This document shows, piece by piece, positions 1 to 64,000 of a stretch of 64,000 bases of DNA. Below the pieces are notes generated by a model. That model was not told the DNA's origin, searched no databases, and worked only from the letters and a program-made list of their open reading frames with translations. Made by a program: the position numbers and the translations under genes. This stretch comes from Zopfochytrium polystomum (Eukaryota > Chytridiomycota > Chytridiomycetes > Chytridiales > Chytridiaceae), in assembly GCA_025765615.1 (NCBI GenBank), contig JAIVFJ010000020.1, positions 457,331 to 521,330 on the forward strand, in the 5' to 3' direction. Each line of letters opens with the position of its first letter. The first letter of the stretch is position 1.

Positions 1-4
1 GAAG

Positions 5-2014
5 ATGGAAGGTCCAAACATTATGATTCACAGGCTGTCGTACCAGATCAAGGGCGTGGGTGAGATTTTGAAGGAAGTCTCTGCCGTCGTTCCTGCTGGA
101 AGAGTCATGGCGATAATGGGACCCTCAGGTAAAACATTCCGTTCAACCCAGATCTTGAGAAGATGCAGTGTTTACTTCTTTTGCTGACTGGTTTTCTCCA
201 AACAGGTTCCGGAAAGTCATCACTTTTGAGCATACTTGCCCAAGAACAGAAGGAGGGTCGGACTCGCGGCGCCATCCTGTTCAATGGAACTCGCCTACTT
301 CCGCACGTTGTGAAGTCCATCGTCGGATTCGTCCGACAAGGGGACTATTTCCTTCCAACGCTCACCGTGCGTGAGACGCTTCTGTGGTACGCCACTCTGC
401 GCTGCAGCGAAAAGCTGTTTAGCGATGAGATCCGACAACGCGTGGATCAAATAATCGAGGACATTGGTTTGAGCGTACTAAAAGATGTGCGCGTTGGTCT
501 GGACGGTGTGGAGACTCCCCAGGGCCACGGCTTGTCGGTCGGCGAACGGCGTCTTCTCAGCATTGCGATGGAGATCGTAAGGGACTGTCCTATTCTGCTG
601 CTGGACGAGCCGACGACGTACGTGATTTTGCTGCTTTCTTCTTCATTTGAATTATTCTGAATTCCTTTGATCAGAGGTCTTGATTCGTCGACATCATACC
701 ACTTGATCAAGTATCTAGTGCACCTCTCTCGGTCTGCCTCAAAAACTATCATACTCACGATCCACCAACCTCGCTCCGACATTTACACGCTCTTTGACGA
801 AGTCATCGTACTTTCATCAGGCTCGCAGCTGTACTCTGGCCCAGGGTCTTCTGCGTCCTCCCATTTCAAGTCAAGAGGATACCCATGCCCCGAGGGACAT
901 AACGTCGCGGACCACATGCTTGATCTCGCTATGGGTATAAATACCTTTGACTATGCCGGACAGCCAGTGTGGAAAGGAGATAACGTTTCGGTTGCGAGCA
1001 TTAAACGACGGCGAGCCGAAACGCTTGGGTTGCAGGGGGGTGATGGCGCTGGTAGGAGCAAAAAGTCGGCGAGCCGATCCTCTTTGCGAGCAGATTACCT
1101 ACGTGCCGCGGCCAGCGGTCCTCCAACAGAACTTGAGGCGTCGAGGCCTCTGACTGGAGGTGAAGCAGCAGGAGAACCCTCGACTCCAGCTCCCCCTCCA
1201 TTGCAGCGGTCGGGCTCGCGCGGGAGCCAGCTGGCGCGAATGGGTCCCCCGGCGCTGCGCATCCGCCTCCCGGGCGACTCCGCGGCGGCCGGAGCCCCGT
1301 CAGCAACGCACCACTTTTCCCGACTCCCTGACTTTCCGCCGGGGTGGGACGGGCCTCCATCACACGGGGCGGGCGGGGGACGCGCGTTCTCCGACGACGG
1401 TAGCCGCTACTTCCGCGGCGCATCCGACTACGACGGAGACGACGGCGACTTTGAGTACGACGACGACGACGACGAGGAAGATCCCGAAATGGCGTGGGAC
1501 GAGGCCAAAGGAGGGCCGTTTGGCGCGGCCGGCGGCGGTCTGTCCTTCCGCGAGGCGGAGTCCACTGGCTTCCTCTCGCAGATGATGGCGCTCGGCGAAA
1601 GGAAGAAGAAGGAGACACTGCGAGATCCGGCGCTGATCATTGGCCACGCTGTCATCTCCGTTGTCTTTGGAGGTATGAGGGGTTCTGGCTGGGTTGTTGT
1701 GCCTGAAAAAGGGAAGTTCGCTCACAAGAAAAACAATCTCCCTCCCGACCCCCTTCCCTCCCCTACAACAAAGTCTTTGTCGCAATATTCTACGTTGGCA
1801 CTGACTTAACGCTTTCAAGCCTCCAAGGCCGGCTTGGATCCTTTACGTTTGTGCTCGCGTTTGTTGGGTTCTCATCGCTGACGGCAGCGGGGAGCATCAC
1901 GTCGCACCTTTCGCTGCAGGCGAGGGAGCGAGCGAGCGGATACTATTCGTCGTTTCCGGCCTACTTTATCAACGTGAGTTTTCTGCCGCGCAGCCCGAAC
2001 GAATTCGACTCAAA

Positions 2015-2047
<33 letters not shown>

Positions 2048-2839
2048 CCACCCACAGGTCACATACGACTTGCTGTACATCCGCCTCCTCCCCGTGGTCG
2101 CCGTCACGATCCTGACCCTCCTCCTTGTCGGCTCGACGTCGGGGCCCATCCACTTTGTCAAGCACTTTGCGGTTCTCGTCGTCTTTTCGGCGCTCACCAG
2201 CCTGCTCGCGATGGCCATTGGCCTGGCCGTCGGTGCCGGCAGCAGCTCAGCCGGCGCCGGCGGGTCCAACGGTCGCCTGGCCGTCGCGACGCTGGTCATC
2301 GCCACCGTCGTCCTGTGGATGCTGCTGTTTTCGGGGTTTGTGATCACCGAAGGTGTGTTTTTTTGTTTTCTCTTCCTTTTTACCTTTCCTCTTTTTCCTT
2401 TGTTGTTGATCGAGACTTTCCTCGTCCCATTCTCGTCTGTTACCCTCTGTCCCTCCCTTCCCGCCGGATCAAGATGTCATTCCCACACACTTGCGGTGGA
2501 TGAAGTACCTCAGCTTCTTCTACTACGCGTTCGAGGCCATGATCGTCAACGACCTGACCGACGACGCCATGATGAACAGCGTGCTGGGGTCGAGCTTTAG
2601 CGTGAGTGCCTTTTCTGTTTTCCTCTTCTTTCTTTTTTTTCTTTTGGAACGTCGAGTTGACGCCGGCGCACACACCCCACACTAACTCCACTCAGTTGGC
2701 GGACTCGCAGCAGCTCAACCGCTTTGGGTTTGGAATCAACAACTACTCGCGCGACATGATAGTCTCGTGCGGCTTGCTGCTCGTCATGCTCGTGGTGGTG
2801 TTTGCGCTGTTCCACGTTAGGCTGGCGAGGGGGCGGTGA
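5..2839 (+). CDS. ABCG (White/PDR-type half) ABC transporter
   Basis: Membrane exporter that couples ATP hydrolysis to substrate transport. Seven exons fit: 5-128, 206-617, 675-1672, 1828-1973, 2058-2352, 2474-2601, 2696-2839, giving 748 residues in frame with GT-AG borders. Walker A (GPSGSGKSS) is restored by joining exons 1 and 2. The signature region reads LSVGERRLLSIA, Walker B is ILLLDEPTTGLDSS across intron 2, and the H-loop is TIHQPRSD. Exons 4-7 encode the hydrophobic transmembrane half, which follows the nucleotide-binding domain as in the ABCG family. Odd: residues of roughly 1000-1560 form a Ser/Gly/Pro-rich then strongly acidic linker (Asp runs near 1430-1480). Intron 4 carries a poly-A run of about 28. 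The start at 5 is only four bases from the window edge, so the true start may lie upstream. Substrate unknown. Confidence 0.9.
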
Positions 2840-3230
2840 TGTGTTTTTGGGTTTTTTGCTTTGTGTGGGTTTTTTTTTTTCGTTTTTGTCCTTTTTCGTG
2901 TTCGTTTTGTTCGGGTTGTTTGGTGTCTGGTCTCCTTTCTCCTTCTCTTCCACTCCAAACTGTGTAATTTCGATGGCACGAAACAAGAAACTGGCTTACG
3001 CCCCCACGCGCAGCAGGTGTAGCGCAGGTATCTGCACGGCACACGTTGTCAAAACTATCTGCAACCTCTTTTATTTCTTATTCACCATCCCGCCCGCAGT
3101 TGGCATAGCACTGGTGTGTGCGCACATTACCGGCTCGGAAAAAGAAACAGAAACACACAAAAAAAAGGAGAAATACTGCGCATGCGCCAAACACCCCCAT
3201 CCCCAAAGTAGTTACGTTTCTTTTTTTTTT
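2840..3230. other. Convergent intergenic spacer
   Basis: T-rich 3' flanks of the ABC transporter and the hydrolase, which are transcribed toward each other. I see no coding potential. Confidence 0.6.
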
Positions 3231-4324
3231 TTACAAGTTCTTGACGAAAAAGTCGTGCATCTTTGCGATAGCCTCGTTCGCCCTCTTGGCCATCAGCGGG
3301 TCCGAAAAGTCGGACCTGCTCGCGCAAAAGCCGTGCGGCACGTCGTCAAAGCGGTGGTACTCGACGCGGTCGCCAAACGGCTTGGCCCGCACCACCGCCA
3401 CCAGCTTTTCAAACACCTCGACCGAGTCGTCCTTGGCCGGCATCACCAGCAGCGGCGCGGACACCTTTTCGGCTTCCGCCTCCGACACCGCGCCGGGGTG
3501 CACCAGCGCGGCCGCGGAGAAGACGGGGTCTTGGGTGAGGAGCGCGACGTTGCGGCCGCCCTGGTTTTGGTTGTGTGTTGGGTTTGGGATGGTTTGTTTT
3601 GGTTTGGTTTGGGCGTTGTTTGCGTTAGAGGCTGTGGGTGGGTGCGAGCTGTTTGATCGCTCTGGCGCACAGAATTGGGAGAGAAAAACAACAGGCACAC
3701 GCATGCATGCACATGCATGCGCATGCGTACCGCAGGCGAATGCGTACGCAGGCGAGTCCACATGTGCACACACACACACACACAAAGCAAAAAAAAAAAA
3801 GGCCAAACTCACCCAGCAGAACCCGACGAGCCCGAACTTTTCGGCGCCCTCGACGGTCTTGAGGTACTCGCGGGTCGCGCCGACCTCCTTGACGACGCGG
3901 TCGTAAGGCGCCACGGAGAAGATGTGCTTGAACACCTCGTCGAACGACGCCGGCGGCCACGGCGACGTCGGCCACGGGTCGCCGTGCAAAAGGTCCGGAA
4001 CGGCCACGCGGAAGTTGTGCGTGCCGAGGATGTCGGCGACTTGGCTGCAGGGGTTGTTTGTTGGGGGGGAAAGTTTGATGTGTGCGTGCATGAGTGTGGA
4101 GAAGTGCGAACGTTGGGTTCATTGGGGGAAGGATTGCGCCCTTACCGGGTGTTTGGGTGGTCGCCAAAGATGTCGTAGTTGAAGATGATTGCGTTCTTTG
4201 CGCCCTTGGGGCCGGTCAGGTAGACCTTGAGGTCGGTGCCGGGGAGGGTGATGACCTCGCCCTTGGACGTGTAGCCCTGGTGGACGGGCGCGAGCGTGCA
4301 GCACGAGGGCGCGGTGGATGCCAT
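3231..4324 (-). CDS. Dienelactone hydrolase family protein
   Basis: Alpha/beta hydrolase related to carboxymethylenebutenolidase, which opens lactone rings in aromatic catabolism. Three exons (4324-4146, 4044-3813, 3560-3231) give 246 residues, the usual family length. Splicing exons 2 and 3 rebuilds the nucleophile elbow GFCWGGR with the catalytic Cys. The other triad residues are the Asp in MPAKDDS and the His in DVPHGF near the C-terminus. The N-terminus MASTAPSCC and the HxGY-like HQGYTSKG are typical of fungal members. No signal peptide is seen, so it is probably cytosolic. It is convergent with the ABC transporter. Its upstream region is a long GA/CAGA microsatellite. Natural substrate unknown. 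Confidence 0.9.
3767..3784. repeat. (CA)n microsatellite
   Basis: Short CA run inside intron 2 of the dienelactone hydrolase gene, next to a purine tract. Confidence 0.8.
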
Positions 4325-4439
4325 TTTCGGTGGTTGGGTTGATTGAGCGGGGGTTGTTGGTTCGGGCTTGGTTCGGGCTTTGGTGAGTGTTGTTTGGGTG
4401 GGGGCGACGGGCGCGCTTATAAACAAATGAGATTTGGTG

Positions 4440-4660
<221 letters not shown>

Positions 4661-4799
4661 GTGGAAAGTGGCGGTTGGCAGTCCGATCAGAAAGGGCAGC
4701 CGCCGAATGCTCGAGAAGAACAGAATCGAAAGACGAGAAAACCAAAAAAAGACGTCGACCGTGTTTTGCCTTCCCTTTTTTTTTTTTTTTTTAAGTTTT

Positions 4800-5690
4800 G
4801 TACAAAAGAAGAAATAACAAAAGAGCCAAAAATGGCGATCGAGCAAGGCAAATTACAAATGTGCCGGCTAAAAGAGAAAGAGAAGCAAAAATGTGACCGT
4901 GGCTAATGGCCCCACGCACGGGCAACAATTTGAATCCCCCGCCCGGCCGGGCCGGCATCACACAAACAATCTCGCCCATGGATATCGGGTCACGCCTGTT
5001 CTTTCCGTTCGAATTTTTGCGGCGAACAAACGGCAGTTGGACGAAATTTGCAGCAGCAAGTCGCACTGAGTTGTCACCACCCTGATATGCATTGTGCAGT
5101 GGGAGGAAAAAAGACCAAAAAAGCTCTCTGCCAACAATCGACGGTATTTGGCTTGGGCAGCAAAAGGCTCTGCAGAGAATTGTCACTGTTCATTACAGGA
5201 CATCAAAACAATTTGCTTTACGTTGGCCCTGGCAACCCGCTGTACACCAACAAATCCAGGCCAGAGAGAATAACCTCTCTTAGAAGCAAGGAAGGTCAAT
5301 GCCCACTCCCGCACACAAAGAAGACACCAAGGACAACCACAGGCATTAGCATGAAAGGAAAAGAGTCTGAACCCAGCGAACCAGGCCCACCAAAGGGCAA
5401 AGGAACCTTCCCCAGGGACAGGGAGGATTCAAGGAATATCAGAAGACCTTACCACACCTAATACCTGACCAGCCAACTCATTCATATCACCTTGAGAGAA
5501 CTGGATTTGAAGTGGTGTATTGAACCATATATTTACCCTCCCACCTTCCGTCATCAAGTGGCTCCTACTCAGACCTAAACAGCATGCAGAATGTGTTGGC
5601 ACTTGACCACTCCTTCGGTTTGGGATTTGACAAAGGTGGTGGGCTTTTTTTCTTCTTTTTTTGTCTCCCATGCGTATGTGACTATCTCCC
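4800..5690. other. Repeat-derived spacer
   Basis: No convincing gene. A stretch at about 5107-5165 resembles, in inverted orientation, the stretch at about 6620-6690: both contain CCAAAAAAGCTCTC followed by ATTTGGCT and a CAACA/CAGCA-rich tail. The remainder up to 5690 is unrecognised. Confidence 0.4.
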
Positions 5691-6105
5691 ATGTTAGGCA
5701 GAACTGACTGGTTAGCAGCAAGAGGCACAAGACAGACCCAAACCTATTGTGACTTGTCAGTTATCATTCTCACAATGCCCATGGGAGAGCAAGCCACCGC
5801 CAATGCAGACCTGGGGGCTGGCTTGAGCTGTTGACAAATACTCCAAGGATTAAGTGGAACAGAAACCTGGTGTTAACAGTTTTCCTCCTCCTCTGCTCAA
5901 GCAGATAATATAGGAGAGATTTTTTCCCTGTGTCAGTCACACTTGCCTAGCAACTATTACAGCGTGCATATCATCATCATGTATCAATAATTCATAACAG
6001 AGTTTTTTCTCTTTCTCTCCAAGTTGGGGAGAAGGACTACCCACAAACACACGTCTCCACTTCATTCACTCCTTCCACTCACTCACTCAGAGTAGACTGT
6101 TTACA
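5690..6105 (+). mobile_element. Ty1/copia 3' end fragment with 235-bp LTR
   Basis: The LTR spans 5871-6105, begins TGTTAACAG and ends CTGTTTACA, and is 235 bp long. The same LTR, also 235 bp, occurs inverted at 19152-19386. The 180 bp before it (5690-5870) match the segment preceding that LTR as well, including the stretch with GAGGCACAAGAC. This is therefore the 3' end of a copia-like element, sense strand plus, whose upstream part is missing or unrecognisable. Confidence 0.75.
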
Positions 6106-6189
6106 CATGTGACCGTTCAGTCACAGATGTAGCTGGTACCATCGGAACGGTACCTGATGCATTGGGTCCTGGGGTGTCAGCTGCCAAGA

Positions 6190-6465
6190 AGGGTGGAAGA
6201 CTTGTGCCAACTTCATCCGTCAGCAAAACAATTCACCAGCTCAAAGTAGGACAATGGTTTTAGATACGCAGATTGAAAGTTCTTGATTGGCCTGCACAAA
6301 GCCCAGACCCGAACTCGATCAAGAATCTCTGGGAACACCTAAAGCAAACAGTGCAAAACAGATCGCCCTTCTGGAATTCCAGCATTGAAAACATCGGTTA
6401 CAAGCTCGTGAACCAAACTTTTCCATTTGTTCCTTCAACATTTGGTTGAAAGTATGCCAAGGAGA
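6190..6465 (+). pseudogene. Tc1/mariner transposase fragment
   Basis: Around 6268-6345 the plus strand reads VLDWPAQSPDPNSIKNLWEH, the hallmark block before the last catalytic acidic residue of Tc1/mariner DDE transposases. Upstream, in a shifted frame, CAGCAAAACAATTCACCAGC resembles the preceding QQDNAP block. The frame closes at about 6460. No complete catalytic triad or terminal repeats are seen, so it is a dead fragment. It abuts the copia LTR at 6105. Confidence 0.75.
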
Positions 6466-7740
6466 ATCGAGGATGTGATCAAAAACAAAGGGGTTCCACC
6501 AAATATTGAGGTAACTGCTCCTTATACGCATTTTACCCTTGTTTGCTTTTTTTTTTTTTTTTTTTTTTGGAATGAAAGTGGTTTGAACTGACACCATTTT
6601 TAAATTTTGTCCAAGTATATTCTTCCCCTGATTCTTGTTGCCTGAGCCAAATATCATAGATCGTAGACTGAGAGCTTTTTTGGCTGTCCCCTGCGTGGGA
6701 GCTCCACCAGGCTTCCGATTTTGTCAAAGGAGCATGTGATACCTCAGCAGCTAGAATGCTTGATCAGAACAAAGTCACTGATCTTGCCAAGGCTCCATCC
6801 CTTTGCATGCAAGTTGACAACTGTCTTGCATGTGGCGGCTTCATGCTTTGTGTGATGCTGCTTCTCCATGCCGAATTTGGAGGCGATTTGGGCGATGCCA
6901 GCAGGGCAATTGATGGATTGGGAAGGTGTGGTGGGAGGAGGAGGCAAATTGGACAAGGTGAATGAAGACTTTATTTTCCCCACTGTACACAGCACATTGA
7001 GAGAGAGAGAGAGGGGTGGGAGGAGGGGGAAGGCCTTTTCTCTAAAGCTGCTAATCCGTTCAAACCTCTCACAATGAAATGTTTCAAATCGTTCTTCTCG
7101 ATTAACTTCAAGTAACTGTCGTAACCAAACTAACCGAGGATGCGCTCTCAACTGCCACCTCTTTCCTTGCAGCTTTTTGAGTGCAGTTGTTTTGCCAAAC
7201 AGCAAGAAACTCGATTTTCAAGCTTTTCGTTTTGAGAATACTTCAGTGCCGACAACGGAAGAACATTGCGAAACAGTGGGGTGACAAGTCACTGACAACT
7301 GTTTTTGGCCCACCTCAAAATATCTTATGACAATCCAACATCAGTTTACCTTCTGTGCTGTTTTCACAATCGCCACCGTTTGGCGCACCCATTCAAGTTT
7401 GGAAGTAGTCATCAATCTTCATCTAGGTTCTATTCAGTTCTACACGTCAAACTCCACTTGCTGCGAGTCATGCGGTTTTCCCTCCTCTTTCACCACTTTC
7501 AATGTCGGCAAAAAATTGTGCTCACAGCAGCAAATTGGAAAGACTGATCGATTGTCATATGCAACAATCAAGCTAATTTGCCCACCAATTTTGATGGGAA
7601 ACAGTAGAGGGTTGGTGTAGGTATTTGTGCAGCAAAGAATTTGAGCGGTGCTCAAACAACACATTTGGCCCACCACAGGCCCACTGCACTAACCACATAT
7701 GCAGCAGTTTAAGGGCCTTGCCTTACAATTATTAAACGGT
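6466..7740. other. Degenerate repeat region
   Basis: Contains a poly-T run (6550-6568) and a minus-strand stretch at about 6750-6930 that reads like a helix-turn-helix of a Tc1-type transposase (GIAQIASKFG, then NLHAKGWSLGKI), but stops and unrelated sequence surround it. Nothing else is recognised. Confidence 0.35.
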
Positions 7741-8422
7741 TAGGTGCTGCTGCATTGTTTTGTTCGTTTCGGAAAGCCGAGCCGTCCGCAGTGCATGCCT
7801 CCCTATCGAAACTGGACCCTGCACCCCCCTGCACCGGAACACCTTCTCTTTTCATTCTGTCCCCCTTGCTCTCTGCCCTTTGCCCATTCATTTCCCCCAA
7901 TCGGAAGAACTGGTTTAATTTTCGCTGGCCGCGCCGGGCTCTCACGAAACCAACCTCGATGAACTCAATTCTTCTTTTTCGTTCGATAAGCTCCCGGTGG
8001 CGAGGCGTGGTGACCAACCTTTTACAGGTCTTGCAAAGAATTCACGGAGCAAAGTTTGTCAAAACGGCTATCAAGCAGCAATCAAAGTTCGTACGTTGCA
8101 AACGAAAGACCCTTTTCCCCCACCACCCCCTTCCCCCGAAATAAACCTCACGAAAGAAGACAGCTTGCGCCGAGCGAAAGTCAATATCGGACTCCGACCT
8201 TCGCTGGATTGAATATTGACTTCCCGCGCTGGCATCGCGGAGTCAGGGCAACACAAAAACCCATGCCCCCAAGCAAGGTTTCTTGTCCGAAAATCATCTC
8301 CACAAGACAAGGCAAGGCCCCAAGCCGTGACAGCCACACACACACACACACACACACACGAACACCCTCCCTTCCCCGCGTAAAGTCGATCTACCGCGCA
8401 CTCCCCCACCCCGCTCCACCAA
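7741..8422. other. Upstream region of the Cks1 gene
   Basis: Pyrimidine-rich, with a CA microsatellite at 8334-8360 about 65 bp upstream of the start codon. Short open frames here show no recognisable domain. It probably holds the Cks1 promoter. Confidence 0.4.
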
Positions 8423-9422
8423 ATGCTCGCCAGCGACGACCCCAACCAGCAGCGCAAGCCCGCGGCGCCGACTCGCAAGCTCACCGACGCTGAACAGGTG
8501 CGCGCGCTTGCTTCACGACACCCACCTCGTTGCGCTTGGCGCGTCCAGCAGCTACGATCCACGCACGGCTTTCCCACGAGAGAAAACATCTGAACGTTCC
8601 CACCCCTTCTCCCATCCTCCCCGCCTCCCTCAACGCATCCATAATACGCACGCACGCACACTCGGCCATCCAGCGCGAGCAAGATATCAAGCAGCATGTA
8701 AGCTCGAGTGGTGCCGCGAAAGGAGCGCCGCATGGCACCCTCAGGCACGATCTCACCTTTGTGTCCCTCCCCCTCCCCCACCTCCCCCACCCATCCCTAA
8801 CCCAAAAGGAGGAAGACATCTTCTACAGCGCCCGATACGCAGACGACAACCACGAATACCGGCACGTCGTGTATGTTTCCTTTTTTTTTTTTTTTTTTTT
8901 TTTTTTTTGTTTCTTTATATATCTGGCGCAATCGGGAGCGGCGTTGGGGTGCTGACGGGTTTTGATCCGCAAACATGCAGGTTACCTCGGGAGATCGGTG
9001 CGTTTGGCTTGAAAACGATTCCTTTTTTTGCTACGCTTCCCAGGCTGATGATTGTGTTCTTTGCGGGGCACTAAAAGCGCGATGGGTCCCACCAGGTTTG
9101 TAGTGTCTTCCCCACCTTCCCTAGGGCATTTGCTGACTTCTCGATAAAATCAACCCGAAACTACCAGGTCGCCTTATGACGGAAATTGAGTGGCGATCCC
9201 TCGGCGTAAAGCAGAGCCAGGGGTGGTCGCACTACCTCATCCATGGTAAATCCGCCCTCCTACCGCTTTTGTTGTCGTGTGTTTCCCGTTTCCCCACTCC
9301 CTTCCCTGCCCCCGCTCCCCAAGTACCACTCACGCAAATCCATGTTGGGCGCAGGTCCGGAACCGCACATTCTCCTTTTCAAGCGCGATAAAGAGCCGGA
9401 CCCGGCCCAGCAGAAGAAGTAG
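8423..9422 (+). CDS. CKS1: Cyclin-dependent kinase regulatory subunit Cks1/Suc1
   Basis: Small adaptor that binds cyclin-dependent kinases and phosphorylated substrates to drive multisite phosphorylation and cell-cycle progression. Seven exons join in frame to 113 residues: 8423-8497, 8674-8697, 8809-8870, 8981-8997, 9078-9095, 9168-9245, 9355-9422. The spliced product shows the family blocks in order: [24 protein letters not shown], then [25 protein letters not shown] and EPHILLF. The HxPEPH-like hinge is present as [10 protein letters not shown]. Exon 5 is only 18 nt and exon 4 only 17 nt, so automated annotation will probably miss the gene. Intron 3 has a long poly-T run. Confidence 0.95.
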
Positions 9423-9822
9423 GAAAATCGTGAGGCAGTCGTGAAGATGACCGTGCGGGTTCCTTGCTGTGAAGGACGACCCTATCCCATTTACCCCACC
9501 CAGTAGCTCTCCATATCATAATAAACTTCAGGCCTACACTTTTTTTTTCTTGTGATCGCTTAGAACAATGTTCCAGCCATGTATTCTGTTTCGATACAAG
9601 AAAGCCAAAAGAGAGGGGACAGCAAAAAATGAACACACGACGGAAAAGGGAAATCGGAAAGCACACTGAGAGTGGAGCCAAAAGGAGTAAAAGAATAGAT
9701 TTAAATCGGAATCGTGAAATCGGCTGGCTCAGTGACCTAGTAGACAAGGAAAAACAACGGAGGAGGACCATTGGCAAGGACGAAAAGGGGGGATTGAGAA
9801 GAAAGGGAGCTACACAGTACAT
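9423..9822. other. Convergent intergenic spacer
   Basis: 3' flanks of Cks1 and of the secreted protein gene on the other strand. No gene seen. Confidence 0.5.
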
Positions 9823-10740
9823 TTACTTCCGACGGGGCGGAAGACCACCGACGGCGTAAGCTCGGGCGTACAGGTCAGGGTTCACAGCGGCGGCAGCCTT
9901 CATAGTGGTTCCAGTGGCCGTCGAGGTGCACTTAAGAACCCTCTGCGGTTGGGAGCCCGACGCAGCAAACGGCGCAGCATTGGTTGTCGCACCCTGGACA
10001 GTGAAGGTGGTGTTCCAGAAACCAAACATGCCTTCAATGACAGCCAGACCCTTGACCATGACGGTGGTGCTGTAGATGATGGGGGGGGCTTGCCAGACCA
10101 AGCCAGTGTAGACAGCTGGGTCGGGGGGGTTAGCGTCCGCCAGGGCCAGCGAGTGGGTCGCGACGACGGGGACCAGGTTGCCGCCGACGCCGACGGCGGT
10201 GCAGCCCGGGTGGGCCTGCATCGCGGCGCCAAACTGCGACCAGTAGCCCAGCTTGCCGTACTGGTCCTCGAACCAGGTCAGCAGACCCAGCAGCTCGACC
10301 TTGCCGGCGCTCGTGATGGTGATTGGGAACTGCTGGCCAGGGATGACGGCTGCCATCGTTGACGTGGCCGTCGCCAGCCCGTACCCGGCCGTCAGAGACG
10401 TGGCGTCGCCGTGGTAGCCGGCAATCACCTTTTTCGAGTCGCCTTCCTCAAGCAGGGCGAGGACGCCGCCGAGTGATTTGGGGAGGCCGTCATTGGAGGG
10501 GCCGCAGAGGTAGTTTGGCTGTGGTTCCAATGTGCGGGGGGACAAGGTGGGAGGGAGAGAGAGACAGGCGGGAGAAGAGGCGGTTACTTATCGAAACGCC
10601 TGGAACGTGGTGGATGCACTGTCACAGACGGGGGGGGGGAGAGTACATACCAGGATGGTTCCATTGGTGAAGGCGGCCGCCGGCGTGGCAATGAAAGCAG
10701 TGGCGGCTGCGGCCGCGGCAAGGAGGACGGAGGAGAGCAT
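9823..10740 (-). CDS. Secreted protein of unknown function
   Basis: Two exons (10740-10651 and 10518-9823) give 261 residues. The N-terminus is a clear signal peptide: Met, a Leu/Ala-rich core of about 20 residues, then ATPAAAF as a probable cleavage region. The mature part starts with NYLCGPSND, holds three Cys (CGP, GCTAV, KCTST), is rich in Gly, Ala and Thr, and has a FWNTTF block near the C-terminus. It ends in GGLPPRRK. I do not recognise the family; it is probably exported or bound to the cell wall. A C-run intron donor (GTATGT) supports the first splice. It is divergent from nothing nearby and convergent with Cks1. Confidence 0.75.
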
Positions 10741-11119
10741 TTGCTGGTGACGAGCAAACGGTGGGGTGTTGTTGGGTTGCGTCGGAGGAGTGGGAAGTGG
10801 ATTTGGGATTGGGGAAATTTTCCTCTGCTGCAAATCGCCTCAACTGCTTTCTTTTTGGCCCTTTCTCTTTCTTCTTCCTCTGTCTGTCTCTCCGACCACA
10901 AGATAAATATGGCTTTGGTCAAGAAAAAGGAAAAAATTGCGGCGCACCGAAATTTTCTTCTTCTTTTGTCCTTTGAATCATCCAATCACCCAACCAAACG
11001 CCGCTGTCTGCCGCCTCCCCATTGCGGCCCACCACTTACTTGTCGCACAAGGAGAAGAAAAAGACAACGATTTGCCTTATTTCTCCTTCTTCTCCTTGGC
11101 GCCACTGGCCTTTCGGGGG
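10741..11119. other. Intergenic spacer
   Basis: Lies between the start of the secreted protein gene and the 3' end of the signal peptide peptidase gene, both on the minus strand. No coding signal beyond shadows. Confidence 0.5.
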
Positions 11120-12755
11120 CTACGCCTCGGTTTGGCCTCGTCCCTCGCCGCCGTCTGGAGCCGGAGTGGCGGAGGCGCTGCTGCCCTTCTTCTTTTTGCT
11201 CTTTGGGGCAGTCGTGTCCGTCGCGCCACCTTCAGTCTCGTCGGCACCGTTGCTGGTAGTGTCAGGAGGAGAGGCTGGCACTTCGCTCTCTGCGTTGTTG
11301 CTGCCCTTCTTCCCCTTCTTGCCGCCTTCCTTTTTCTTGTCGTCTTTCTTTGACTTGGCCGCTTCTTCTTCTTCCTTCTTCTTGTCGGACGCCGGCGAGC
11401 CGTCGGGTGCAAAGTCGAAAAGTCCCTTCAGGTCGCCGAGAACCGTTGCAACACCCAAGGCGGAGAGAATGCACGCTGGAGAAAGGTAGAGGAGGGCGGG
11501 CTGTGGTCTCGAATGGTTAGTTGCGTGAAAAACGACGCGTAAAAGGAAGGGAAGTGAAAGGAAATTTCACCTGCGCGGCTTTAAAAGTGTGCATCACGTA
11601 AATGGTGAGGACAAGACCGAGTATGTACATGATAAAGCAGGTCGTAAAGTAAGGCGTCGGGAACCACCGCGAACCCTTGTTCTTCTTTCCCTTGGGACTT
11701 TGCAGATAGCGGTGATAGTCATAGTTCAAGCACAACGCGACGAAAATACCTTCATCAAAGAAACTGTTAGAAAAATACTGAAAGCAAAAAGGAGTTCGTC
11801 TTACCAGGAATGACAATATCGCCCAGCCCAAGCATCGAAAATGGAACGCCCGTTGGTTTATTCCAAAGTCCTTGCTGCACCACCGCAGCCACGTCCCGTG
11901 GAAACACAACCTTGATCGGTACATCCAAGCCCTTCGCAACAGTGACCATCACCTCCGTGCCGAACACCCAAAAGACGTCGTAAAAGAAAAGGCCAGCGAG
12001 CAGCATCATTCCGGTAGCGAAAGAGTCCAGGTTCAAAAGTTGGATTGCGCCGATGGACAAGGATTCGCCAATAAGGTTTGAGAGGATCCAGTGTTTGTTG
12101 TAGGCATAAAGACTTCCAACTGCTGACGCGAGGGCGAAGAACAAAATGTGGATATAGCCAAATCGAAGGTAGAACAGCTCTGTTGCAAGCAAGGATAGTG
12201 TTGATGGCGTATTCCGAAGATCAGAGGAAGATGCACATACACGAACGCAAAACAGCGAGAAATACGGCAGACTAGTCCTCACCTTCCTTCTTCTTCGTCA
12301 TCGACAGGACAACATCGCCGGCAAGCTTCCAGCCCGTCGTCCAACGAGCCGCTCCCAGGATCACGCCGTACAAAGCGGCGATCCCCATGAGAACAAAGTT
12401 CACCGTCAGCACCAAGTTGATGATCTCCTTGCTCACGAACTTGAGAACCAAGTACATGGAGAACAGGGTCACGGACCCGACGACGGGGGTACCACTTGGC
12501 GTCGTCGAACGAGAAAAACTCGGCCGCGTCCTCCTCGTCCTCCGAGTCCGAGTCCTTGCGGGACCGCTGGCGACGCGGCTTCTTGGGCTTCCAGAATTTG
12601 ACGCTGGCGTAGGAGCCAATGTAGATGGGGAGGATGGCAAGGATGCCGATCGCGATGTAGGCGATCAGAGTCCCCTGGTCCAGGTCGCCCGAGCTGGCGG
12701 AGCCACCGGCTGAGGCCGTGGCATTCGCAGTCGTGTTGGTGGCCGTGTCCGCCAT
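11120..12755 (-). CDS. Signal peptide peptidase (intramembrane aspartyl protease), one-base frame break
   Basis: Presenilin-type protease of the ER membrane that cuts signal-peptide remnants within the bilayer. Exons are 12755-12283, 12179-11805, 11749-11571 and 11500-11120. Both catalytic motifs are present: YD in FFYDVFWVFGT and GxGD in MLGLGDIVIPG. The QPALLYL motif is rebuilt by splicing exons 3 and 4. There are multiple hydrophobic segments, an acidic Ser/Asp loop after the first one, and a lysine-rich cytosolic tail. The exon total is 1408 nt, one more than a multiple of three. The break lies in exon 1, where a run of five G on the plus strand (12485-12489) separates DDAKWYP from VVGSVTL. 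Dropping one base restores 468 residues, so a sequencing insertion is likelier than decay. Confidence 0.9.
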
Positions 12756-13548
12756 GTCAGAGAGATCTGTCAGGTGCTGTCTCTCACCAAATGCGCCACA
12801 CCCCAGCTGAGACTCCACCCAGGCCCTTCCTTGCCCTCTCACACTCGTTCCGAAGCGGCAAAAGCAGTGAGAAGATAGTTTCGTTATGCAGGAAGGCTTT
12901 GGTTTTGTCTCGTACTGCCCCTTAAACCGAATTGGTGGTGAGCTCCACACAAACCAAGTTCTGCTTTCTGAAAGTCATTGAACTTGATCAAGTCCAATGC
13001 CGCTTTCAAGGGTGGGGAACCTGCCCGGACTGAAGCGACTGTGGATTTGACTGTGCGGGTCGCAAGCCTCCAGATTGCAATTCAATCACACTTAAATTTC
13101 GAGCTGCAACTTGGTGACTCTTTACACTCTATTGTGTAAGGATCCTCCGTCAAACTGATGTACAGAGAGTCAACAGCCGCGAAACTTGGAGGTGACTATT
13201 AGATGTCTGAATTTTCGTTTTGCGTCGCAGCGATTGTGTCCCGAAACGAACGTTAGCAGGGTTTCCATTTCTGCTGCTACTATCCTGCACTTCGATTTAC
13301 TTGGATGAGCGAACGCCCTCCTTCGCTGTGTGCGAACGTGATCGTCGCCTCACCATTGTCCATTGTTGTGCCCCTGCAGCAAACAACCGTGGGGCGCGGC
13401 CAACAAATCTGATGTCAGTGCCACCCTCCGAGCCACCATCTCTTCCTTCGCACCCCGACGACATCGTCGCCCCACGATAGGTCACTTCTCGTCTCCGAGC
13501 CGCTTCTAGCACATCGTACCAACCTCCAACAAGGACATCGATCTCTCA
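12756..13548. other. Divergent promoter region
   Basis: Separates the signal peptide peptidase (minus) from the Zn2Cys6 regulator (plus); both promoters should lie here. No gene or clear regulatory motif identified. Confidence 0.5.
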
Positions 13549-16041
13549 ATGCAGCAGACAGCCCAGCCTCTCGCCCTGTCGAGGCGATGGTTCGTTGGAT
13601 TGATTCATTCAAACGCCGTGTTGATGACACCACGCACCCCAAAAAGGTCCTGCGAAACATGCCGCCGGCGAAAACTAAAATGCGAGGGCGAGCGTCCAAC
13701 CTGCTACTACTGCGCAACGAGGAATCTCGAGTGCATCTACATCGGCACGCGCCTCCGCGAAGACGCCGAGGCAAAGAGGCTTGCTCGCATCGAAAGGCAG
13801 ATTCTGCGGCTCACACACCCAAGACGGCAACGGATGGAATTTCAACCGCAGATTTCGTCTGCGTTTGAACGGCTGTCCTTGTCGATTCACCTTTCCCCAT
13901 CTGACAACCCTATTTCAAAGCCATTCCGGCTGCGGCCCGGTGCTGCACCGTGTGAGGAACTTGATTTAATGGAGGAGTTTTTCGAACGGGCGACGCTGGT
14001 CTCAAGAGTGATACACAAGCGAACGTATCGGCTGAACTACCAGTCGATGCCGTCGTACTTACGGTGAGGAGGTTCCTTGACTGTCGTGAAACAAATCCTG
14101 ATGTGCTGGTAGATTCGCTGTCTGTGCAGCCGGTGCTGGCAATCGTCCTTTCTCAAAACCGAGCCAGGAAGTGACTGATTGGTACATGGAGCAAGCGATT
14201 GCTGGACTCGACTTTGCCCTCCAGCACCCTTCCTTCGATTGCATGCAGGCTCTGCTCATATTACCACCAACATCGTCGTGTAAGTACTCATATTCGGAGA
14301 GTTTCTGCTACTGATCTCAGTTTTACATCAGGTACACCATCGGGCTATCATTCGGAACAGCTCAGGAAACTTGTGAGTGCACTCCCAGCAGTCGTCCGAT
14401 AGAATGAGCTCACTCTCTCAAAGGCAGTGTTCCTTCGATTAGATATAGATCCTGATTACCTACCTGAACTTGGGAGCCTAAGCTGGGCGGAGAAAGAAGC
14501 CCGTCGCCGATGCTGGTGGCATCTCTTTATTGCCGACCAGAGTTAAGACACTCTTTCCCTGACGAAACTTTATCTCATCGAATTTCCTTTACCCTTGCGC
14601 AGTTTTCAGCACGATTTTGTACCGAACCCCAGCCCTCAGTCGAAGGATGTCCACAGTAAAGCCTGCTTGCGCGGAAGGAATTTGGACCAGCTCAAAGCCG
14701 CTCGCTTCTCCCAACCCCTCAGATCTAAATTGCGACACAGAGAGTCCAATCAATTGGCAGGTTCAGCTTGTCGAAATATTCCATCGCATTGCTCTGGCTT
14801 CGCGAGATCGGAATGGAGAGATGCACGCTGTGAAAGGCGAAGTCAAGCTTCTGGAGCAGCAGCTTGAGGCGGAGCTTGTGCGCTGGTGGAATGTGGTTCC
14901 CTCAACTTTTTGGAAGGTACTTGCAACTGAAGATGACTTGTACCAGTCGATGCTAGAGAATCCGGATACGTGGCTCTATGCGATAGACCTCTTTTTTCAG
15001 TACCACTCGGCGGTTTGCTTGTTGATGCGGCGAAAGACGTTGGCGCACCTTCAGGACCTGTCGTCAGCGACCACAGATTGGAACGATTCCGCGGAGGACG
15101 TGTCCGAGCAGCTCGACAACCAAGCCGGGTTCGCGATGGGAATGAGGTCGGCAGAGAGCATTGCGAGCCTCATCTCAATGCTGGACCGCACGAACGCGTT
15201 CGTTCATCGGCTTCCAAACTTTGCCGTTTACTTCAGCGCGCAAGCAGTCGTAACGCTTTTGATTGTTCAAATCGCTCTGAAAAATCGCTCCAGCCAACCC
15301 CGCATTTCGGCATTCAACCTCTGTCCTTCCGCGGCGACCAGTGAGCTTCCATTTGTGCCGGATGCTCTGGACGACGAAGCGAACTGGGCGACCCTTATTG
15401 ATTCATACTTATGGCTTCTTAAATCTATGACATCGTCTCGCACGCTGCCCCGGCTGTTTGCGAGATTTTTCTACAAATTTGCGGCCAATGCTCGCCGAGG
15501 CGACTGGAGATACCTTGACGGGATTGACGAAAACCAAAAGGTCCTCCTGGATGATGTCGAGTTGCCTCAAGTTACGACCAAGTCCCCTCGGCATCCAGCT
15601 GATGCGAGTGCGAATCCTTACGCTGTAACGGGGGACGTTATGATCATGACGGTGCGCAGCTATATCAGGATGTTTCGGGCAGCCAGAGAAATTGGGCGAT
15701 CCTTGTCCCCGCCACCGCCTCCGCTGGTCGAAGCGGACCCAGATCTGTTTAACCTCGGCACCGCGCAACCTGCAATGCAGACGTCGACCGTAAGCCAGTG
15801 GAATTCAGGCGCTGAAATTGGTCCCGCTATGCCGCCGCTTGGATTGTTTGAGGACAGCACCGTGCCTGGCTTGGGCGGAAACGAGGGTGGGAGTGGAGAT
15901 TGCGGCTGGGTGCATCGGGATACAGCTCATCCAAATTCTATCGAAGCGTTTCTCGCGTGCGACGAAGCTGCCGAGGCGGAGCCTATGGTCGACGTGACAG
16001 AATTGTTGGACTGGCTCCTCGCGGTGCAAAATGAACAATGA
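13549..16041 (+). CDS. Zn2Cys6 fungal transcription factor
   Basis: DNA-binding regulator in the nucleus. The binuclear cluster reads C-x2-C-x6-C-x5-C-x2-C-x6-C beginning at CETCRRRKLKC. A start at 13624 (MTPRTPKRSC) puts it right at the N-terminus; 13549 is an alternative in-frame ATG. Exons from 13624 fit as 13624-14063, 14113-14277, 14332-14372, 14428-14541 and 14603-16041, 732 residues. The exon 2 donor is weak (GTGTAA), while a better GTAAGT two bases on shifts the frame, so this splice is uncertain. The middle homology region of the fungal-specific domain appears as EKEARRRCWWHLF in exon 4. The C-terminal half is helical without known motifs and ends acidic. Target genes unknown. Confidence 0.88.
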
Positions 16042-16101
16042 TTCCATCGGGGTTGGCCTTGCTTGTGGTTGTGTTTTGGTGTTGTGTATGTTTGAAAGTT
16101 C

Positions 16102-16851
16102 ATGTGTGCTGCAAACTCATTCGAAGAAACACAGAAGTTAACGTGGGAATGGAAAGAGGACATGTCAGCCGAGACCCTTCTGCTGGTACCCGACTGCGCC
16201 ATCGAATCCATCGGCAGCTTCCTACCCCCAGCCGACCGATTCCGCCTCGCCACGCTTCACCGCTTGCCGTCGCTTCAAGCCTCCTCGTTCCGCGGCCTCC
16301 ACAGATTCGAGTTTGACGCGGCCGCCTCCCACAACGATAAATCCCTCCTGGAGCTCCTGTGGCGGCACTGCAACGCCCACAACCTCGATCCCCGCGGCAC
16401 AACCGGCGCGATCACGCATTGCAGCAAGAAGGGGGACCTCGAGATCCTGCGGTGGTGGCGGGACACGGCCGCGGACGCCCTACAGGCCGGCGCGCGGGAC
16501 GGCGTGACCGAAGCGAGCCGCAGCGGGCGGGTGGACGTGCTGGACTGGTGGCAGCGCGAGAGCGGCGTCGCGCTGCGCTACGACGAATTTGCCATGGACT
16601 TTGCCAGCTCGCGCGGCCACGTCGCCGTGCTGCAGTGGTGGAAGGACAGCGGCCTCCCCGCCCGCTACTCGCCGCGCGCCATCGAGTTCGCCTGCTACAA
16701 CGGCCGCATCGAGTCGCTCCAGTGGTGGAAGGACAGCGGCCTCGAACCAAAGTACCACCGCTCCGCCCTCGAGAGGGCAAAGGCCGAGGGCCGCGCTGAC
16801 GTCCTGCGGTGGTGGAGGGAGAAGAGCGGGTGGGCGCAGCTGCCGTATTGA
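16102..16851 (+). CDS. Ankyrin-like 'WW-K-SGL' repeat protein
   Basis: Single-exon protein of up to 249 residues; the start may instead be the ATG at 16161, giving MSAETLLLVPDC. The N-terminal 60 residues (SIGSFLPPADRFRLATLHRL) look like a short F-box-like helical domain. At least four repeats follow of about 33 residues with the core LQWWKDSGL (LRWWRDT, LDWWQRESG, LQWWKDSGL twice, LRWWREKSG), a divergent ankyrin-type pattern. Third-codon GC is high. The family is common in chytrid genomes to my knowledge, which informs the organism guess. Likely a protein-interaction scaffold; partner unknown. Confidence 0.75.
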   Translation: MCAANSFEETQKLTWEWKEDMSAETLLLVPDCAIESIGSFLPPADRFRLATLHRLPSLQASSFRGLHRFEFDAAASHNDKSLLELLWRHCNAHNLDPRGTTGAITHCSKKGDLEILRWWRDTAADALQAGARDGVTEASRSGRVDVLDWWQRESGVALRYDEFAMDFASSRGHVAVLQWWKDSGLPARYSPRAIEFACYNGRIESLQWWKDSGLEPKYHRSALERAKAEGRADVLRWWREKSGWAQLPY

Positions 16852-18019
16852 GGTTTGTTCTGAGGACCATCGCGGGTTGAAATACATGCTAAAATACTAT
16901 CAGCAATACATTAAAACGCCCGCACCGGAAAGAAAACGTCGCAGCAACCGATGCGCGAAGATGGGCGACTGGGCACAGAAGTTGTTTATGGAGTTGTAGT
17001 GGCACAAGTATGGCTTTCAGGAGTGCTGAAGGCATCCTATAGTTTAAAAATTTCATCGGGTAGGCGGCGTTGAGGAGTCTTCATGGTGGTAAACCTTCTT
17101 CGTCCTGCAGTGTGCACGGACAAGCTTTTCCCCCAATTTTTTCAAGTTGGAAATGAGGTAAAAGGAAATTGACCGGCGCCACCGGTATAATCCACAAACC
17201 ATATCAAACTGAGTCCTTTTCAATATTGCTAAAACATCACCAACACTGGTGGTGGGAAGGGGGGGAGTGTGACACTGTAATATCAACAAAAGGGGGAGAA
17301 ACTTGAGGCCTTAGGCTTTGCGGAAAGTGTCAATCTGACAGCGGAGCAAGTGGGTGTATGGAGTCAGGGGGGAAAAGGGCAGAGCCGCAGAAAAGGGTCG
17401 AGCAGTGGGAGGCACTTGGTGCATGTCTGGCGGCACAGGATGTGGTGGACGCATAATAGTCTGTGGAGTTGGATTGGAAGCAGTGACTGTGCGCCGAATC
17501 CGAAGTGTTCCAGTTCAGGGACATCGTAAAAGTGGTGGTGGTGTATAGAAGCGCAGAGGCCAACTAGTTTTTTAAAACCTCAGCAAACGCAAGCAGGTTC
17601 ATTAAGAAGAAATGTGTGAGGGAGTACTGCAGTTTTCCAAAGGAATCAAAGTCAAGGGAGTAAAATGTGATGGAGGATGTTTCACCGATCACCTTTCCTT
17701 GGATAGTCGTAAGGACATCAGAAATTGCAGCGTGTGAGGACGCCAGGCTGTCAAGCCTGTGACCTCAAATAAATGAGTGTACAACCACTTTTTCACTGAT
17801 AATTGTGAGGACTATCCACCTGTCACAAAGTGTGTTATACATGCATTCGCCTGGACTTTGCTGATTTTATTTTATTATTATTGGTTGTCTGCCTAAGCCG
17901 AAGACTGATACTTGTTGTTGCAACTACATCACCAGCCACTATTATTATTTGCGCTATTATTATTATTCTGTACAATGGCCGCAGATCAAGTGACTTGGTG
18001 TTTGCTCAGCTATCGGCAT
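16852..18019. other. Non-coding spacer
   Basis: AT-richer than the gene block before it. No domain-bearing frame and no clear repeat; TTATTATTATT-type runs occur near 17870-17970. Confidence 0.4.
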
Positions 18020-18240
18020 AGGGCTCCTTTGCTCAGTGGTTAGAGCACTCCCTTCAATTGGGAAGGTGCCAATTTGAGCCATGCTGGCTGTTGGTCTGCA
18101 AAGTCCACTATGTCCAGCTAAGAATCCCTCACTTTTGGAATGACTAAGGACCGAATCACTTCTGTGGGAGAAGCGCAAAATCAGATGCCCAGCCACCATG
18201 ATGTAATGCCTCATATGAGTGGTATGAGAAGACAGGGCTT
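18020..18240 (+). repeat. tRNA-like SINE candidate
   Basis: Bases 18022-18083 resemble a tRNA head: an A-box-like TGCTCAGTGGTTAGAGCA, an anticodon-arm-like TCCCTTCAATTGGGA and a weak B-box-like AATTTGAGCC. The T-arm does not fold well, so it is not a functional tRNA. About 150 bp of unrelated body and a T-rich tail follow, as in tRNA-derived SINEs. Only one copy is in the window. Confidence 0.35.
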
Positions 18241-18393
18241 TGAGTATCTTTCTGTTGATGATTTTTTCTTATTTTTTCAATTAGTACTAGGGGATGCCTC
18301 TTGACTTATAAACAGTTTTTGCGAAAAAAAAAATTTTTTTTTTTATTAAGTAACAAGGTCACATAGAGAGCTTGAGAAGCTGCATAGAATGAA

Positions 18394-19098
18394 CTAAAGC
18401 CTAAGATGATCCACCAACTCCTTGTAAACCACATTTCTGATAGTTGGTCCACCATTTTCTTGATTGTGTTTTGCAGTTATTATAAAATCTGCTGAGGATG
18501 TCACTTTTGAAAAATCAACATAGGACTGTCCATGCACAAACACATCCTCCCACATATCCAGTCCAATCTTTTTCGAAGTCTGGCCTTGGGACTTGTTCAT
18601 GGACATTGCAAACACAGGTTGAACAGGAAATTGCTTTCTGGTGAACTCAAAGGGAAATCCTGAATCACTGGGTTGCAGAGAGATTCTGGGAAGGAGGAAG
18701 CTCTCCTTTCCTGCTGCCCACATCAACTTCACAGAGCAGCACGTTGGGAGCTCACATAGGATGAGGTGTCTCCCATTGCAGAGTCCATCTGTCACGTTGC
18801 AAAGGAAGATGAGAGGCATTCCCACTTTGAAAGTTAGCCTGTGGGGAGACAGGCTGGAAGGGCTAAGAGTGTTGAGGAACTTGGGGCAAATGAGAAGGCC
18901 GTCGCCTTCGTTGTCTCCAACTGGGGAGTCAGCTGAAAGTAGCTCCTGGGTATCCTGGAAGCTGCTGCACAGCATACTCATTGAACAGATGAACCACATC
19001 ATTCCTTGCAGCCAAAATACACCTGTCTGCCAGGTAGGATGCAAATACTTCCCCTGGGTGCTGAACTGCTGCACCAAAATCATCAGAGACCGCCTCAA
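18394..19098 (-). pseudogene. Helitron/PIF1-type helicase C-terminal fragment
   Basis: The frame ends with FTRKQFPVQPVFAMSMNKSQ, GQT, then VFVHGQSYVDFSKVTS, matching the C-terminal motifs (V-VI) of PIF1-like helicases carried by Helitrons. The upstream helicase motifs and the Rep nuclease are absent; the neighbouring sequence at 19152 is a copia LTR in the same strand sense. No Helitron terminus (TC start, hairpin-CTRR end) was identified. A truncated relic. Confidence 0.75.
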
Positions 19099-19151
19099 AC
19101 AGTTACCTCATGCGAGACTGCCTTCTGAGTAAAATGAAGGAGAATTACAGG

Positions 19152-19386
19152 TGTAAACAGTCTACTCTGAGTGAGTGAGTGGAAGGAGTGAATGAAGTGG
19201 AGATGTGTGTTTGTGGGTGGTCCTTCTCCCCAACTTGGAGAGAAAGAGAAAAAACTCTGTTATGAATTATTGATACATGATGATGATATACACGCTGTAA
19301 TAGTTGCTTGGGAAGTGTGACTGGCACAGGGTAAAAACCTCTCCTATATTATCTGCTTGAGCAGAGGAGGAGGAAAACTGTTTACA
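19152..19386 (-). repeat. Copia LTR, 235 bp (3' LTR of decayed element)
   Basis: Begins TGTAAACAG and ends CTGTTTACA on the plus strand; same family and same length as the LTR at 5871-6105 but inverted. The internal region lies at higher coordinates, so this is the 3' LTR of a minus-strand element. Confidence 0.75.
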
Positions 19387-20960
19387 CTGGGTTTCCGTTC
19401 CACTTAATACTCAGAGTATTTGTCAACAGCACAAGCCAGCGCCCAGGTCTGCATTGGCGGTGGCTCACTCTCCCATGGGCATCGTGAGAACAATAACTCA
19501 CAGTCACAATAGGTTTGGGACCGTCTTGTGCCTCTTGCTGCTAACCAGTCAGTTCCGCCTAACACCCCCTGCACAATGGCCATGGGCGTAGCACCTGTTA
19601 TGCAAAGCGTGCGTAAGCGTCTGAGTCGACTGAAAGGGTGTTTGAAAGGTTGGAGCAGGGTCGGAGGCCAAGTAGTGAGGTCAGTTGCTGTTGCTGAGGC
19701 GTCGAGAGTGGTTTTGTGAGAATGTCTGCAATCTGGTTGCTGGTTGGTATGTAGCGTACAGGGATCTCTCCAGTGGCTACAGCTTGTCGGAGGAAATGAG
19801 CACATATGTCAATGTGTTTTGTGAGCATATGTGAGAGAGTTGAGCACTAGTGATTGCAGATTGATTCTCCTCAAGGATTGGAAGTGGCCGCTGTGCGGGG
19901 AGTTGCAATTCTGATAATATGGCTAAGAGCCATTGTGCTTCTTGGAAGGCTTCAGAAAATGAGTAGTATTCTGCTTCTGTGGAGGACAGCGATACTCGAT
20001 GTTGTTTGTGTGAGACCCAAGAGACAGCAGCGCTCATGAGGAAGAAGACATATCCAGTGCGCTATGTGCAATCTCCAGTTTCGCTCCCATAGTGTCAGGA
20101 ACATGGCAGGACAGGGCAAGGCAGACAAGGAAACTGAGAGGAGTGATGATTGTATTGGAAACAATAATTCACTTGAGGGATGGGACAGGTCCCCCATCCC
20201 CCTTTTATACCTTTTGAGAGCCTTCCTTGTCAAGACTCAAAGAAAGTTCCAGAAAGAGCAATTAGTAATACAATGATACCAATGATACCAATGACAACAA
20301 GACAAGTCAGGAAAGCAAAGAAGGTTCCAGAAGGTTCCACAAGGTTCCATGAAGGAATGTTCTAGAAGGTTCCAGAGGTTTCCAGAGGGTGATTCATAAT
20401 ACATAGGATGCATCAGCGTATGCAGCTGGTTCAAGGGTGTCATTTGTAAAGAGCCGTAGCGGCTTGTGGCTTTGACTGTAGAATAATTCGTAGTCCCAGG
20501 TGCCTCGGAGGTAACAAAGCAGGCGGCAGAGTGCATTGCAATGGCACTGGCATGGCTTCAGTTGGAACTGGGAGAGTATATTTGTTGCAAATGCGATATC
20601 TGGTTGAGTTTGTGTTGTGAGGTATTGAATTTTCATGAGTGTGGATTGATACCAGCTTGAGTCGCTCTTGCTGAGTTTGATTGACGTTTCGTCATGCATA
20701 AAGGTGATAGACATTGGAGTTGATGCGATATCCAGGTGGTCCCACATTTTCTCTTCAGTGAGAATTGTCCTGGTGTATTCGTCTAGGCCCATCCAAATGC
20801 CTTTGGCGTTGCGCTTGAGGTGTATGCGAATCACTTGGCTGACAGTGGTTTCCTCAAGAGACATGCTGTACTCAGCGCAAAAAGCATCCTCAATTTTTGC
20901 TATGAGGGCTGGGGTGTTGGCCACGACATTAATGTTGACAAAAACAAAGATGATTTAAAA
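19387..20960 (-). pseudogene. Decayed Ty1/copia pol relic
   Basis: Minus-strand fragments keep copia order. The RNase H-like part is at about 20037-19777 (VSLSSTEAEYYSFSEAFQEA) and continues in another frame at 19828-19598 (HIDICAHFLR, then NQIADILTKPL). A reverse-transcriptase tail lies at 20924-20394 (QVIRIHLKRNAKGIWMGLDEY, then DIAFATNILSQF). Stops and frame changes interrupt it, and no integrase, protease or 5' LTR is visible. A short run of GGTTCCA repeats at about 20300-20390 separates the two fragments. Confidence 0.75.
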
Positions 20961-22150
20961 CGTTTGCTGCTGAGGGTCTACTTGAAAGAAGAGGCAGGGC
21001 TCAGCAAGAGATTGATTGAAGCTGATTTTCTCAGCAATGAACTTGCAAAGGGTCAGAAACCAGTTTTGTCCAGATTGATGAAGTCCATAGAGGCTCTTGA
21101 GAAGTTTGCAGAATAATTTCTTTCCATCTGGTGTGAGACTACACCGAGGTCTCAGTGATAAAGTCTAGGAATTTATTCGCAAAAACAAGCGTGCCTGTCA
21201 TAAAACCGCAAGGATCAAGACCCATATTATTACTCCCAGTTCTTTAGTTTCCAAGGCGTTATCAAAGTGTATTTGTGGCTAGCCCGTCTTTATTATTGGG
21301 CCTGCTTTTACTACTTTTGTCTTAACAGTTTCCGTTGCGCCAGGGTTTTCTCAACATATTTTCTTTTTCGGTGACTAACAGAGACTGCCTGAACTGCCTA
21401 GGGATGGGGTGCCTGACAGGCCATACCCCAAGCCCGCCTAATTTATTATTTATTTTCAGCACTTGTACATACACACATAGGATTGGGAGGAGCATTTGTG
21501 GTGGATGCTCCAAGTCAAGGGGTTGACTTGTCAATTTTCTCTCTCTCTGTTTTTGGGCCATTACATTTTTCCTTTTTCTTCAATCTGATTTCTGTCCATT
21601 GGCACCAATACAGAGTCCCTCCAAATCCATCTGGCTCACAAAGGTACGCAACTGGTTCCTGACCTTCACAAGTTCATTGTCGAGAAACTTGGCTTCAACC
21701 AATCTCTTGCTGAACCCAGCCTCTTCTTTTGAGTAGAGCTCAGCAGCAAACTTTTGAAATCATCTTTGTTTTTTTGTCGAGGACATTAATGTCATGACCA
21801 ACACCCCAGCTCTTGTTGCAAAATTGAGGATGCTTTTTGTGCTGAGTACAGCGGGTCTCTCAAGGAAACTACTGTCAGCCAAGTGATTCGCATCCACCTC
21901 AAGCGCAACACTGAAGGCATTTGGATGGGCCTGACAATTCTCACTGAAATGAAAATGTGGGACGACATCGCATCAACTCCAATGTCTGTAACCTTTATGT
22001 ATAAGGAAATGTCAATTGAACTCAGTGAGAGCGACTCAAGCTGGTACACTCATGAAAATTCAATACCTCACAGCACAAACTCAACTAGATATTGCATTCG
22101 CACCAAATGTGCTCTCCCAGTTCCAACTGAAGCCACACAAGTAACCCCCC
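20400..22150. repeat. Imperfect inverted duplication of copia fragment
   Basis: The copia RT tail on the minus strand at 20400-20960, plus an adjoining 150 bp to about 21110, recurs on the plus strand from about 21610 to 22145 (IEDAFCAEY, SQVIRIHLKRNTEGIWMGL). The arms differ by many substitutions and indels and flank a spacer of about 500 bp. Confidence 0.7.
21111..21609. other. Spacer inside the inverted duplication
   Basis: Unrecognised sequence between the inverted arms. No coding feature seen. Confidence 0.4.
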
Positions 22151-23245
22151 CCCTCCCCACCTTTTGTGTATGTGCCCGATTACCACCCAAGCAAGACAAA
22201 GTCATTGGCTTTTGAAGAGAGCAGATGGGCTGCTCCTTTCACGGAACGCTTGGCGAGTGATGAGTGGACATTTGCAATTCCACATTTTCAGTGGCCATCC
22301 CAGAAACATTTTTCTTAACGAATTTGGTTCACCACAACGAACGAAATATTCTTTACACCAGGGATATACCCCAGACATCTGCTTCGGTTTGTGGTTGGAA
22401 TTTTTTTTTTTTGTTCAATATAATGTTCTTTTTCTATACAAGCTTGGGAGAGGGGTTCTTTCATGGATTCAAGCCATGGCCCTTCAGGGTCAAAAAAGCG
22501 GAACGAAGGTTTTGTTCAGCAAACCCTGGGCCCGACCAAAGTTAAAAACGTAGATGGAGGGTAGCGCCAAAGGGCAGATGGGAAGAGAAGAAACAAAAAA
22601 AAAACGAGAAAGAAACGGCAAACCATGGCGTCAACGCCCTCTTTGGGGGGGAAGGGGGGGGGGTTTGAAGGGGAAGGCAACTCCGACGGGAGACGGGTTA
22701 CCCGTTGAGGGGAACCCGTAACAACATAGAAGAAGTAAAAGAATACAAAGAAGAACAGAAAGGGGACTGAGATTAATTAAATCAGAAACACGCGCACGCA
22801 CACACACACACACACACTTGCCCAGACAGGACGACAAACCCGAAACCGGCCGATCCGCTGACAACACGATCGACTTCCCCCACACCTCTCAAACTTGGAC
22901 CCGGACTCCCGTATCGGGTGGCCAGCAGCGAGGCGGCGCCCGTGGTGTGCTCGCCTTCCTTCCGAAAAAGGAGAAATTATCGATGGTCGCAATTCAGGGC
23001 GGGGGCCTGCTGCTTATGGTCTTTCTTGTCTCTCTCTCCCCCAATCGTCCCCCCTGTTCGGCAACCTATTTGCACACAGCCAAGACAAGACCAAATCGCG
23101 CAAATATCCGCAAAACAAAAAAATGAAAAAAAAGAAAAGAGAAAAATACCAAACAAGTCCACTCACTGCGGCAAGAAGACATAGAACAAGAAGAAGAAAA
23201 AGAAGAAGGAGAAGAAGACGCCCTGCCACGTCGCAAGCCAGCGCG

Positions 23246-23298
<53 letters not shown>

Positions 23299-23337
23299 TC
23301 GGGCTACTTGATCCCCCCCCCATGAAGACAGGCAGAG

Positions 23338-23386
<49 letters not shown>

Positions 23387-23843
23387 ACCGGCTCTGCCCA
23401 GCACTGTGGGCGAAATGGCTGCGGCGGTAGGCTGCCTTCTCCGCAAATCAACTGGAGACTCCTGCTGCTCGTTGCCATGCCTGTCCTCGCGTACGTTCTC
23501 TTGGCTCTGACTTTCTTCTGCATCGGCCGACGGTCTTCTCGGGCGGAGGACGGCAGCAGCAACAACAACAACAAGAGACCGGTTTTCCTCTTTGCGCGTT
23601 CGCGGCGCACAACCGCCCCACAGAAAAATCAGCCTTCCAACGCTGACCCACAGATTCATCGGACTAGTAGGAAGGCTCAATCAAGTGGGCCAGGAAGCCC
23701 ACTCATGGGGTCAGTGGCTCAGTGGCTCAATGTGTCAAGGGCAGCCGAGTAGGGAGGCAGATTGCGGCTGGCGCACTCACTCCCTGACTCATCGAGTACG
23801 AGTATCACTGCTGACTGACGCCTGACTGCAGCCACATGCACTG
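22151..23843. other. Low-complexity spacer with microsatellites
   Basis: Contains CA (22796-22817), GT (23249-23296) and GA (23340-23385) runs and purine-rich tracts. Open frames here are driven by these repeats. No gene recognised. Confidence 0.5.
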
Positions 23844-24092
23844 TGTTGAGGGCGATCTAGGCGCCCTGCACAGTGATTGGGGATGAAGAAGTTCCCATTT
23901 ATTGTAAGGATGTGCTTGGGAAGGTGCAACACGATCAAGGCATACCTGCACAGTGATTGGGGATGAAGAAGTTCCCATGATCACTGAGTGTAAACAAGAA
24001 CTGATTATAAAGGACCTCGGAGAATAGGAAGAAAAAGAAGAAGTGAAGGAAATTGGCAAAAGAAGGGGCTTGTGCATTATTTCTCCTCAACA
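23844..24092 (-). repeat. Copia 3' LTR
   Basis: 249 bp, identical to the 5' LTR at 29105-29353 by eye. It holds an internal direct repeat of about 36 bp (CTGCACAGTGATTGGGGATG and onward, twice). The pol frame ends 16 bp inside it. Confidence 0.93.
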
Positions 24093-26284
24093 TTCCCATC
24101 CACAGGTCCCTTCTTGAGCCCCATGAGCGGGACAAGTGTTTGGAACCGGGCAACAGGAAGGGGCTTTGTCAGAATGTCTGCTATCATGTTTTCGCCAGCA
24201 ACGTGCGCAACATCTAGAGTTTTGGCAGTGATGTGTCCTCGAATGAAATGGTGGTGGATATCGATGTGTTTAATCTGATCAGTCATCTTTTGGCTTTTGG
24301 CGACGGAAATGCAACTTGTGTTGTCCTCAAAAATGATGGAAGGGTTTGCTTGAGGGTGACCGAGATCGGAGAGAAGCTGGCGAAGCCAGACTACTTCCTG
24401 TGCAGTCGAGGCCAACGCCATGTATTCTGCTTCGAGAGTCGACAATGCAACGGTTTTCTGAACCTGACTCTTCCATGAAACAGCCGCTCCAGCAATTGTC
24501 GTTATGTACCCAGTGGTGGAACGACGATCGCGACAGGTACCACCAAAATCAGCATCGGAGTAGTTGATGAGCTTGCGGCCGTCGAGTTCGTCAAGTGCTG
24601 GGCCATTATATTCCGTTCGCCCAAAAGCGCTGAGGGTGGACTGACCAGCAGTGTAGACAAGACCAAGTTGAGACGTGCCCTTGAGATATCGAAGGACGCG
24701 CTTGGCTGCAGACCAGTCGTGCAAGGTTGGGGACTGAAGTTGACGACAGAGGCGTCCAACTGCCATGGCTATGTCTGGACGCGTGGCGAGTGAAATGTAC
24801 AGAAGGCAACCAACCAGTGCGTCGTAAGGCTCAGAGGTGACAGGGATGGTAGCAGCGGGGTCAGGTCGTTCAGCAAGGTACGAGGGTGTCATTGGAGAGC
24901 CAACAGGGCGGCAAGACGACATGCCAAAGCGGGAGAGGACAGCATTGATGTAGCCAGATTGATGGATTGTGATGGAGGATGAACCCTGTGCAACCTCCAT
25001 CCCAATGCAGTAGCGAAGTTCGCCGAGGTCTTTCATGCGGAAGCGACGGTGGAGGGCATCCTTGACAGAGGTGATGGTCTGATCATCGGAGCCGGCAATG
25101 ATCAGGTCGTCAACATAGACAGTGATGTATGCTGTTGAGGAAGGGGTTGAATGGACGTAGACACATGGATCAGCGGCGCTGACAACAAAGCCGGCAGATA
25201 GAAGATACGCGTCGAGGGTCTTGTTCCAGAGGTGCGGAGCCTGTTTAAGGCCGTACAGGGCGCGTTTGAGACGAAGAACATGCCCAGGACGACCTGGGTC
25301 GACGTGGCCCTCAGGCTGCTCGATGTATATTGCGCGGTCAATGGGGGCGTAGAGGAAGGCAGTCGTGACGTCCATCTGATGCACCATCATGCCAGATTGG
25401 GCAGCAAGAGCAAGAACTGTGCGGACACTGGAGAGCTTGGCGGTTGGGGCATACGTCTCATCAAAGTGGACTCCTGCAATCTGAGTGAAGCCTTTGGCGA
25501 CAAAGCGCGATTTAAAGCGGAGAGGGTTACCATTGGCGTCTGTCTTGATGCGAAATACCCAGCGAGATGGTAGGACAAGAACGTCGGCAGGCCGCGACAC
25601 CAAATCCCAGACTTCGTTCTCTGTGCAGGAAGAGAGCTCCTCATCACGAGAGCGACGCCACTGGAGAGCCTCAGGAGACCGCTCACACTCAGCCGCAGTG
25701 TTGGGGGTGGCAAACTGAAGGGGAACAGGGGCGCTGACAACGCGGACAGAGTCGCGATAGCGAGTGGGTACTCCAGTGGCACGAGGAGGATTCCGACGAG
25801 GGGGAACAGGGGGAAGCGGAGCGTCAGCAGGCGGTGGGTGTACGGAGGGGCGCAGAGAGGGAGCGAGAGGAGGGGAGCGCGTGAGAATGGGAGGATGCGG
25901 AAGCGAAGGATGGGATGGAAGGAGGGGGCGTTGAGCGGGGGTGGGAGTAGAAGGAATTGCAAGAGGAAGGGAAGTCGGGAGAAAAGGGGGATTTGGAAGG
26001 AAGTAGGAGGAAGGTGGCAGGGTGAGCAGGTCGAGAAATGGATTGGTAGCTTCGGTGGGAATGGGGATGGAGGTAGGGGAGATGGAGGATGGCACGGCCA
26101 GGGCAGGGTGAGGCGGAGTAGGGACGAGAGACATGGAAGGTGTGGAGGGAGCGGGAGGCGGGGGAGGAAGAGAATCGTTGTCGTCAAGCAAGAGAGGTGA
26201 TGTCATGGAACCAGGATGGGAAGGCGGAGCGGAAGGAGGGGGCGAAGGCAACTCGTTGGAGAAAAGAGCCTGCAGCTCATCCAC
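24077..26284 (-). CDS. Copia reverse transcriptase and RNase H
   Basis: 735-residue open frame. The first 200 residues are a Pro/Ser-rich linker. The RT follows with WVFRIKTDANG, RFVAKGFTQIAGVHFDETYA, MDVTTAFLYAP and the catalytic YVDDLIIAG. RNase H has YSDADFGGTCRDRRSTTGY and STLEAEYMALA, with the terminal block HIDIHHHFIRGH and ILTKPLP. It ends at 24077, inside the 3' LTR. The residues expected for catalysis are present, so this part could be active. It joins the integrase upstream through a small overlap in another frame. Confidence 0.92.
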   Translation of the reverse strand: MDELQALFSNELPSPPPSAPPSHPGSMTSPLLLDDNDSLPPPPPAPSTPSMSLVPTPPHPALAVPSSISPTSIPIPTEATNPFLDLLTLPPSSYFLPNPPFLPTSLPLAIPSTPTPAQRPLLPSHPSLPHPPILTRSPPLAPSLRPSVHPPPADAPLPPVPPRRNPPRATGVPTRYRDSVRVVSAPVPLQFATPNTAAECERSPEALQWRRSRDEELSSCTENEVWDLVSRPADVLVLPSRWVFRIKTDANGNPLRFKSRFVAKGFTQIAGVHFDETYAPTAKLSSVRTVLALAAQSGMMVHQMDVTTAFLYAPIDRAIYIEQPEGHVDPGRPGHVLRLKRALYGLKQAPHLWNKTLDAYLLSAGFVVSAADPCVYVHSTPSSTAYITVYVDDLIIAGSDDQTITSVKDALHRRFRMKDLGELRYCIGMEVAQGSSSITIHQSGYINAVLSRFGMSSCRPVGSPMTPSYLAERPDPAATIPVTSEPYDALVGCLLYISLATRPDIAMAVGRLCRQLQSPTLHDWSAAKRVLRYLKGTSQLGLVYTAGQSTLSAFGRTEYNGPALDELDGRKLINYSDADFGGTCRDRRSTTGYITTIAGAAVSWKSQVQKTVALSTLEAEYMALASTAQEVVWLRQLLSDLGHPQANPSIIFEDNTSCISVAKSQKMTDQIKHIDIHHHFIRGHITAKTLDVAHVAGENMIADILTKPLPVARFQTLVPLMGLKKGPVDGNVEEK

Positions 26285-27690
26285 CTAAGGGTGGGGAGAG
26301 ACAAGAGTCGTGAAGGTCAAAGACGTCGTCCCAAAAAACCACATTTCGGGAGATGATGGTGCGACCTGGCGGTATCCCGTAGCCGGTAGGCCTTGGAGTG
26401 CTCATCATAGCCAATGAACCGACATTTGACAGCCTTTGGGTGGAGCTTGGATGCACGGTCGTCACGGGGCACCACAGGCAAAGGCGACACAGCCCCAGGG
26501 ATGGAGAAAGGAGATGTCAGTGGGACGACCAGTGAGGCGTTCGAGAGGGGACTTTCCGTCCGAGTCTGGCAGACGATTGTGGAGATAGATTGCTGTGAGG
26601 AACGCATCGCCCCAGAAAGCGAGAGGGGCACGAGCGTGATGGAGCATGGAGAGGGCACGTTCAGCGAGTGTGCGATTCATACGCTCGGCCACGCCATTTT
26701 GGCCATGCGAGGAGGCCCCAGGGGCCGCCAGCTGATGAACGACGCCGGAGGATTGAAGAAATGATGTAACGACACCGCCCATGTACTCACTGCCGCGGTC
26801 AGATCGAAAAATAAGCAAACGACGAGAGGTAAGGTTGCTGAGATAGGATGTGAACGACTGCAGGAGTGGAAGTGTCGTCGAAGAGGAGAGTGCCTTGCGA
26901 AGATGACCGGAAACAAAGTTGGTGGCATCATCAATAAAGAGTGTGACAGAGGTAGAGCCCCGAAAAGTCGGCTGCTTGCAAACGAAAGAGTCCGAGTGGA
27001 CGAGGTCGAGGGGCATCAAGGCACGGGAGCCAACAGGGGGAAGGCGAACATTGTGACCTTTCCCAAGGAGGCAGCCCTCACAGCGGCCATCCCAGGTAGA
27101 GGTGCGAACCTTGAAGCGCCGAGCAACCTGAGTAAGGACAGGCCGCCCTGGGTGGCCAAGAATATGGTGAAGGTGGGAGGCAGTGAGAGGGGGACGGGGA
27201 CGAGCGAGACTTAGCACTTGCTCACGAAGGAGGGCGGCTCGATCGGTAACAGAGGCGAGATGGCAGTTGAGAGACCAGAGACAGGGAATGACGAGAGCCA
27301 AAGCCAACGACCGTGCCAGCGGAGCGAAGGGTAAGGGAGGTCCGACTGAAGGTGAGGTCAAAACCGGACGAAGGTAAGACGATCAACGGAGAGAAGATTT
27401 CCCTGCAAGGATGGAGCATAGTAGGCTTCTCGAAGGACAAGAAGAGTTGACGAACCATTCGGCTGCAGAAGGCGGAGAGGGAGGCGTCCTTGAAGGGTGC
27501 AGCACAGCGGGGAGCCGTCTGCTTGATCAAGCTGAAGCGTCGATGGCTTGGGGTCAAGAAGCATGGATGGGGAGCTGACCAGATGTTGTGTGCAACCGGA
27601 GTCAACAAGAAAAAGAGAAGCGCAGCCAGAAGATGGAAGGGCCAAACAGAAGTCCCAGGGCAGACTGCGGCGCAAGGAGGAGAAAACCAA
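26277..27690 (-). pseudogene. Copia protease and integrase, frameshifted
   Basis: Protease: LFLVDSGCTQHLVSS (Asp-Ser-Gly) near 27590. The line NLLSVDRLT, then SGFDLTFSR, then PRPPLTASHLHHILGH crosses three frames. Integrase: zinc-binding HHILGHPG with CEGCLLGK, then catalytic HSDSFV, FIDDATNF, FRSDRGSEY and GVAERMNRTL. The frame changes again near 26460 and near 26280. Each step moves the frame in the same sense, as expected for single inserted bases. Confidence 0.85.
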
Positions 27691-27729
27691 CGGTGAATGA
27701 GAGGAGCCGGCAGAGGAGAGTCCACCACC

Positions 27730-28878
27730 ACGTCAGCCAGAGGATCGATTCAGCGAAGATGGAAGGACGTGATCTCTGTCGTCGGAGTCGGCGAATGATG
27801 GCACGGCATGGAGGGCGGCGGAAACCACAGCGAGAGTCGTCAGATAGGATACGGTATGCCGAGAGAGACAGGGAATGTACACCATGACTAGGCGCGAGTG
27901 AGCCAATGGACAATACGCAGTTTGATTCAGTGTATTGAAGAGAATCAACAGGAGTCAACCAAAGTCACACCAGACACAGCAAGACGAACACTCTCTGGGG
28001 CATAAGAACGAGACTTGCATGGCCGAGAGGGCGAGTGGAATGCACCACACTTGGCACACGATCCCCAACATTGGGTTACGTCATGAGTGTGCATGGATCG
28101 AGTGCGGCCTGCCCTCTGGCAAGTGGTGCAGAGACGAGAAGTGGAGGGGGAGGGGACTGGTGGCGGCAGAGGGATTTTGGGAGTACGGAGGACAAGGGCG
28201 ATCTCAGCAATGTCCTGTTCCCGGGCAATCTTAGCCCGAATGAGTTGGAGAAGCTCGTCGCTTTTCTTGCCTGATCCGTAATAGAGGTCCTTGAAGCTTT
28301 CCCAGGCAGGAAGCTTCGGGAGGCAGCCAAGGAGAAGTTCACCCACGACGTAGTCGGGAAGAGGCTGACCAGAGTTTCGAAGAAAAGCTTGTCCCTCAAC
28401 GAGCCGGTCGATGGCAGAGGGAAGCTCAGACAATTCGGAGGTGTGCATTTGATACATGGATTCGCGAGTTTTCGCCAGACGAAAAGCGGGGATGCCACCG
28501 TAGGTAGTCTTGAGAGTGGACCAGACAACTGCAGCGGTTTTGATGTCTTTGACAGTGCGGTGGGCGGCGGGGCCGAGGGCCGAGAAGATGACTTTCTTGG
28601 CCTTCGCGTTTGACTGGCGAAACTTGACTTGTCGTTCTGCAGTGAGCGCGACGGCAGGCCGTCACTTCTGTCCCATCGTCGTCAAGGAGGGCGGCTGGGT
28701 ACTCGTTGTGATATGTGGCAGCATTGGTTACGATCGCAGGATCCTCGAGAATGTCGAATTCATTGAGGAGAACGCTTGTCCACTGATCGAAGGAGACTGT
28801 CTCTTTAGCGAGTTCGCCATGCCAGATAGGAAGGGAGGCCCCATCGCGAGCAGGAGCGGATGTGGCCATGGCGTCCAA
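27730..28878 (-). pseudogene. Copia gag, frameshifted
   Basis: Begins MDAMATSAPARDG at 28878, then LPIWHGE, SFDQWTSVL, typical of copia gag. It continues in a second frame from about 28660 with VKDIKTAAVVWSTLKTTYGG and LPDYVVGELLLGCLP (UBN2-like), followed by a Cys/His-rich tail (CTTCQRAG, CWGSCAKCGAFH, PC). The likely continuation toward the protease changes frame again near 27950. Confidence 0.8.
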
Positions 28879-29087
28879 GGAGAAGGAGTGAGGGATAGTG
28901 GGGGAGTCTGGTGGGGAGGCTGGAAGTAGAGCTAAGGAAGGGGAAAGGGGAGAAGAAGGATCGATGGAGAGAGATCCAGACGGGGATGGAGGAAGAGGAA
29001 CGAGACGCGGGGAGATCGGGCAGGGCGGTCACGATGGCGGTGGGACCAACGAGGGGTGGTCAACCTGCGGGACAGTAATGATTGAAG

Positions 29088-29104
29088 CCTTGGGCTCATA
29101 ACCC
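29088..29104 (-). other. Primer-binding site matching initiator tRNA-Met anticodon arm
   Basis: Directly inside the 5' LTR the plus strand reads CCTTGGGCTCATAACCC, the anticodon arm of initiator tRNA-Met with CAT as anticodon. The element RNA would pair with an internal, not a 3'-terminal, part of the tRNA. Priming by a half-tRNA is known for Drosophila copia and Ty5. Confidence 0.75.
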
Positions 29105-29353
29105 TGTTGAGGGCGATCTAGGCGCCCTGCACAGTGATTGGGGATGAAGAAGTTCCCATTTATTGTAAGGATGTGCTTGGGAAGGTGCAACACGATCAAG
29201 GCATACCTGCACAGTGATTGGGGATGAAGAAGTTCCCATGATCACTGAGTGTAAACAAGAACTGATTATAAAGGACCTCGGAGAATAGGAAGAAAAAGAA
29301 GAAGTGAAGGAAATTGGCAAAAGAAGGGGCTTGTGCATTATTTCTCCTCAACA
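29105..29353 (-). repeat. Copia 5' LTR
   Basis: 249 bp, TGTTGAG...CTCAACA, followed by target-site copy CACTG at 29354-29358. Confidence 0.93.
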
Positions 29354-29482
29354 CACTGACGCCTGGCCACTCAATGGCACACCGCAGCCGGAGGACGAGG
29401 ATCATTGGCGGACGATGCGCAACAGTACGATCATCGAGTACGAGTACTACGCCTCACTGACGGCTTATGGATAAGTCCTCGA

Positions 29483-29881
29483 CTAACGCGCCATTGCAGC
29501 CCCGACCGTCTGGACGCAGGTCGTCATAAAAGTCTGCCTCGACGCGACGCGCCACATGAGGAAACCGCTCATCAACGCGACGCCCGCTGCGACACCTTGT
29601 TTCGGCTTGCCGATCAGCGATCGATTGGACAGCCCGTTGTCTTTCAGGAACTGAAGGACGGCGGGGTCTTGACCCATGTACGACTTCCCCAAACAGCAGC
29701 CGCGTGTTGAGCTGATCGGTAAGACGCAATTGATCTGCGAGTCTGTCCCGTTGAACTGGAACTCGCTCTTGACCGCAAACGCCACACGCATGTACTCATC
29801 CGTTTTCTCCACCCGCCACGACCGGGGATCTCTATTCTTCTTCTTCTTAACTGGACGTTGAGCACCAGTCCACCCGTGCAT
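29483..29881 (-). CDS. Hypothetical small protein
   Basis: 132-residue open frame, MHGWTGAQRPVKKKKN onward, with a block VLQFLKDNGLSNRSLIG, a weakly hydrophobic stretch (GVAAGVALMSGFLMW) and the tail QTVGAAMAR. Not recognised. A CAG at 29499-29501 just before the coding end and a neighbouring pyrimidine tract could equally be splice signals. The copia insertion 130 bp away may have separated it from other exons. Confidence 0.3.
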   Translation of the reverse strand: MHGWTGAQRPVKKKKNRDPRSWRVEKTDEYMRVAFAVKSEFQFNGTDSQINCVLPISSTRGCCLGKSYMGQDPAVLQFLKDNGLSNRSLIGKPKQGVAAGVALMSGFLMWRVASRQTFMTTCVQTVGAAMAR

Positions 29882-29889
29882 CCACTCGC

Positions 29890-32650
29890 TCGCTCGTGAC
29901 GCGCCGAGCGCCCTACCAGTTGCGTTGTCCGCCGATCATCCCCGCTTCACCGCGACATTCCCCGCGTTCGCCCGACCGTTGCCTTCGCCATCGCCCCACA
30001 GCCCGCCCGTAACCTCCTATCGTTACCGCCGCCCCCGCTCGTCGTGCCAGGGCCTTCAGATATTCAATCTGAGTGTGAATGAACCGTTTGTACTATGTAT
30101 GTACAACCAACCTTGCGTGGGGTCCTCTCCGGCCGCCCCCCCCCCTTTCACGAACACAAAACTGTCGGCCCGTCGGAAAAGCAATCGCGAGGTAATATTA
30201 ACATTCTTCCAGTAATCAACAGTCCGCTCTTCTTTTTTCTTCAAAGGACAGCTACTTCTCGCTCTCGTCGCTCTTGGCGACTATCACCTATTTGACTGAG
30301 GCGGCCTAACACACGCCCGACCGTCCTGGTCGTCCTGGTCGGCAGGCCGCCAACGGAAACCCCCTCACCCCGAGTCAACCACCTACTAGATTTTCATCCC
30401 AATGCCCATGCCTACGGAAGCGCCAGCCAGAGATGCACCCCCCCACCCTACCCAGCCATCCGCCGTCGCGCGGCCAGGCCGACCGTCGCCTCCCGCTGCC
30501 GCTAGGACACAGCGGGGTCTGGGTGAGGTTAAAAATGGAGGGAAACGGACGCGCGTGTATTTTCCATCTTAATCCATTTTTTGTTTTGAAGTGTTGCGGG
30601 AAAATAGTTACATGTAGCTCTATATTTATTAATAAACGCCGAACTGAATTTTGCAGCGAACGGGAAAGTGGGAGCAAGAAATCTGGCGGGGCTGCGGGGC
30701 GGTGTGCTGAGAAATCGACACAGCGAAAAGCTCGGGTTTTTCTTTCCAAGGTTGGTTGAAAGGCCTTAATTGGATCACTCTTCTCTTTCGACGGCTGCTT
30801 TCTTAGGCCCAAACAGAATTGCTTTGAGCACACAGTCACAGGGGTAGCGCAGTCGCTTTCTCGTGAGTGCCGGGCTGCTCGCTCACTCACGCCCAAACTC
30901 CTCTCTCTCTACGACTGATTTCGTCTGGTTTCAGTTCATGTAATCAGATACATGTATTATTTTTGGTTCATCAAGTCATTTGCTTCTTCTTCTATTTTTT
31001 TTTTTTTTTTCTCAAGACGTTGGGTGCATGCCCATTCGTCCATGTTCCCCTGGGGCAGCGCACAAGATCCTCGCGCTTTGGACTTAAATTTTATTTATAT
31101 TTAAAATTTTGGCGCAGGATGGGCAGGGCAGGGCATGGGGAGAACCCGACGAACGATGAAGCTCCGCCATCAGGGTAGTTTGAACCAAAGAGTAGCAAGA
31201 TCCGCTCGCCCTGCGTCTCACGTTCCCCCTTGTCTTTTCAATTAGAAATAGTCTGTCATAATAACGAGCAATAGTCGTCTCTCCCGCCGTGCAACGCCAG
31301 GCGGCGTTGGATTCGATACGCTCCTATCTCTCGAACCCGCCGCGGGCCGAGCTGGACGCCAAAAACGGCCTGCCACAGAGCGCAGGCTGGAGCCCCCCGC
31401 ACAGTGAGAGATGGAGGCGAGTGGGGGGTGCCTGGCGCTGGTCCTGCCACCCTCTTGTGGGTGGGGGGAGGGCACCGTCGGTTCGGCAACGGCGGTTTGG
31501 CTCTGGGAAAAATGCGAATGCATGGCGAACAGCAAGCAGCAAGCGACGTTCCATAGTCCGCACGCCGCCGCCGCCGCCGCCGACGGGGGCCGCCGGGCAA
31601 GCGGCAAGCGGCGCAGGCGCGGCCTGTCCCTGAGTAGGATGCCGATCGCGCGGCAGCCCGCGCAGTGACGCTGAGTGAAAGTCAGACAACGAGAGATAGC
31701 CCGCCTTGTGCTTGTGTCGCGCAGTGAAAGCCAGAGAGCTCCTTGCATAAAGTGTGTGTGAGGGTGTGTGTGTTCAGCGTCTGGTTGGATAAAAAAGGAG
31801 AAAACGACAAAAGAAAAAAAAGAAAAAAAGATTTTCGTTGACAAGGTCAGTGCAGAGTCGAGATCGATCCGATGGCGCGTCCTTCCCGCCCAGATCGATC
31901 CACCCATCCCATCGCCGTCCGCCCGCCTCCCTCCCTCCCCTCTTTTACAGGCTCGCCAGCACCGTGAACACATCGCTCAGATGGATCAGGCGACGTCTGG
32001 ATCAGGTCAGATCAGGCCCGTCGGCCAAGTACGAATTTTGCACACAACCGAAAGTGAGGAACGCTGCTCGCCGCTGAGAGACAAACGACTTGTCGTCCAT
32101 CCATTCATCACCCACACAGCCCGCCCTCCAGCCCTCTCTCCCTTTGCATGATCCCCGGACCACCCCAGACGATGCCTTGAGGGCGACAACTTCCATGCAA
32201 CAAAGACACAGTGAGCAAGCAAACCTCCGTCCCTTGTTTGAAGACAACGCCACTAACTAGCCGACTGTACTGCACCCCTTTCAACAAACAGCGTCCCCTC
32301 TCTTTGCAAGAATCAAGATTTCGTTTCTTGTCGATGAGGATCAAAAGCGGTAAGCAATCTTGGGGGCGGGGGGCCAATGTGATAATTAGCACTCATCTTT
32401 AATTGTTTCATTTGCTCTCCTATAAACTCTTGAACACCCAACAGTCCCATCAAATGAATATCTCAGGCTCACTCCCCACAGCTGCATCCCTATTTGCTCT
32501 TCTTTTCCCCTCGTTTTCTTGCACTAATCAGGTTCTGGGAACTAACCAGCCAACTCCTTCTAAACTAACACTGAGTACTTCTGAAATTTCTCTGCCTCTA
32601 TGAAAGTCTCCCTTCAAAAGCTCCTCAAACATTTCTAATTTCACCAAATC
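29890..32650. other. Long non-coding stretch
   Basis: About 2.7 kb without a recognisable gene. Contains C-runs (30132-30145), AT-rich stretches around 30600 and 31080-31110, and CCG-repeat sequence near 31560. Open frames are GC-skewed shadows with no motifs. Confidence 0.45.
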
Positions 32651-32704
32651 TAACATTCAAATCTTCTTTGCAGAGCCCATCACCGATTGTGCTTTTGTAG
32701 GAGA

Positions 32705-35700
32705 ATGACCAGCCAAACAACTGCGTGGATTGTGGCATTTGTTTACAATGACCTTGGAAGATCCACGTTCCAACGAACACGAGTTTTGATGGGTTGCTTC
32801 AGCTTGTGGCTGCAAGGTTCCAGATCTCTCCTGCGATTGAGTTGGTGTACGTGGACTCTGCCACCAGCGATGCAATGGTCCTTGACACCAGTGATGATCT
32901 GCCCAGTCTGCTTTCTCAGAATTACAAGTGGAAAGTAAGGTTCTTCCTTTTTTGTCCTTGACTCTCTCTTTGTTCCAATGTGAATTGAACCTCACGTAAT
33001 TCAAGGTGCTCACCCTGAGCTCCAGTGCCACTGGAAATGTCGCCCCTGCTGCTACTGGCACAATCAACCCAAGTGTAGTGGCGGCTCCTACTGCTCCTGC
33101 TGCTCCCGCTGTAGCTTCTGGTGGCAACTCAACTGTGGCAGCTGCTGTTGATGACTATGATAAGAGTCTTCCACTGAAGAAAGGTGAGGAACCTGATTCA
33201 ATTTGTTGCCTCAATGGCTCATGGCCCACTCTTTGGCTTGTTTTCTTGACTCTCCCAGATAAATGGATTGAGCTGATTCCAGATGACTGGGAGTGCAAAA
33301 GCAATGTTCAAAAACACCCCTATTTCATCAGGTTTGTTCCTCATTGTGCTTCTCCCTGTGGCTTGCTCTCAAGTCCTTGTCAGCTACCGGCAAGCGTCTG
33401 AGGCAGGTTTTGCCAGGAGCCTGTTTGACAGAATGAAGATCACCCTGTTGGAAGCTTACACTGGATCTGTCCTCACTGAGGAGTCCAGGATGGCTGGAAG
33501 ACATGCTTTTTGGGATGCAGAGTGCCTGGCCTATGCCCAGGATTGGGGAATCAATTTCATGTCTGGACTGTTTCACTCCTCAGTCATCATTCTCCTGTGT
33601 TCTGATGCAAGCATGATGAGAATGCAAAAGGCTGACACAGAGCCTGACAACTGCTTGCTAGAAGTGAGTTTGTTGTCCCCATTGGTATTCCCCTCTGAAA
33701 AATGCGTATAGTGGGAGCTTGCACTTCAGATGAAGAAAGAAAGAGGCCATGACATCCTTCCTGTTCTTCTTTCATGCCGAGATGAGGCAACCTTGGCATC
33801 TGGCAAAAAGGCAAAGGTCATGGTGGACTTCAGCACCTTTGATCTCAAGAAGTTTCCTGACCACCCCCATGCCCACCCTTTAAGTCCTGGCCTCCAATCT
33901 GTGTCTCAAACAATCAAGATGATTTTAGACCTGAATGGGCCAAAGGCAAATCCTGAGAATGATGTTATAAAGTGCGTGCCAACATCTTTTTTTTTTTTTA
34001 AATTACCTTTTATTTCTTACACATGCCCTTCTTTTGACCTTCGCAGGATTGTGACTGAAGCCAGAGAAGTGTACAGTCGCCGTAAGGCTGAATTGAAAAC
34101 TCCCAGTCCAAGCCAAGATATTTCACTTTCCAGATCTAGTTTGGCTGAATTGGAGAACTGGTTGTCTCCCCTGTCTGAATTCATGTATCTTGAGAGGGAG
34201 GCTCTCCTGAAGAATGTGCTTTCTGGATCCAGGGTGTGGTTGCTCAAGAGAGTGTTCAAATTTCTTTCTCCAGATGATCCCTCTGCTGCCAGCGCCAACA
34301 GGGTGATGTGGTTGAAAGGCGTGGCTGGAGTGGGCAAGTCTGTGATGGGAGCCATGGTCTCCAGGGAGCTGCAGGCGCAGGGAATGCTTGGGGGCTTGTT
34401 CTTTTGCAAGCATGATGACGATCGTCGCAGCAGCACTCGGAACCTGGTCTTGACTCTTGTGTTTGGTCTTGCCAAGTTCAGTCTTCAGTATGGAGAGATT
34501 CTGCTTCAAGTCAAGCGAGACAATCCAGATATTCTGTCCAGATCTGTGTTTGAGATGATGAAAGTATTGCTTGTTCAGCCATTGAAGAAGGTTGTTGAAA
34601 GCAAGAAGCTGAATGTACCTGTGGTCCTGGTTGTGGATGCCCTGGATGAGTGTGGAGCCATTGGAAAGAGGATTGAGATTCTTGCAGTCTTTCAGGAACT
34701 GAACAGGCTGCTTCCAGTCAATGTGAAGATGCTGGTGACTGGACGCCCTGAAGTAGATATTGGAAAAGCCTTTGAGAAGATTCCATTTGAGGAGATTGAG
34801 CCAACTGCTGAAGAGAACACTCAAGACCAGATTGAGTTCACAAGAAATTTCCTCTGGTCTTCAAATGCTGAGCAATCTGTTGTTGATGAGGGATCTGAGA
34901 TTCTGGTGTCAAAGTCTGCTGGAATATTTGTCTGGCTTGTGACTGCTTGCACTTATTTGCGGAAATTAGATACTGAAGAAATCACTCTTGAGCAAATTAA
35001 AGACCTTACCGAGGGTGACAAGATGGATGGAAGCATTGACTTGATGTATGACAGAATATTCAGTGGCATCCTCCAGTCGATCAAAGCGAGTTCTATGGAA
35101 AATCTTCTTTGTGCTGTGTTGTCCATCATTGTTCTTGCCTATGAACCTCTGACTGCAGCAGCCATTGTCTCTCTGCTGGACAAGGAGAAACCTGAAACTG
35201 TGATGAGGTGCATCCGGATGCTTGATCCTATCCTTGTGCTCGATGGTTCCACCAAGAAGATTAGGATTTTCCACAAGTCTGTTAAGGACTACCTGATAAC
35301 TCCTGAAAGATGCAGGTTGTCTCTTCAGATTGACTCAAAAAGTAGCCACTCTGAATTTGCAAGGCTGTGCATCAGTGCAATGGGCAAGAATCTGAAATTT
35401 AATATGTGTGATCTGCCATTCTCAGAATTCCATTCTGAGATTCCTGATTTTGATGAGAAGGTGAAGAAGGGAATCCCTGAGCATGTCCGATACGCAGTAA
35501 AGCACTTCTGGGAGCATTGCTATGACTCCTCTGTGGAAACAACCAGTGAGATTATTGAAGTCGAAGAGAATCAACCCTCAGAGGCATTGTCCCCCAAACA
35601 AGACACAAAGGCCAAAGGAAAGAAATCATTTTTCCGTTTTTTCAAGAAGCATAGCAGAACAAAAGATGCAGCCCAGCCAAGTGCACAAATGAGGAAAGAT

Positions 35701-38130
35701 CCAGTCAAGAGTGCTGCTCCTTTGTTCGTGACTTCCTTCATGAAATTCCTTCTGATTGATCAGACTCTTTTTGCTGAATTGGAAACATTTATTGTGCAAC
35801 ATGGACATCACTTCTTGGAAGCATGCAGCTTGTTAGACTCACTCCATTTGGTGATTCCTGCCATGACAAAGCTCCAGAGTCTTGCCACTATTCCTGAAAA
35901 GAAACAACTGTACACCCTGATGGAAGACATGAAAAGGGTTTTGCAAAAGTTTCTCATTCCACTCAAGGCATCTGCATTGCAAGTTTACTTCACTGCTGTT
36001 CCGTTCTCCCCAAGTGACTCTGAATTTTTTAAAACATTTGTTCAGAATGTTCCTGGAAGTGTGTCATGCCCGATAGTTGCCAAGGGGCAACCAAAGTCTT
36101 GGCCTTCCTGTTTGAATATTCTTGAGGGACACTCTGGTGAGGTCTGTTCTGCAGCATTCCGTCCTGATGGGCAGTTTGTTGTGTCTGGAAGTTATGACAA
36201 GACAGTCAGGATTTGGAATGCTTCCACTGGTCAGGAGCTGCACAAGCTGGAGGGACACTCTCGTGGGGTCTCCTCTGCAGCATTCAGTCCTGATGGGCAG
36301 TTTGTTGTGTCTGGAAGTGAGGACATGACAGTCAGGATTTGGAGTGCTTCCACTGGTCAGGAGCTGCACAAGCTGGAGGGACACTCTCGTGGGGTCTCCT
36401 CTGCAGCATTCAGTCCTGATGGGCAGTTTGTTGTGTCTGGAAGTCGGGACATGACAGTCAGGATTTGGAGTGCTTCCACTGGTCAGGAGCTGCATAAGCT
36501 GGAGGGACACACTGAGGATGTCTCCTCTGCAGCATTCAGTCCTGATGGGCAGTTTGTTGTGTCTGGAAGTAAGGACGAGACAGTCAGGATTTGGAATGCT
36601 TCCACTGGTCAGGAGCTGCATAAGCTGGAGGGACACACTGATCTTGTCAACTCTGCAGCATTCAGTCCTGATGGGCAGTTTGTTGTGTCTGGAAGTTTGG
36701 ACGAGACAGTCAGGATTTGGAATGCTTCCACTGGTCAGGAGCTGCATAAGCTGGAGGGACACTATGACAGTGTCTTCTCTGCAGCATTCAGTCCTGATGG
36801 GCAGTTTGTTGTGTCTGGAACTAGTGACAACACAGTCAGGATTTGGAATGCTTCCACTGGTCAAGAGCTGCATAAGCTGGAGGGACACACTGATCTTGTC
36901 AACTCTGCAGCATTCAGTCCTGATGGGCAGTTTGTTGTGTCTGGAAGTTTGGACGAGACAGTCAGGATTTGGAATGCTTCCACTGGTCAGGAGCTGCATA
37001 AGCTGGAGGGACACTATGACAGTGTCTTCTCTGCAGCATTCAGTCCTGATGGGCAGTTTGTTGTGTCTGGAAGTAGTGACAACACAGTCAGGATTTGGAA
37101 TGCTTCCACTGGTCAAGAGCTGCATAAGCTGGAGGGACACACTGATCTTGTCAACTCTGCAGCATTCAGTCCTGATGGGCAGTTTGTTGTGTCTGGAAGT
37201 TGGGACGAGACAGTCAGGATTTGGAATGCTTCCACTGGTCAGGAGCTGCATAAGCTGGAGGGACACACTGATCATGTCAAGTCTGCAGCATTCAGTCCTG
37301 ATGGGCAGTTTGTTGTGTCTGGAAGTTATGACAAGACAGTCAGGATTTGGAATGCTTCCACTGGTCAGGAGCTGCATAAGCTGGAGGGACACACTGATCA
37401 TGTCAAGTCTGCAGCATTCAGTCCTGATGGGCAGTTTGTTGTGTCTGGAAGTTATGACAAGACAGTCAGGATTTGGAATGCTTCCACTGGTCAGGAGCTG
37501 CATAAGCTGGAGGGACACACTGATCCTGTCAACTCTGCCGCATTCAGTCCTGATGGGCAGTTTGTTGTGTCTGGAAGTGATGACAAGACAGTCAGGATTT
37601 GGAATACTTCCACTGGTCAGGAGCTGCATAAGCTGAAGGGACACTATGGTCGTGTCAACTCTGCAGCATTCAGTCCTGATGGGCAGTTTGTTGTGTCTGG
37701 AAGTTTCAACGACTGGACAGTCAGGATTTGGATTGCTTTCACTGACCAGGAGCTGCATAAGCTGGACGGTTTTTCATTCACAATGTCTCCTGGATTTAGT
37801 GCTGATGGGCAATATGTTGTTTTGAAGGACAGAAATGGCAAAAGAATATTTGTCAAGCTTAGAACAGCATTGCTGGTGGACAGAAGCGATATCACACTCA
37901 CAGGTCCAAGCCTGGCACACAATTTTAGTGCACGTAATTTGTCAGGACAGCGACTGCAGAGTGGGGAAGAGGTTCTTGAATCTGTGATAAGTGATGGTGT
38001 TTGGTTCAACTTCAATGTCACAAAAGTCTGTATCTGGCTTCCACCTGAATTTCGTGGTGATTTCCAGCTCCTCTCAAGACGAAATATGTTCACTTTGAGG
38101 CAAGGCTTTTCTCCTGCCATACAATTTTGA
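32705..38130 (+). CDS. TIR-NACHT-WD40 STAND protein (NLR-like receptor)
   Basis: Probable non-self or allorecognition receptor. From the N-terminus: a possible PB1/beta-grasp segment (32705-32936; FVYNDLG, then SFDGLLQLVAARF), with an apparent one-base break near 32758; a linker (33006-33180); a TIR domain (about 33372-33790: VLVSYRQ, GRHAFWDAECLA, HSSVIILLCSD, NCLLE|WELALQ over intron 33664-33711, DILPVLLS); a NACHT NTPase with P-loop GVAGVGKSVMGAM near 34320 and Walker B VVLVVDALDECG near 34625; a helical linker with a Lys-rich loop near 35600; then WD40 repeats to about 37860. Intron 33972-34046 is 75 nt and read-through. Exon borders before 33400 are tentative. The Glu candidate in CLLEWEL hints at NAD hydrolase activity; this is unproven. 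Confidence 0.85.
36121..37758 (+). repeat. 13 tandem 126-bp WD40-coding repeats
   Basis: Each unit encodes 42 residues: LEGH, three variable residues, SAAFSPDGQFVVSGS, variable, D, variable, TVRIWNASTGQELHK. Units are nearly identical except at about five codons (GEV/RGV/EDV/DLV/DSV/DHV/DPV/GRV and YDK/EDM/RDM/KDE/LDE/SDN/WDE/DDK). Pairs alternate (DLV-LDE with DSV-SDN) as if duplicated two at a time. A 14th, eroded unit (LDGFSFTMSPGFSADGQYVV) follows, making two seven-bladed propellers. Confidence 0.95.
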
Positions 38131-38543
38131 TCGGATAATGGCTTGGTCTCTTTGATACTGTATTTTTTGCCCTTTTGAAAGGCAGTGTTGTTGAATTGGA
38201 GTAAAAAGATTGATTCTTTTGGTAAGTTCTGAGATTGTAAGTCCTTCTGCTGCATATAGCACCTGAATATGCAGAACAAATAATTCTCATTTCTTTTGTT
38301 TTTTTTTGTACTTTAGTGTAGAATTCAAAGTTATCTTCTTTTATCCAGATCAATAAAATTTCTACTTTCGCACTATTCGTTTATTTTCCTTCTTGAAACT
38401 TGTCCAGTCACTTTCATGTTATACTTCGTTTTATTCTTTGCTCTTTTTGGATTCCTCCTTAAATGTGTGTTCTCCTTCTGCACATCTTGTTGGAAAGAAT
38501 CCTATTCTAATCTAACTATCCCTGTTATTCCATCTTTTCTCAG
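38131..38543. other. 3' flank of the NLR-like gene
   Basis: AT-rich, with AATAAA at about 38351 as a candidate polyadenylation signal. No gene. Confidence 0.5.
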
Positions 38544-38660
38544 AGGATCTGAGCAGACTTGTTCCCAAGTACCAGCAGCTGGCATGCATTGAAATCAAAC
38601 AAAGATCTGAGGATCGGCAGCAGTTGAGTCCTTGTAAAGTCACGACTCTTATCATTCTAG
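38544..38660 (-). pseudogene. Inverted fragment of the telomeric LINE ORF2
   Basis: About 115 bp match the complement of the reverse-transcriptase region of LINE copy 1 (about 49717-49825) almost base for base, for example GGATCTGAGCAGACTTGTTC at the start. No other part of the element is present and no telomere repeat flanks it. Confidence 0.85.
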
Positions 38661-38678
38661 ACATATCTGTCTGGGGGG

Positions 38679-39170
38679 CCAATTAGTACAAACGAAGCCG
38701 ATTAGTACAAACGAAGCCGCACTGCGTCCCACAGAGGGCGCCCTCTCATCAGCGTTCCCACAGAGGGTGCCTGCCTCGCATCAGCGTTCCCACAGAGTCT
38801 GTCAATTATGGCAATTGATTTTTTTTGTCAATTTTTTCATTTTGTTATGGTTTTACGTGAGGGCAAAAAAAACTATGTCCTCACTGCGTCCCACAGAGAC
38901 TGCCCCCAGAGCATCCCGACTGCGTCCCACAGAGCACGACTCCAACAGCGTTCCCACAGAGTCCCTCTCATCAGCGTTCCCACAGAGTCCCCACCACGTG
39001 CAATTGAATTTTTTTTGTCAATTTTACCCCCCAAATGCGTTCCCACAGAGCTCTGAAGCCTGCACTGCGTCCCACAGAGAGTGCACCCAACAGCCTCCCC
39101 ACAGAGTCATGAAGCCTGCACTGCGTCCCACACAGAGTGACCCCAACAGCGTTCCCACAGACTCGCAATT
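38679..39170. repeat. Irregular array of GCGTYCCCACAGAG motif
   Basis: About twelve copies of GCGTTCCCACAGAG or GCGTCCCACAGAG at spacings of about 25-36 bp, interrupted by longer gaps (near 38800-38885 and 38990-39035). A tandem pair of ATTAGTACAAACGAAGCCG precedes it (38679-38716). Two AT-rich blocks inside and just after the array (38813-38880 and 39170-39235) are diverged duplicates ending in TATGGTTTTAYGTGAGGGCA. Confidence 0.85.
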
Positions 39171-39839
39171 GATAATTATTTGTCATTTTTTCATTTTATT
39201 ATGGTTTTATGTGAGGGCACAGAAACTATGTCTCCAGCCCACCACCCAGCCCTGCCACGACGACGATGCTGGTTTCGTCGTCGTTGGCGGTTCCTTCAAC
39301 CCTGTCTACCTGCAACACATCCATCTCTTCTACGTCGCACGCTGCCACCTCAAATCCACGCATTCTCCGCCTTTCCACTGGATACTGCACTGTCACCTCG
39401 CATGGGTACCTTGTTGCGAAGATGGCGCAGACCGCCAGCAACGGATCCACAAACAAATTCGCGTCTCTCGTCGACGCCATGAAGACCTCGCACAAGCGGC
39501 CGCCACGCGAAAAGTCCGTCCTCAAGTTTGCCCATCGCAAGCGCCTCGTCCACATGGCTCTGGCGACTGCCAGCACCGCCGCCGCCGACGCCGACGCCGT
39601 CTGCCCTGCCACACGGACTGGACACGCGGTGGCTGACCGATCCCCGGCGTGGCGCCGCCGATCGTCCGCCAACCCTTTGTCAAGGCGAAGGAGCTGGGGA
39701 TCCGCCTGCAGCGCCACTGGATGGAGGAAATGGGGATCCGCGTCACGCCGGTCGGATCTGGGGCAGCAACAAGCTCGACCTGGATCACGCATTCTGGCAG
39801 ATCCCAGACCCGCTGGCGCTGAACATTGTCCAGGCCGGC

Positions 39840-40130
39840 CGTCATGAGCGCCGTGCTGAGGAGGGCGATGCGGCGCTGAAAAGGGAGGGAAGCTGGGGGT
39901 TAAGGTCAGTCTGTTGTCCAGCGCTGGACAAAAGACCGGCCAAAAAGACCGGCCGCATGCACTGTTTCTTACCAGGCCGTACGCGGTGATGAGCCAAACG
40001 CTGGGCAGCGCGATCATGGCCTCGATGCCCACCTGCAGCGAGCCGATCCACGCCAGCGTCGACCCCAGTGCGACTCTGTCTGATACGAGGCGGTCCTGGA
40101 AGTCGCCCCCTAACCATCCACGCATCCCGC
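39840..40130 (-). pseudogene. MFS monocarboxylate-transporter-like fragment
   Basis: A minus-strand stretch near 40125-39990 reads GDFQDRLVSDRVALGS, then LAWIGSLQVGIEAMIALPSVWLI, similar to the N-terminal segment of fungal MCT-type MFS proteins. A GTAAG donor follows at about 39975 and a further open stretch (RRIALLSTALMTAG) begins near 39870. Upstream the usual PDGGWGW motif appears degraded (YPDGARDAW). The rest of the transporter is missing. Confidence 0.4.
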
Positions 40131-41734
40131 GCGCCGTCTGGGTACGATTCAAATGCTGAGCATGTTCAAAAAAAGTGGGTGAGGATCAGCTACGATGGTG
40201 TGTCTGCGCCAGCGAGTTTGGTGTGCGTGCGTGGGGTCGAACCTTCTTTCCCGTCCAGCGGCTGGTCCATCTGGTCGAGATTGTCGTGGTCGAGCGCGTG
40301 CACGTCATGCTAGTGGTGGTGGTTGCCTTCCCCAAACGACATGGCCTGGAACGCGGACAGCAATGACAATGATGATGAGGATGCGAGCCAGACAGTGCCG
40401 TCCTGGCTGGTTCTCTGTGTGGTTGATGGCGGTGGCGGTGGCGGCGATGGCAACGATGGCGGCAATGGCGACGAAGAGGCGGTGGTGCTGGCGGCGGCGG
40501 CGGCGGCGTGGTCGGGCATCTGGCGTCTGTGATAGAGAGAGACAAAAAGACGATGAATGAAACTAAAGAAAAAGAGAGAAAACAAGTACAGTGCTGTCCG
40601 ATGTCGGCAAACTTTGGCCTCATCCAGTCTCGGTCACACTCAGCCACCACCGCCCATCAGCGGCGGCCCACCATGACCGCTGGCAAAGCGTCTGTGCCCG
40701 CCTCGCCCGCCGCGCCTGCCACAAAGGGCTGCCGCACCTGCGACCATCGCGCCAATGATTGTCACCCTTCCGCCTGTAAGGTTTTGAGTTTGTAAGTTTT
40801 GTGACCGAAGAGGTTATTGAAAACTGTTGAAGAAGAAAACAATACGTCTAGTCAAGTCCACCAACGCTTCGTCCTCGCTTGCCACCAAGTCAGCAACAGG
40901 TGCTCTGCGACGGAAGTCGACGTCGCTTGCGTAGTCAGCGACCAACTCCTCGTCGTCAAAGGAGTCGGAGACCAGTCTGTCAGGGCACCTTGATCGCCGT
41001 TCACGAAAGAAGAGTCAGGTTCGACCAAAACGTGTCAGAGGAATAAGGCATTTTCTTACCACCGTCCCCGCCACCGCACCACCACCGCCACGCGGCAGAC
41101 TACCAAGACCGCAGCCGAGCCGTCCGTGCTCGCCGTCCGTGCTCGCCATGCCCTCCGCAACCACCAAAGCCTTGGCGGCCCACCGCGGAACCGACGCATC
41201 CCGCTGGTCGTGCATTAAAGACGAACATTCCTCTGACACATACTACCACGCTCGAGGGCATTCCGCGATTGTTCGTGCCGGAGCAGCTTCGCCGGACAGA
41301 TAGGGTTGTCAGTGCCGGTTGGACTTTTTCAATAAGATCATCTTGGCCCTCGCAGGCGCTCAGCCTCAAACGAGCTTTCTTCTCTCTTTGCATGGCGCCT
41401 GTGCGGGCCAATTCGTCAAAACAGGATTTCGAAAAACAGCGACATGCTGCCAGAGGACAAGTAGTGGTCCACCGCCTGCCCATCATCAAATGTCAATTTT
41501 TGCGCAGGGCAGTTTGAGAAAAAACCGAAAGGACAAAAACACTTTCCCGGATTTGTTACTGTTAGGATACGCCTGCGCACATGACAATATAATTAACACA
41601 ACAAAAAAAACGAGGGAACGAGAACTTGCGCCACTCATCCCATCCCATCCAGTCTATTACCATCAACGACCCGATATCTTCACACCTTACGAGGGATAGA
41701 CCCACATTCAGCTAGAGAACAATCCGAGATAGAA
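40131..41734. other. Degenerate subtelomeric sequence
   Basis: Contains a short open stretch at 40672-40790 (MTAGKASVPASP, then KGCRTCDHRANDC) that resembles the start of a Zn2Cys6 cluster but is cut off. CCG/GGC-rich runs at about 40430-40510. Nothing else is recognised. Confidence 0.35.
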
Positions 41735-42067
41735 ATGGCATCAGTAACGATCAAGTACAACTACCCACCTCTCACGCAGTCGATTGAGTTCTCCGCTTGG
41801 CGGAAGAAGACCACGGGCTCGCTGTCGAAAGACAAGGCTTCAGCGACGTTCCGCCTAGCAATGGTAAACACAGCCCAAGCGGCTACACCAGCAGTCCTGG
41901 CGGCAAATGGAACAGTGGTAACCCTAGCGGCCACCGCCACGTACACCAACCACTACAGCATTGTCGCTGCGTCATCCGAGTCTTCAAACGGAAGCGCTCC
42001 CTCATGGCGGTTCGCCTCCCAAAACAAGAGCCCGAAGACAGCCTCGGGGAAGCGGCGGGAGGGTTGA
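41735..42067 (+). CDS. Hypothetical protein
   Basis: 110-residue single-exon frame starting MASVTIKYNYPPLTQSIEFS with a purine-rich leader before the ATG. The middle is Ala/Thr-rich and the tail basic (KSPKTASGKRREG). No family recognised; it may be a fragment or spurious. Confidence 0.3.
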   Translation: MASVTIKYNYPPLTQSIEFSAWRKKTTGSLSKDKASATFRLAMVNTAQAATPAVLAANGTVVTLAATATYTNHYSIVAASSESSNGSAPSWRFASQNKSPKTASGKRREG

Positions 42068-42342
42068 GCTGCTCACTGAGGTGGCGGAGCCTGCCTCATA
42101 CGCCACCTCTGACCACTTCCCCCAAAACAGCGCGGGGCGGGCAGGCAAACAAACACTCACTCACACACACGCACACAACTACACAGGATGAATGGAATTC
42201 AATTCTCATCGGGTCTTGGTTTGAAAAAACAATTGACCCAATAAACTAATAAAAACAAAAACAAACGCTACCAGAAGGAGAAAAAAGCGCATAGCGAGGA
42301 AAGAGAGAGAGAGAGAGAGAGTGTGTGTGTGTGTGTGAGAAA

Positions 42343-42410
<68 letters not shown>

Positions 42411-43130
42411 CGCTGTCGGACCCCTGAGCCTCTGATCAAGACTGGATGAAATGCTGCTTTGAGCTCCCGCCGGCGAACGGCGCCCACGGAATACCCAGTG
42501 AGCAATCATCCCTGCTGCCATGAATTGGCATCATCGAAAAATAGACAGTACCCTTCCCCCCCTTCAAGACGCGTATGTTTTCCCCACGCAACGCTGCTTC
42601 TGCACCTGATTGCACTCGAGACCCCCAGCAACCGCCTGTTCCTGAGGTGACGAGGGATGTTTAAGCAATGACGTCTCCTTAGGGTTAGGAAGAAAGGGCT
42701 CTTGCGGAAATTGGCGAATGTGGGGGCCGTCATTTTTTCAGTGTGCATAAAGTGATTCAAGGGATGGCATGATTTTTGGAGGATAACACCAAAAGAAACC
42801 CTTACGCGACGCCGCCGCCGCCGCCGCTGCTGCCCGACTCCCGCCCCCGCTTGCCGTAGTCTTCTTCGTCATCAACCTCCACCGCCGTCGCCAATCCGCC
42901 AGCGGTCCGCCCTCGCGCGGACGGACGCATCGGCCGTTACCGACGGGGCCGGCTGCGGGGGGCGGGGGAAGCGAAACATACGCATTCGAGCCGCGTTTCC
43001 TGCATCGCAACTGAGTCGACCAATCCGTCGGACCATCCGCCGCGTTGTTATTTTCCGCCTCGTTGGCGGGTATCGGTTGCGACGCACGGCGCACGCGGCA
43101 GTAGGCGCGGCGTCGACGTTGGACGCAGAT
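42068..43130. other. Spacer with GA/GT microsatellite
   Basis: A GA run interrupted by GT occupies 42300-42407. Beyond it I see GC-rich sequence with CCG runs at 42808-42835 but no gene. Confidence 0.5.
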
Positions 43131-43679
43131 GGATCCGCCGCCGGGGCCGAGCTCGAAGCAGAGGACTCAAGGCGGCGGGAGTGCGGGCAGGATGCTGCAG
43201 GGCGCCGGAGGGGCGCGGGCTGGGTGTAGTGGTGGTGTGGTGGGGGTGATCGGTTTTGGGTCTGTGGGTTGGGCGAGACCGCGATGGGGTCGTTGGGATG
43301 CGAGAGGGAGGGTGGGAGGGGTATCAATATCTTCTACGGAGTGCGTGGAGGGACGGAGTTGGGTCGCTCTGGTTGTCGGCAGGGCGATCAAGGTAGGTGG
43401 GAGGTGCGGGTTGCAGCAGTAGTAAAAGGGGAAAGAGTGCGGTGCGGCGGAAGGGGCGGGGGTGCCTGCCTGTCTGGTCTGGGTCTGAGTCTGAGAGCAT
43501 TAGCGTTTTTGAGTGACCGAGCGAGTCGAGCGAATGTGTTTGGAAGCGCGCGTTGTGCTTTGTAAGTGTTCTGTTCGTAAATATCGGAGGTTTCCCACGC
43601 GTACGCAACACACACACTCACACTCCCACACACACCCACGCACACACGCCCACGTATCTCCCTCTCGATTGGACGGAGA

Positions 43680-44081
43680 ATGGAGTGTTTTTTTCGCGTT
43701 TCGAGCAGCGCAATCGTTAGCCTTGGCATTCGCACGATGCGGTCGATTGGAACCCGCGGAAGTACGCGATGTCCTATCTTTTTTATGATTTTGCAATAGC
43801 CCCTCGGCCAACTCCCCCATCCAGTCTACAACTACAAGTACCAAGATAAGCTCAACAAGACCGTAGGACGTGCTGTGGCGGTAAGAAAGATCTTACCATG
43901 AATATCGAGACAGCTCTCTTGGTTTACATCCATAATGACAGTCCGGTAAAACGGAGCCAAAAACAGTCGAAACAGGCCCCACAGAACCTTCATCGTCCAG
44001 GACACCACGACCCCCTCCGTCGCAATTATTCTCAACGTCCTCGTCGAGTTCAACAAGGCGCCCGACGTGGGCACCGACGGG
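43680..44081 (-). pseudogene. Host gene remnant cut off by telomere repeats
   Basis: A minus-strand exon runs from the telomere junction at 44081 to about 43902 (GALLNSTRTLRIIATEG, TMKVLWGLFRLFLAPF, then QESCLDIH), ends at a GTAAGA donor, and resumes after a CACAG acceptor at about 43868 (SYGLVELILVLVVVDWMG). Both parts are hydrophobic, suggesting a membrane protein. Family not recognised. Everything 5' of 44081 has been replaced by telomere-derived sequence. Confidence 0.5.
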
Positions 44082-44095
44082 TTAGGGTTAGGGGG
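44082..44095 (+). repeat. Interstitial telomere stub 1
   Basis: TTAGGGTTAGGGGG joins the host remnant to a GC-rich unit. Confidence 0.9.
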
Positions 44096-45607
44096 AGGAA
44101 AAACTTTGCAATTTTTGGGGGCGGCGGGTGGCTGCGGCCGCGAGGCCGCCGCCGCCGCCGACGCCGCTGCCTTCGACGGCGTGGCGGGTGGAGTGGATCG
44201 CTGCCGGCGCGCAGCACGATCCACAGCGCCGCGAGTGATCGTGGCGTCGGGAACGACGATCTGAAGCGTGGGATGAGATCCCCCTGGCTGGCCTGTGAAA
44301 ATAGCAGTAACGGGACGCTTTCAGATCGCTGTCCCGCGATCCCCCCCTCGGTTCGGCGACCCAGGGTCGGCGCACCCTTCGTCACCGTAGCTCGCCCTAA
44401 GGCCTCTCGCATGGGAAGCGCTTCCCCCCGACGGCGGCCCAGGAAATTAGCAGTACTGGGATGCGAAGGTAAGAGGGTTGGCAAGCCGAGTGTTGCTCGT
44501 TTGGGCGTATTTCGATGTTCCTCCCTTGCCCCCGTCGTCGGGGCCTTGCGCCCCCCCCCCCCCCCCTCGTCATGCTCGGGGCGGCGGCTCACCCCGCTGC
44601 CCCCCGCCTCACGCGCAACTCTCCGATCTAATACTTCGCGGGGAGTATCGAGAGGAGGTTGAGTCCCCCCTCCCGATCCTTTTTCCTGCCTTGTCACGGT
44701 ATTCTTCGATTCAGCATATTGGCGGCGCCTTGCGGCGCCCCCTCCTCGGTCGGCGGCGCCTGTCGGCGCCACTCTTCGGATTGAGGCGGCGCCTCGCGGC
44801 GCCGCCCTTCGGCTTGGTCGGCGCCTTGGGGCGCCACCCTTCGGCTTGGGCGGTGCCTCGCGGCGCCGCCCTTCGGATTGGGGCGGCGCCTCGCGGCGCC
44901 GCCCCTCGGCTGGGGCGGCGCCTCGGGGCGCCACCCTTCGGATCGGAGCGGCGCCTCGCGGCGCCGCCCCCTCGGTCGGGGAGGCGCCTCAGGGCGCCAC
45001 CCTTCGGATCGGGGCGGCGCCTCGAGGCGCCATCCCATTGGATGTCGGTTATCGCTGTGTAACGGGTCTCCGTTCTTCTTGTTTTCGTTCTGTTTTAATG
45101 CCTAGCTTATCCCTGTTGATTTTTTCCAGGGATAACCCTCTGATTTTCGCCTCTTTTTATTTCGCTATCACTTCGACCTGCCCCTGTTGATTAGTCCGGG
45201 GGCCCCCGCATATGTTTTCGCTTTTACGCTTTTTCTTCGATTTTCGCCTCTTCTTCGAACCTTGCTCTATTTTTCGATCTCCGCTTTCTCTTCGTACTGT
45301 GCTTATTCTTCGATTTACGCTTTTTTTTCTTCGATCTGGCCCCCCTCGATGAGGGGGGCCCTACGCATTCCCACCCCCCCCCTTTCGGGGGGGGGGGCCG
45401 GGCCTCATAGTTTCCGTTGGTGGTTGTTCTTCGTTGGGTGTTAGTGTGGGTTTTTTCAAGGTTCGCCCTTTTTTCCCTCACGCCCGCACTCGGCGTATTC
45501 GGGCCTAGAAGCAGGTCTCTAACTGTTGTTTCCACTTCATCATTGGGCCGGTGAGGGTGGATTCGATCACCAAAACAGTTGTAGTAGATAATAAATTTCT
45601 TGAGGAG
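44096..45607 (+). mobile_element. Candidate non-autonomous telomeric element
   Basis: A 1.5-kb unit with a two-repeat telomere stub on each side, in the same orientation as the LINEs. It encodes no reverse transcriptase. Its 3' end (AATAAATTTCTTGAGGAG before the stub) parallels the LINE 3' end (AATAAATCCCGTTGAAAAG). It holds a GGCGCC palindrome array and two stem-loops: TTATCCCTG/CAGGGATAA at about 45108-45136, and a C8-TTTC-G10 hairpin near 45366-45395. Whether it ever moved is inference from position and ends. Confidence 0.4.
44715..45040. repeat. Palindromic GGCGCC minisatellite
   Basis: About ten units of 31-35 bp, each holding GGCGCC, four or so bases and a second GGCGCC (for example GGCGCCTCGCGGCGCC), then a CCCTTCGG linker. 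Every unit can fold into a hairpin. Linkers alternate between ATTGG, CTTGG and ATCGG. Confidence 0.9.
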
Positions 45608-45618
45608 TTAGGGTTAGG
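45608..45618 (+). repeat. Interstitial telomere stub 2
   Basis: TTAGGGTTAGG between the candidate non-autonomous unit and LINE copy 0. Confidence 0.9.
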
Positions 45619-45720
45619 CCTTTGTCCGCGTATGTCTTGCGTTCTCACCGGTTGTGCAGTTGCAGATTCCTCACCCTTTCCTTCGGGGGCGGGTTGGAGC
45701 GAATAAATCCCGTTGAAAAG
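45619..45720 (+). mobile_element. LINE copy 0: extreme 5'-truncated 3' end
   Basis: From 45658 the sequence equals the last about 63 bp of LINE copy 1 (TTGCAGATTCCTCACCC to GTTGAAAAG); the first 39 bp are unrelated. It includes the conserved terminal hairpin at 45674-45693. Severe 5' truncation is typical of incomplete target-primed reverse transcription. Confidence 0.85.
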
Positions 45721-45733
45721 TTAGGGTTAGGGG
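45721..45733 (+). repeat. Interstitial telomere stub 3
   Basis: TTAGGGTTAGGGG immediately before the 5' end of LINE copy 1. Confidence 0.9.
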
Positions 45734-45775
45734 ACTTTTTCTTCCTTCACAACCTCGCGTCCGTCGAAGACGTGC

Positions 45776-47761
45776 GTGAGGAGGTCGTCGCAAGGCAAAG
45801 TCAAGGTTGAAGACACCGTGAGAGTGTCGCAGCCTTCTACGAAGCAAACCAAACTCACCTTCGCCTCCGCCCAGCCGTCATTGCCAACACCCTCGATCGC
45901 AACATCGCCAGCCCCTGTCCAGATTCAGAAGCGATCGTTCGATCGCCGGCGCTTTGAAGTCACCACTGCTGCTGGATTTCACGATCTCGAACGTGATCTT
46001 TTTAAGTTCCACCAACGACAGCTTACCTGCCCTCGGTGCCGACATCAGTTCACCTCCAAGGGAGTTGCGGGACGTCCGAACTCGGTTTCTGGTATCCAGC
46101 GTCTCTCGATCACCTGCACTCACTGTCGCCCACCGGTCGCACGACGATTCCATTCGGAACTCGAGCGTGTGCACCCGGCCCATCACGCCGCCCTCCTCAA
46201 CTCTCTCCACCAAGTCCACACCGCAGCCACAACTGCACGCATCATCGTGAACGCATCAGCTCACTGCGATCCCCTACTTCAGACGCCCGATCGCACATCC
46301 GTTGTACGGTTTGACGATCGGAAACACCGTACTCCACCATCAGCGGACTTGATCGTCTCTAAAAGAACCCGGGCTGCGTCGCGCGACGCAGATTCCGACC
46401 TCTCAAGCACGGACTCTCGTTCCCCATCACCAAGCCCCTCTTCTCGACACCCCGCCCACCCGTGCCCCGCCCTCGAACACCCAGCGATGTCACAGCCCAT
46501 CCCGTTTTCTCAGGCAATGTTCCCAGATCCGCCCCCTCGACGCCCACCGCCGACGATGGACGAAGTTTCTGATTTTATGGAACGGACAAACGCGCTCCTT
46601 AAACTGCACAGTGACAAGCACGACTATAGCGTGGCCGAGATTGATCGCCTCAAGGGACACATTGACCGCCTGAACGAGACGATCAAGGAGAAAGATGAGC
46701 GCATTCGCGAGTTGGAGTCCGAAATCCTGCTTCTTCAGATGGAGCGTACCGCTGGAGTCAAAGGGGGGGACGGTGGTGGCGGCGGTGGCGGCGGCGGGGC
46801 GGGTGGCAGTGGTGGGGGTGGCGGTGGTACCGCACCCAGTGACAGCGACACCAACCGACGCAAGCCTCCGGTTCGCTTGGATGACGATGATTGGGATGTC
46901 GAGGAAGATGAGGAACGAGAACGCCAGCGACGCAGGAAGGGGGGTAGACCCTCTTCTCGCACCTCGGAACGCCCGACGACACCTGGAGGAGGCTGGCCAA
47001 GCTTGCCCCGCTCAAAGCAGAATGTGCACCCGCTAAGTTTTGCCGCAACTGTTGCGCTCTCTGGTCCTAAGCCTATTCATCCCAGCCCATTTGTGAAAGG
47101 CATCTTTGTCGCCGCCGATCCCAATGCCTCTGTTGAAGACAAGATTGCTCAGGTTCTGAGGCCCCGCCCCTCAGCCGTCGCGGCTCGGCGCTCAGCGCCG
47201 GGCTACGTCCGGCCTGAGTCGTCGCTGCCCGAGGCTAAGTTTGTCCCAGTGTACATCCGACCTAACCTTTCAGATGTGGGTCGGGCTAACCCCCGCCACA
47301 GCATGAGACTTGTGTTCAGACCTGAGAAGGGCTTCCCTAGAGTACCAGAAATTTCAGTCATTGGCCAATATGCTGCTCTGATGGAATGCTGGGTGTATGA
47401 GGGGGACAAGGAGAAGTTCATCAAGGCTTGTGCTGATGCTGAGATTGCTGTGGACACTGATTGTGAGCCCTGGATGCCCTCGAAGTTGAAGGATTCTCCT
47501 GAAGCTAGGGAAGCAGCTGTGCAGGCGTATATCCGCCGGGTTGCTGGGATCCTGAACCATCCATTCTTCAGACCGCCACCCAATGTTGCCAAGTCTATCT
47601 ATGCATCTGTGCCAAAGAAATTGGAGACACTCTTGAGGGGGAAGTTGAAGGATCTCTCTCTGTACCCATCTGCGCCTTCTGGTGTGAAGGGGAAGGGGAG
47701 GGAAACTGAGACTGAACCCACTGCTGTGCGTGCAGGCGATGCCAATGCCATGGAAACATGA
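45776..47761 (+). CDS. LINE copy 1 ORF1 protein
   Basis: About 661 residues; presumed nucleic-acid-binding partner that forms the RNP. Features in order: basic, Ser-rich N-terminus; a CxxC...CxxC zinc ribbon (LTCPRCRHQFTSKG, then RLSITCTHC); a Pro/Ser-rich linker; a coiled coil (IDRLKGHIDRLNETIKEKDE, then IRELESEILLLQ); a Gly-rich stretch; a basic Arg segment; and a conserved C-terminal domain (VYIRPNLSDVGRANPRHSMR, ISVIGQYAALMECWVYEG, VAGILNHPFFRPPP). It lacks the usual CCHC knuckles of LINE ORF1. No ATG lies in frame before the zinc ribbon; 45776 is GTG, so the true start is uncertain. The stop overlaps the ORF2 start. Confidence 0.88.
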   Translation: MRRSSQGKVKVEDTVRVSQPSTKQTKLTFASAQPSLPTPSIATSPAPVQIQKRSFDRRRFEVTTAAGFHDLERDLFKFHQRQLTCPRCRHQFTSKGVAGRPNSVSGIQRLSITCTHCRPPVARRFHSELERVHPAHHAALLNSLHQVHTAATTARIIVNASAHCDPLLQTPDRTSVVRFDDRKHRTPPSADLIVSKRTRAASRDADSDLSSTDSRSPSPSPSSRHPAHPCPALEHPAMSQPIPFSQAMFPDPPPRRPPPTMDEVSDFMERTNALLKLHSDKHDYSVAEIDRLKGHIDRLNETIKEKDERIRELESEILLLQMERTAGVKGGDGGGGGGGGGAGGSGGGGGGTAPSDSDTNRRKPPVRLDDDDWDVEEDEERERQRRRKGGRPSSRTSERPTTPGGGWPSLPRSKQNVHPLSFAATVALSGPKPIHPSPFVKGIFVAADPNASVEDKIAQVLRPRPSAVAARRSAPGYVRPESSLPEAKFVPVYIRPNLSDVGRANPRHSMRLVFRPEKGFPRVPEISVIGQYAALMECWVYEGDKEKFIKACADAEIAVDTDCEPWMPSKLKDSPEAREAAVQAYIRRVAGILNHPFFRPPPNVAKSIYASVPKKLETLLRGKLKDLSLYPSAPSGVKGKGRETETEPTAVRAGDANAMET

Positions 47762-50700
47762 GCAAGTCATTGAGATTTGGATTTTTGAATGCCCATGGAT
47801 CCTTAGCTGGACATTCAGATCAAGTTCAAGGAATTTTTTCAGATTTTCAAGTAGACTATATGTTGTTTTCAGATATTGGAATGTGGAGTTCTGACAGTAT
47901 GAGTGCAGTTTGGGGTGTTGTTGCTGAGGCAAGGGGGGTGCCCCCTCCTTATCAACCTGGGCGGAATGTTGGAACAAGGGCAAAGAAGGGAGTGGCTGTT
48001 GTGGTGAGCGGAGATCTGGACAGTGATGCCCACCTCGTGGTGCAGACCCTGCACAGGTCCCCCAAGGGAGAATGGATCATTGTGAAGATGTCGGAGCTGA
48101 TTGTTGGATTGACATACTTTGCGCCAAGTGCACCTCTGGAGTCATTGCAGGAATTTCAAGACCAAGTTAGTCAAGTTAGCACTCTTATGCCTGCAGCACC
48201 CTTTCTGATCATTGGAGACTTCAACATTTGGATGCGTGAATATGGATGCCGCACCTCTGCTCCTGCTGAACGTGTTTGCTGGCTACAGGACTGGCTGCGA
48301 CCCCCTTCCCAGTGGAGGAGGGTTGCGCCGGTTCGTGGCCAGTGGACCACAATGACAGAGGGACGGGCTGGTGGACCTGGTGGACGGGGGGTCACTGATC
48401 TTCTGTTTGTCAACCAGCATGCTCTCCCCTTTGTTCAGAACCTGGTTGTCCATGATGACCCTTCAGAGTATGTTGGATTCTCAGATCACAGGCTGTTGAC
48501 CTTCACCTTCAATGGGGATCTGACCACCAAGCCCCCGTTTGAGCGCCTGAATGTTCGGAGACTCATGATGAGACAGACCAAGTATGCTAGCTGCCTTGAG
48601 AAGACCAGGAAACCCATCAGAGCCCAGATTCATTCAGTTTGGAAAGAAGTTGAAGCTGCCGCTGAGGCCGGAGAGCTCTGGACTTATGAGAGGCGTTTGG
48701 CTTGTGTGGATGCTGTTTCAGACTTGGTCGTGCAGTGGCTCATGGACAATGCTATTAAGGTGGCTGGGAAAGTTCGCTTTAGGGGTGGATCTGGAGGACC
48801 AGAGATCCGGGAGAAGCATCTGGAGGAGCTAAAGCACCGTCGAGTGGAGGCGCGAAGGGCTGCTGAGGCTCACCCAGATGATGATCCTGTGGGGCAGAAG
48901 ATGGCCTGGACTCAGTTTCGTCAGTGGAATAAGATTGTGAAGATTGCCATCAAGCGGTACAGGAAGCGTGTATATTCAGCTGTCCAGGACTCTGCTGTGC
49001 GTGACTTTGCTGGTGAGGCCAAGCGCATCAAGTGTCAGAAGGCTCGTTCAGATAGGAGCCAGTGTGCCCTTGACCCCCAGAAGATGGGCCATTACGAAGA
49101 CCATTTCCGCACAACCATAGGCCATGAGCCAACCGGAACTGATGTCCCTGACGCTGGGGCCCTCGAAGAATCAGCAGTTACTGTGAACAAGGTCCCTCTG
49201 AAGCAGTCTGAAGTCTCCTGGATTAAGAAGGTTCATGTTGAAGAAGCCTGCAAGAATGCCCCCAGGGGCAAAGCCCCTGGAGAAGACATGCTTTTTGGGG
49301 AGTTGGTCTCAATTGCTCCGCACTTGGTTGCTGCAGTCCTGCACAGATTCTTTCAGCTTGTGGCCTCTCTTCATGTGGTTCCTTCTCTGTGGTCTGTGGC
49401 CAATGTGGCCTTGGTCTACAAGAACAAGGGGCTCAACAGCGATGTTGCAAACTACAGACCCATCTCCTTGTGCTCTAGGATGCGACTTGTGTTTGAGCGA
49501 GTGATTGCACCCCAGGTTGAGCGCGTGGTTGAAGGGATGATCCACAGGGCGCAGGGAGGTTTCAGAAGAAAGCGGTCCACCATGGACCAGGCCTACACTT
49601 TGCATGAGCTTCAGCAGCTGAACCCCCAGATGCATGTGGTGTATTTGGACATTAAGGCTGCGTATGACTGCACAAACAGGAGTCTGGTGTGGGACTCCAT
49701 CTGGTTTGCCAAGAATGACAAGAGTCGTAACTTTACAAGGACTCAACTGCTGCCGATCCTCAGATCTTTGTTTGATTTCAATGCATGCCAGCTGCTGGTA
49801 CTTGGGAACAAGTCTGCTCAGATCCAAGTGACAAGAGGATTTCTCCAAGGCACAGTCCTGTCACCCATGCTGTTCAATGTTGCCATCAACTCCTTGCCTC
49901 AGACATTGGCCATGTCTTTCAGGGACCACATGTTGACATTTAATGCAACCTCCCTAAACTCACTGCTCTTTGCTGATGACTCCTCTGTCTTTGCAAAGGA
50001 TGCGACAGTACTTCAGAGAATGCTAGACAAGGTGCATGAGTGGTCCCTTAAGCGGGGGATGACATTTGCTGCCAGGAAGTGTGTCGCAGTTTCAGCCAAG
50101 AAGAATTTGAAGTTGAAGATGAATGGAGTGGAGATTCCCCAGGAGGAGTCTACTACCCAGTTGGGTCTTGTGCGCACCTGCAGGGGTATTGACTTTGAGG
50201 CCTCACTGGCCATGAGACTGAGGAAAACAGAAAAGATGCTGGCCTTTTTGGCTGCTCGGGGTTTCAATGGCTGGGGCTTCAGGCCCGTGAGCTCTTACAG
50301 GGTTTACATGTGTTTCCTGAGACCAATGATGGAGTATGGGTTTGCACTGCGCCCCTTGACCCACACACAGCTGAAGGATGCGCAGAAATTGCAGGAAAAA
50401 TGCCTGCGGCAGGCGCTGTCACTGGGGAAGACCTCCTCAGGGGCGGCCCTGCATCTGATGTTTGGAGTGGTCCCTGTGGCAGCCAGGAACAAGATGCTGA
50501 ACGCTAGATACTTTTTCAGACTGCACCACATTCAGGATGCTCGCAACACAACAGCTCAGATGTACAGGCACATGGTGGAAAAGATTGCTTCAGGGGCCTC
50601 TGTGGGACAGTCCTTGACAAAGTTCTCGCTTGACTATACGGGTATTCAGGATTTTTTGGACTCTGTGAGGCGGCCTTCCTTTGTGGAGGTGCCACTTGTG

Positions 50701-51540
50701 GTTCCCACCACCAAGGCCTATGACATTGAGTTGCCAGTGGTGAGAACAAAGAACATTGAGGCTGCAGACATGCTGGCAATGCACAAGCGGGCTTTGGTGA
50801 GGTGCCAGCAGAAATCCTCCCCCACCGGGGTGGCTCAGGCTTTGGAGGTGCCTTCACACATGGGGCCATGCCAAGTTATTCGATCTGGTGCGGCATTTAA
50901 CAGGAAGTGGCTCAGACACCTGCTGATGTGGATGGCTGGGATGGTAGCATTTCACCAACAGTGTGCAAGGGCTGACTGCGCAGAGAAGTGCACTAGGAGG
51001 CATGTTTTGGAGTGTTCAGGGGTTAAGGACAGGCTGGAGAGGCTGCATCCTGAGTTGATTCCCACGGCAGAGCAACAGGATTTGAACATTTCAGCAGTGG
51101 ATGTGGGCCTAAGGTCGCTGGTCTTTTGGGCCCCCTACAGTGCCAAAGCTGAGGACAAGATCTCTAAGGAGACTCGCATTGCCTCCAAGAAGATGGGAAT
51201 GAAGCTGGCCAGAATGATCATGCAGATGCGCATTGAGTGTGGAGGACTTGCGAATTTCACTGATGCTTCAGAGACAACAGCAGCAGAGGAAGCAGAGGTC
51301 GTGGTGGAGGCAGGTCGTGTGGACCGACAGGATATGAGCATTCAGGAACGGATGGCAGCAGCCAGGGTGCGCAAGCTTGCAAGGTCAGTCATCATCACCA
51401 CCTACGATCCAGTACGGAACAAACAGTGGCGGGAGTCAAGGGAAAAGTGGAAGAAGAAGGAAACGGAGGGTGTTGAGGGGACAGTGGACGGCAATGGGCA
51501 TGTGGACTCTGATTCAGAGGAGGAGGCCGGAGCTGGGTGA
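47758..51540 (+). CDS. LINE copy 1 ORF2: APE endonuclease and reverse transcriptase
   Basis: 1260 residues, starting within the ATGA overlap. Endonuclease (about residues 1-250): LRFGFLNAHGSLAGH, FLIIGDFNIW and the terminal GFSDHRLLTF, the APE signature, which should nick the telomere target. RT (about 480-830): YKNKGLNSDVANYRPISLCS, GGFRRKRSTMDQ, YLDIKAAYD, GFLQGTVLSPMLFN and the catalytic FADDSSVFA. C-terminus: a Cys/His knuckle (CARADCAEKCTRRHVLEC) typical of LINEs, then a basic and finally acidic tail (DSDSEEEAGAG). No RNase H domain is visible. All catalytic residues are present. Clade not assigned. Confidence 0.93.
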   Translation: MSKSLRFGFLNAHGSLAGHSDQVQGIFSDFQVDYMLFSDIGMWSSDSMSAVWGVVAEARGVPPPYQPGRNVGTRAKKGVAVVVSGDLDSDAHLVVQTLHRSPKGEWIIVKMSELIVGLTYFAPSAPLESLQEFQDQVSQVSTLMPAAPFLIIGDFNIWMREYGCRTSAPAERVCWLQDWLRPPSQWRRVAPVRGQWTTMTEGRAGGPGGRGVTDLLFVNQHALPFVQNLVVHDDPSEYVGFSDHRLLTFTFNGDLTTKPPFERLNVRRLMMRQTKYASCLEKTRKPIRAQIHSVWKEVEAAAEAGELWTYERRLACVDAVSDLVVQWLMDNAIKVAGKVRFRGGSGGPEIREKHLEELKHRRVEARRAAEAHPDDDPVGQKMAWTQFRQWNKIVKIAIKRYRKRVYSAVQDSAVRDFAGEAKRIKCQKARSDRSQCALDPQKMGHYEDHFRTTIGHEPTGTDVPDAGALEESAVTVNKVPLKQSEVSWIKKVHVEEACKNAPRGKAPGEDMLFGELVSIAPHLVAAVLHRFFQLVASLHVVPSLWSVANVALVYKNKGLNSDVANYRPISLCSRMRLVFERVIAPQVERVVEGMIHRAQGGFRRKRSTMDQAYTLHELQQLNPQMHVVYLDIKAAYDCTNRSLVWDSIWFAKNDKSRNFTRTQLLPILRSLFDFNACQLLVLGNKSAQIQVTRGFLQGTVLSPMLFNVAINSLPQTLAMSFRDHMLTFNATSLNSLLFADDSSVFAKDATVLQRMLDKVHEWSLKRGMTFAARKCVAVSAKKNLKLKMNGVEIPQEESTTQLGLVRTCRGIDFEASLAMRLRKTEKMLAFLAARGFNGWGFRPVSSYRVYMCFLRPMMEYGFALRPLTHTQLKDAQKLQEKCLRQALSLGKTSSGAALHLMFGVVPVAARNKMLNARYFFRLHHIQDARNTTAQMYRHMVEKIASGASVGQSLTKFSLDYTGIQDFLDSVRRPSFVEVPLVVPTTKAYDIELPVVRTKNIEAADMLAMHKRALVRCQQKSSPTGVAQALEVPSHMGPCQVIRSGAAFNRKWLRHLLMWMAGMVAFHQQCARADCAEKCTRRHVLECSGVKDRLERLHPELIPTAEQQDLNISAVDVGLRSLVFWAPYSAKAEDKISKETRIASKKMGMKLARMIMQMRIECGGLANFTDASETTAAEEAEVVVEAGRVDRQDMSIQERMAAARVRKLARSVIITTYDPVRNKQWRESREKWKKKETEGVEGTVDGNGHVDSDSEEEAGAG

Positions 51541-51832
51541 CAGTTTGTGCAGTGTTTCAGGTGCAGTCCCTCGAACCTCATTTGTTATCTATTTGTTTTC
51601 TTGTTGTTAAATCTCACCTCACCTCTGTGGATCCTCTCCTCTTTTTCCTTTTGACCTAGTTGCTGTTCTTTGTTTTTCTCTTCTGCCTTTTGATTCTCTA
51701 CTTGGCACCACTTTCTTGCCTCTGGACATGTTTCTCCTATTTCATATGTATGCACTTTTTAACTTTCAAAGTTGCAGATTCCTCACCCTTTCCTTCGGGG
51801 GCGGGTTGGAGCGAATAAATCCCGTTGAAAAG
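51541..51832 (+). other. LINE copy 1 3' UTR
   Basis: T-rich 290-bp trailer ending with the terminal hairpin, AATAAA at 51814-51819 and GTTGAAAAG. Near-identical to the copy 2 trailer (57807-58097). Confidence 0.85.
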
Positions 51833-51843
51833 TTAGGGTTAGG
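51833..51843 (+). repeat. Interstitial telomere stub 4
   Basis: TTAGGGTTAGG between copy 1 and copy 2. Confidence 0.9.
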
Positions 51844-52205
51844 AGGAGCTCCAGTAGATCTCAGTTGGTTAACACATCTGAGTTTGCTGGTGAGTGGGCG
51901 CTCCGTTCGATCCGGACAGTACTAGGGGAAGCGCGCTCATCCAACCCGCCTCGTGCCCCGTTCGGGAAAGCCGTGCGTAGCTCAAATAAGGGAAGGACCT
52001 GGCACGCTCCCCAGGTAAGGGCCGTCGCGGTGAGTGAGATGTCCCCATGAAGTCCCCATAAGGACAGCTAAGGAACTATACTGCGGCGCGACTGATGAGA
52101 GCGGCTACCGGTGTGCTAAGCATGCTCAAGGTTTCACGGTGCCTAGTGAATAAAGTTGAGCCCCAGTTGGGGGGCCTGAGGGTTCAACTCCCTAGGTACG
52201 GTGTC
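51844..52205 (+). repeat. tRNA-like/SINE-like 5' block of copy 2
   Basis: 51848-51925 resembles a tRNA: A-box-like TAGATCTCAGTTGGTTAACA and a good B-box CCGTTCGATCCGG; the acceptor stem does not pair. A second B-box-like GGGTTCAACTCCC lies at 52181-52193. No match to copy 1 or copy 3 5' ends. Confidence 0.4.
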
Positions 52206-54019
52206 GCAGCCCTCGAAGAAAAAACAACCTTACCTTCACGCCAGCCCCCGCCTCTTCGCTCGCCCAACCTGCAGCCACATCTGGTCCACGGCAATTCCCC
52301 CGTCGCCACTTCGAGGTTAGCACGGCCCAGGAGTTCAACGCTCTTGAACGAGCACTTTTCAAGTACCATCAGAAACGGATCACTTGCGACCAGTGCCGAC
52401 GCCCAGTAATCTCCAAAGGCCTTGCTGGACGAGCAAACAATATCTCCAGTATCCAACGATCTCCATTCAGTGCTCTCACTGCCCCCACCCAGTCTCTCGC
52501 CGTTTTCACGCCGAACTCGCTCAAGTTTGTCCCGACGATCACGCCGCACTCAACGCGCTCTCCACGAGTACACGCACGGCAGCCACAATCGCCGCCGCTT
52601 AACCTTCGTTACGATCGGAACACCCGTCTGTGTGAACGCGCACCACGCGGCCGACGTCATCTTGCACCCGACACTTTCCGACCCCCGATCCTAGCAGGCC
52701 ACTCCCAACACGCCCACTCGTTCTGACCCCGCCCCCAGTCCCGTCCCGAAAACCACGGTCCCAGCAAGCCGTTTTCTCAAGCGATGTTTCCAGATCCGCC
52801 CCCTCGACGCCCCCCTCCGTCGAGGAGAGTTTGGATTTATGGACGGACAAGGCTCTGCTTAAACTGCACAGCGACAACACAACTATAGCGTGGCCGAGAT
52901 TGCGCTCAAGGGACACATTGACCGCCTGAACGAGACGATCAAGGAGAAAGATGAGCGCATTCGCGAGTTGGAGTCCGAAATCCTGCTTCTTCAGATGGAG
53001 CGTACCGCTGGGAGTCAAAGGGGGGGACGGTGGTGGCGGCGGTGGCGGCGGCGGGGCGGGTGGCAGTGGTGGGGGTGGCGGTGGTACCGCACCCAGTGAC
53101 AGCGACACCAACCGACGCAAGCCTCCGGTTCGCTTGGATGACGATGATTGGGAGGTCGAGGAAGATGAGGAACGAGAACGCCAGCGACGCAGGAAGGGGG
53201 GTAGACCCTCTTCTCGCACCTCGGAACGCCCGACGACACCTGGAGGAGGCTGGCCAAGCTTGCCCCGCTCAAAGCAGAATGTGCACCCGCTAAGTTTTGC
53301 CGCAACTGTTGCGCTCTCTGGTCCTAAGCCTATTCATCCCAGCCCATTTGTGAAAGGCATCTTTGTCGCCGCCGATCCCAATGCCTCTGTTGAAGACAAG
53401 ATTGCTCAGGTTCTGAGGCCCCGCCCCTCAGCCGTCGCGGCTCGGCGCTCAGCGCCGGGCTACGTCCGGCCTGAGTCGTCGCTGCCCGAGGCTAAGTTTG
53501 TTCCAGTGTACATCCGACCTAACCTTTCAGATGTGGGTCGGGCTAACCCCCGCCACAGCATGAGACTTGTGTTCAGACCTGAGAAGGGCTTCCCCAGAGT
53601 ACCAGAAATTTCAGTCATTGGCCAATATGCTGCTCTGATGGAATGCTGGGTGTATGAGGGAGACAAGGAGAAGTTTCATCAAGGCTTGTGCTGATGCTGA
53701 GATTGCTGTGGACACTGATTGTGAGCCCTGGATGCCCTCGAAGTTGAAGGATTCTCCTGAAGCTAGGGAAGCAGCTGTGCAGGCGTATATCCGCCGGGTT
53801 GCTGGGATCCTGAACCATCCATTCTTCAGACCACCACCAAATGTTGCCAAGTCTATCTATGCATCTGTGCCAAAGAAGTTGGAGACACTCTTGAGGGGGA
53901 AGTTGAAGGATCTCTCTCTGTACCCATCTGCACCTTCTGGTGCGAAGGGGAAGGGGAGGGAAACTGAGACTGAACCCACTGCTGTGCGTGCAGGCGATGC
54001 CAATGCCATGGAAACATGA
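52206..54019 (+). pseudogene. LINE copy 2 ORF1, disrupted
   Basis: Diverged N-terminal part keeps the zinc ribbon in two frames (ITCDQCRRPVISKGLAG, then IQCSHCPHPVSRRFHAEL). From 52890 the coiled coil and C-terminal domain match copy 1. Extra single bases at about 53011 (G) and 53675 (T), plus small indels around 52820-52910, break the frame. The ATGA overlap with ORF2 is kept at 54016-54019. Confidence 0.85.
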
Positions 54020-57000
54020 GCAAGTCATTGAGATTTGGATTTTTGAATGCCCATGGATCCTTAGCTGGACATTCAGATCAAGTTCAAGGAATTTTTTCAG
54101 ATTTTCAAGTAGACTATATGTTGTTTTCAGATATTGGAATGTGGAGTTCTGACAGTATGAGTGCAGTTCGGGGTGTTGTTGCTGAGGCAAGGGGGGTGCC
54201 CCCTCCTTATCAACCTGGGCGGAATGTTGGAACAAGGGCAAAGAAAGGAGTGGCTGTTGTGGTGAGTGGGGACCTGGACAGTGATGCCCACCTGGTGGTG
54301 CAGACCCTGCACAGGTCCCCCAAGGGAGAATGGATAATTGTGAAGATGTCGGAGCTGATTGTTGGATTGACGTATTTTGCGCCGAGCGCACCTCTGGAGG
54401 CTCTGCAGGAATTCCAAGATCAAGTTAGTCAAGTTAGCACTCTTATGCCTGCAGCACCCTTTCTGATCATTGGAGACTTCAACATTTGGATGCGTGAATA
54501 TGGATGCCGCACTTCTGCTCCTGCTGAGCGTGTTCGCTGGCTGCAGGACTGGCTGCGACCTCCTTCCCAGTGGAGGAGGGTTGCGCCGGTTCGTGGCCAG
54601 TGGACCACAATGACAGAGGGACGGGCTGGTGGACCTGGTGGACGGGGGGTCACTGATCTTCTGTTTGTCAACCAGCATGCTCTCCCCTTTGTTCAGAACC
54701 TGGTTGTCCATGATGACCCTTCAGAGTATGTTGGATTCTCAGATCACAGGCTGTTGACTTTCACCTTCGATGGGGATCTGACCACCAAGCCCCCGTTTGA
54801 GCGCCTGAATGTTCGTCGGCTCATGATGAGACAGACCAAGTATGCTAGCTGCCTTGAGAAGACCAGGAAACCCATCAGAGCCCAGATTCCATTCAGTTTG
54901 GAAAGAAGTTGAAGCTGCTGCTGAGGCTGGAGAGCTCTGGACTTTTGAAAGGCGCTTGGCCTGTGTGGATGATGTTTCAAGACTCTGTTGTGAAGTGGCT
55001 CATGGACAATGCTGTTAAGGTGGCTGGGAAAGTTCGCTTTAGGGGTGGATCTGGAGGACCAGAGGTCCGGGAGAAGCATCTGGAGGAGCTAAAGCGCCGT
55101 CGCGTGGAGGCGCGGAGGGCTGCTGAGGCTCACCCAGATGATGATCCTGTGGGGCAGAAGATGGCCTGGACTCAGTTTCGTCAGTGGAATAAGATTGTGA
55201 AGATTGCCATCAAGCGGTACAGGAAGCGTGTATATTCAGCTGTTCAGGACTCTGCTGTGCGTGACTTTGCTGGTGAGGCTAAGCGCATCAAGTGTCAGAA
55301 GGCTCGTTCAGATAGGAGCCAGTGTGCCCTTGACCCCCAGAAGATGGGCCATTACGAAGATCATTTCCGCACAACCATAGGGCATGATCCAACTGGAACT
55401 GATGTCCCTGACGCCGTAGGCTCTGGAAGAATCAGCGGTTACTGTGAGCAAAGTCCCTCTGAAGCAGTCTGAAGTCTCCTGGATTAAGAAGGTTCATGTT
55501 GAAGAAGCCTGCAAGGATTGCCCCTAGGGGCAAAGCCCCTGGAGAAGACATGCTCTTTGGGGAGTTGGTCTCAATTGCTCCGCACTTGGTTGCTGCAGTC
55601 CTGCACAGATTCTTTCAGCTGGTGGCCTCTCTTCATGTGGTTCCTTCTCTGTGGTCCGTGGCCAATGTGGCCTTGGTCTACAAGAACAAGGGGCTCAACA
55701 GCGATGTTGCAAACTACAGACCCATCTCCTTGTGCTCTAGGATGCGACTGGTGTTTGAAGCGAGTGATTGCACCCCAGGTTGAGCGTGTGGTTGAAGGCA
55801 TGATCCACAGGGCGCAGGGAGGTTTCAGAAGAAAGCGGTCCACCATGGACCAGGCCTACACTTTGCATGAGCTTCAGCAGCTGAACCCCCAGATGCATGT
55901 GGTGTATTTGGACATTAAGGCTGCGTATGACTGCACAAACAGGAGTCTGGTGTGGGACTCCATCTGGTTTGCCAAGAATGACAAGAGTCGTGACTTTACA
56001 AGGACCCAACTGCTGCCGATCCTCAGATCTTTGTTTGATTTCAATGCATGCCAGCTGCTGGTACTTGGGAACAAGTCTGCTCAGATCCAAGTGACAAGAG
56101 GATTTCTCCAAGGCACAGTCCTGTCACCCATGCTGTTCAATGTTGCCATCAACTCCTTGCCTCAGACATTGGCCATGTCTTTCAGGGACCACATGCTGAC
56201 ATTTAATGCAACCTCGCTCAACTCGCTGCTCTTTGCAGACGACTCCTCAGTTTTTGCCAAGGATGCGACAGTACTTCAGAGAATGCTAGACAAGGTGCAT
56301 GAGTGGTCCCTTAAGCGGGGGATGACATTTGCTGCCAAGAAATGTGTTGCAGTTTCAGCCAAGAAGAATTTGAAGTTGAAGATGAATGGAGTGGAGATTC
56401 CCCAGGAGGAGTCTACTACCCAGTTGGGTCTTGTGCGCACCTGCAGGGGTATTGACTTTGAGGCCTCGCTGGCCATGAGACTGAGGAAAACAGAAAAGAT
56501 GCTGGCCTTTTTGGCTGCTCGGGGTTTCAATGGCTGGGGCTTCAGGCCCGTGAGCTCTTACAGGGTTTACATGTGTTTCCTGAGACCAATGATGGAGTAT
56601 GGGTTTGCACTGCGCCCCTTGACCCACACACAGCTGAAGGATGCGCAGAAATTGCAGGATAAATGCCTGCGGCAGGCGCTGTCACTGGGGAAGACCTCCT
56701 CAGGGGCGGCCCTGCATCTGATGTTTGGAGTGGTCCCTGTGGCAGCCAGGAACAAGATGCTGAACGCTAGATACTTTTTCAGACTGCACCACATTCAGGA
56801 TGCTCGCAACACAACAGCTCAGATGTACAGGCACATGGTGGAAAAGATTGCTTCAGGGGCCTCTGTGGGACAGTCCTTGACAAAGTTCTCGCTTGACTAT
56901 ACGGGTATTCAGGATTTTTTGGACTCTGTGAGGCGGCCCTCCTTTGTGGAGTTGCCACTTGTGGTTCCCACAACCAAGGCCTATGACATTGAGTTGCCAG

Positions 57001-57806
57001 TGGTGAGAACAACGAACATTGAGGCTGCAGACATGCTGGCGATGCACAAGCAGGGCTTTGGTGAGGTGCCAGCAGAAATCCTCCCCCACCGGGGTGGCTC
57101 AGGCTTTGGAGGTGCCTTCACACATGGGGCCATGCCAAGTTATTCGATCTGGTGCGGCAGTTTAACAGGAAGTGGCTCAGACACCTGCTGATGTGGATGG
57201 CTGGGATGGTAGCATTTCACCAACAGTGTGCAAGGGCTGGCTGTGCAGAGAAGTGCACTAGGAGGCATGTTTTGGAGTGTTCAGGGGTTAAGGACAGGCT
57301 GGAGAGGCTGCATCCTGAGTTGATTCCCACTGCAGAGCAACAGGATTTGAACATTTCAGCAGTGGATTTGGGCCTAAGGTCGCTGGTCTTTTGGGCGCCC
57401 TACAGTGCCAAAGCTGAGGACAAGATCTCTAAGGAGACTCGCATTACATCAAAGAAGATGGGAATGAAGCTGGCCAGGATGATCATGCAGATGCGCATTG
57501 AGTGTGGAGGACTTGCGAATTTCACTGATGCTTCAGAGACAACAGCAGGCAGAGGAGGCAGAGGTCGTGGTGGAGGCAGGTCGTGTGGACCGACAGGATA
57601 TGAGCATTCAGGAACGGATGGCAGCAGCCAGGGTGCGCAAGCTTGCAAGGTCGGTCATCATCACCACCTATGATCCAGTAAGGAACAAACAGTGGCGGGA
57701 GTCAAGGGAGAAGTGGAAGAAGAAGGAAACTGAGGGTGTTGAGGGGACAGTGGACGGCAATGGGCATGTGGACTCTGATTCAGAGGAGGAGGCTGGAACT
57801 GGGTGA
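54016..57806 (+). pseudogene. LINE copy 2 ORF2, disrupted
   Basis: Same domain order as copy 1, with endonuclease and FADD intact, but split by single-base insertions relative to copy 1 near 54889, 54978, 55422, 55515, 55758, 57052, 57161 and 57549. No in-frame nonsense substitution was noticed. If the insertions are assembly errors, the gene is whole. Confidence 0.85.
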
Positions 57807-58097
57807 CAGTTTGTGCAGTGTTTCAGGTGCAGTCCTTCGAACCTCATTTGTTCTCTATTTGTTTTCTTGTTGTTAAATTTCACCTCACCTCTGTGGATCC
57901 TTTCCTCTTTTTCTTTTTGACCTAGTTGCTGTCCTTTGTTTTTCTCTTATGCCTTTTGATTCTCTACTTGGCACCTCTTTCTTGCCTCTGGACATGTTTC
58001 TCCTATTTCATATGTATGCACTTTTTAACTTTCAAAGTTGCAGATTCCTCGCCCTTTCCCTCGGGGGGGGTTGGAGCGAATAAATCCCGTTGAAAAG

Positions 58098-58110
58098 TTA
58101 GGGTTAGGGG
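58098..58110 (+). repeat. Interstitial telomere stub 5
   Basis: TTAGGGTTAGGGG between copy 2 and copy 3. Confidence 0.9.
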
Positions 58111-58135
58111 ACTTTTTCTTTTGTTACGTTCTTAA

Positions 58136-60184
58136 CCTTGTCGGAAGACACGGTCGAGGGCGCCTTCGCGAGGCAAAGTCACAGTCGACCCCAGCGTCAC
58201 CCTGTCTAAACAAACCAAACTCAACTTCGCCCCTGTCACCACCACCTCGGCGATCGCGGCATCCGAAGCTGTCCTAGGCAGTCAGGACGCCGCCCCTGCA
58301 ACGCCGACACCGCCACCCTTCCCCCGTGAACGCTTCAACGTACGGACTGCAAGCGAGTTTCACTCGCTGGAGCGCGATCTCTTTCAGCACCATCAGAAAC
58401 ACATCCGCTGTACCGCCTGTCACAACCAGCTCATCTCGCGAGGCATAGCAGGGCGGCCGAATACGAAGTCTGGTATCCAGAGACTCTCGATCGCCTGTTC
58501 CCATTGCAAACCGTCCGCCGCGCGCAGATTCCACAGTGTCCTTGCGGATCTGGACGCCGTCGACGCCGCCGATCTCAACACCGCTAATCGCCGAGTCTGG
58601 CAGATTGCTACCGCGACCGCGACCACCCCAGACGCATCCAACGTACCCGACACGCCTACCCAGTCTACTCGGAATCCTAAACAACGCACACCCCCGTCGA
58701 TCGACACCCTAGACGCCAAACGTGGCCGTGCAGCGCCCGACGACGCCGCCAACAGATCTGTGTCTGCATCGCACGACGCAGCCCCCCTCGCGCCTGCATC
58801 GTGCGACGCAACGGCTTCTACTCCGACGCGACCAGCGCCCCCACTCTTCCCGGTGGACGACGACGACAGCGATCTCAGTGACGCACCCGAAACTTCAACC
58901 TATACTGCACCCTCTGCCACGCGCGGCACAGGGCTCGGTATGTCACACCAAACGACCTCTCCGCAATCGTCACAGTTGCCTCTGACTGGATCACTCGCTG
59001 ATGCCGCACACACCCTCATCCCACCGACCAACGCGGAATTAATCGGATTCATGGCCAGTCAGCAACGCAGGTGGGCGCAACAGGAACGTCTCAACCAGCA
59101 ATCAAAAGACAAGGCTACGTACTTCACGGAGACCCTTGACCAACTTCGAGGACGGATATTCGACTTGGAGGCCACCATCACAGCCAAGAACGAGCGCATT
59201 CGCGCCCTCGAGGAGGAGTTAGAACGCATGCGGAGTGCACAGCGGGAGAGGCGGATCGATGAGGACGAGGAGGGGGAGGACGACGATGGGGAGGAGGCCG
59301 GTGATGGAGGAGGAATGCGGAGGGAGATGACGGAGCAGCTGAAACCGCGCAGAGAGGGGCAGCGCCCCTCTTCTCGAGCTTCAACTGGACGCCCCAATCC
59401 GAGGAGTGGGGGCCTGCCCCCCAACCGCCGTTTTCCGCTAAGTTTCGCTGCCATCGCGGCAGCCAACACTCCGGAACCGCTTTTTGCTAACAATTTCCGC
59501 AAGGGCATTAAGATGATCACCGACCCCAAGGTTGACACTGAGACCAAGCTCAAGCAGATTTTCAGACCCAGATCCTCCGTTGTAGAGGCGCGCCGCGCAG
59601 CGCCAGACTATGTCCCGCCTGCGTGGTCCCTTGAAGGAGCGAAGTATGTTCCAGTCTATGTTAGGCCCAATCTTTCAGATATTGGTCGAGCTGCGCCCCG
59701 CCACAGTTTGAGACTGCTATTCACTGCTGCGAATGGATTCCCTCGGGTCCCTGAGATCTCTGTGATTGGCAAGCATGCGTCATTGATGGAATGCTGGGTT
59801 CTGGAATCTGAGAAGGCCAAGTTTGTGGCAGCTTGTAAAAAGGCTGAGGTTGTGGTGGATGATGAGTGTGAACCCTGGAAACCCTCGCGCCTTCGATCAG
59901 GGGCCGAGGCTGAAGCTGCTGCTGTGCGTGCATATCTGAGCCGTATTGCTGGAATTCTGAACCACCCGACATTCCGTCCCTCTGTGCTGCTGGCAAAGTC
60001 TATCTGTGAATTTGTGCCCCGCCGGTTTGTGGCTGACCTGAAGGCGAAGCTTCGCGACCCGTCACACTTTCCCGCCAAGGGGAAGGAGCCGGAGACGGAG
60101 GCAGAACCTTTAGAGACACCCAAGCCCCGTGGGGCTGAAGACACAGGAGCTTCCAGTGGTGCCGACACGATGCTTGATGATTGA
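58136..60184 (+). CDS. LINE copy 3 ORF1 protein
   Basis: Open from 58136, just after a TAA, to 60184. The conserved region starts GKVTVDPSVTLSKQTKLNFA, then the zinc ribbon (IRCTACHNQLISRG, RLSIACSHC), Pro/Asp-rich linker, coiled coil (FTETLDQLRGRIFDLEA, then IRALEEELERMRS), acidic stretch and the C-terminal domain (VYVRPNLSDIGRAAPRHSLR, ISVIGKHASLMECWVLES). The first in-frame ATG is at 58760, far after the zinc ribbon, so initiation is unclear, as in copy 1. It overlaps ORF2 by eight bases (ATGATTGA). Confidence 0.85.
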   Translation, partial: PCRKTRSRAPSRGKVTVDPSVTLSKQTKLNFAPVTTTSAIAASEAVLGSQDAAPATPTPPPFPRERFNVRTASEFHSLERDLFQHHQKHIRCTACHNQLISRGIAGRPNTKSGIQRLSIACSHCKPSAARRFHSVLADLDAVDAADLNTANRRVWQIATATATTPDASNVPDTPTQSTRNPKQRTPPSIDTLDAKRGRAAPDDAANRSVSASHDAAPLAPASCDATASTPTRPAPPLFPVDDDDSDLSDAPETSTYTAPSATRGTGLGMSHQTTSPQSSQLPLTGSLADAAHTLIPPTNAELIGFMASQQRRWAQQERLNQQSKDKATYFTETLDQLRGRIFDLEATITAKNERIRALEEELERMRSAQRERRIDEDEEGEDDDGEEAGDGGGMRREMTEQLKPRREGQRPSSRASTGRPNPRSGGLPPNRRFPLSFAAIAAANTPEPLFANNFRKGIKMITDPKVDTETKLKQIFRPRSSVVEARRAAPDYVPPAWSLEGAKYVPVYVRPNLSDIGRAAPRHSLRLLFTAANGFPRVPEISVIGKHASLMECWVLESEKAKFVAACKKAEVVVDDECEPWKPSRLRSGAEAEAAAVRAYLSRIAGILNHPTFRPSVLLAKSICEFVPRRFVADLKAKLRDPSHFPAKGKEPETEAEPLETPKPRGAEDTGASSGADTMLDD

Positions 60185-63100
60185 TGGACTTAGATTTGGA
60201 TTTGTAAACTTGAACTGCTCGCTCTCAGGACACGTCAAGAACATAGACCAAGCATTTTCAGATATCCATTCAGACTATATTTTGTTGGCGGACACTGGGA
60301 TCACTGTGGTGGAGAATAACCCGTTGAGGGGATTGGTGGCTGACTCAAGGGGACCGGCGTTGGAGTTTGAGGAGCGGCTTGGGCATAAGGGCAAGAAGGG
60401 GGTGTCCATTCATAAGGGCAGGAGGATGGAGGAGGACTTGGTGGTTCAGACATTGGAGAAGGACACAAAGGGGGAGTGGGTCATTGCGAGGATGTCAGAG
60501 ATTATCATGGCAGTGGTGTACTTTGCACCCTCGACGGATTTGGAGGTGCTTCAGTCATTCTCAGCAACAGCAGACAGGATTGCTGGGGCTAATCCCCAGG
60601 CACCCTTTCTGATCATTGGAGATTTCAACACTTCACTGCAGGAGTATGGCTGTGCCCACTCGCAGCCCAGGCTGAGGGTGGACTGGTGGCGCGCCTGGAT
60701 TGATGGTTCAGGATGGAGCAGGGTTGAGCCAGTTCAGGGCCAGTGGACCACCTTCTCACCTAGAATTGCTGGCCCTGTAGGCAGGGGAGTCACTGACTTG
60801 CTCCTTGTGAATCGAGCTGGACTTGGAGCTGTGCATAACTTGGTTGTCCATGACGCACCTGAGGAACACTTGCCTTTCACAGACCACAGGATGCTCACTT
60901 TTGAGCTTCGAACACACCTGACCATGAAACCACCCTTTGAGAGACTGAATGTGCGCAGGCTGATGCTGAGACAAGTCCAGTATGAGAAGAAACTTGCAGA
61001 GACCAGGAAGCCCTTGAGACAAGAGATTCACGCAGCATGGAAGACTGTGAATGCTGCTGCTGTAGCCCAGGAGGAGTGGTCTTTTGAGCGCAGACGTGCC
61101 AGTGCAGACTCTGTATCTCAGTTGGTGGTGAAGTGGCTTGTGGACACTGGAGTCCAAGTGGCTGGGAAGACCAAGTTTAGGGGCGGTGCAGGCGGCCCTG
61201 ATGTCGAGGAGAAGCATTTGGAGGAGCTGAAGCGCCGGCGTGACCTGTCGCGCATGGAGGCTGAAGCCCACCCTGATGATGATCCTGTCGGGCAGAAGGA
61301 CGCCTGGGCAAAGTTCAGGCAGTGGAACCGGCTGACAAAGGTGGCCATCAAACGCTACAGGAAGAGGGTGTACTCTGCTGTACAGGATTTAGCTGTCAAG
61401 GACTTTGCTGCTGAAGCCAAGAGAATCAAGTGTCAGAAATCCAGAGTGGAGCGCACTCACTGTGCCCTTGACCCTCAGAAACTTCCAGATTATGCTGATC
61501 ACTTTAGGGGAACCATTGGCCATGAGCCAACTGGTACTGATGCCGTCAACCAGGATGTCTTAGCTGCCTGCAGTGCTGAACGACTCATGGTGCCTCTGAA
61601 GCTTTCTGAAGTTGCCTGGATCAAGAAGAATGCTGTGGAAGAAGCCTGCAAGATTGCACCCCGGGGCAAAGCCCCAGGGGAGGATGCCCTGTTTGGCGAA
61701 CTGGTGTGCATTGCCCCACATGTGGTGGCTCCTGTGTTGCAGAGATTCTTCCAGTTGCTTGCAGCCCTCCAGGTGGTTCCCACACTCTGGGGGATCGCGA
61801 ATGTTGCCCTGGTGTACAAGAACAAGGGGGTGAACACTGATGTGGCAAACTACAGGCCAATCTCTCTGTGCTCAAGGCTGAGGCTGGTGTATGAGCGGGT
61901 GTTGGCCCCGCAGGTGGAAAGAGTGGTTGAAGGAATGATCCACCCATCACAGGGTGGTTTCAGGCGCCACAGGTCCACCATGGACCAGGCGTTCACTCTG
62001 CATGAGCTTCAGCAACAGTACCCTGATCTGACTGTGGTGTACTTGGACATCAAGGCTGCCTATGATTGCACAAACAGGAATTATGTGTGGGAGTCCATCT
62101 GGAATGCCAAGAATGACAAGAGTCCTGAGTTTACCAGGAACCAGTTGGTGCCGATTCTCAGATCCTTGTTTGACTTTAATGCGTGCCAACTTCTGGTCAT
62201 GGGCCAGAAGTCTGATCAGATTCCAGTGACGTGGGGATTTCTACAGGGAACTGTGTTGTCCCCGATGCTGTTCAATGTTGCCATCAACTCGCTGCCTGAG
62301 GCGCTCTCCAGGGTGCCCCACAGCCAGTTGCAATGTGGTGGATTGAAGATCAACTCTCTGCTGTTTGCTGATGACTCTGCAGTGTTTGCGCGGGACAAGG
62401 CTGTCCTTCAGAATATGCTTGATGAAGTCCACAACTGGTCGCAGAGGCGGGGCATGACCTTTGCAGCACAGAAATGTGTTGTTGTTTCCAAGACACGAAA
62501 CTTGAGATTGCAGATGAATGGGGTGGTGCTTCCCCAGGAGAAGACTACACTGCAGTTGGGACTTGTGCGTGATTGCAACGGAATCGACTTTGAGACGTCT
62601 CTGCAGATGAGGGTGAAGAAGACTGAGAAGATGCTTCAGTTTCTGAAATCTCGAGGGTTCAATGGCTGGGGATTCCGGCCTGTGAATGCGTACAGGGTCT
62701 ACATGTGTTTCCTGCGACCCATGCTGGAGTATGGGTTTGCCGTTGAGGCCAAATTCAGAGGCCTTCTTGGCCCCAGCCCAGAAGGTCCAGGACATGTGTT
62801 TGCGCCAGGCTCTGTCTTTTGGGAAAAACATCCAGCACTGTGGCAATGCATCTGATTTTTGGAGTGGTGCCAATGGTTGCACGCAACAAGATGTTGAACG
62901 CGAGATATTTCTACAGACTGCACCACACTCAGGACCAGAGAAACACCACTGCACACATGTACAGGCACATGGCGGAGCGGGGGCGGCGGGCTCCTGCAGG
63001 ATCCCTCACCAGGCTCACTCTGTTCACACCGGATGTGGATCTCTATTTTGGGTCAGTGCCACGGAAGGCCTTGGCACAGATTCCGTTTGTCAGACACAGG

Positions 63101-63811
63101 ACTTATCCGTACGACCTTGAAGTTACCAGATCTGAGCCCAAGAACATTGATGCTGTCGCTATGCAGAAGATGCACACTGTGTCACTGGAGAAGTATAAGG
63201 AAAAGGCCAACTTGACTGGAGTGGTAGCACCTCTGGTGGTCCCCCCTCACCGGGGGCCCTGCCAGGTGGTTCGTTCTGGTGCAATATTTAACAGGAGGTG
63301 GTTGAGATGCCTTGTGGCTTGGATGGGAGGTCGTGTGGCCTATCACCAGAAGTGCAAGAAGTGTGATGCTGAGCTGGACAGGAACCATGCCTTGGAGTGT
63401 TCAGGTGTGCGCCGCCTCCTGGAGGCGGACCACCCTGAGTGCGTCCCAAGCCTGGAGCAGGCGAGGAGGAACATCACAGTGCTGGATCTGCTGCTGCAGA
63501 CTCTGACTTTCTGGGCACCCTACACAGCCAATGATGCAGATAAGATCCCTCAGGAGACGAGGGTTGCTTCAAAGAAGCTGGGGATGAAGCTTGCTAGGCT
63601 GATTGCAAAGATTCGAGTGGAATGCGCTGGAATGAGGGACTTTGTGGATGCTTCAGAGACCACAGCAGAACAGGAGGCAGATCATTTGATGGAAGCAGGG
63701 ACAGTGGATGATAGGAGGGCGGATCTGAGGACTCGCACGCAGATGGCGCAGGTGCGGCGGCAAGCTAGGGAAGCCCTGCGTGCGCACTGGGATCCAGTGC
63801 GCAACAAGGGG
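60177..63811 (+). pseudogene. LINE copy 3 ORF2, frame-broken and truncated
   Basis: Start at 60177 (MIDGLRFGFVNLNC). APE endonuclease FLIIGDFNTS and FTDHRMLTF; RT YLDIKAAYD, GFLQGTVLSPMLFN and FADDSAVFA. The frame shifts by one near 62744 (TTTGCCGTTGAGG) and again in an A5 run near 62822-62827, each cured by removing one base, after which LIFGVVPMVARNKMLNARYF follows. The Cys/His knuckle (CKKCDAELDRNHALEC) is kept. Coding homology stops at 63809 where telomere repeat begins. Confidence 0.88.
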
Positions 63812-64000
63812 TTTAGGGATAGGGTTAGGGTTAGGGTTAGGGTTAGGATTAGGGTTAGGGTTAGGGTTAGGGTTAGGGTTAGGGTTAGGGTTAGGGTTAG
63901 GGTTAGGGTAGGTTAGGGTTAGGGTTAGGGTTAGGGTTAGGGTTAGGGTTAGGGTTAGGTTAGGGTTAGGGTTAGGGTTAGGGTTAGGGTTAGGGTGGTT
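63812..64000 (+). repeat. Terminal telomere repeat (TTAGGG)n
   Basis: About 31 units, G-rich strand pointing off the right end, with variants at the inner border (TTTAGGGATAGGG), one TTAGGA and two units lacking a G. Marks the chromosome end or contig end. Confidence 0.97.

Follow-up and report, generated by a model that had tools for sequence, protein, structure and literature searches.

A head-to-tail array of LINE copies with telomere-like spacers at a contig end of the fungus Zopfochytrium polystomum

LINEs that specialise in telomeres have been described in a few lineages. One contig end of Zopfochytrium polystomum raises the question of how a row of LINE copies, separated by short telomere-like sequences, came to lie beside a telomere, and whether such copies help to maintain the chromosome end. 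The original prediction, made from the window (the whole stretch of DNA analysed, 64,000 nucleotides), described four copies in the same orientation, each bounded by TTAGGG stubs, and proposed an APE-type telomere specialist that could act in end maintenance.

Layout of the array in the window

All features of the array lie on the + strand. A same-orientation array is present, but it begins earlier than the predicted start at 45619, with a telomere-like target GTTAGGGTTAG (44081..44091) that follows non-LINE sequence and precedes a non-coding stretch, unit B (44092..45606; 5' end GGAGGAAAAACTTTGCAATTTTT, 3' tail ending in AGATAATAAATTTCTTGAGGA). The same sequence, GTTAGGGTTAG, recurs as a spacer at 45607..45617, 45720..45730, 51832..51842, and 58097..58107. 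Five such spacers thus bear out the predicted stubs, except on the distal side of the last copy, where none was found. The window contains 25 occurrences of the motif TTAGGGTTAGGG, and shuffled sequences contained none.

The common orientation of the four predicted copies held, but the copies differ in completeness. Copy a (45618..45719; locus L022) is 102 nt long, of which only the final ~65 nt (62–65 nt by similarity) correspond to the LINE 3' end, and its first ~37 nt are not LINE sequence. Copy b (45731..51831) is a complete element, which we call LINE A, and is the only copy in the window with both reading frames open to the end: ORF1 (45776..47761; 661 aa, listed with a GTG start) and ORF2 (47758..51540; 1260 aa). 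Copy c (51843..58096) is frameshifted and shares 96.8% identity with b over 5,392 nt, with 25 gap openings. Copy d (58108..63811) represents a separate subfamily (its ORF2 protein is ~64% identical to that of b) and has lost its 3' part, including the tail; telomere repeats begin directly inside its ORF2, after position 63811. The (TTAGGG)n tract (63812..64000) includes variant repeats and runs to the contig end, as predicted; a narrower delimitation puts it at 63813–63996.

Copy c starts with a tRNA-like head (51843..52200) fused to the LINE, and similar heads join other points of the LINE at loci L029 and L031. ARAGORN detected no tRNA, either in this part of the window or at four loci, so the term tRNA-like refers to A- and B-box-like sequence judged by eye. 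The unusual start of copy c was also considered as a ribozyme or another known RNA, an idea dropped because all three sub-threshold Rfam matches lie elsewhere. Unit B is probably a non-autonomous element; its tail pattern gave 54 genome matches at ≤3 mismatches, compared with one for the reversed control. Its assignment to a Penelope-like element, suggested by contig C16, was rejected, given that only the first 195 nt of B occur there, at an apparent two-end junction.

Coding capacity and relationships of LINE A

ORF2 of copy b contains an APE endonuclease (residues 19–244), a reverse transcriptase (RT; 563–791), and a C-terminal Cys/His motif (1069–1086), with Pfam matches to Exo_endo_phos (25.6 bits; cut-off 24.5) and RVT_1 (88.7 bits). 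A profile of the endonuclease matched L1-EN (44 bits), TRAS1-EN (25 bits), and R1-EN (21 bits), as well as ExoIII; it did better than the endonuclease piece alone, for which phmmer returned only chance-level matches in the PDB. The combination of an APE-like endonuclease and RT in one ORF is that of APE-type LINEs, and numerous 5'-truncated copies with constant 3' ends show junctions of the target-primed reverse transcription (TPRT) type. Comparison of ORF2 between b and d gave a dN/dS of about 0.20, with dS near saturation, which indicates constraint. ORF1 of copy b has two CxxC motifs (at 85 and 114) and a helix at about 286–328 that may form a coiled coil; its structure model was of low confidence (mean pLDDT 47).

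SART1 and TRAS1, telomere-repeat-specific LINEs of the R1 clade in silkworm and other insects, are likewise APE-type. R1-clade ORF1 proteins carry CCHC zinc knuckles, whereas a pattern search for C-x2-C-x4-H-x4-C found none in ORF1 of b. Tad1 has an RNase H domain in ORF2; ORF2 of b, in contrast, gave no Pfam match to RNase H. Related RTs include P0008 of Chytriomyces confervae as well as P0001 and P0009–P0013. The LINE A RT grouped with chytrid and other relatives, near Mucoromycota LINEs, in a tree of 69 rows that we picked from 127 (homologs found in this analysis plus human L1, with R1, TRAS, SART, Tad1, and MoTeR sequences outside the set); RNase-H-bearing rows sat outside the 44-row clade of LINE A. 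In one scan of viral contigs, 18 pattern matches turned up, but none of them was confirmed as a relative. Zepp1 (Chlorella) and Tx1-1_ACar (anole) are L1-like, APE-type elements of other hosts. Both are catalogued as telomere-associated LINEs (PMC10088271).

LINE A differs from these insect elements in its fungal host and in its RT, which lies near Mucoromycota LINEs. According to excerpts of PMC7265360, SART1 inserts inside the repeats rather than at the end and needs at least three of them, whereas one ~12-bp motif seems enough for LINE A; because SART inserts in one orientation and TRAS in the other, either polarity has a precedent. The named fungal telomere LINEs MoTeR, FoTeR, and Cnl1 belong to a restriction-like endonuclease group with CRE-group RTs, unlike the APE-type LINE A. 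MoTeR1/MoTeR2 (Magnaporthe) and FoTeR (Fusarium) do resemble it in their TTAGGG-type spacers (PMC7367193, PMC12857005, both in part). In the portions of PMC7367193 concerned, MoTeR also forms head-to-tail arrays and has a non-coding partner, MoTeR2, to which unit B may be compared, but its 5' ends face the chromosome tip and its spacers vary between half a repeat and over 20 repeats; in LINE A it is the 3' ends that face the tip, and the spacers stay near-constant at 11–13 nt. The predicted distinction from MoTeR is therefore upheld by endonuclease type and by polarity. So is the prediction of a fungal LINE of APE type with specificity for telomere-like sequence, to which ORF2 and the GTTAGGGTTAG-type spacers point. 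LINE A would be a new variety of telomere-repeat-specific LINE; the literature covered (titles and abstract openings, with most subscription journals outside that scope) named no fungal telomeric LINE of APE type. Such an element in a chytrid-type fungus would mean a separate origin of fungal telomere targeting.

Genome-wide distribution, spacers, and target duplication

We surveyed the genome (80 Mb, 761 contigs) for the 3' tail of copy b and found it at 101 sites; this count covers b-type tails, and most d-type 3' ends fall outside it. Pieces of the Zopfochytrium polystomum protein P0003 align to contig C252 at 84–98% identity, which suggests that the host is this species or one closely related to it. 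Contig ends serve here as a proxy for chromosome ends. Of the 60 tails carried by contigs ≥100 kb, 31 faced a contig end within 20 kb, two pointed the opposite way, and 27 were internal. Counted by array, the polarity was 20 vs. 2 (binomial p 0.0001), though some arrays are alleles (C4/C203), so that not all of the 22 count as independent. Full-length ORF2 matches numbered 19 (13 b-type, 6 d-type; from 37 scored of 501 candidates). Sixteen of them, several on short contigs, lay ≤18 kb from the contig end they faced (7/10 on contigs ≥100 kb), which runs counter to the possibility, named in the original prediction as a refutation, that most full-length copies sit far from ends. Copy b and a copy on C359 align without a mismatch over 6,116 bp, the single gap opening falling at the 5' junction, but have different neighbours, which suggests recent movement. 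A tail by itself is no proof of a LINE copy, given that LINE similarity spanned only the last 24–98 nt before the tail's end in 4/30 loci (L019, L020, L022, L030).

Telomere-like sequence followed the tails with little variation in length. Of the 101 tails, 99 were measured and one more (L041) was read by eye; 83 of the 99 have exactly GTTAGGGTTAG next to them, and the remaining 16 have a variant of it there. In 80 of these 83 spacers the telomere phase ended within two further nucleotides, giving 11–13 nt. The stubs are therefore one near-constant motif rather than variable-length leftovers, and insertion keeps to one phase of the telomere repeat, as in telomere-repeat-specific LINEs. Counted together with the telomere tracts, the motif was in excess (730 vs. 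67 in the reversed control).

The spacer variants were specific to arrays and common to different element families within them. With spacers compared at 12 nt we counted 14 concordant variant pairs against a mean of 1.13 expected (0/10,000 shuffles), six of the 14 being supplied by C102; at 11 nt there were four against 0.18 (1/10,000 shuffles). This test used 123 spacers (98 of the 101 LINE A tails and 25 of the 54 unit B tails) and left out L025 and L099, as well as 29/54 B tails; L025 with L173 would be one extra concordant pair. Arrays on C102 repeat the variant GTTAGGGTTAGT four times and those on C151 repeat GTTAGGGAT three times; concordant variants were also found on C19, C107, C52, C344, C22, C201, C383, and C321, and by eye on C21. 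At single insertions or array starts, the same variant stood on the 5' and 3' sides: GTTAGGGTTGGGG on C218, GTTAGGATTAGGG on C262, and GTTAGGGTTAGC on C55, while TTAAGGGTTAGGGG flanks both sides on C3 and on its homologue on C218. Discordant spacers occurred on C55, C88, and C81.

Because spacers are near-constant in length and carry array-specific variants common to element families, the most likely mode of insertion is one that duplicates a telomere-like target of ~12 bp and thereby recreates the landing site. We saw no LINE A pre-insertion site with one clean motif. The counterpart of C218 without the insertion (C3:668769-669067) has neither the LINE nor a telomere-like motif, so at C218 the motif either came along with the insertion or had already arisen in one haplotype. 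C75 does carry an empty (TTAGGG)4TTAG within a related repeat, but this concerns unit B, not LINE A. The internal copies L021, L027, and L038 have no motif beside the point where 5' similarity starts.

Origin of the arrays and their role at chromosome ends

We place at roughly 0.78 the probability that the array was built by LINE A (subfamilies b and d) through an APE endonuclease with a self-renewing ~12-bp target, GTTAGGGTTAGN, and that it forms an expendable, telomerase-capped subtelomere. The endonuclease would nick the C-rich strand immediately after 5'-CTAACCCTAAC, and the 3'-OH at the nick would prime reverse transcription of a LINE RNA ending in GTTGAAAA. A G-strand cut about 11–13 nt away would leave the target on both sides, so that its duplication provides a fresh target at each end. 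Further elements (the same family, the other subfamily, unit B, or tRNA-headed chimeras) could then nest into these, producing a head-to-tail array with all 3' ends one way. Near-end arrays would be mostly 3'-outward because telomeres offer the motif in one orientation; other arrays would begin at interstitial motifs. A self-renewing landing site would explain array growth without a long telomere, and array-specific spacers would be a readable record of target duplication.

The model of the original prediction, also used to describe MoTeR arrays, is serial insertion into the live terminal (TTAGGG)n, with the stubs as leftover telomere. The polarity and end bias of the tails fit it, as do the more than three repeats that precede a LINE copy on C4 and C68 (L009, L036), and breakage of interstitial tracts of at least three repeats in M. 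oryzae (PMC7367193, in part) could shorten spacers. Cap trimming would not, however, be expected to yield spacers held at 11–13 nt instead of spread over 0–2 repeats, or non-telomeric variants (TTAT, GGATA, AGT) that recur within an array; nor did a cap follow a LINE tail at any of 22 contig ends examined, and we regard this route as quite improbable. If the element RNA itself ended in GTTAGGGTTAG and carried it along, this motif or a near variant would be expected after nearly every tail, internal ones included, as is seen, and the SART1 3' UTR has telomere-like GGUU stretches that are proposed to aid priming (excerpts of PMC7265360). Yet the motif varies between arrays, agrees within arrays across families with unrelated tails, and at single copies bears the identical variant 5' and 3'; on this spacer-variant analysis we set the model aside as highly improbable.

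Growth mainly by recombination or break-induced replication, copying units together with their spacers, is unlikely as well, though it has a little more in its favour. An ~11.2-kb module recurs on C253, its tails lying at 65488/76678 and 71538/82718 and its 5' ends at 65527/76717/87892; the L107 and L108 junctions are identical, and the Penelope-like units on C400 and C448 have a spacing of 5.36 kb. Against it, concordant spacers on C102 and C151 lead into different families and 5' truncations, which argues for separate insertions; single copies have matching flanks, and the junctions of L057 and L058, which belong to the C253 module, are slightly different. Finally, arrays that extend to contig ends could recall HeT-A/TART, which transpose onto termini with the 3' end proximal, and LINE A might then replace telomerase. 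Its sense strand is the G-strand, so first-strand priming would need the C-strand and could not extend a 3' G overhang. The caps are ordinary TTAGGG, internal insertions have matching flanks, and no case was seen of a LINE joined to an end through a proximal 3' junction. Exons for a telomerase domain are encoded in the genome (0/14 control genomes gave a signal), and we consider this explanation barely credible.

Of the 22 contig ends examined, five had caps touching LINE A and 17 did not; all five caps lay inside the LINE body, including positions within its ORFs. Under the preferred reading of target-renewing insertion, telomerase would cap the chromosome end, in several cases probably healing it after distal array loss, and the arrays would serve as an expendable subtelomere (a possible buffer), not as an end-building machine. 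The proposed part in end maintenance by transposition is thus at odds with the polarity, the caps inside LINE bodies, the telomerase domain, and the 27/60 internal tails; LINE A elements look like tolerated passengers at ends. Spacers, together with caps in broken LINE ORFs, make a retroelement role at ends testable in an early-diverging fungus.

The genome also holds an element with Penelope-like RT motifs, separate from LINE A and of opposite polarity. It is tentatively conceivable, although we would not favour it, that two opposite-polarity retroelement systems (the target-renewing LINE and the Penelope-like element) and telomerase re-capping of eroded arrays together form a renewable buffer; this would amount to a mixed retroelement-plus-telomerase end economy. 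Coprina is an endonuclease-deficient Penelope-like element at telomeres. Athena is described likewise (PMC10088271, in part), and here too the Penelope-like element has end-proximal 3' ends, which in the two-system reading would be joined to telomere tracts.

Composition and relatives of the array

The order of the array in the window, all on the + strand, was established by reading the sequence and by exact motif positions. Non-LINE sequence extends up to 44081, where a GTTAGGGTTAG motif forms the proximal start of the array. Unit B, a non-coding element of 1.5 kb, lies between this motif and the GTTAGGGTTAG spacer at 45607. It is followed by copy a (102 nt; 45618-45719, locus L022), with a LINE-tail match in its last ~65 nt only, and then, separated by GTTAGGGTTAG spacers at 45720, 51832 and 58097, by copy b, which is complete, copy c, and copy d, which runs to the telomere repeats (63812 to the window end). 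Both frames of copy b are open (ORF1, 661 aa; ORF2, 1260 aa), and its ORF2 encodes APE endonuclease and RT domains, with no match to RNase H. Copy d represents a second subfamily (ORF2 identity to b about 64%), with an ORF1 frame open across 682 codons. The original prediction of four head-to-tail LINE copies was right in outline, the units being one short tail, one intact, one broken and one truncated copy. Its further claim that telomeric stubs bound every copy fails at the most distal one (d), which has neither a 3' end nor a distal stub, the telomere repeats starting within its ORF2. Proximal to the array, a 1466-aa ORF with 13 WD40 stretches (33730-38130) carries 12.8 copies of a tandemly repeated 126-bp sequence (92% matches); it probably represents a rapidly changing subtelomeric gene for a WD40-repeat protein.

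The top matches to the RT (region 490-830) were from the chytrid Chytriomyces confervae (47%) and from ENA and JGI sources (44-47%), and lower matches included Mucoromycota LINEs (30-37%). Searches with the whole ORF2 and with a four-row profile returned 6 and 5 proteins, respectively. In an RT tree of 69 of 127 rows (four long branches flagged), built without sequences known as R1, SART, TRAS, Tad1 or MoTeR, b and d grouped with the related proteins P0001 and P0008-P0013 (support 100/99), nested in a 44-row clade (97/93) that also took in the Mucoromycota rows but neither human L1 nor the LINEs that bear RNase H. Against PDB, the clade profile scored 167 bits with L1 ORF2 (endonuclease included) and 120 bits with R2 (RT only); among endonucleases, the scores were 44 for L1-EN, 25 for TRAS1-EN and 21 for R1-EN. 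Fragments of P0003, a protein from Zopfochytrium polystomum, align to contig C252 with 84-98% identity, pointing to this species or a close relative as the host.

CCHC knuckles in ORF1 are a feature of R1 elements; a pattern search of LINE A ORF1 found none. Described telomeric LINEs include SART/TRAS, Zepp1, Tx1-1_ACar, MoTeR1, GilM/GilT and the Drosophila set (PMC10088271), and FoTeR and Cnl1 are placed in the same clade as MoTeR1 and CRE1/2 (PMC12857005). In MoTeR the 5' ends face the tip, and spacers range from half a repeat to >20 repeats (PMC7367193); SART1 inserts inside the repeats and requires at least three of them (PMC7265360). Like SART, LINE A also inserts within telomere repeats. 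We class LINE A as a variant among the telomere-repeat-specific LINEs, likened to SART by its insertion mode.

Spacers, target sites and array growth

Exactly GTTAGGGTTAG followed the tail in 83 of 99 tails measured, and in 80 of these 83 the telomere phase stopped within 2 nt beyond it; the remaining 16 carried variant spacers. Mostly, the next element then begins directly, complete or 5'-cut; it may belong to family A, subfamily d or unit B, or be a different LINE-like start or a tRNA-like head. Variants recur within arrays: GTTAGGGTTAGT occupies all four spacers on contig C102, after two different tails and ahead of different elements, and GTTAGGGAT is carried by three spacers on C151. Spacers were also concordant at 12 nt within C19, C107, C52, C344, C22, C201 and C383, at 10 nt on C321, and by eye on C21; discordant spacers are present on C55, C88 and C81. 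Across 123 spacers (98 A and 25 B), we counted 14 concordant variant pairs within arrays at 12 nt (6 of them from C102) against a shuffle mean of 1.13, with 0 of 10,000 shuffles reaching 14; at 11 nt there were 4 pairs against 0.18 (1 of 10,000). Insertions read on both sides carried the same variant 5' and 3' (C218, C262, C3, C55). Spacer variants are non-random, and the simplest reading is that the spacer is a target-site duplication of ~12 bp. Each insertion would thereby renew its landing site by duplicating the ~12-bp target.

The comparison of an intact internal copy on C218 with a homologous stretch on C3 fits less neatly with target duplication. In the alignment, the empty C3 stretch (...GGGGACGGGAGGAAGG...) lacks both the LINE and the motif, and the filled site has TTGTTGTTTGGGTTAGGGTTGGGG ahead of the LINE and GTTAGGGTTGGGG behind. 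The filled haplotype may first have acquired a short telomere-like insertion, or the motif and the LINE may have entered it together. No LINE A empty site with one clean motif was found. For unit B, an AT-rich repeat on C262 and C344 holds the element between GTTAGGATTAGGG copies; a related repeat at C75:17430 (L112) has an unoccupied interstitial (TTAGGG)4TTAG at the corresponding place, which unit B occupies in the related repeats of C262, C15 and C344.

Across 6,116 bp, copy b shows 0 mismatches to a C359 copy that has different neighbours, the single gap between them falling at the 5' junction; the ORF2 of C160 is likewise 100% identical at the protein level. Between subfamilies, dN/dS is ~0.20 (892 codons), a rough value given a dS of ~1.5. 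Judged from these sequence comparisons, the LINE A family has been mobile in the recent past, and constraint acts on its protein. Similar tRNA-like heads of ~350-400 nt (51843-52200, L029 and L031) are joined to LINE A/d at three separate points, which suggests that the reverse transcriptase switched templates or that these are SINE-LINE chimeras. A module of about 11.2 kb is repeated at C253:61691-87911, which points to recombination as a further route of array growth.

Distribution of copies in the genome

Within the assembly (80,164,350 bases, 761 contigs; the window is the terminal 64 kb of C20), the b-type tail GGAGCGAATAAATCCCGTTGAAA occurred 101 times at ≤2 mismatches, and its reversed control 0 times. 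Of 30 loci read 1.5 kb upstream, 26 have ≥150 nt of b/d LINE sequence ahead of the tail. A minority of tails belong to other elements, because the other four (L019, L020, L022 and L030) carry just 24-98 nt of LINE-like sequence. What lies ahead of the LINE A tail end at these four, including L022 (window 45618-45719), is unrelated, and we read them as short passenger elements or as chimeras that have taken up the LINE tail. Another LINE tail, ...GCGAATAATACACTATTGAAAA (L141, L144-L148, L168), with a spacer of similar type behind it, has a 3' UTR resembling that behind d-type bodies (94-96% at L010 and L028, 84% at L017) and is probably the 3' end proper to the d subfamily.

Positions were analysed for 100 tails, 60 of them on contigs ≥100 kb. 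Of these 60, 31 lie no more than 20 kb from the contig end that they face, 2 have the opposite orientation and 27 are internal, >20 kb from either end. Among the 37 of 501 candidates scored, 19 were full-length ORF2 matches (13 b-type, 12 without a stop; 6 d-type). For 16 of the 19, some of them on short contigs, the end ahead is within 18 kb, as it is for 7 of 10 on contigs ≥100 kb. Counted by array, polarity was 20 vs 2 (p 0.0001); two of these arrays, on C4 and C203, have an insertion in common and could be allelic. Equal polarities would be expected had the assembly broken arrays inside chromosomes; most terminal arrays therefore likely sit at real chromosome ends.

Chromosome ends and a second terminal element

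TTAGGG tracts terminate more than 22 contig ends, of which 22 were examined, including C400 and C448, which have ~four repeats only and might instead be places where the assembly broke within a Penelope-like unit. At five ends (C20, C160, C253, C487, C590) the tract lies within the body of a LINE A or d copy, each time at a different point, and at 17 it lies on other sequence, among them C84, where it adjoins an apparent copia-type ORF, judged by eye. The cap came after the tail of LINE A or of unit B at 0 of the 22. C88 encodes two adjacent pieces of the telomerase RNA-binding domain (PF12009). With the LINE sense on the G-strand and its 3' ends tipward, the C-strand must be the reverse-transcription primer, so that the terminal G overhang could not be extended as HeT-A extends it. 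This polarity argues against the suggested part in end maintenance, at least of the HeT-A type. Instead, the arrays look like expendable subtelomere, with telomerase presumably healing the chromosome end by re-capping it after array loss. Across the assembly, (TTAGGG)4 has 261 occurrences, all on the + strand of contigs, against 0 of its CCCTAA form, probably an assembly or trimming effect.

A second terminal retroelement (L165 1816-4107 (-), C16:479468-481756; also on C400, C448, C726, C140, C63 and C44) carries YCLPKIHK, GMAMGT and RYIDD, which we take to be Penelope-like RT motifs. It scores just 17.8 bits with Pfam RVT_1, below the cut-off, gives no match to GIY-YIG and has 31 matches. Tandem units ~5.36 kb apart occur on C400 (4), C448 (4) and C726 (2 and a part). 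Telomere tracts of varied length precede its 3' side (C14, C400, C16), and its polarity is opposite to that of the LINE. At C16:470477-494326 (L165), the 3' (distal) ends of two arrays face one another across a telomere tract and a Penelope-like unit, a layout that we read as a fusion of two ends or a misjoin in the assembly.
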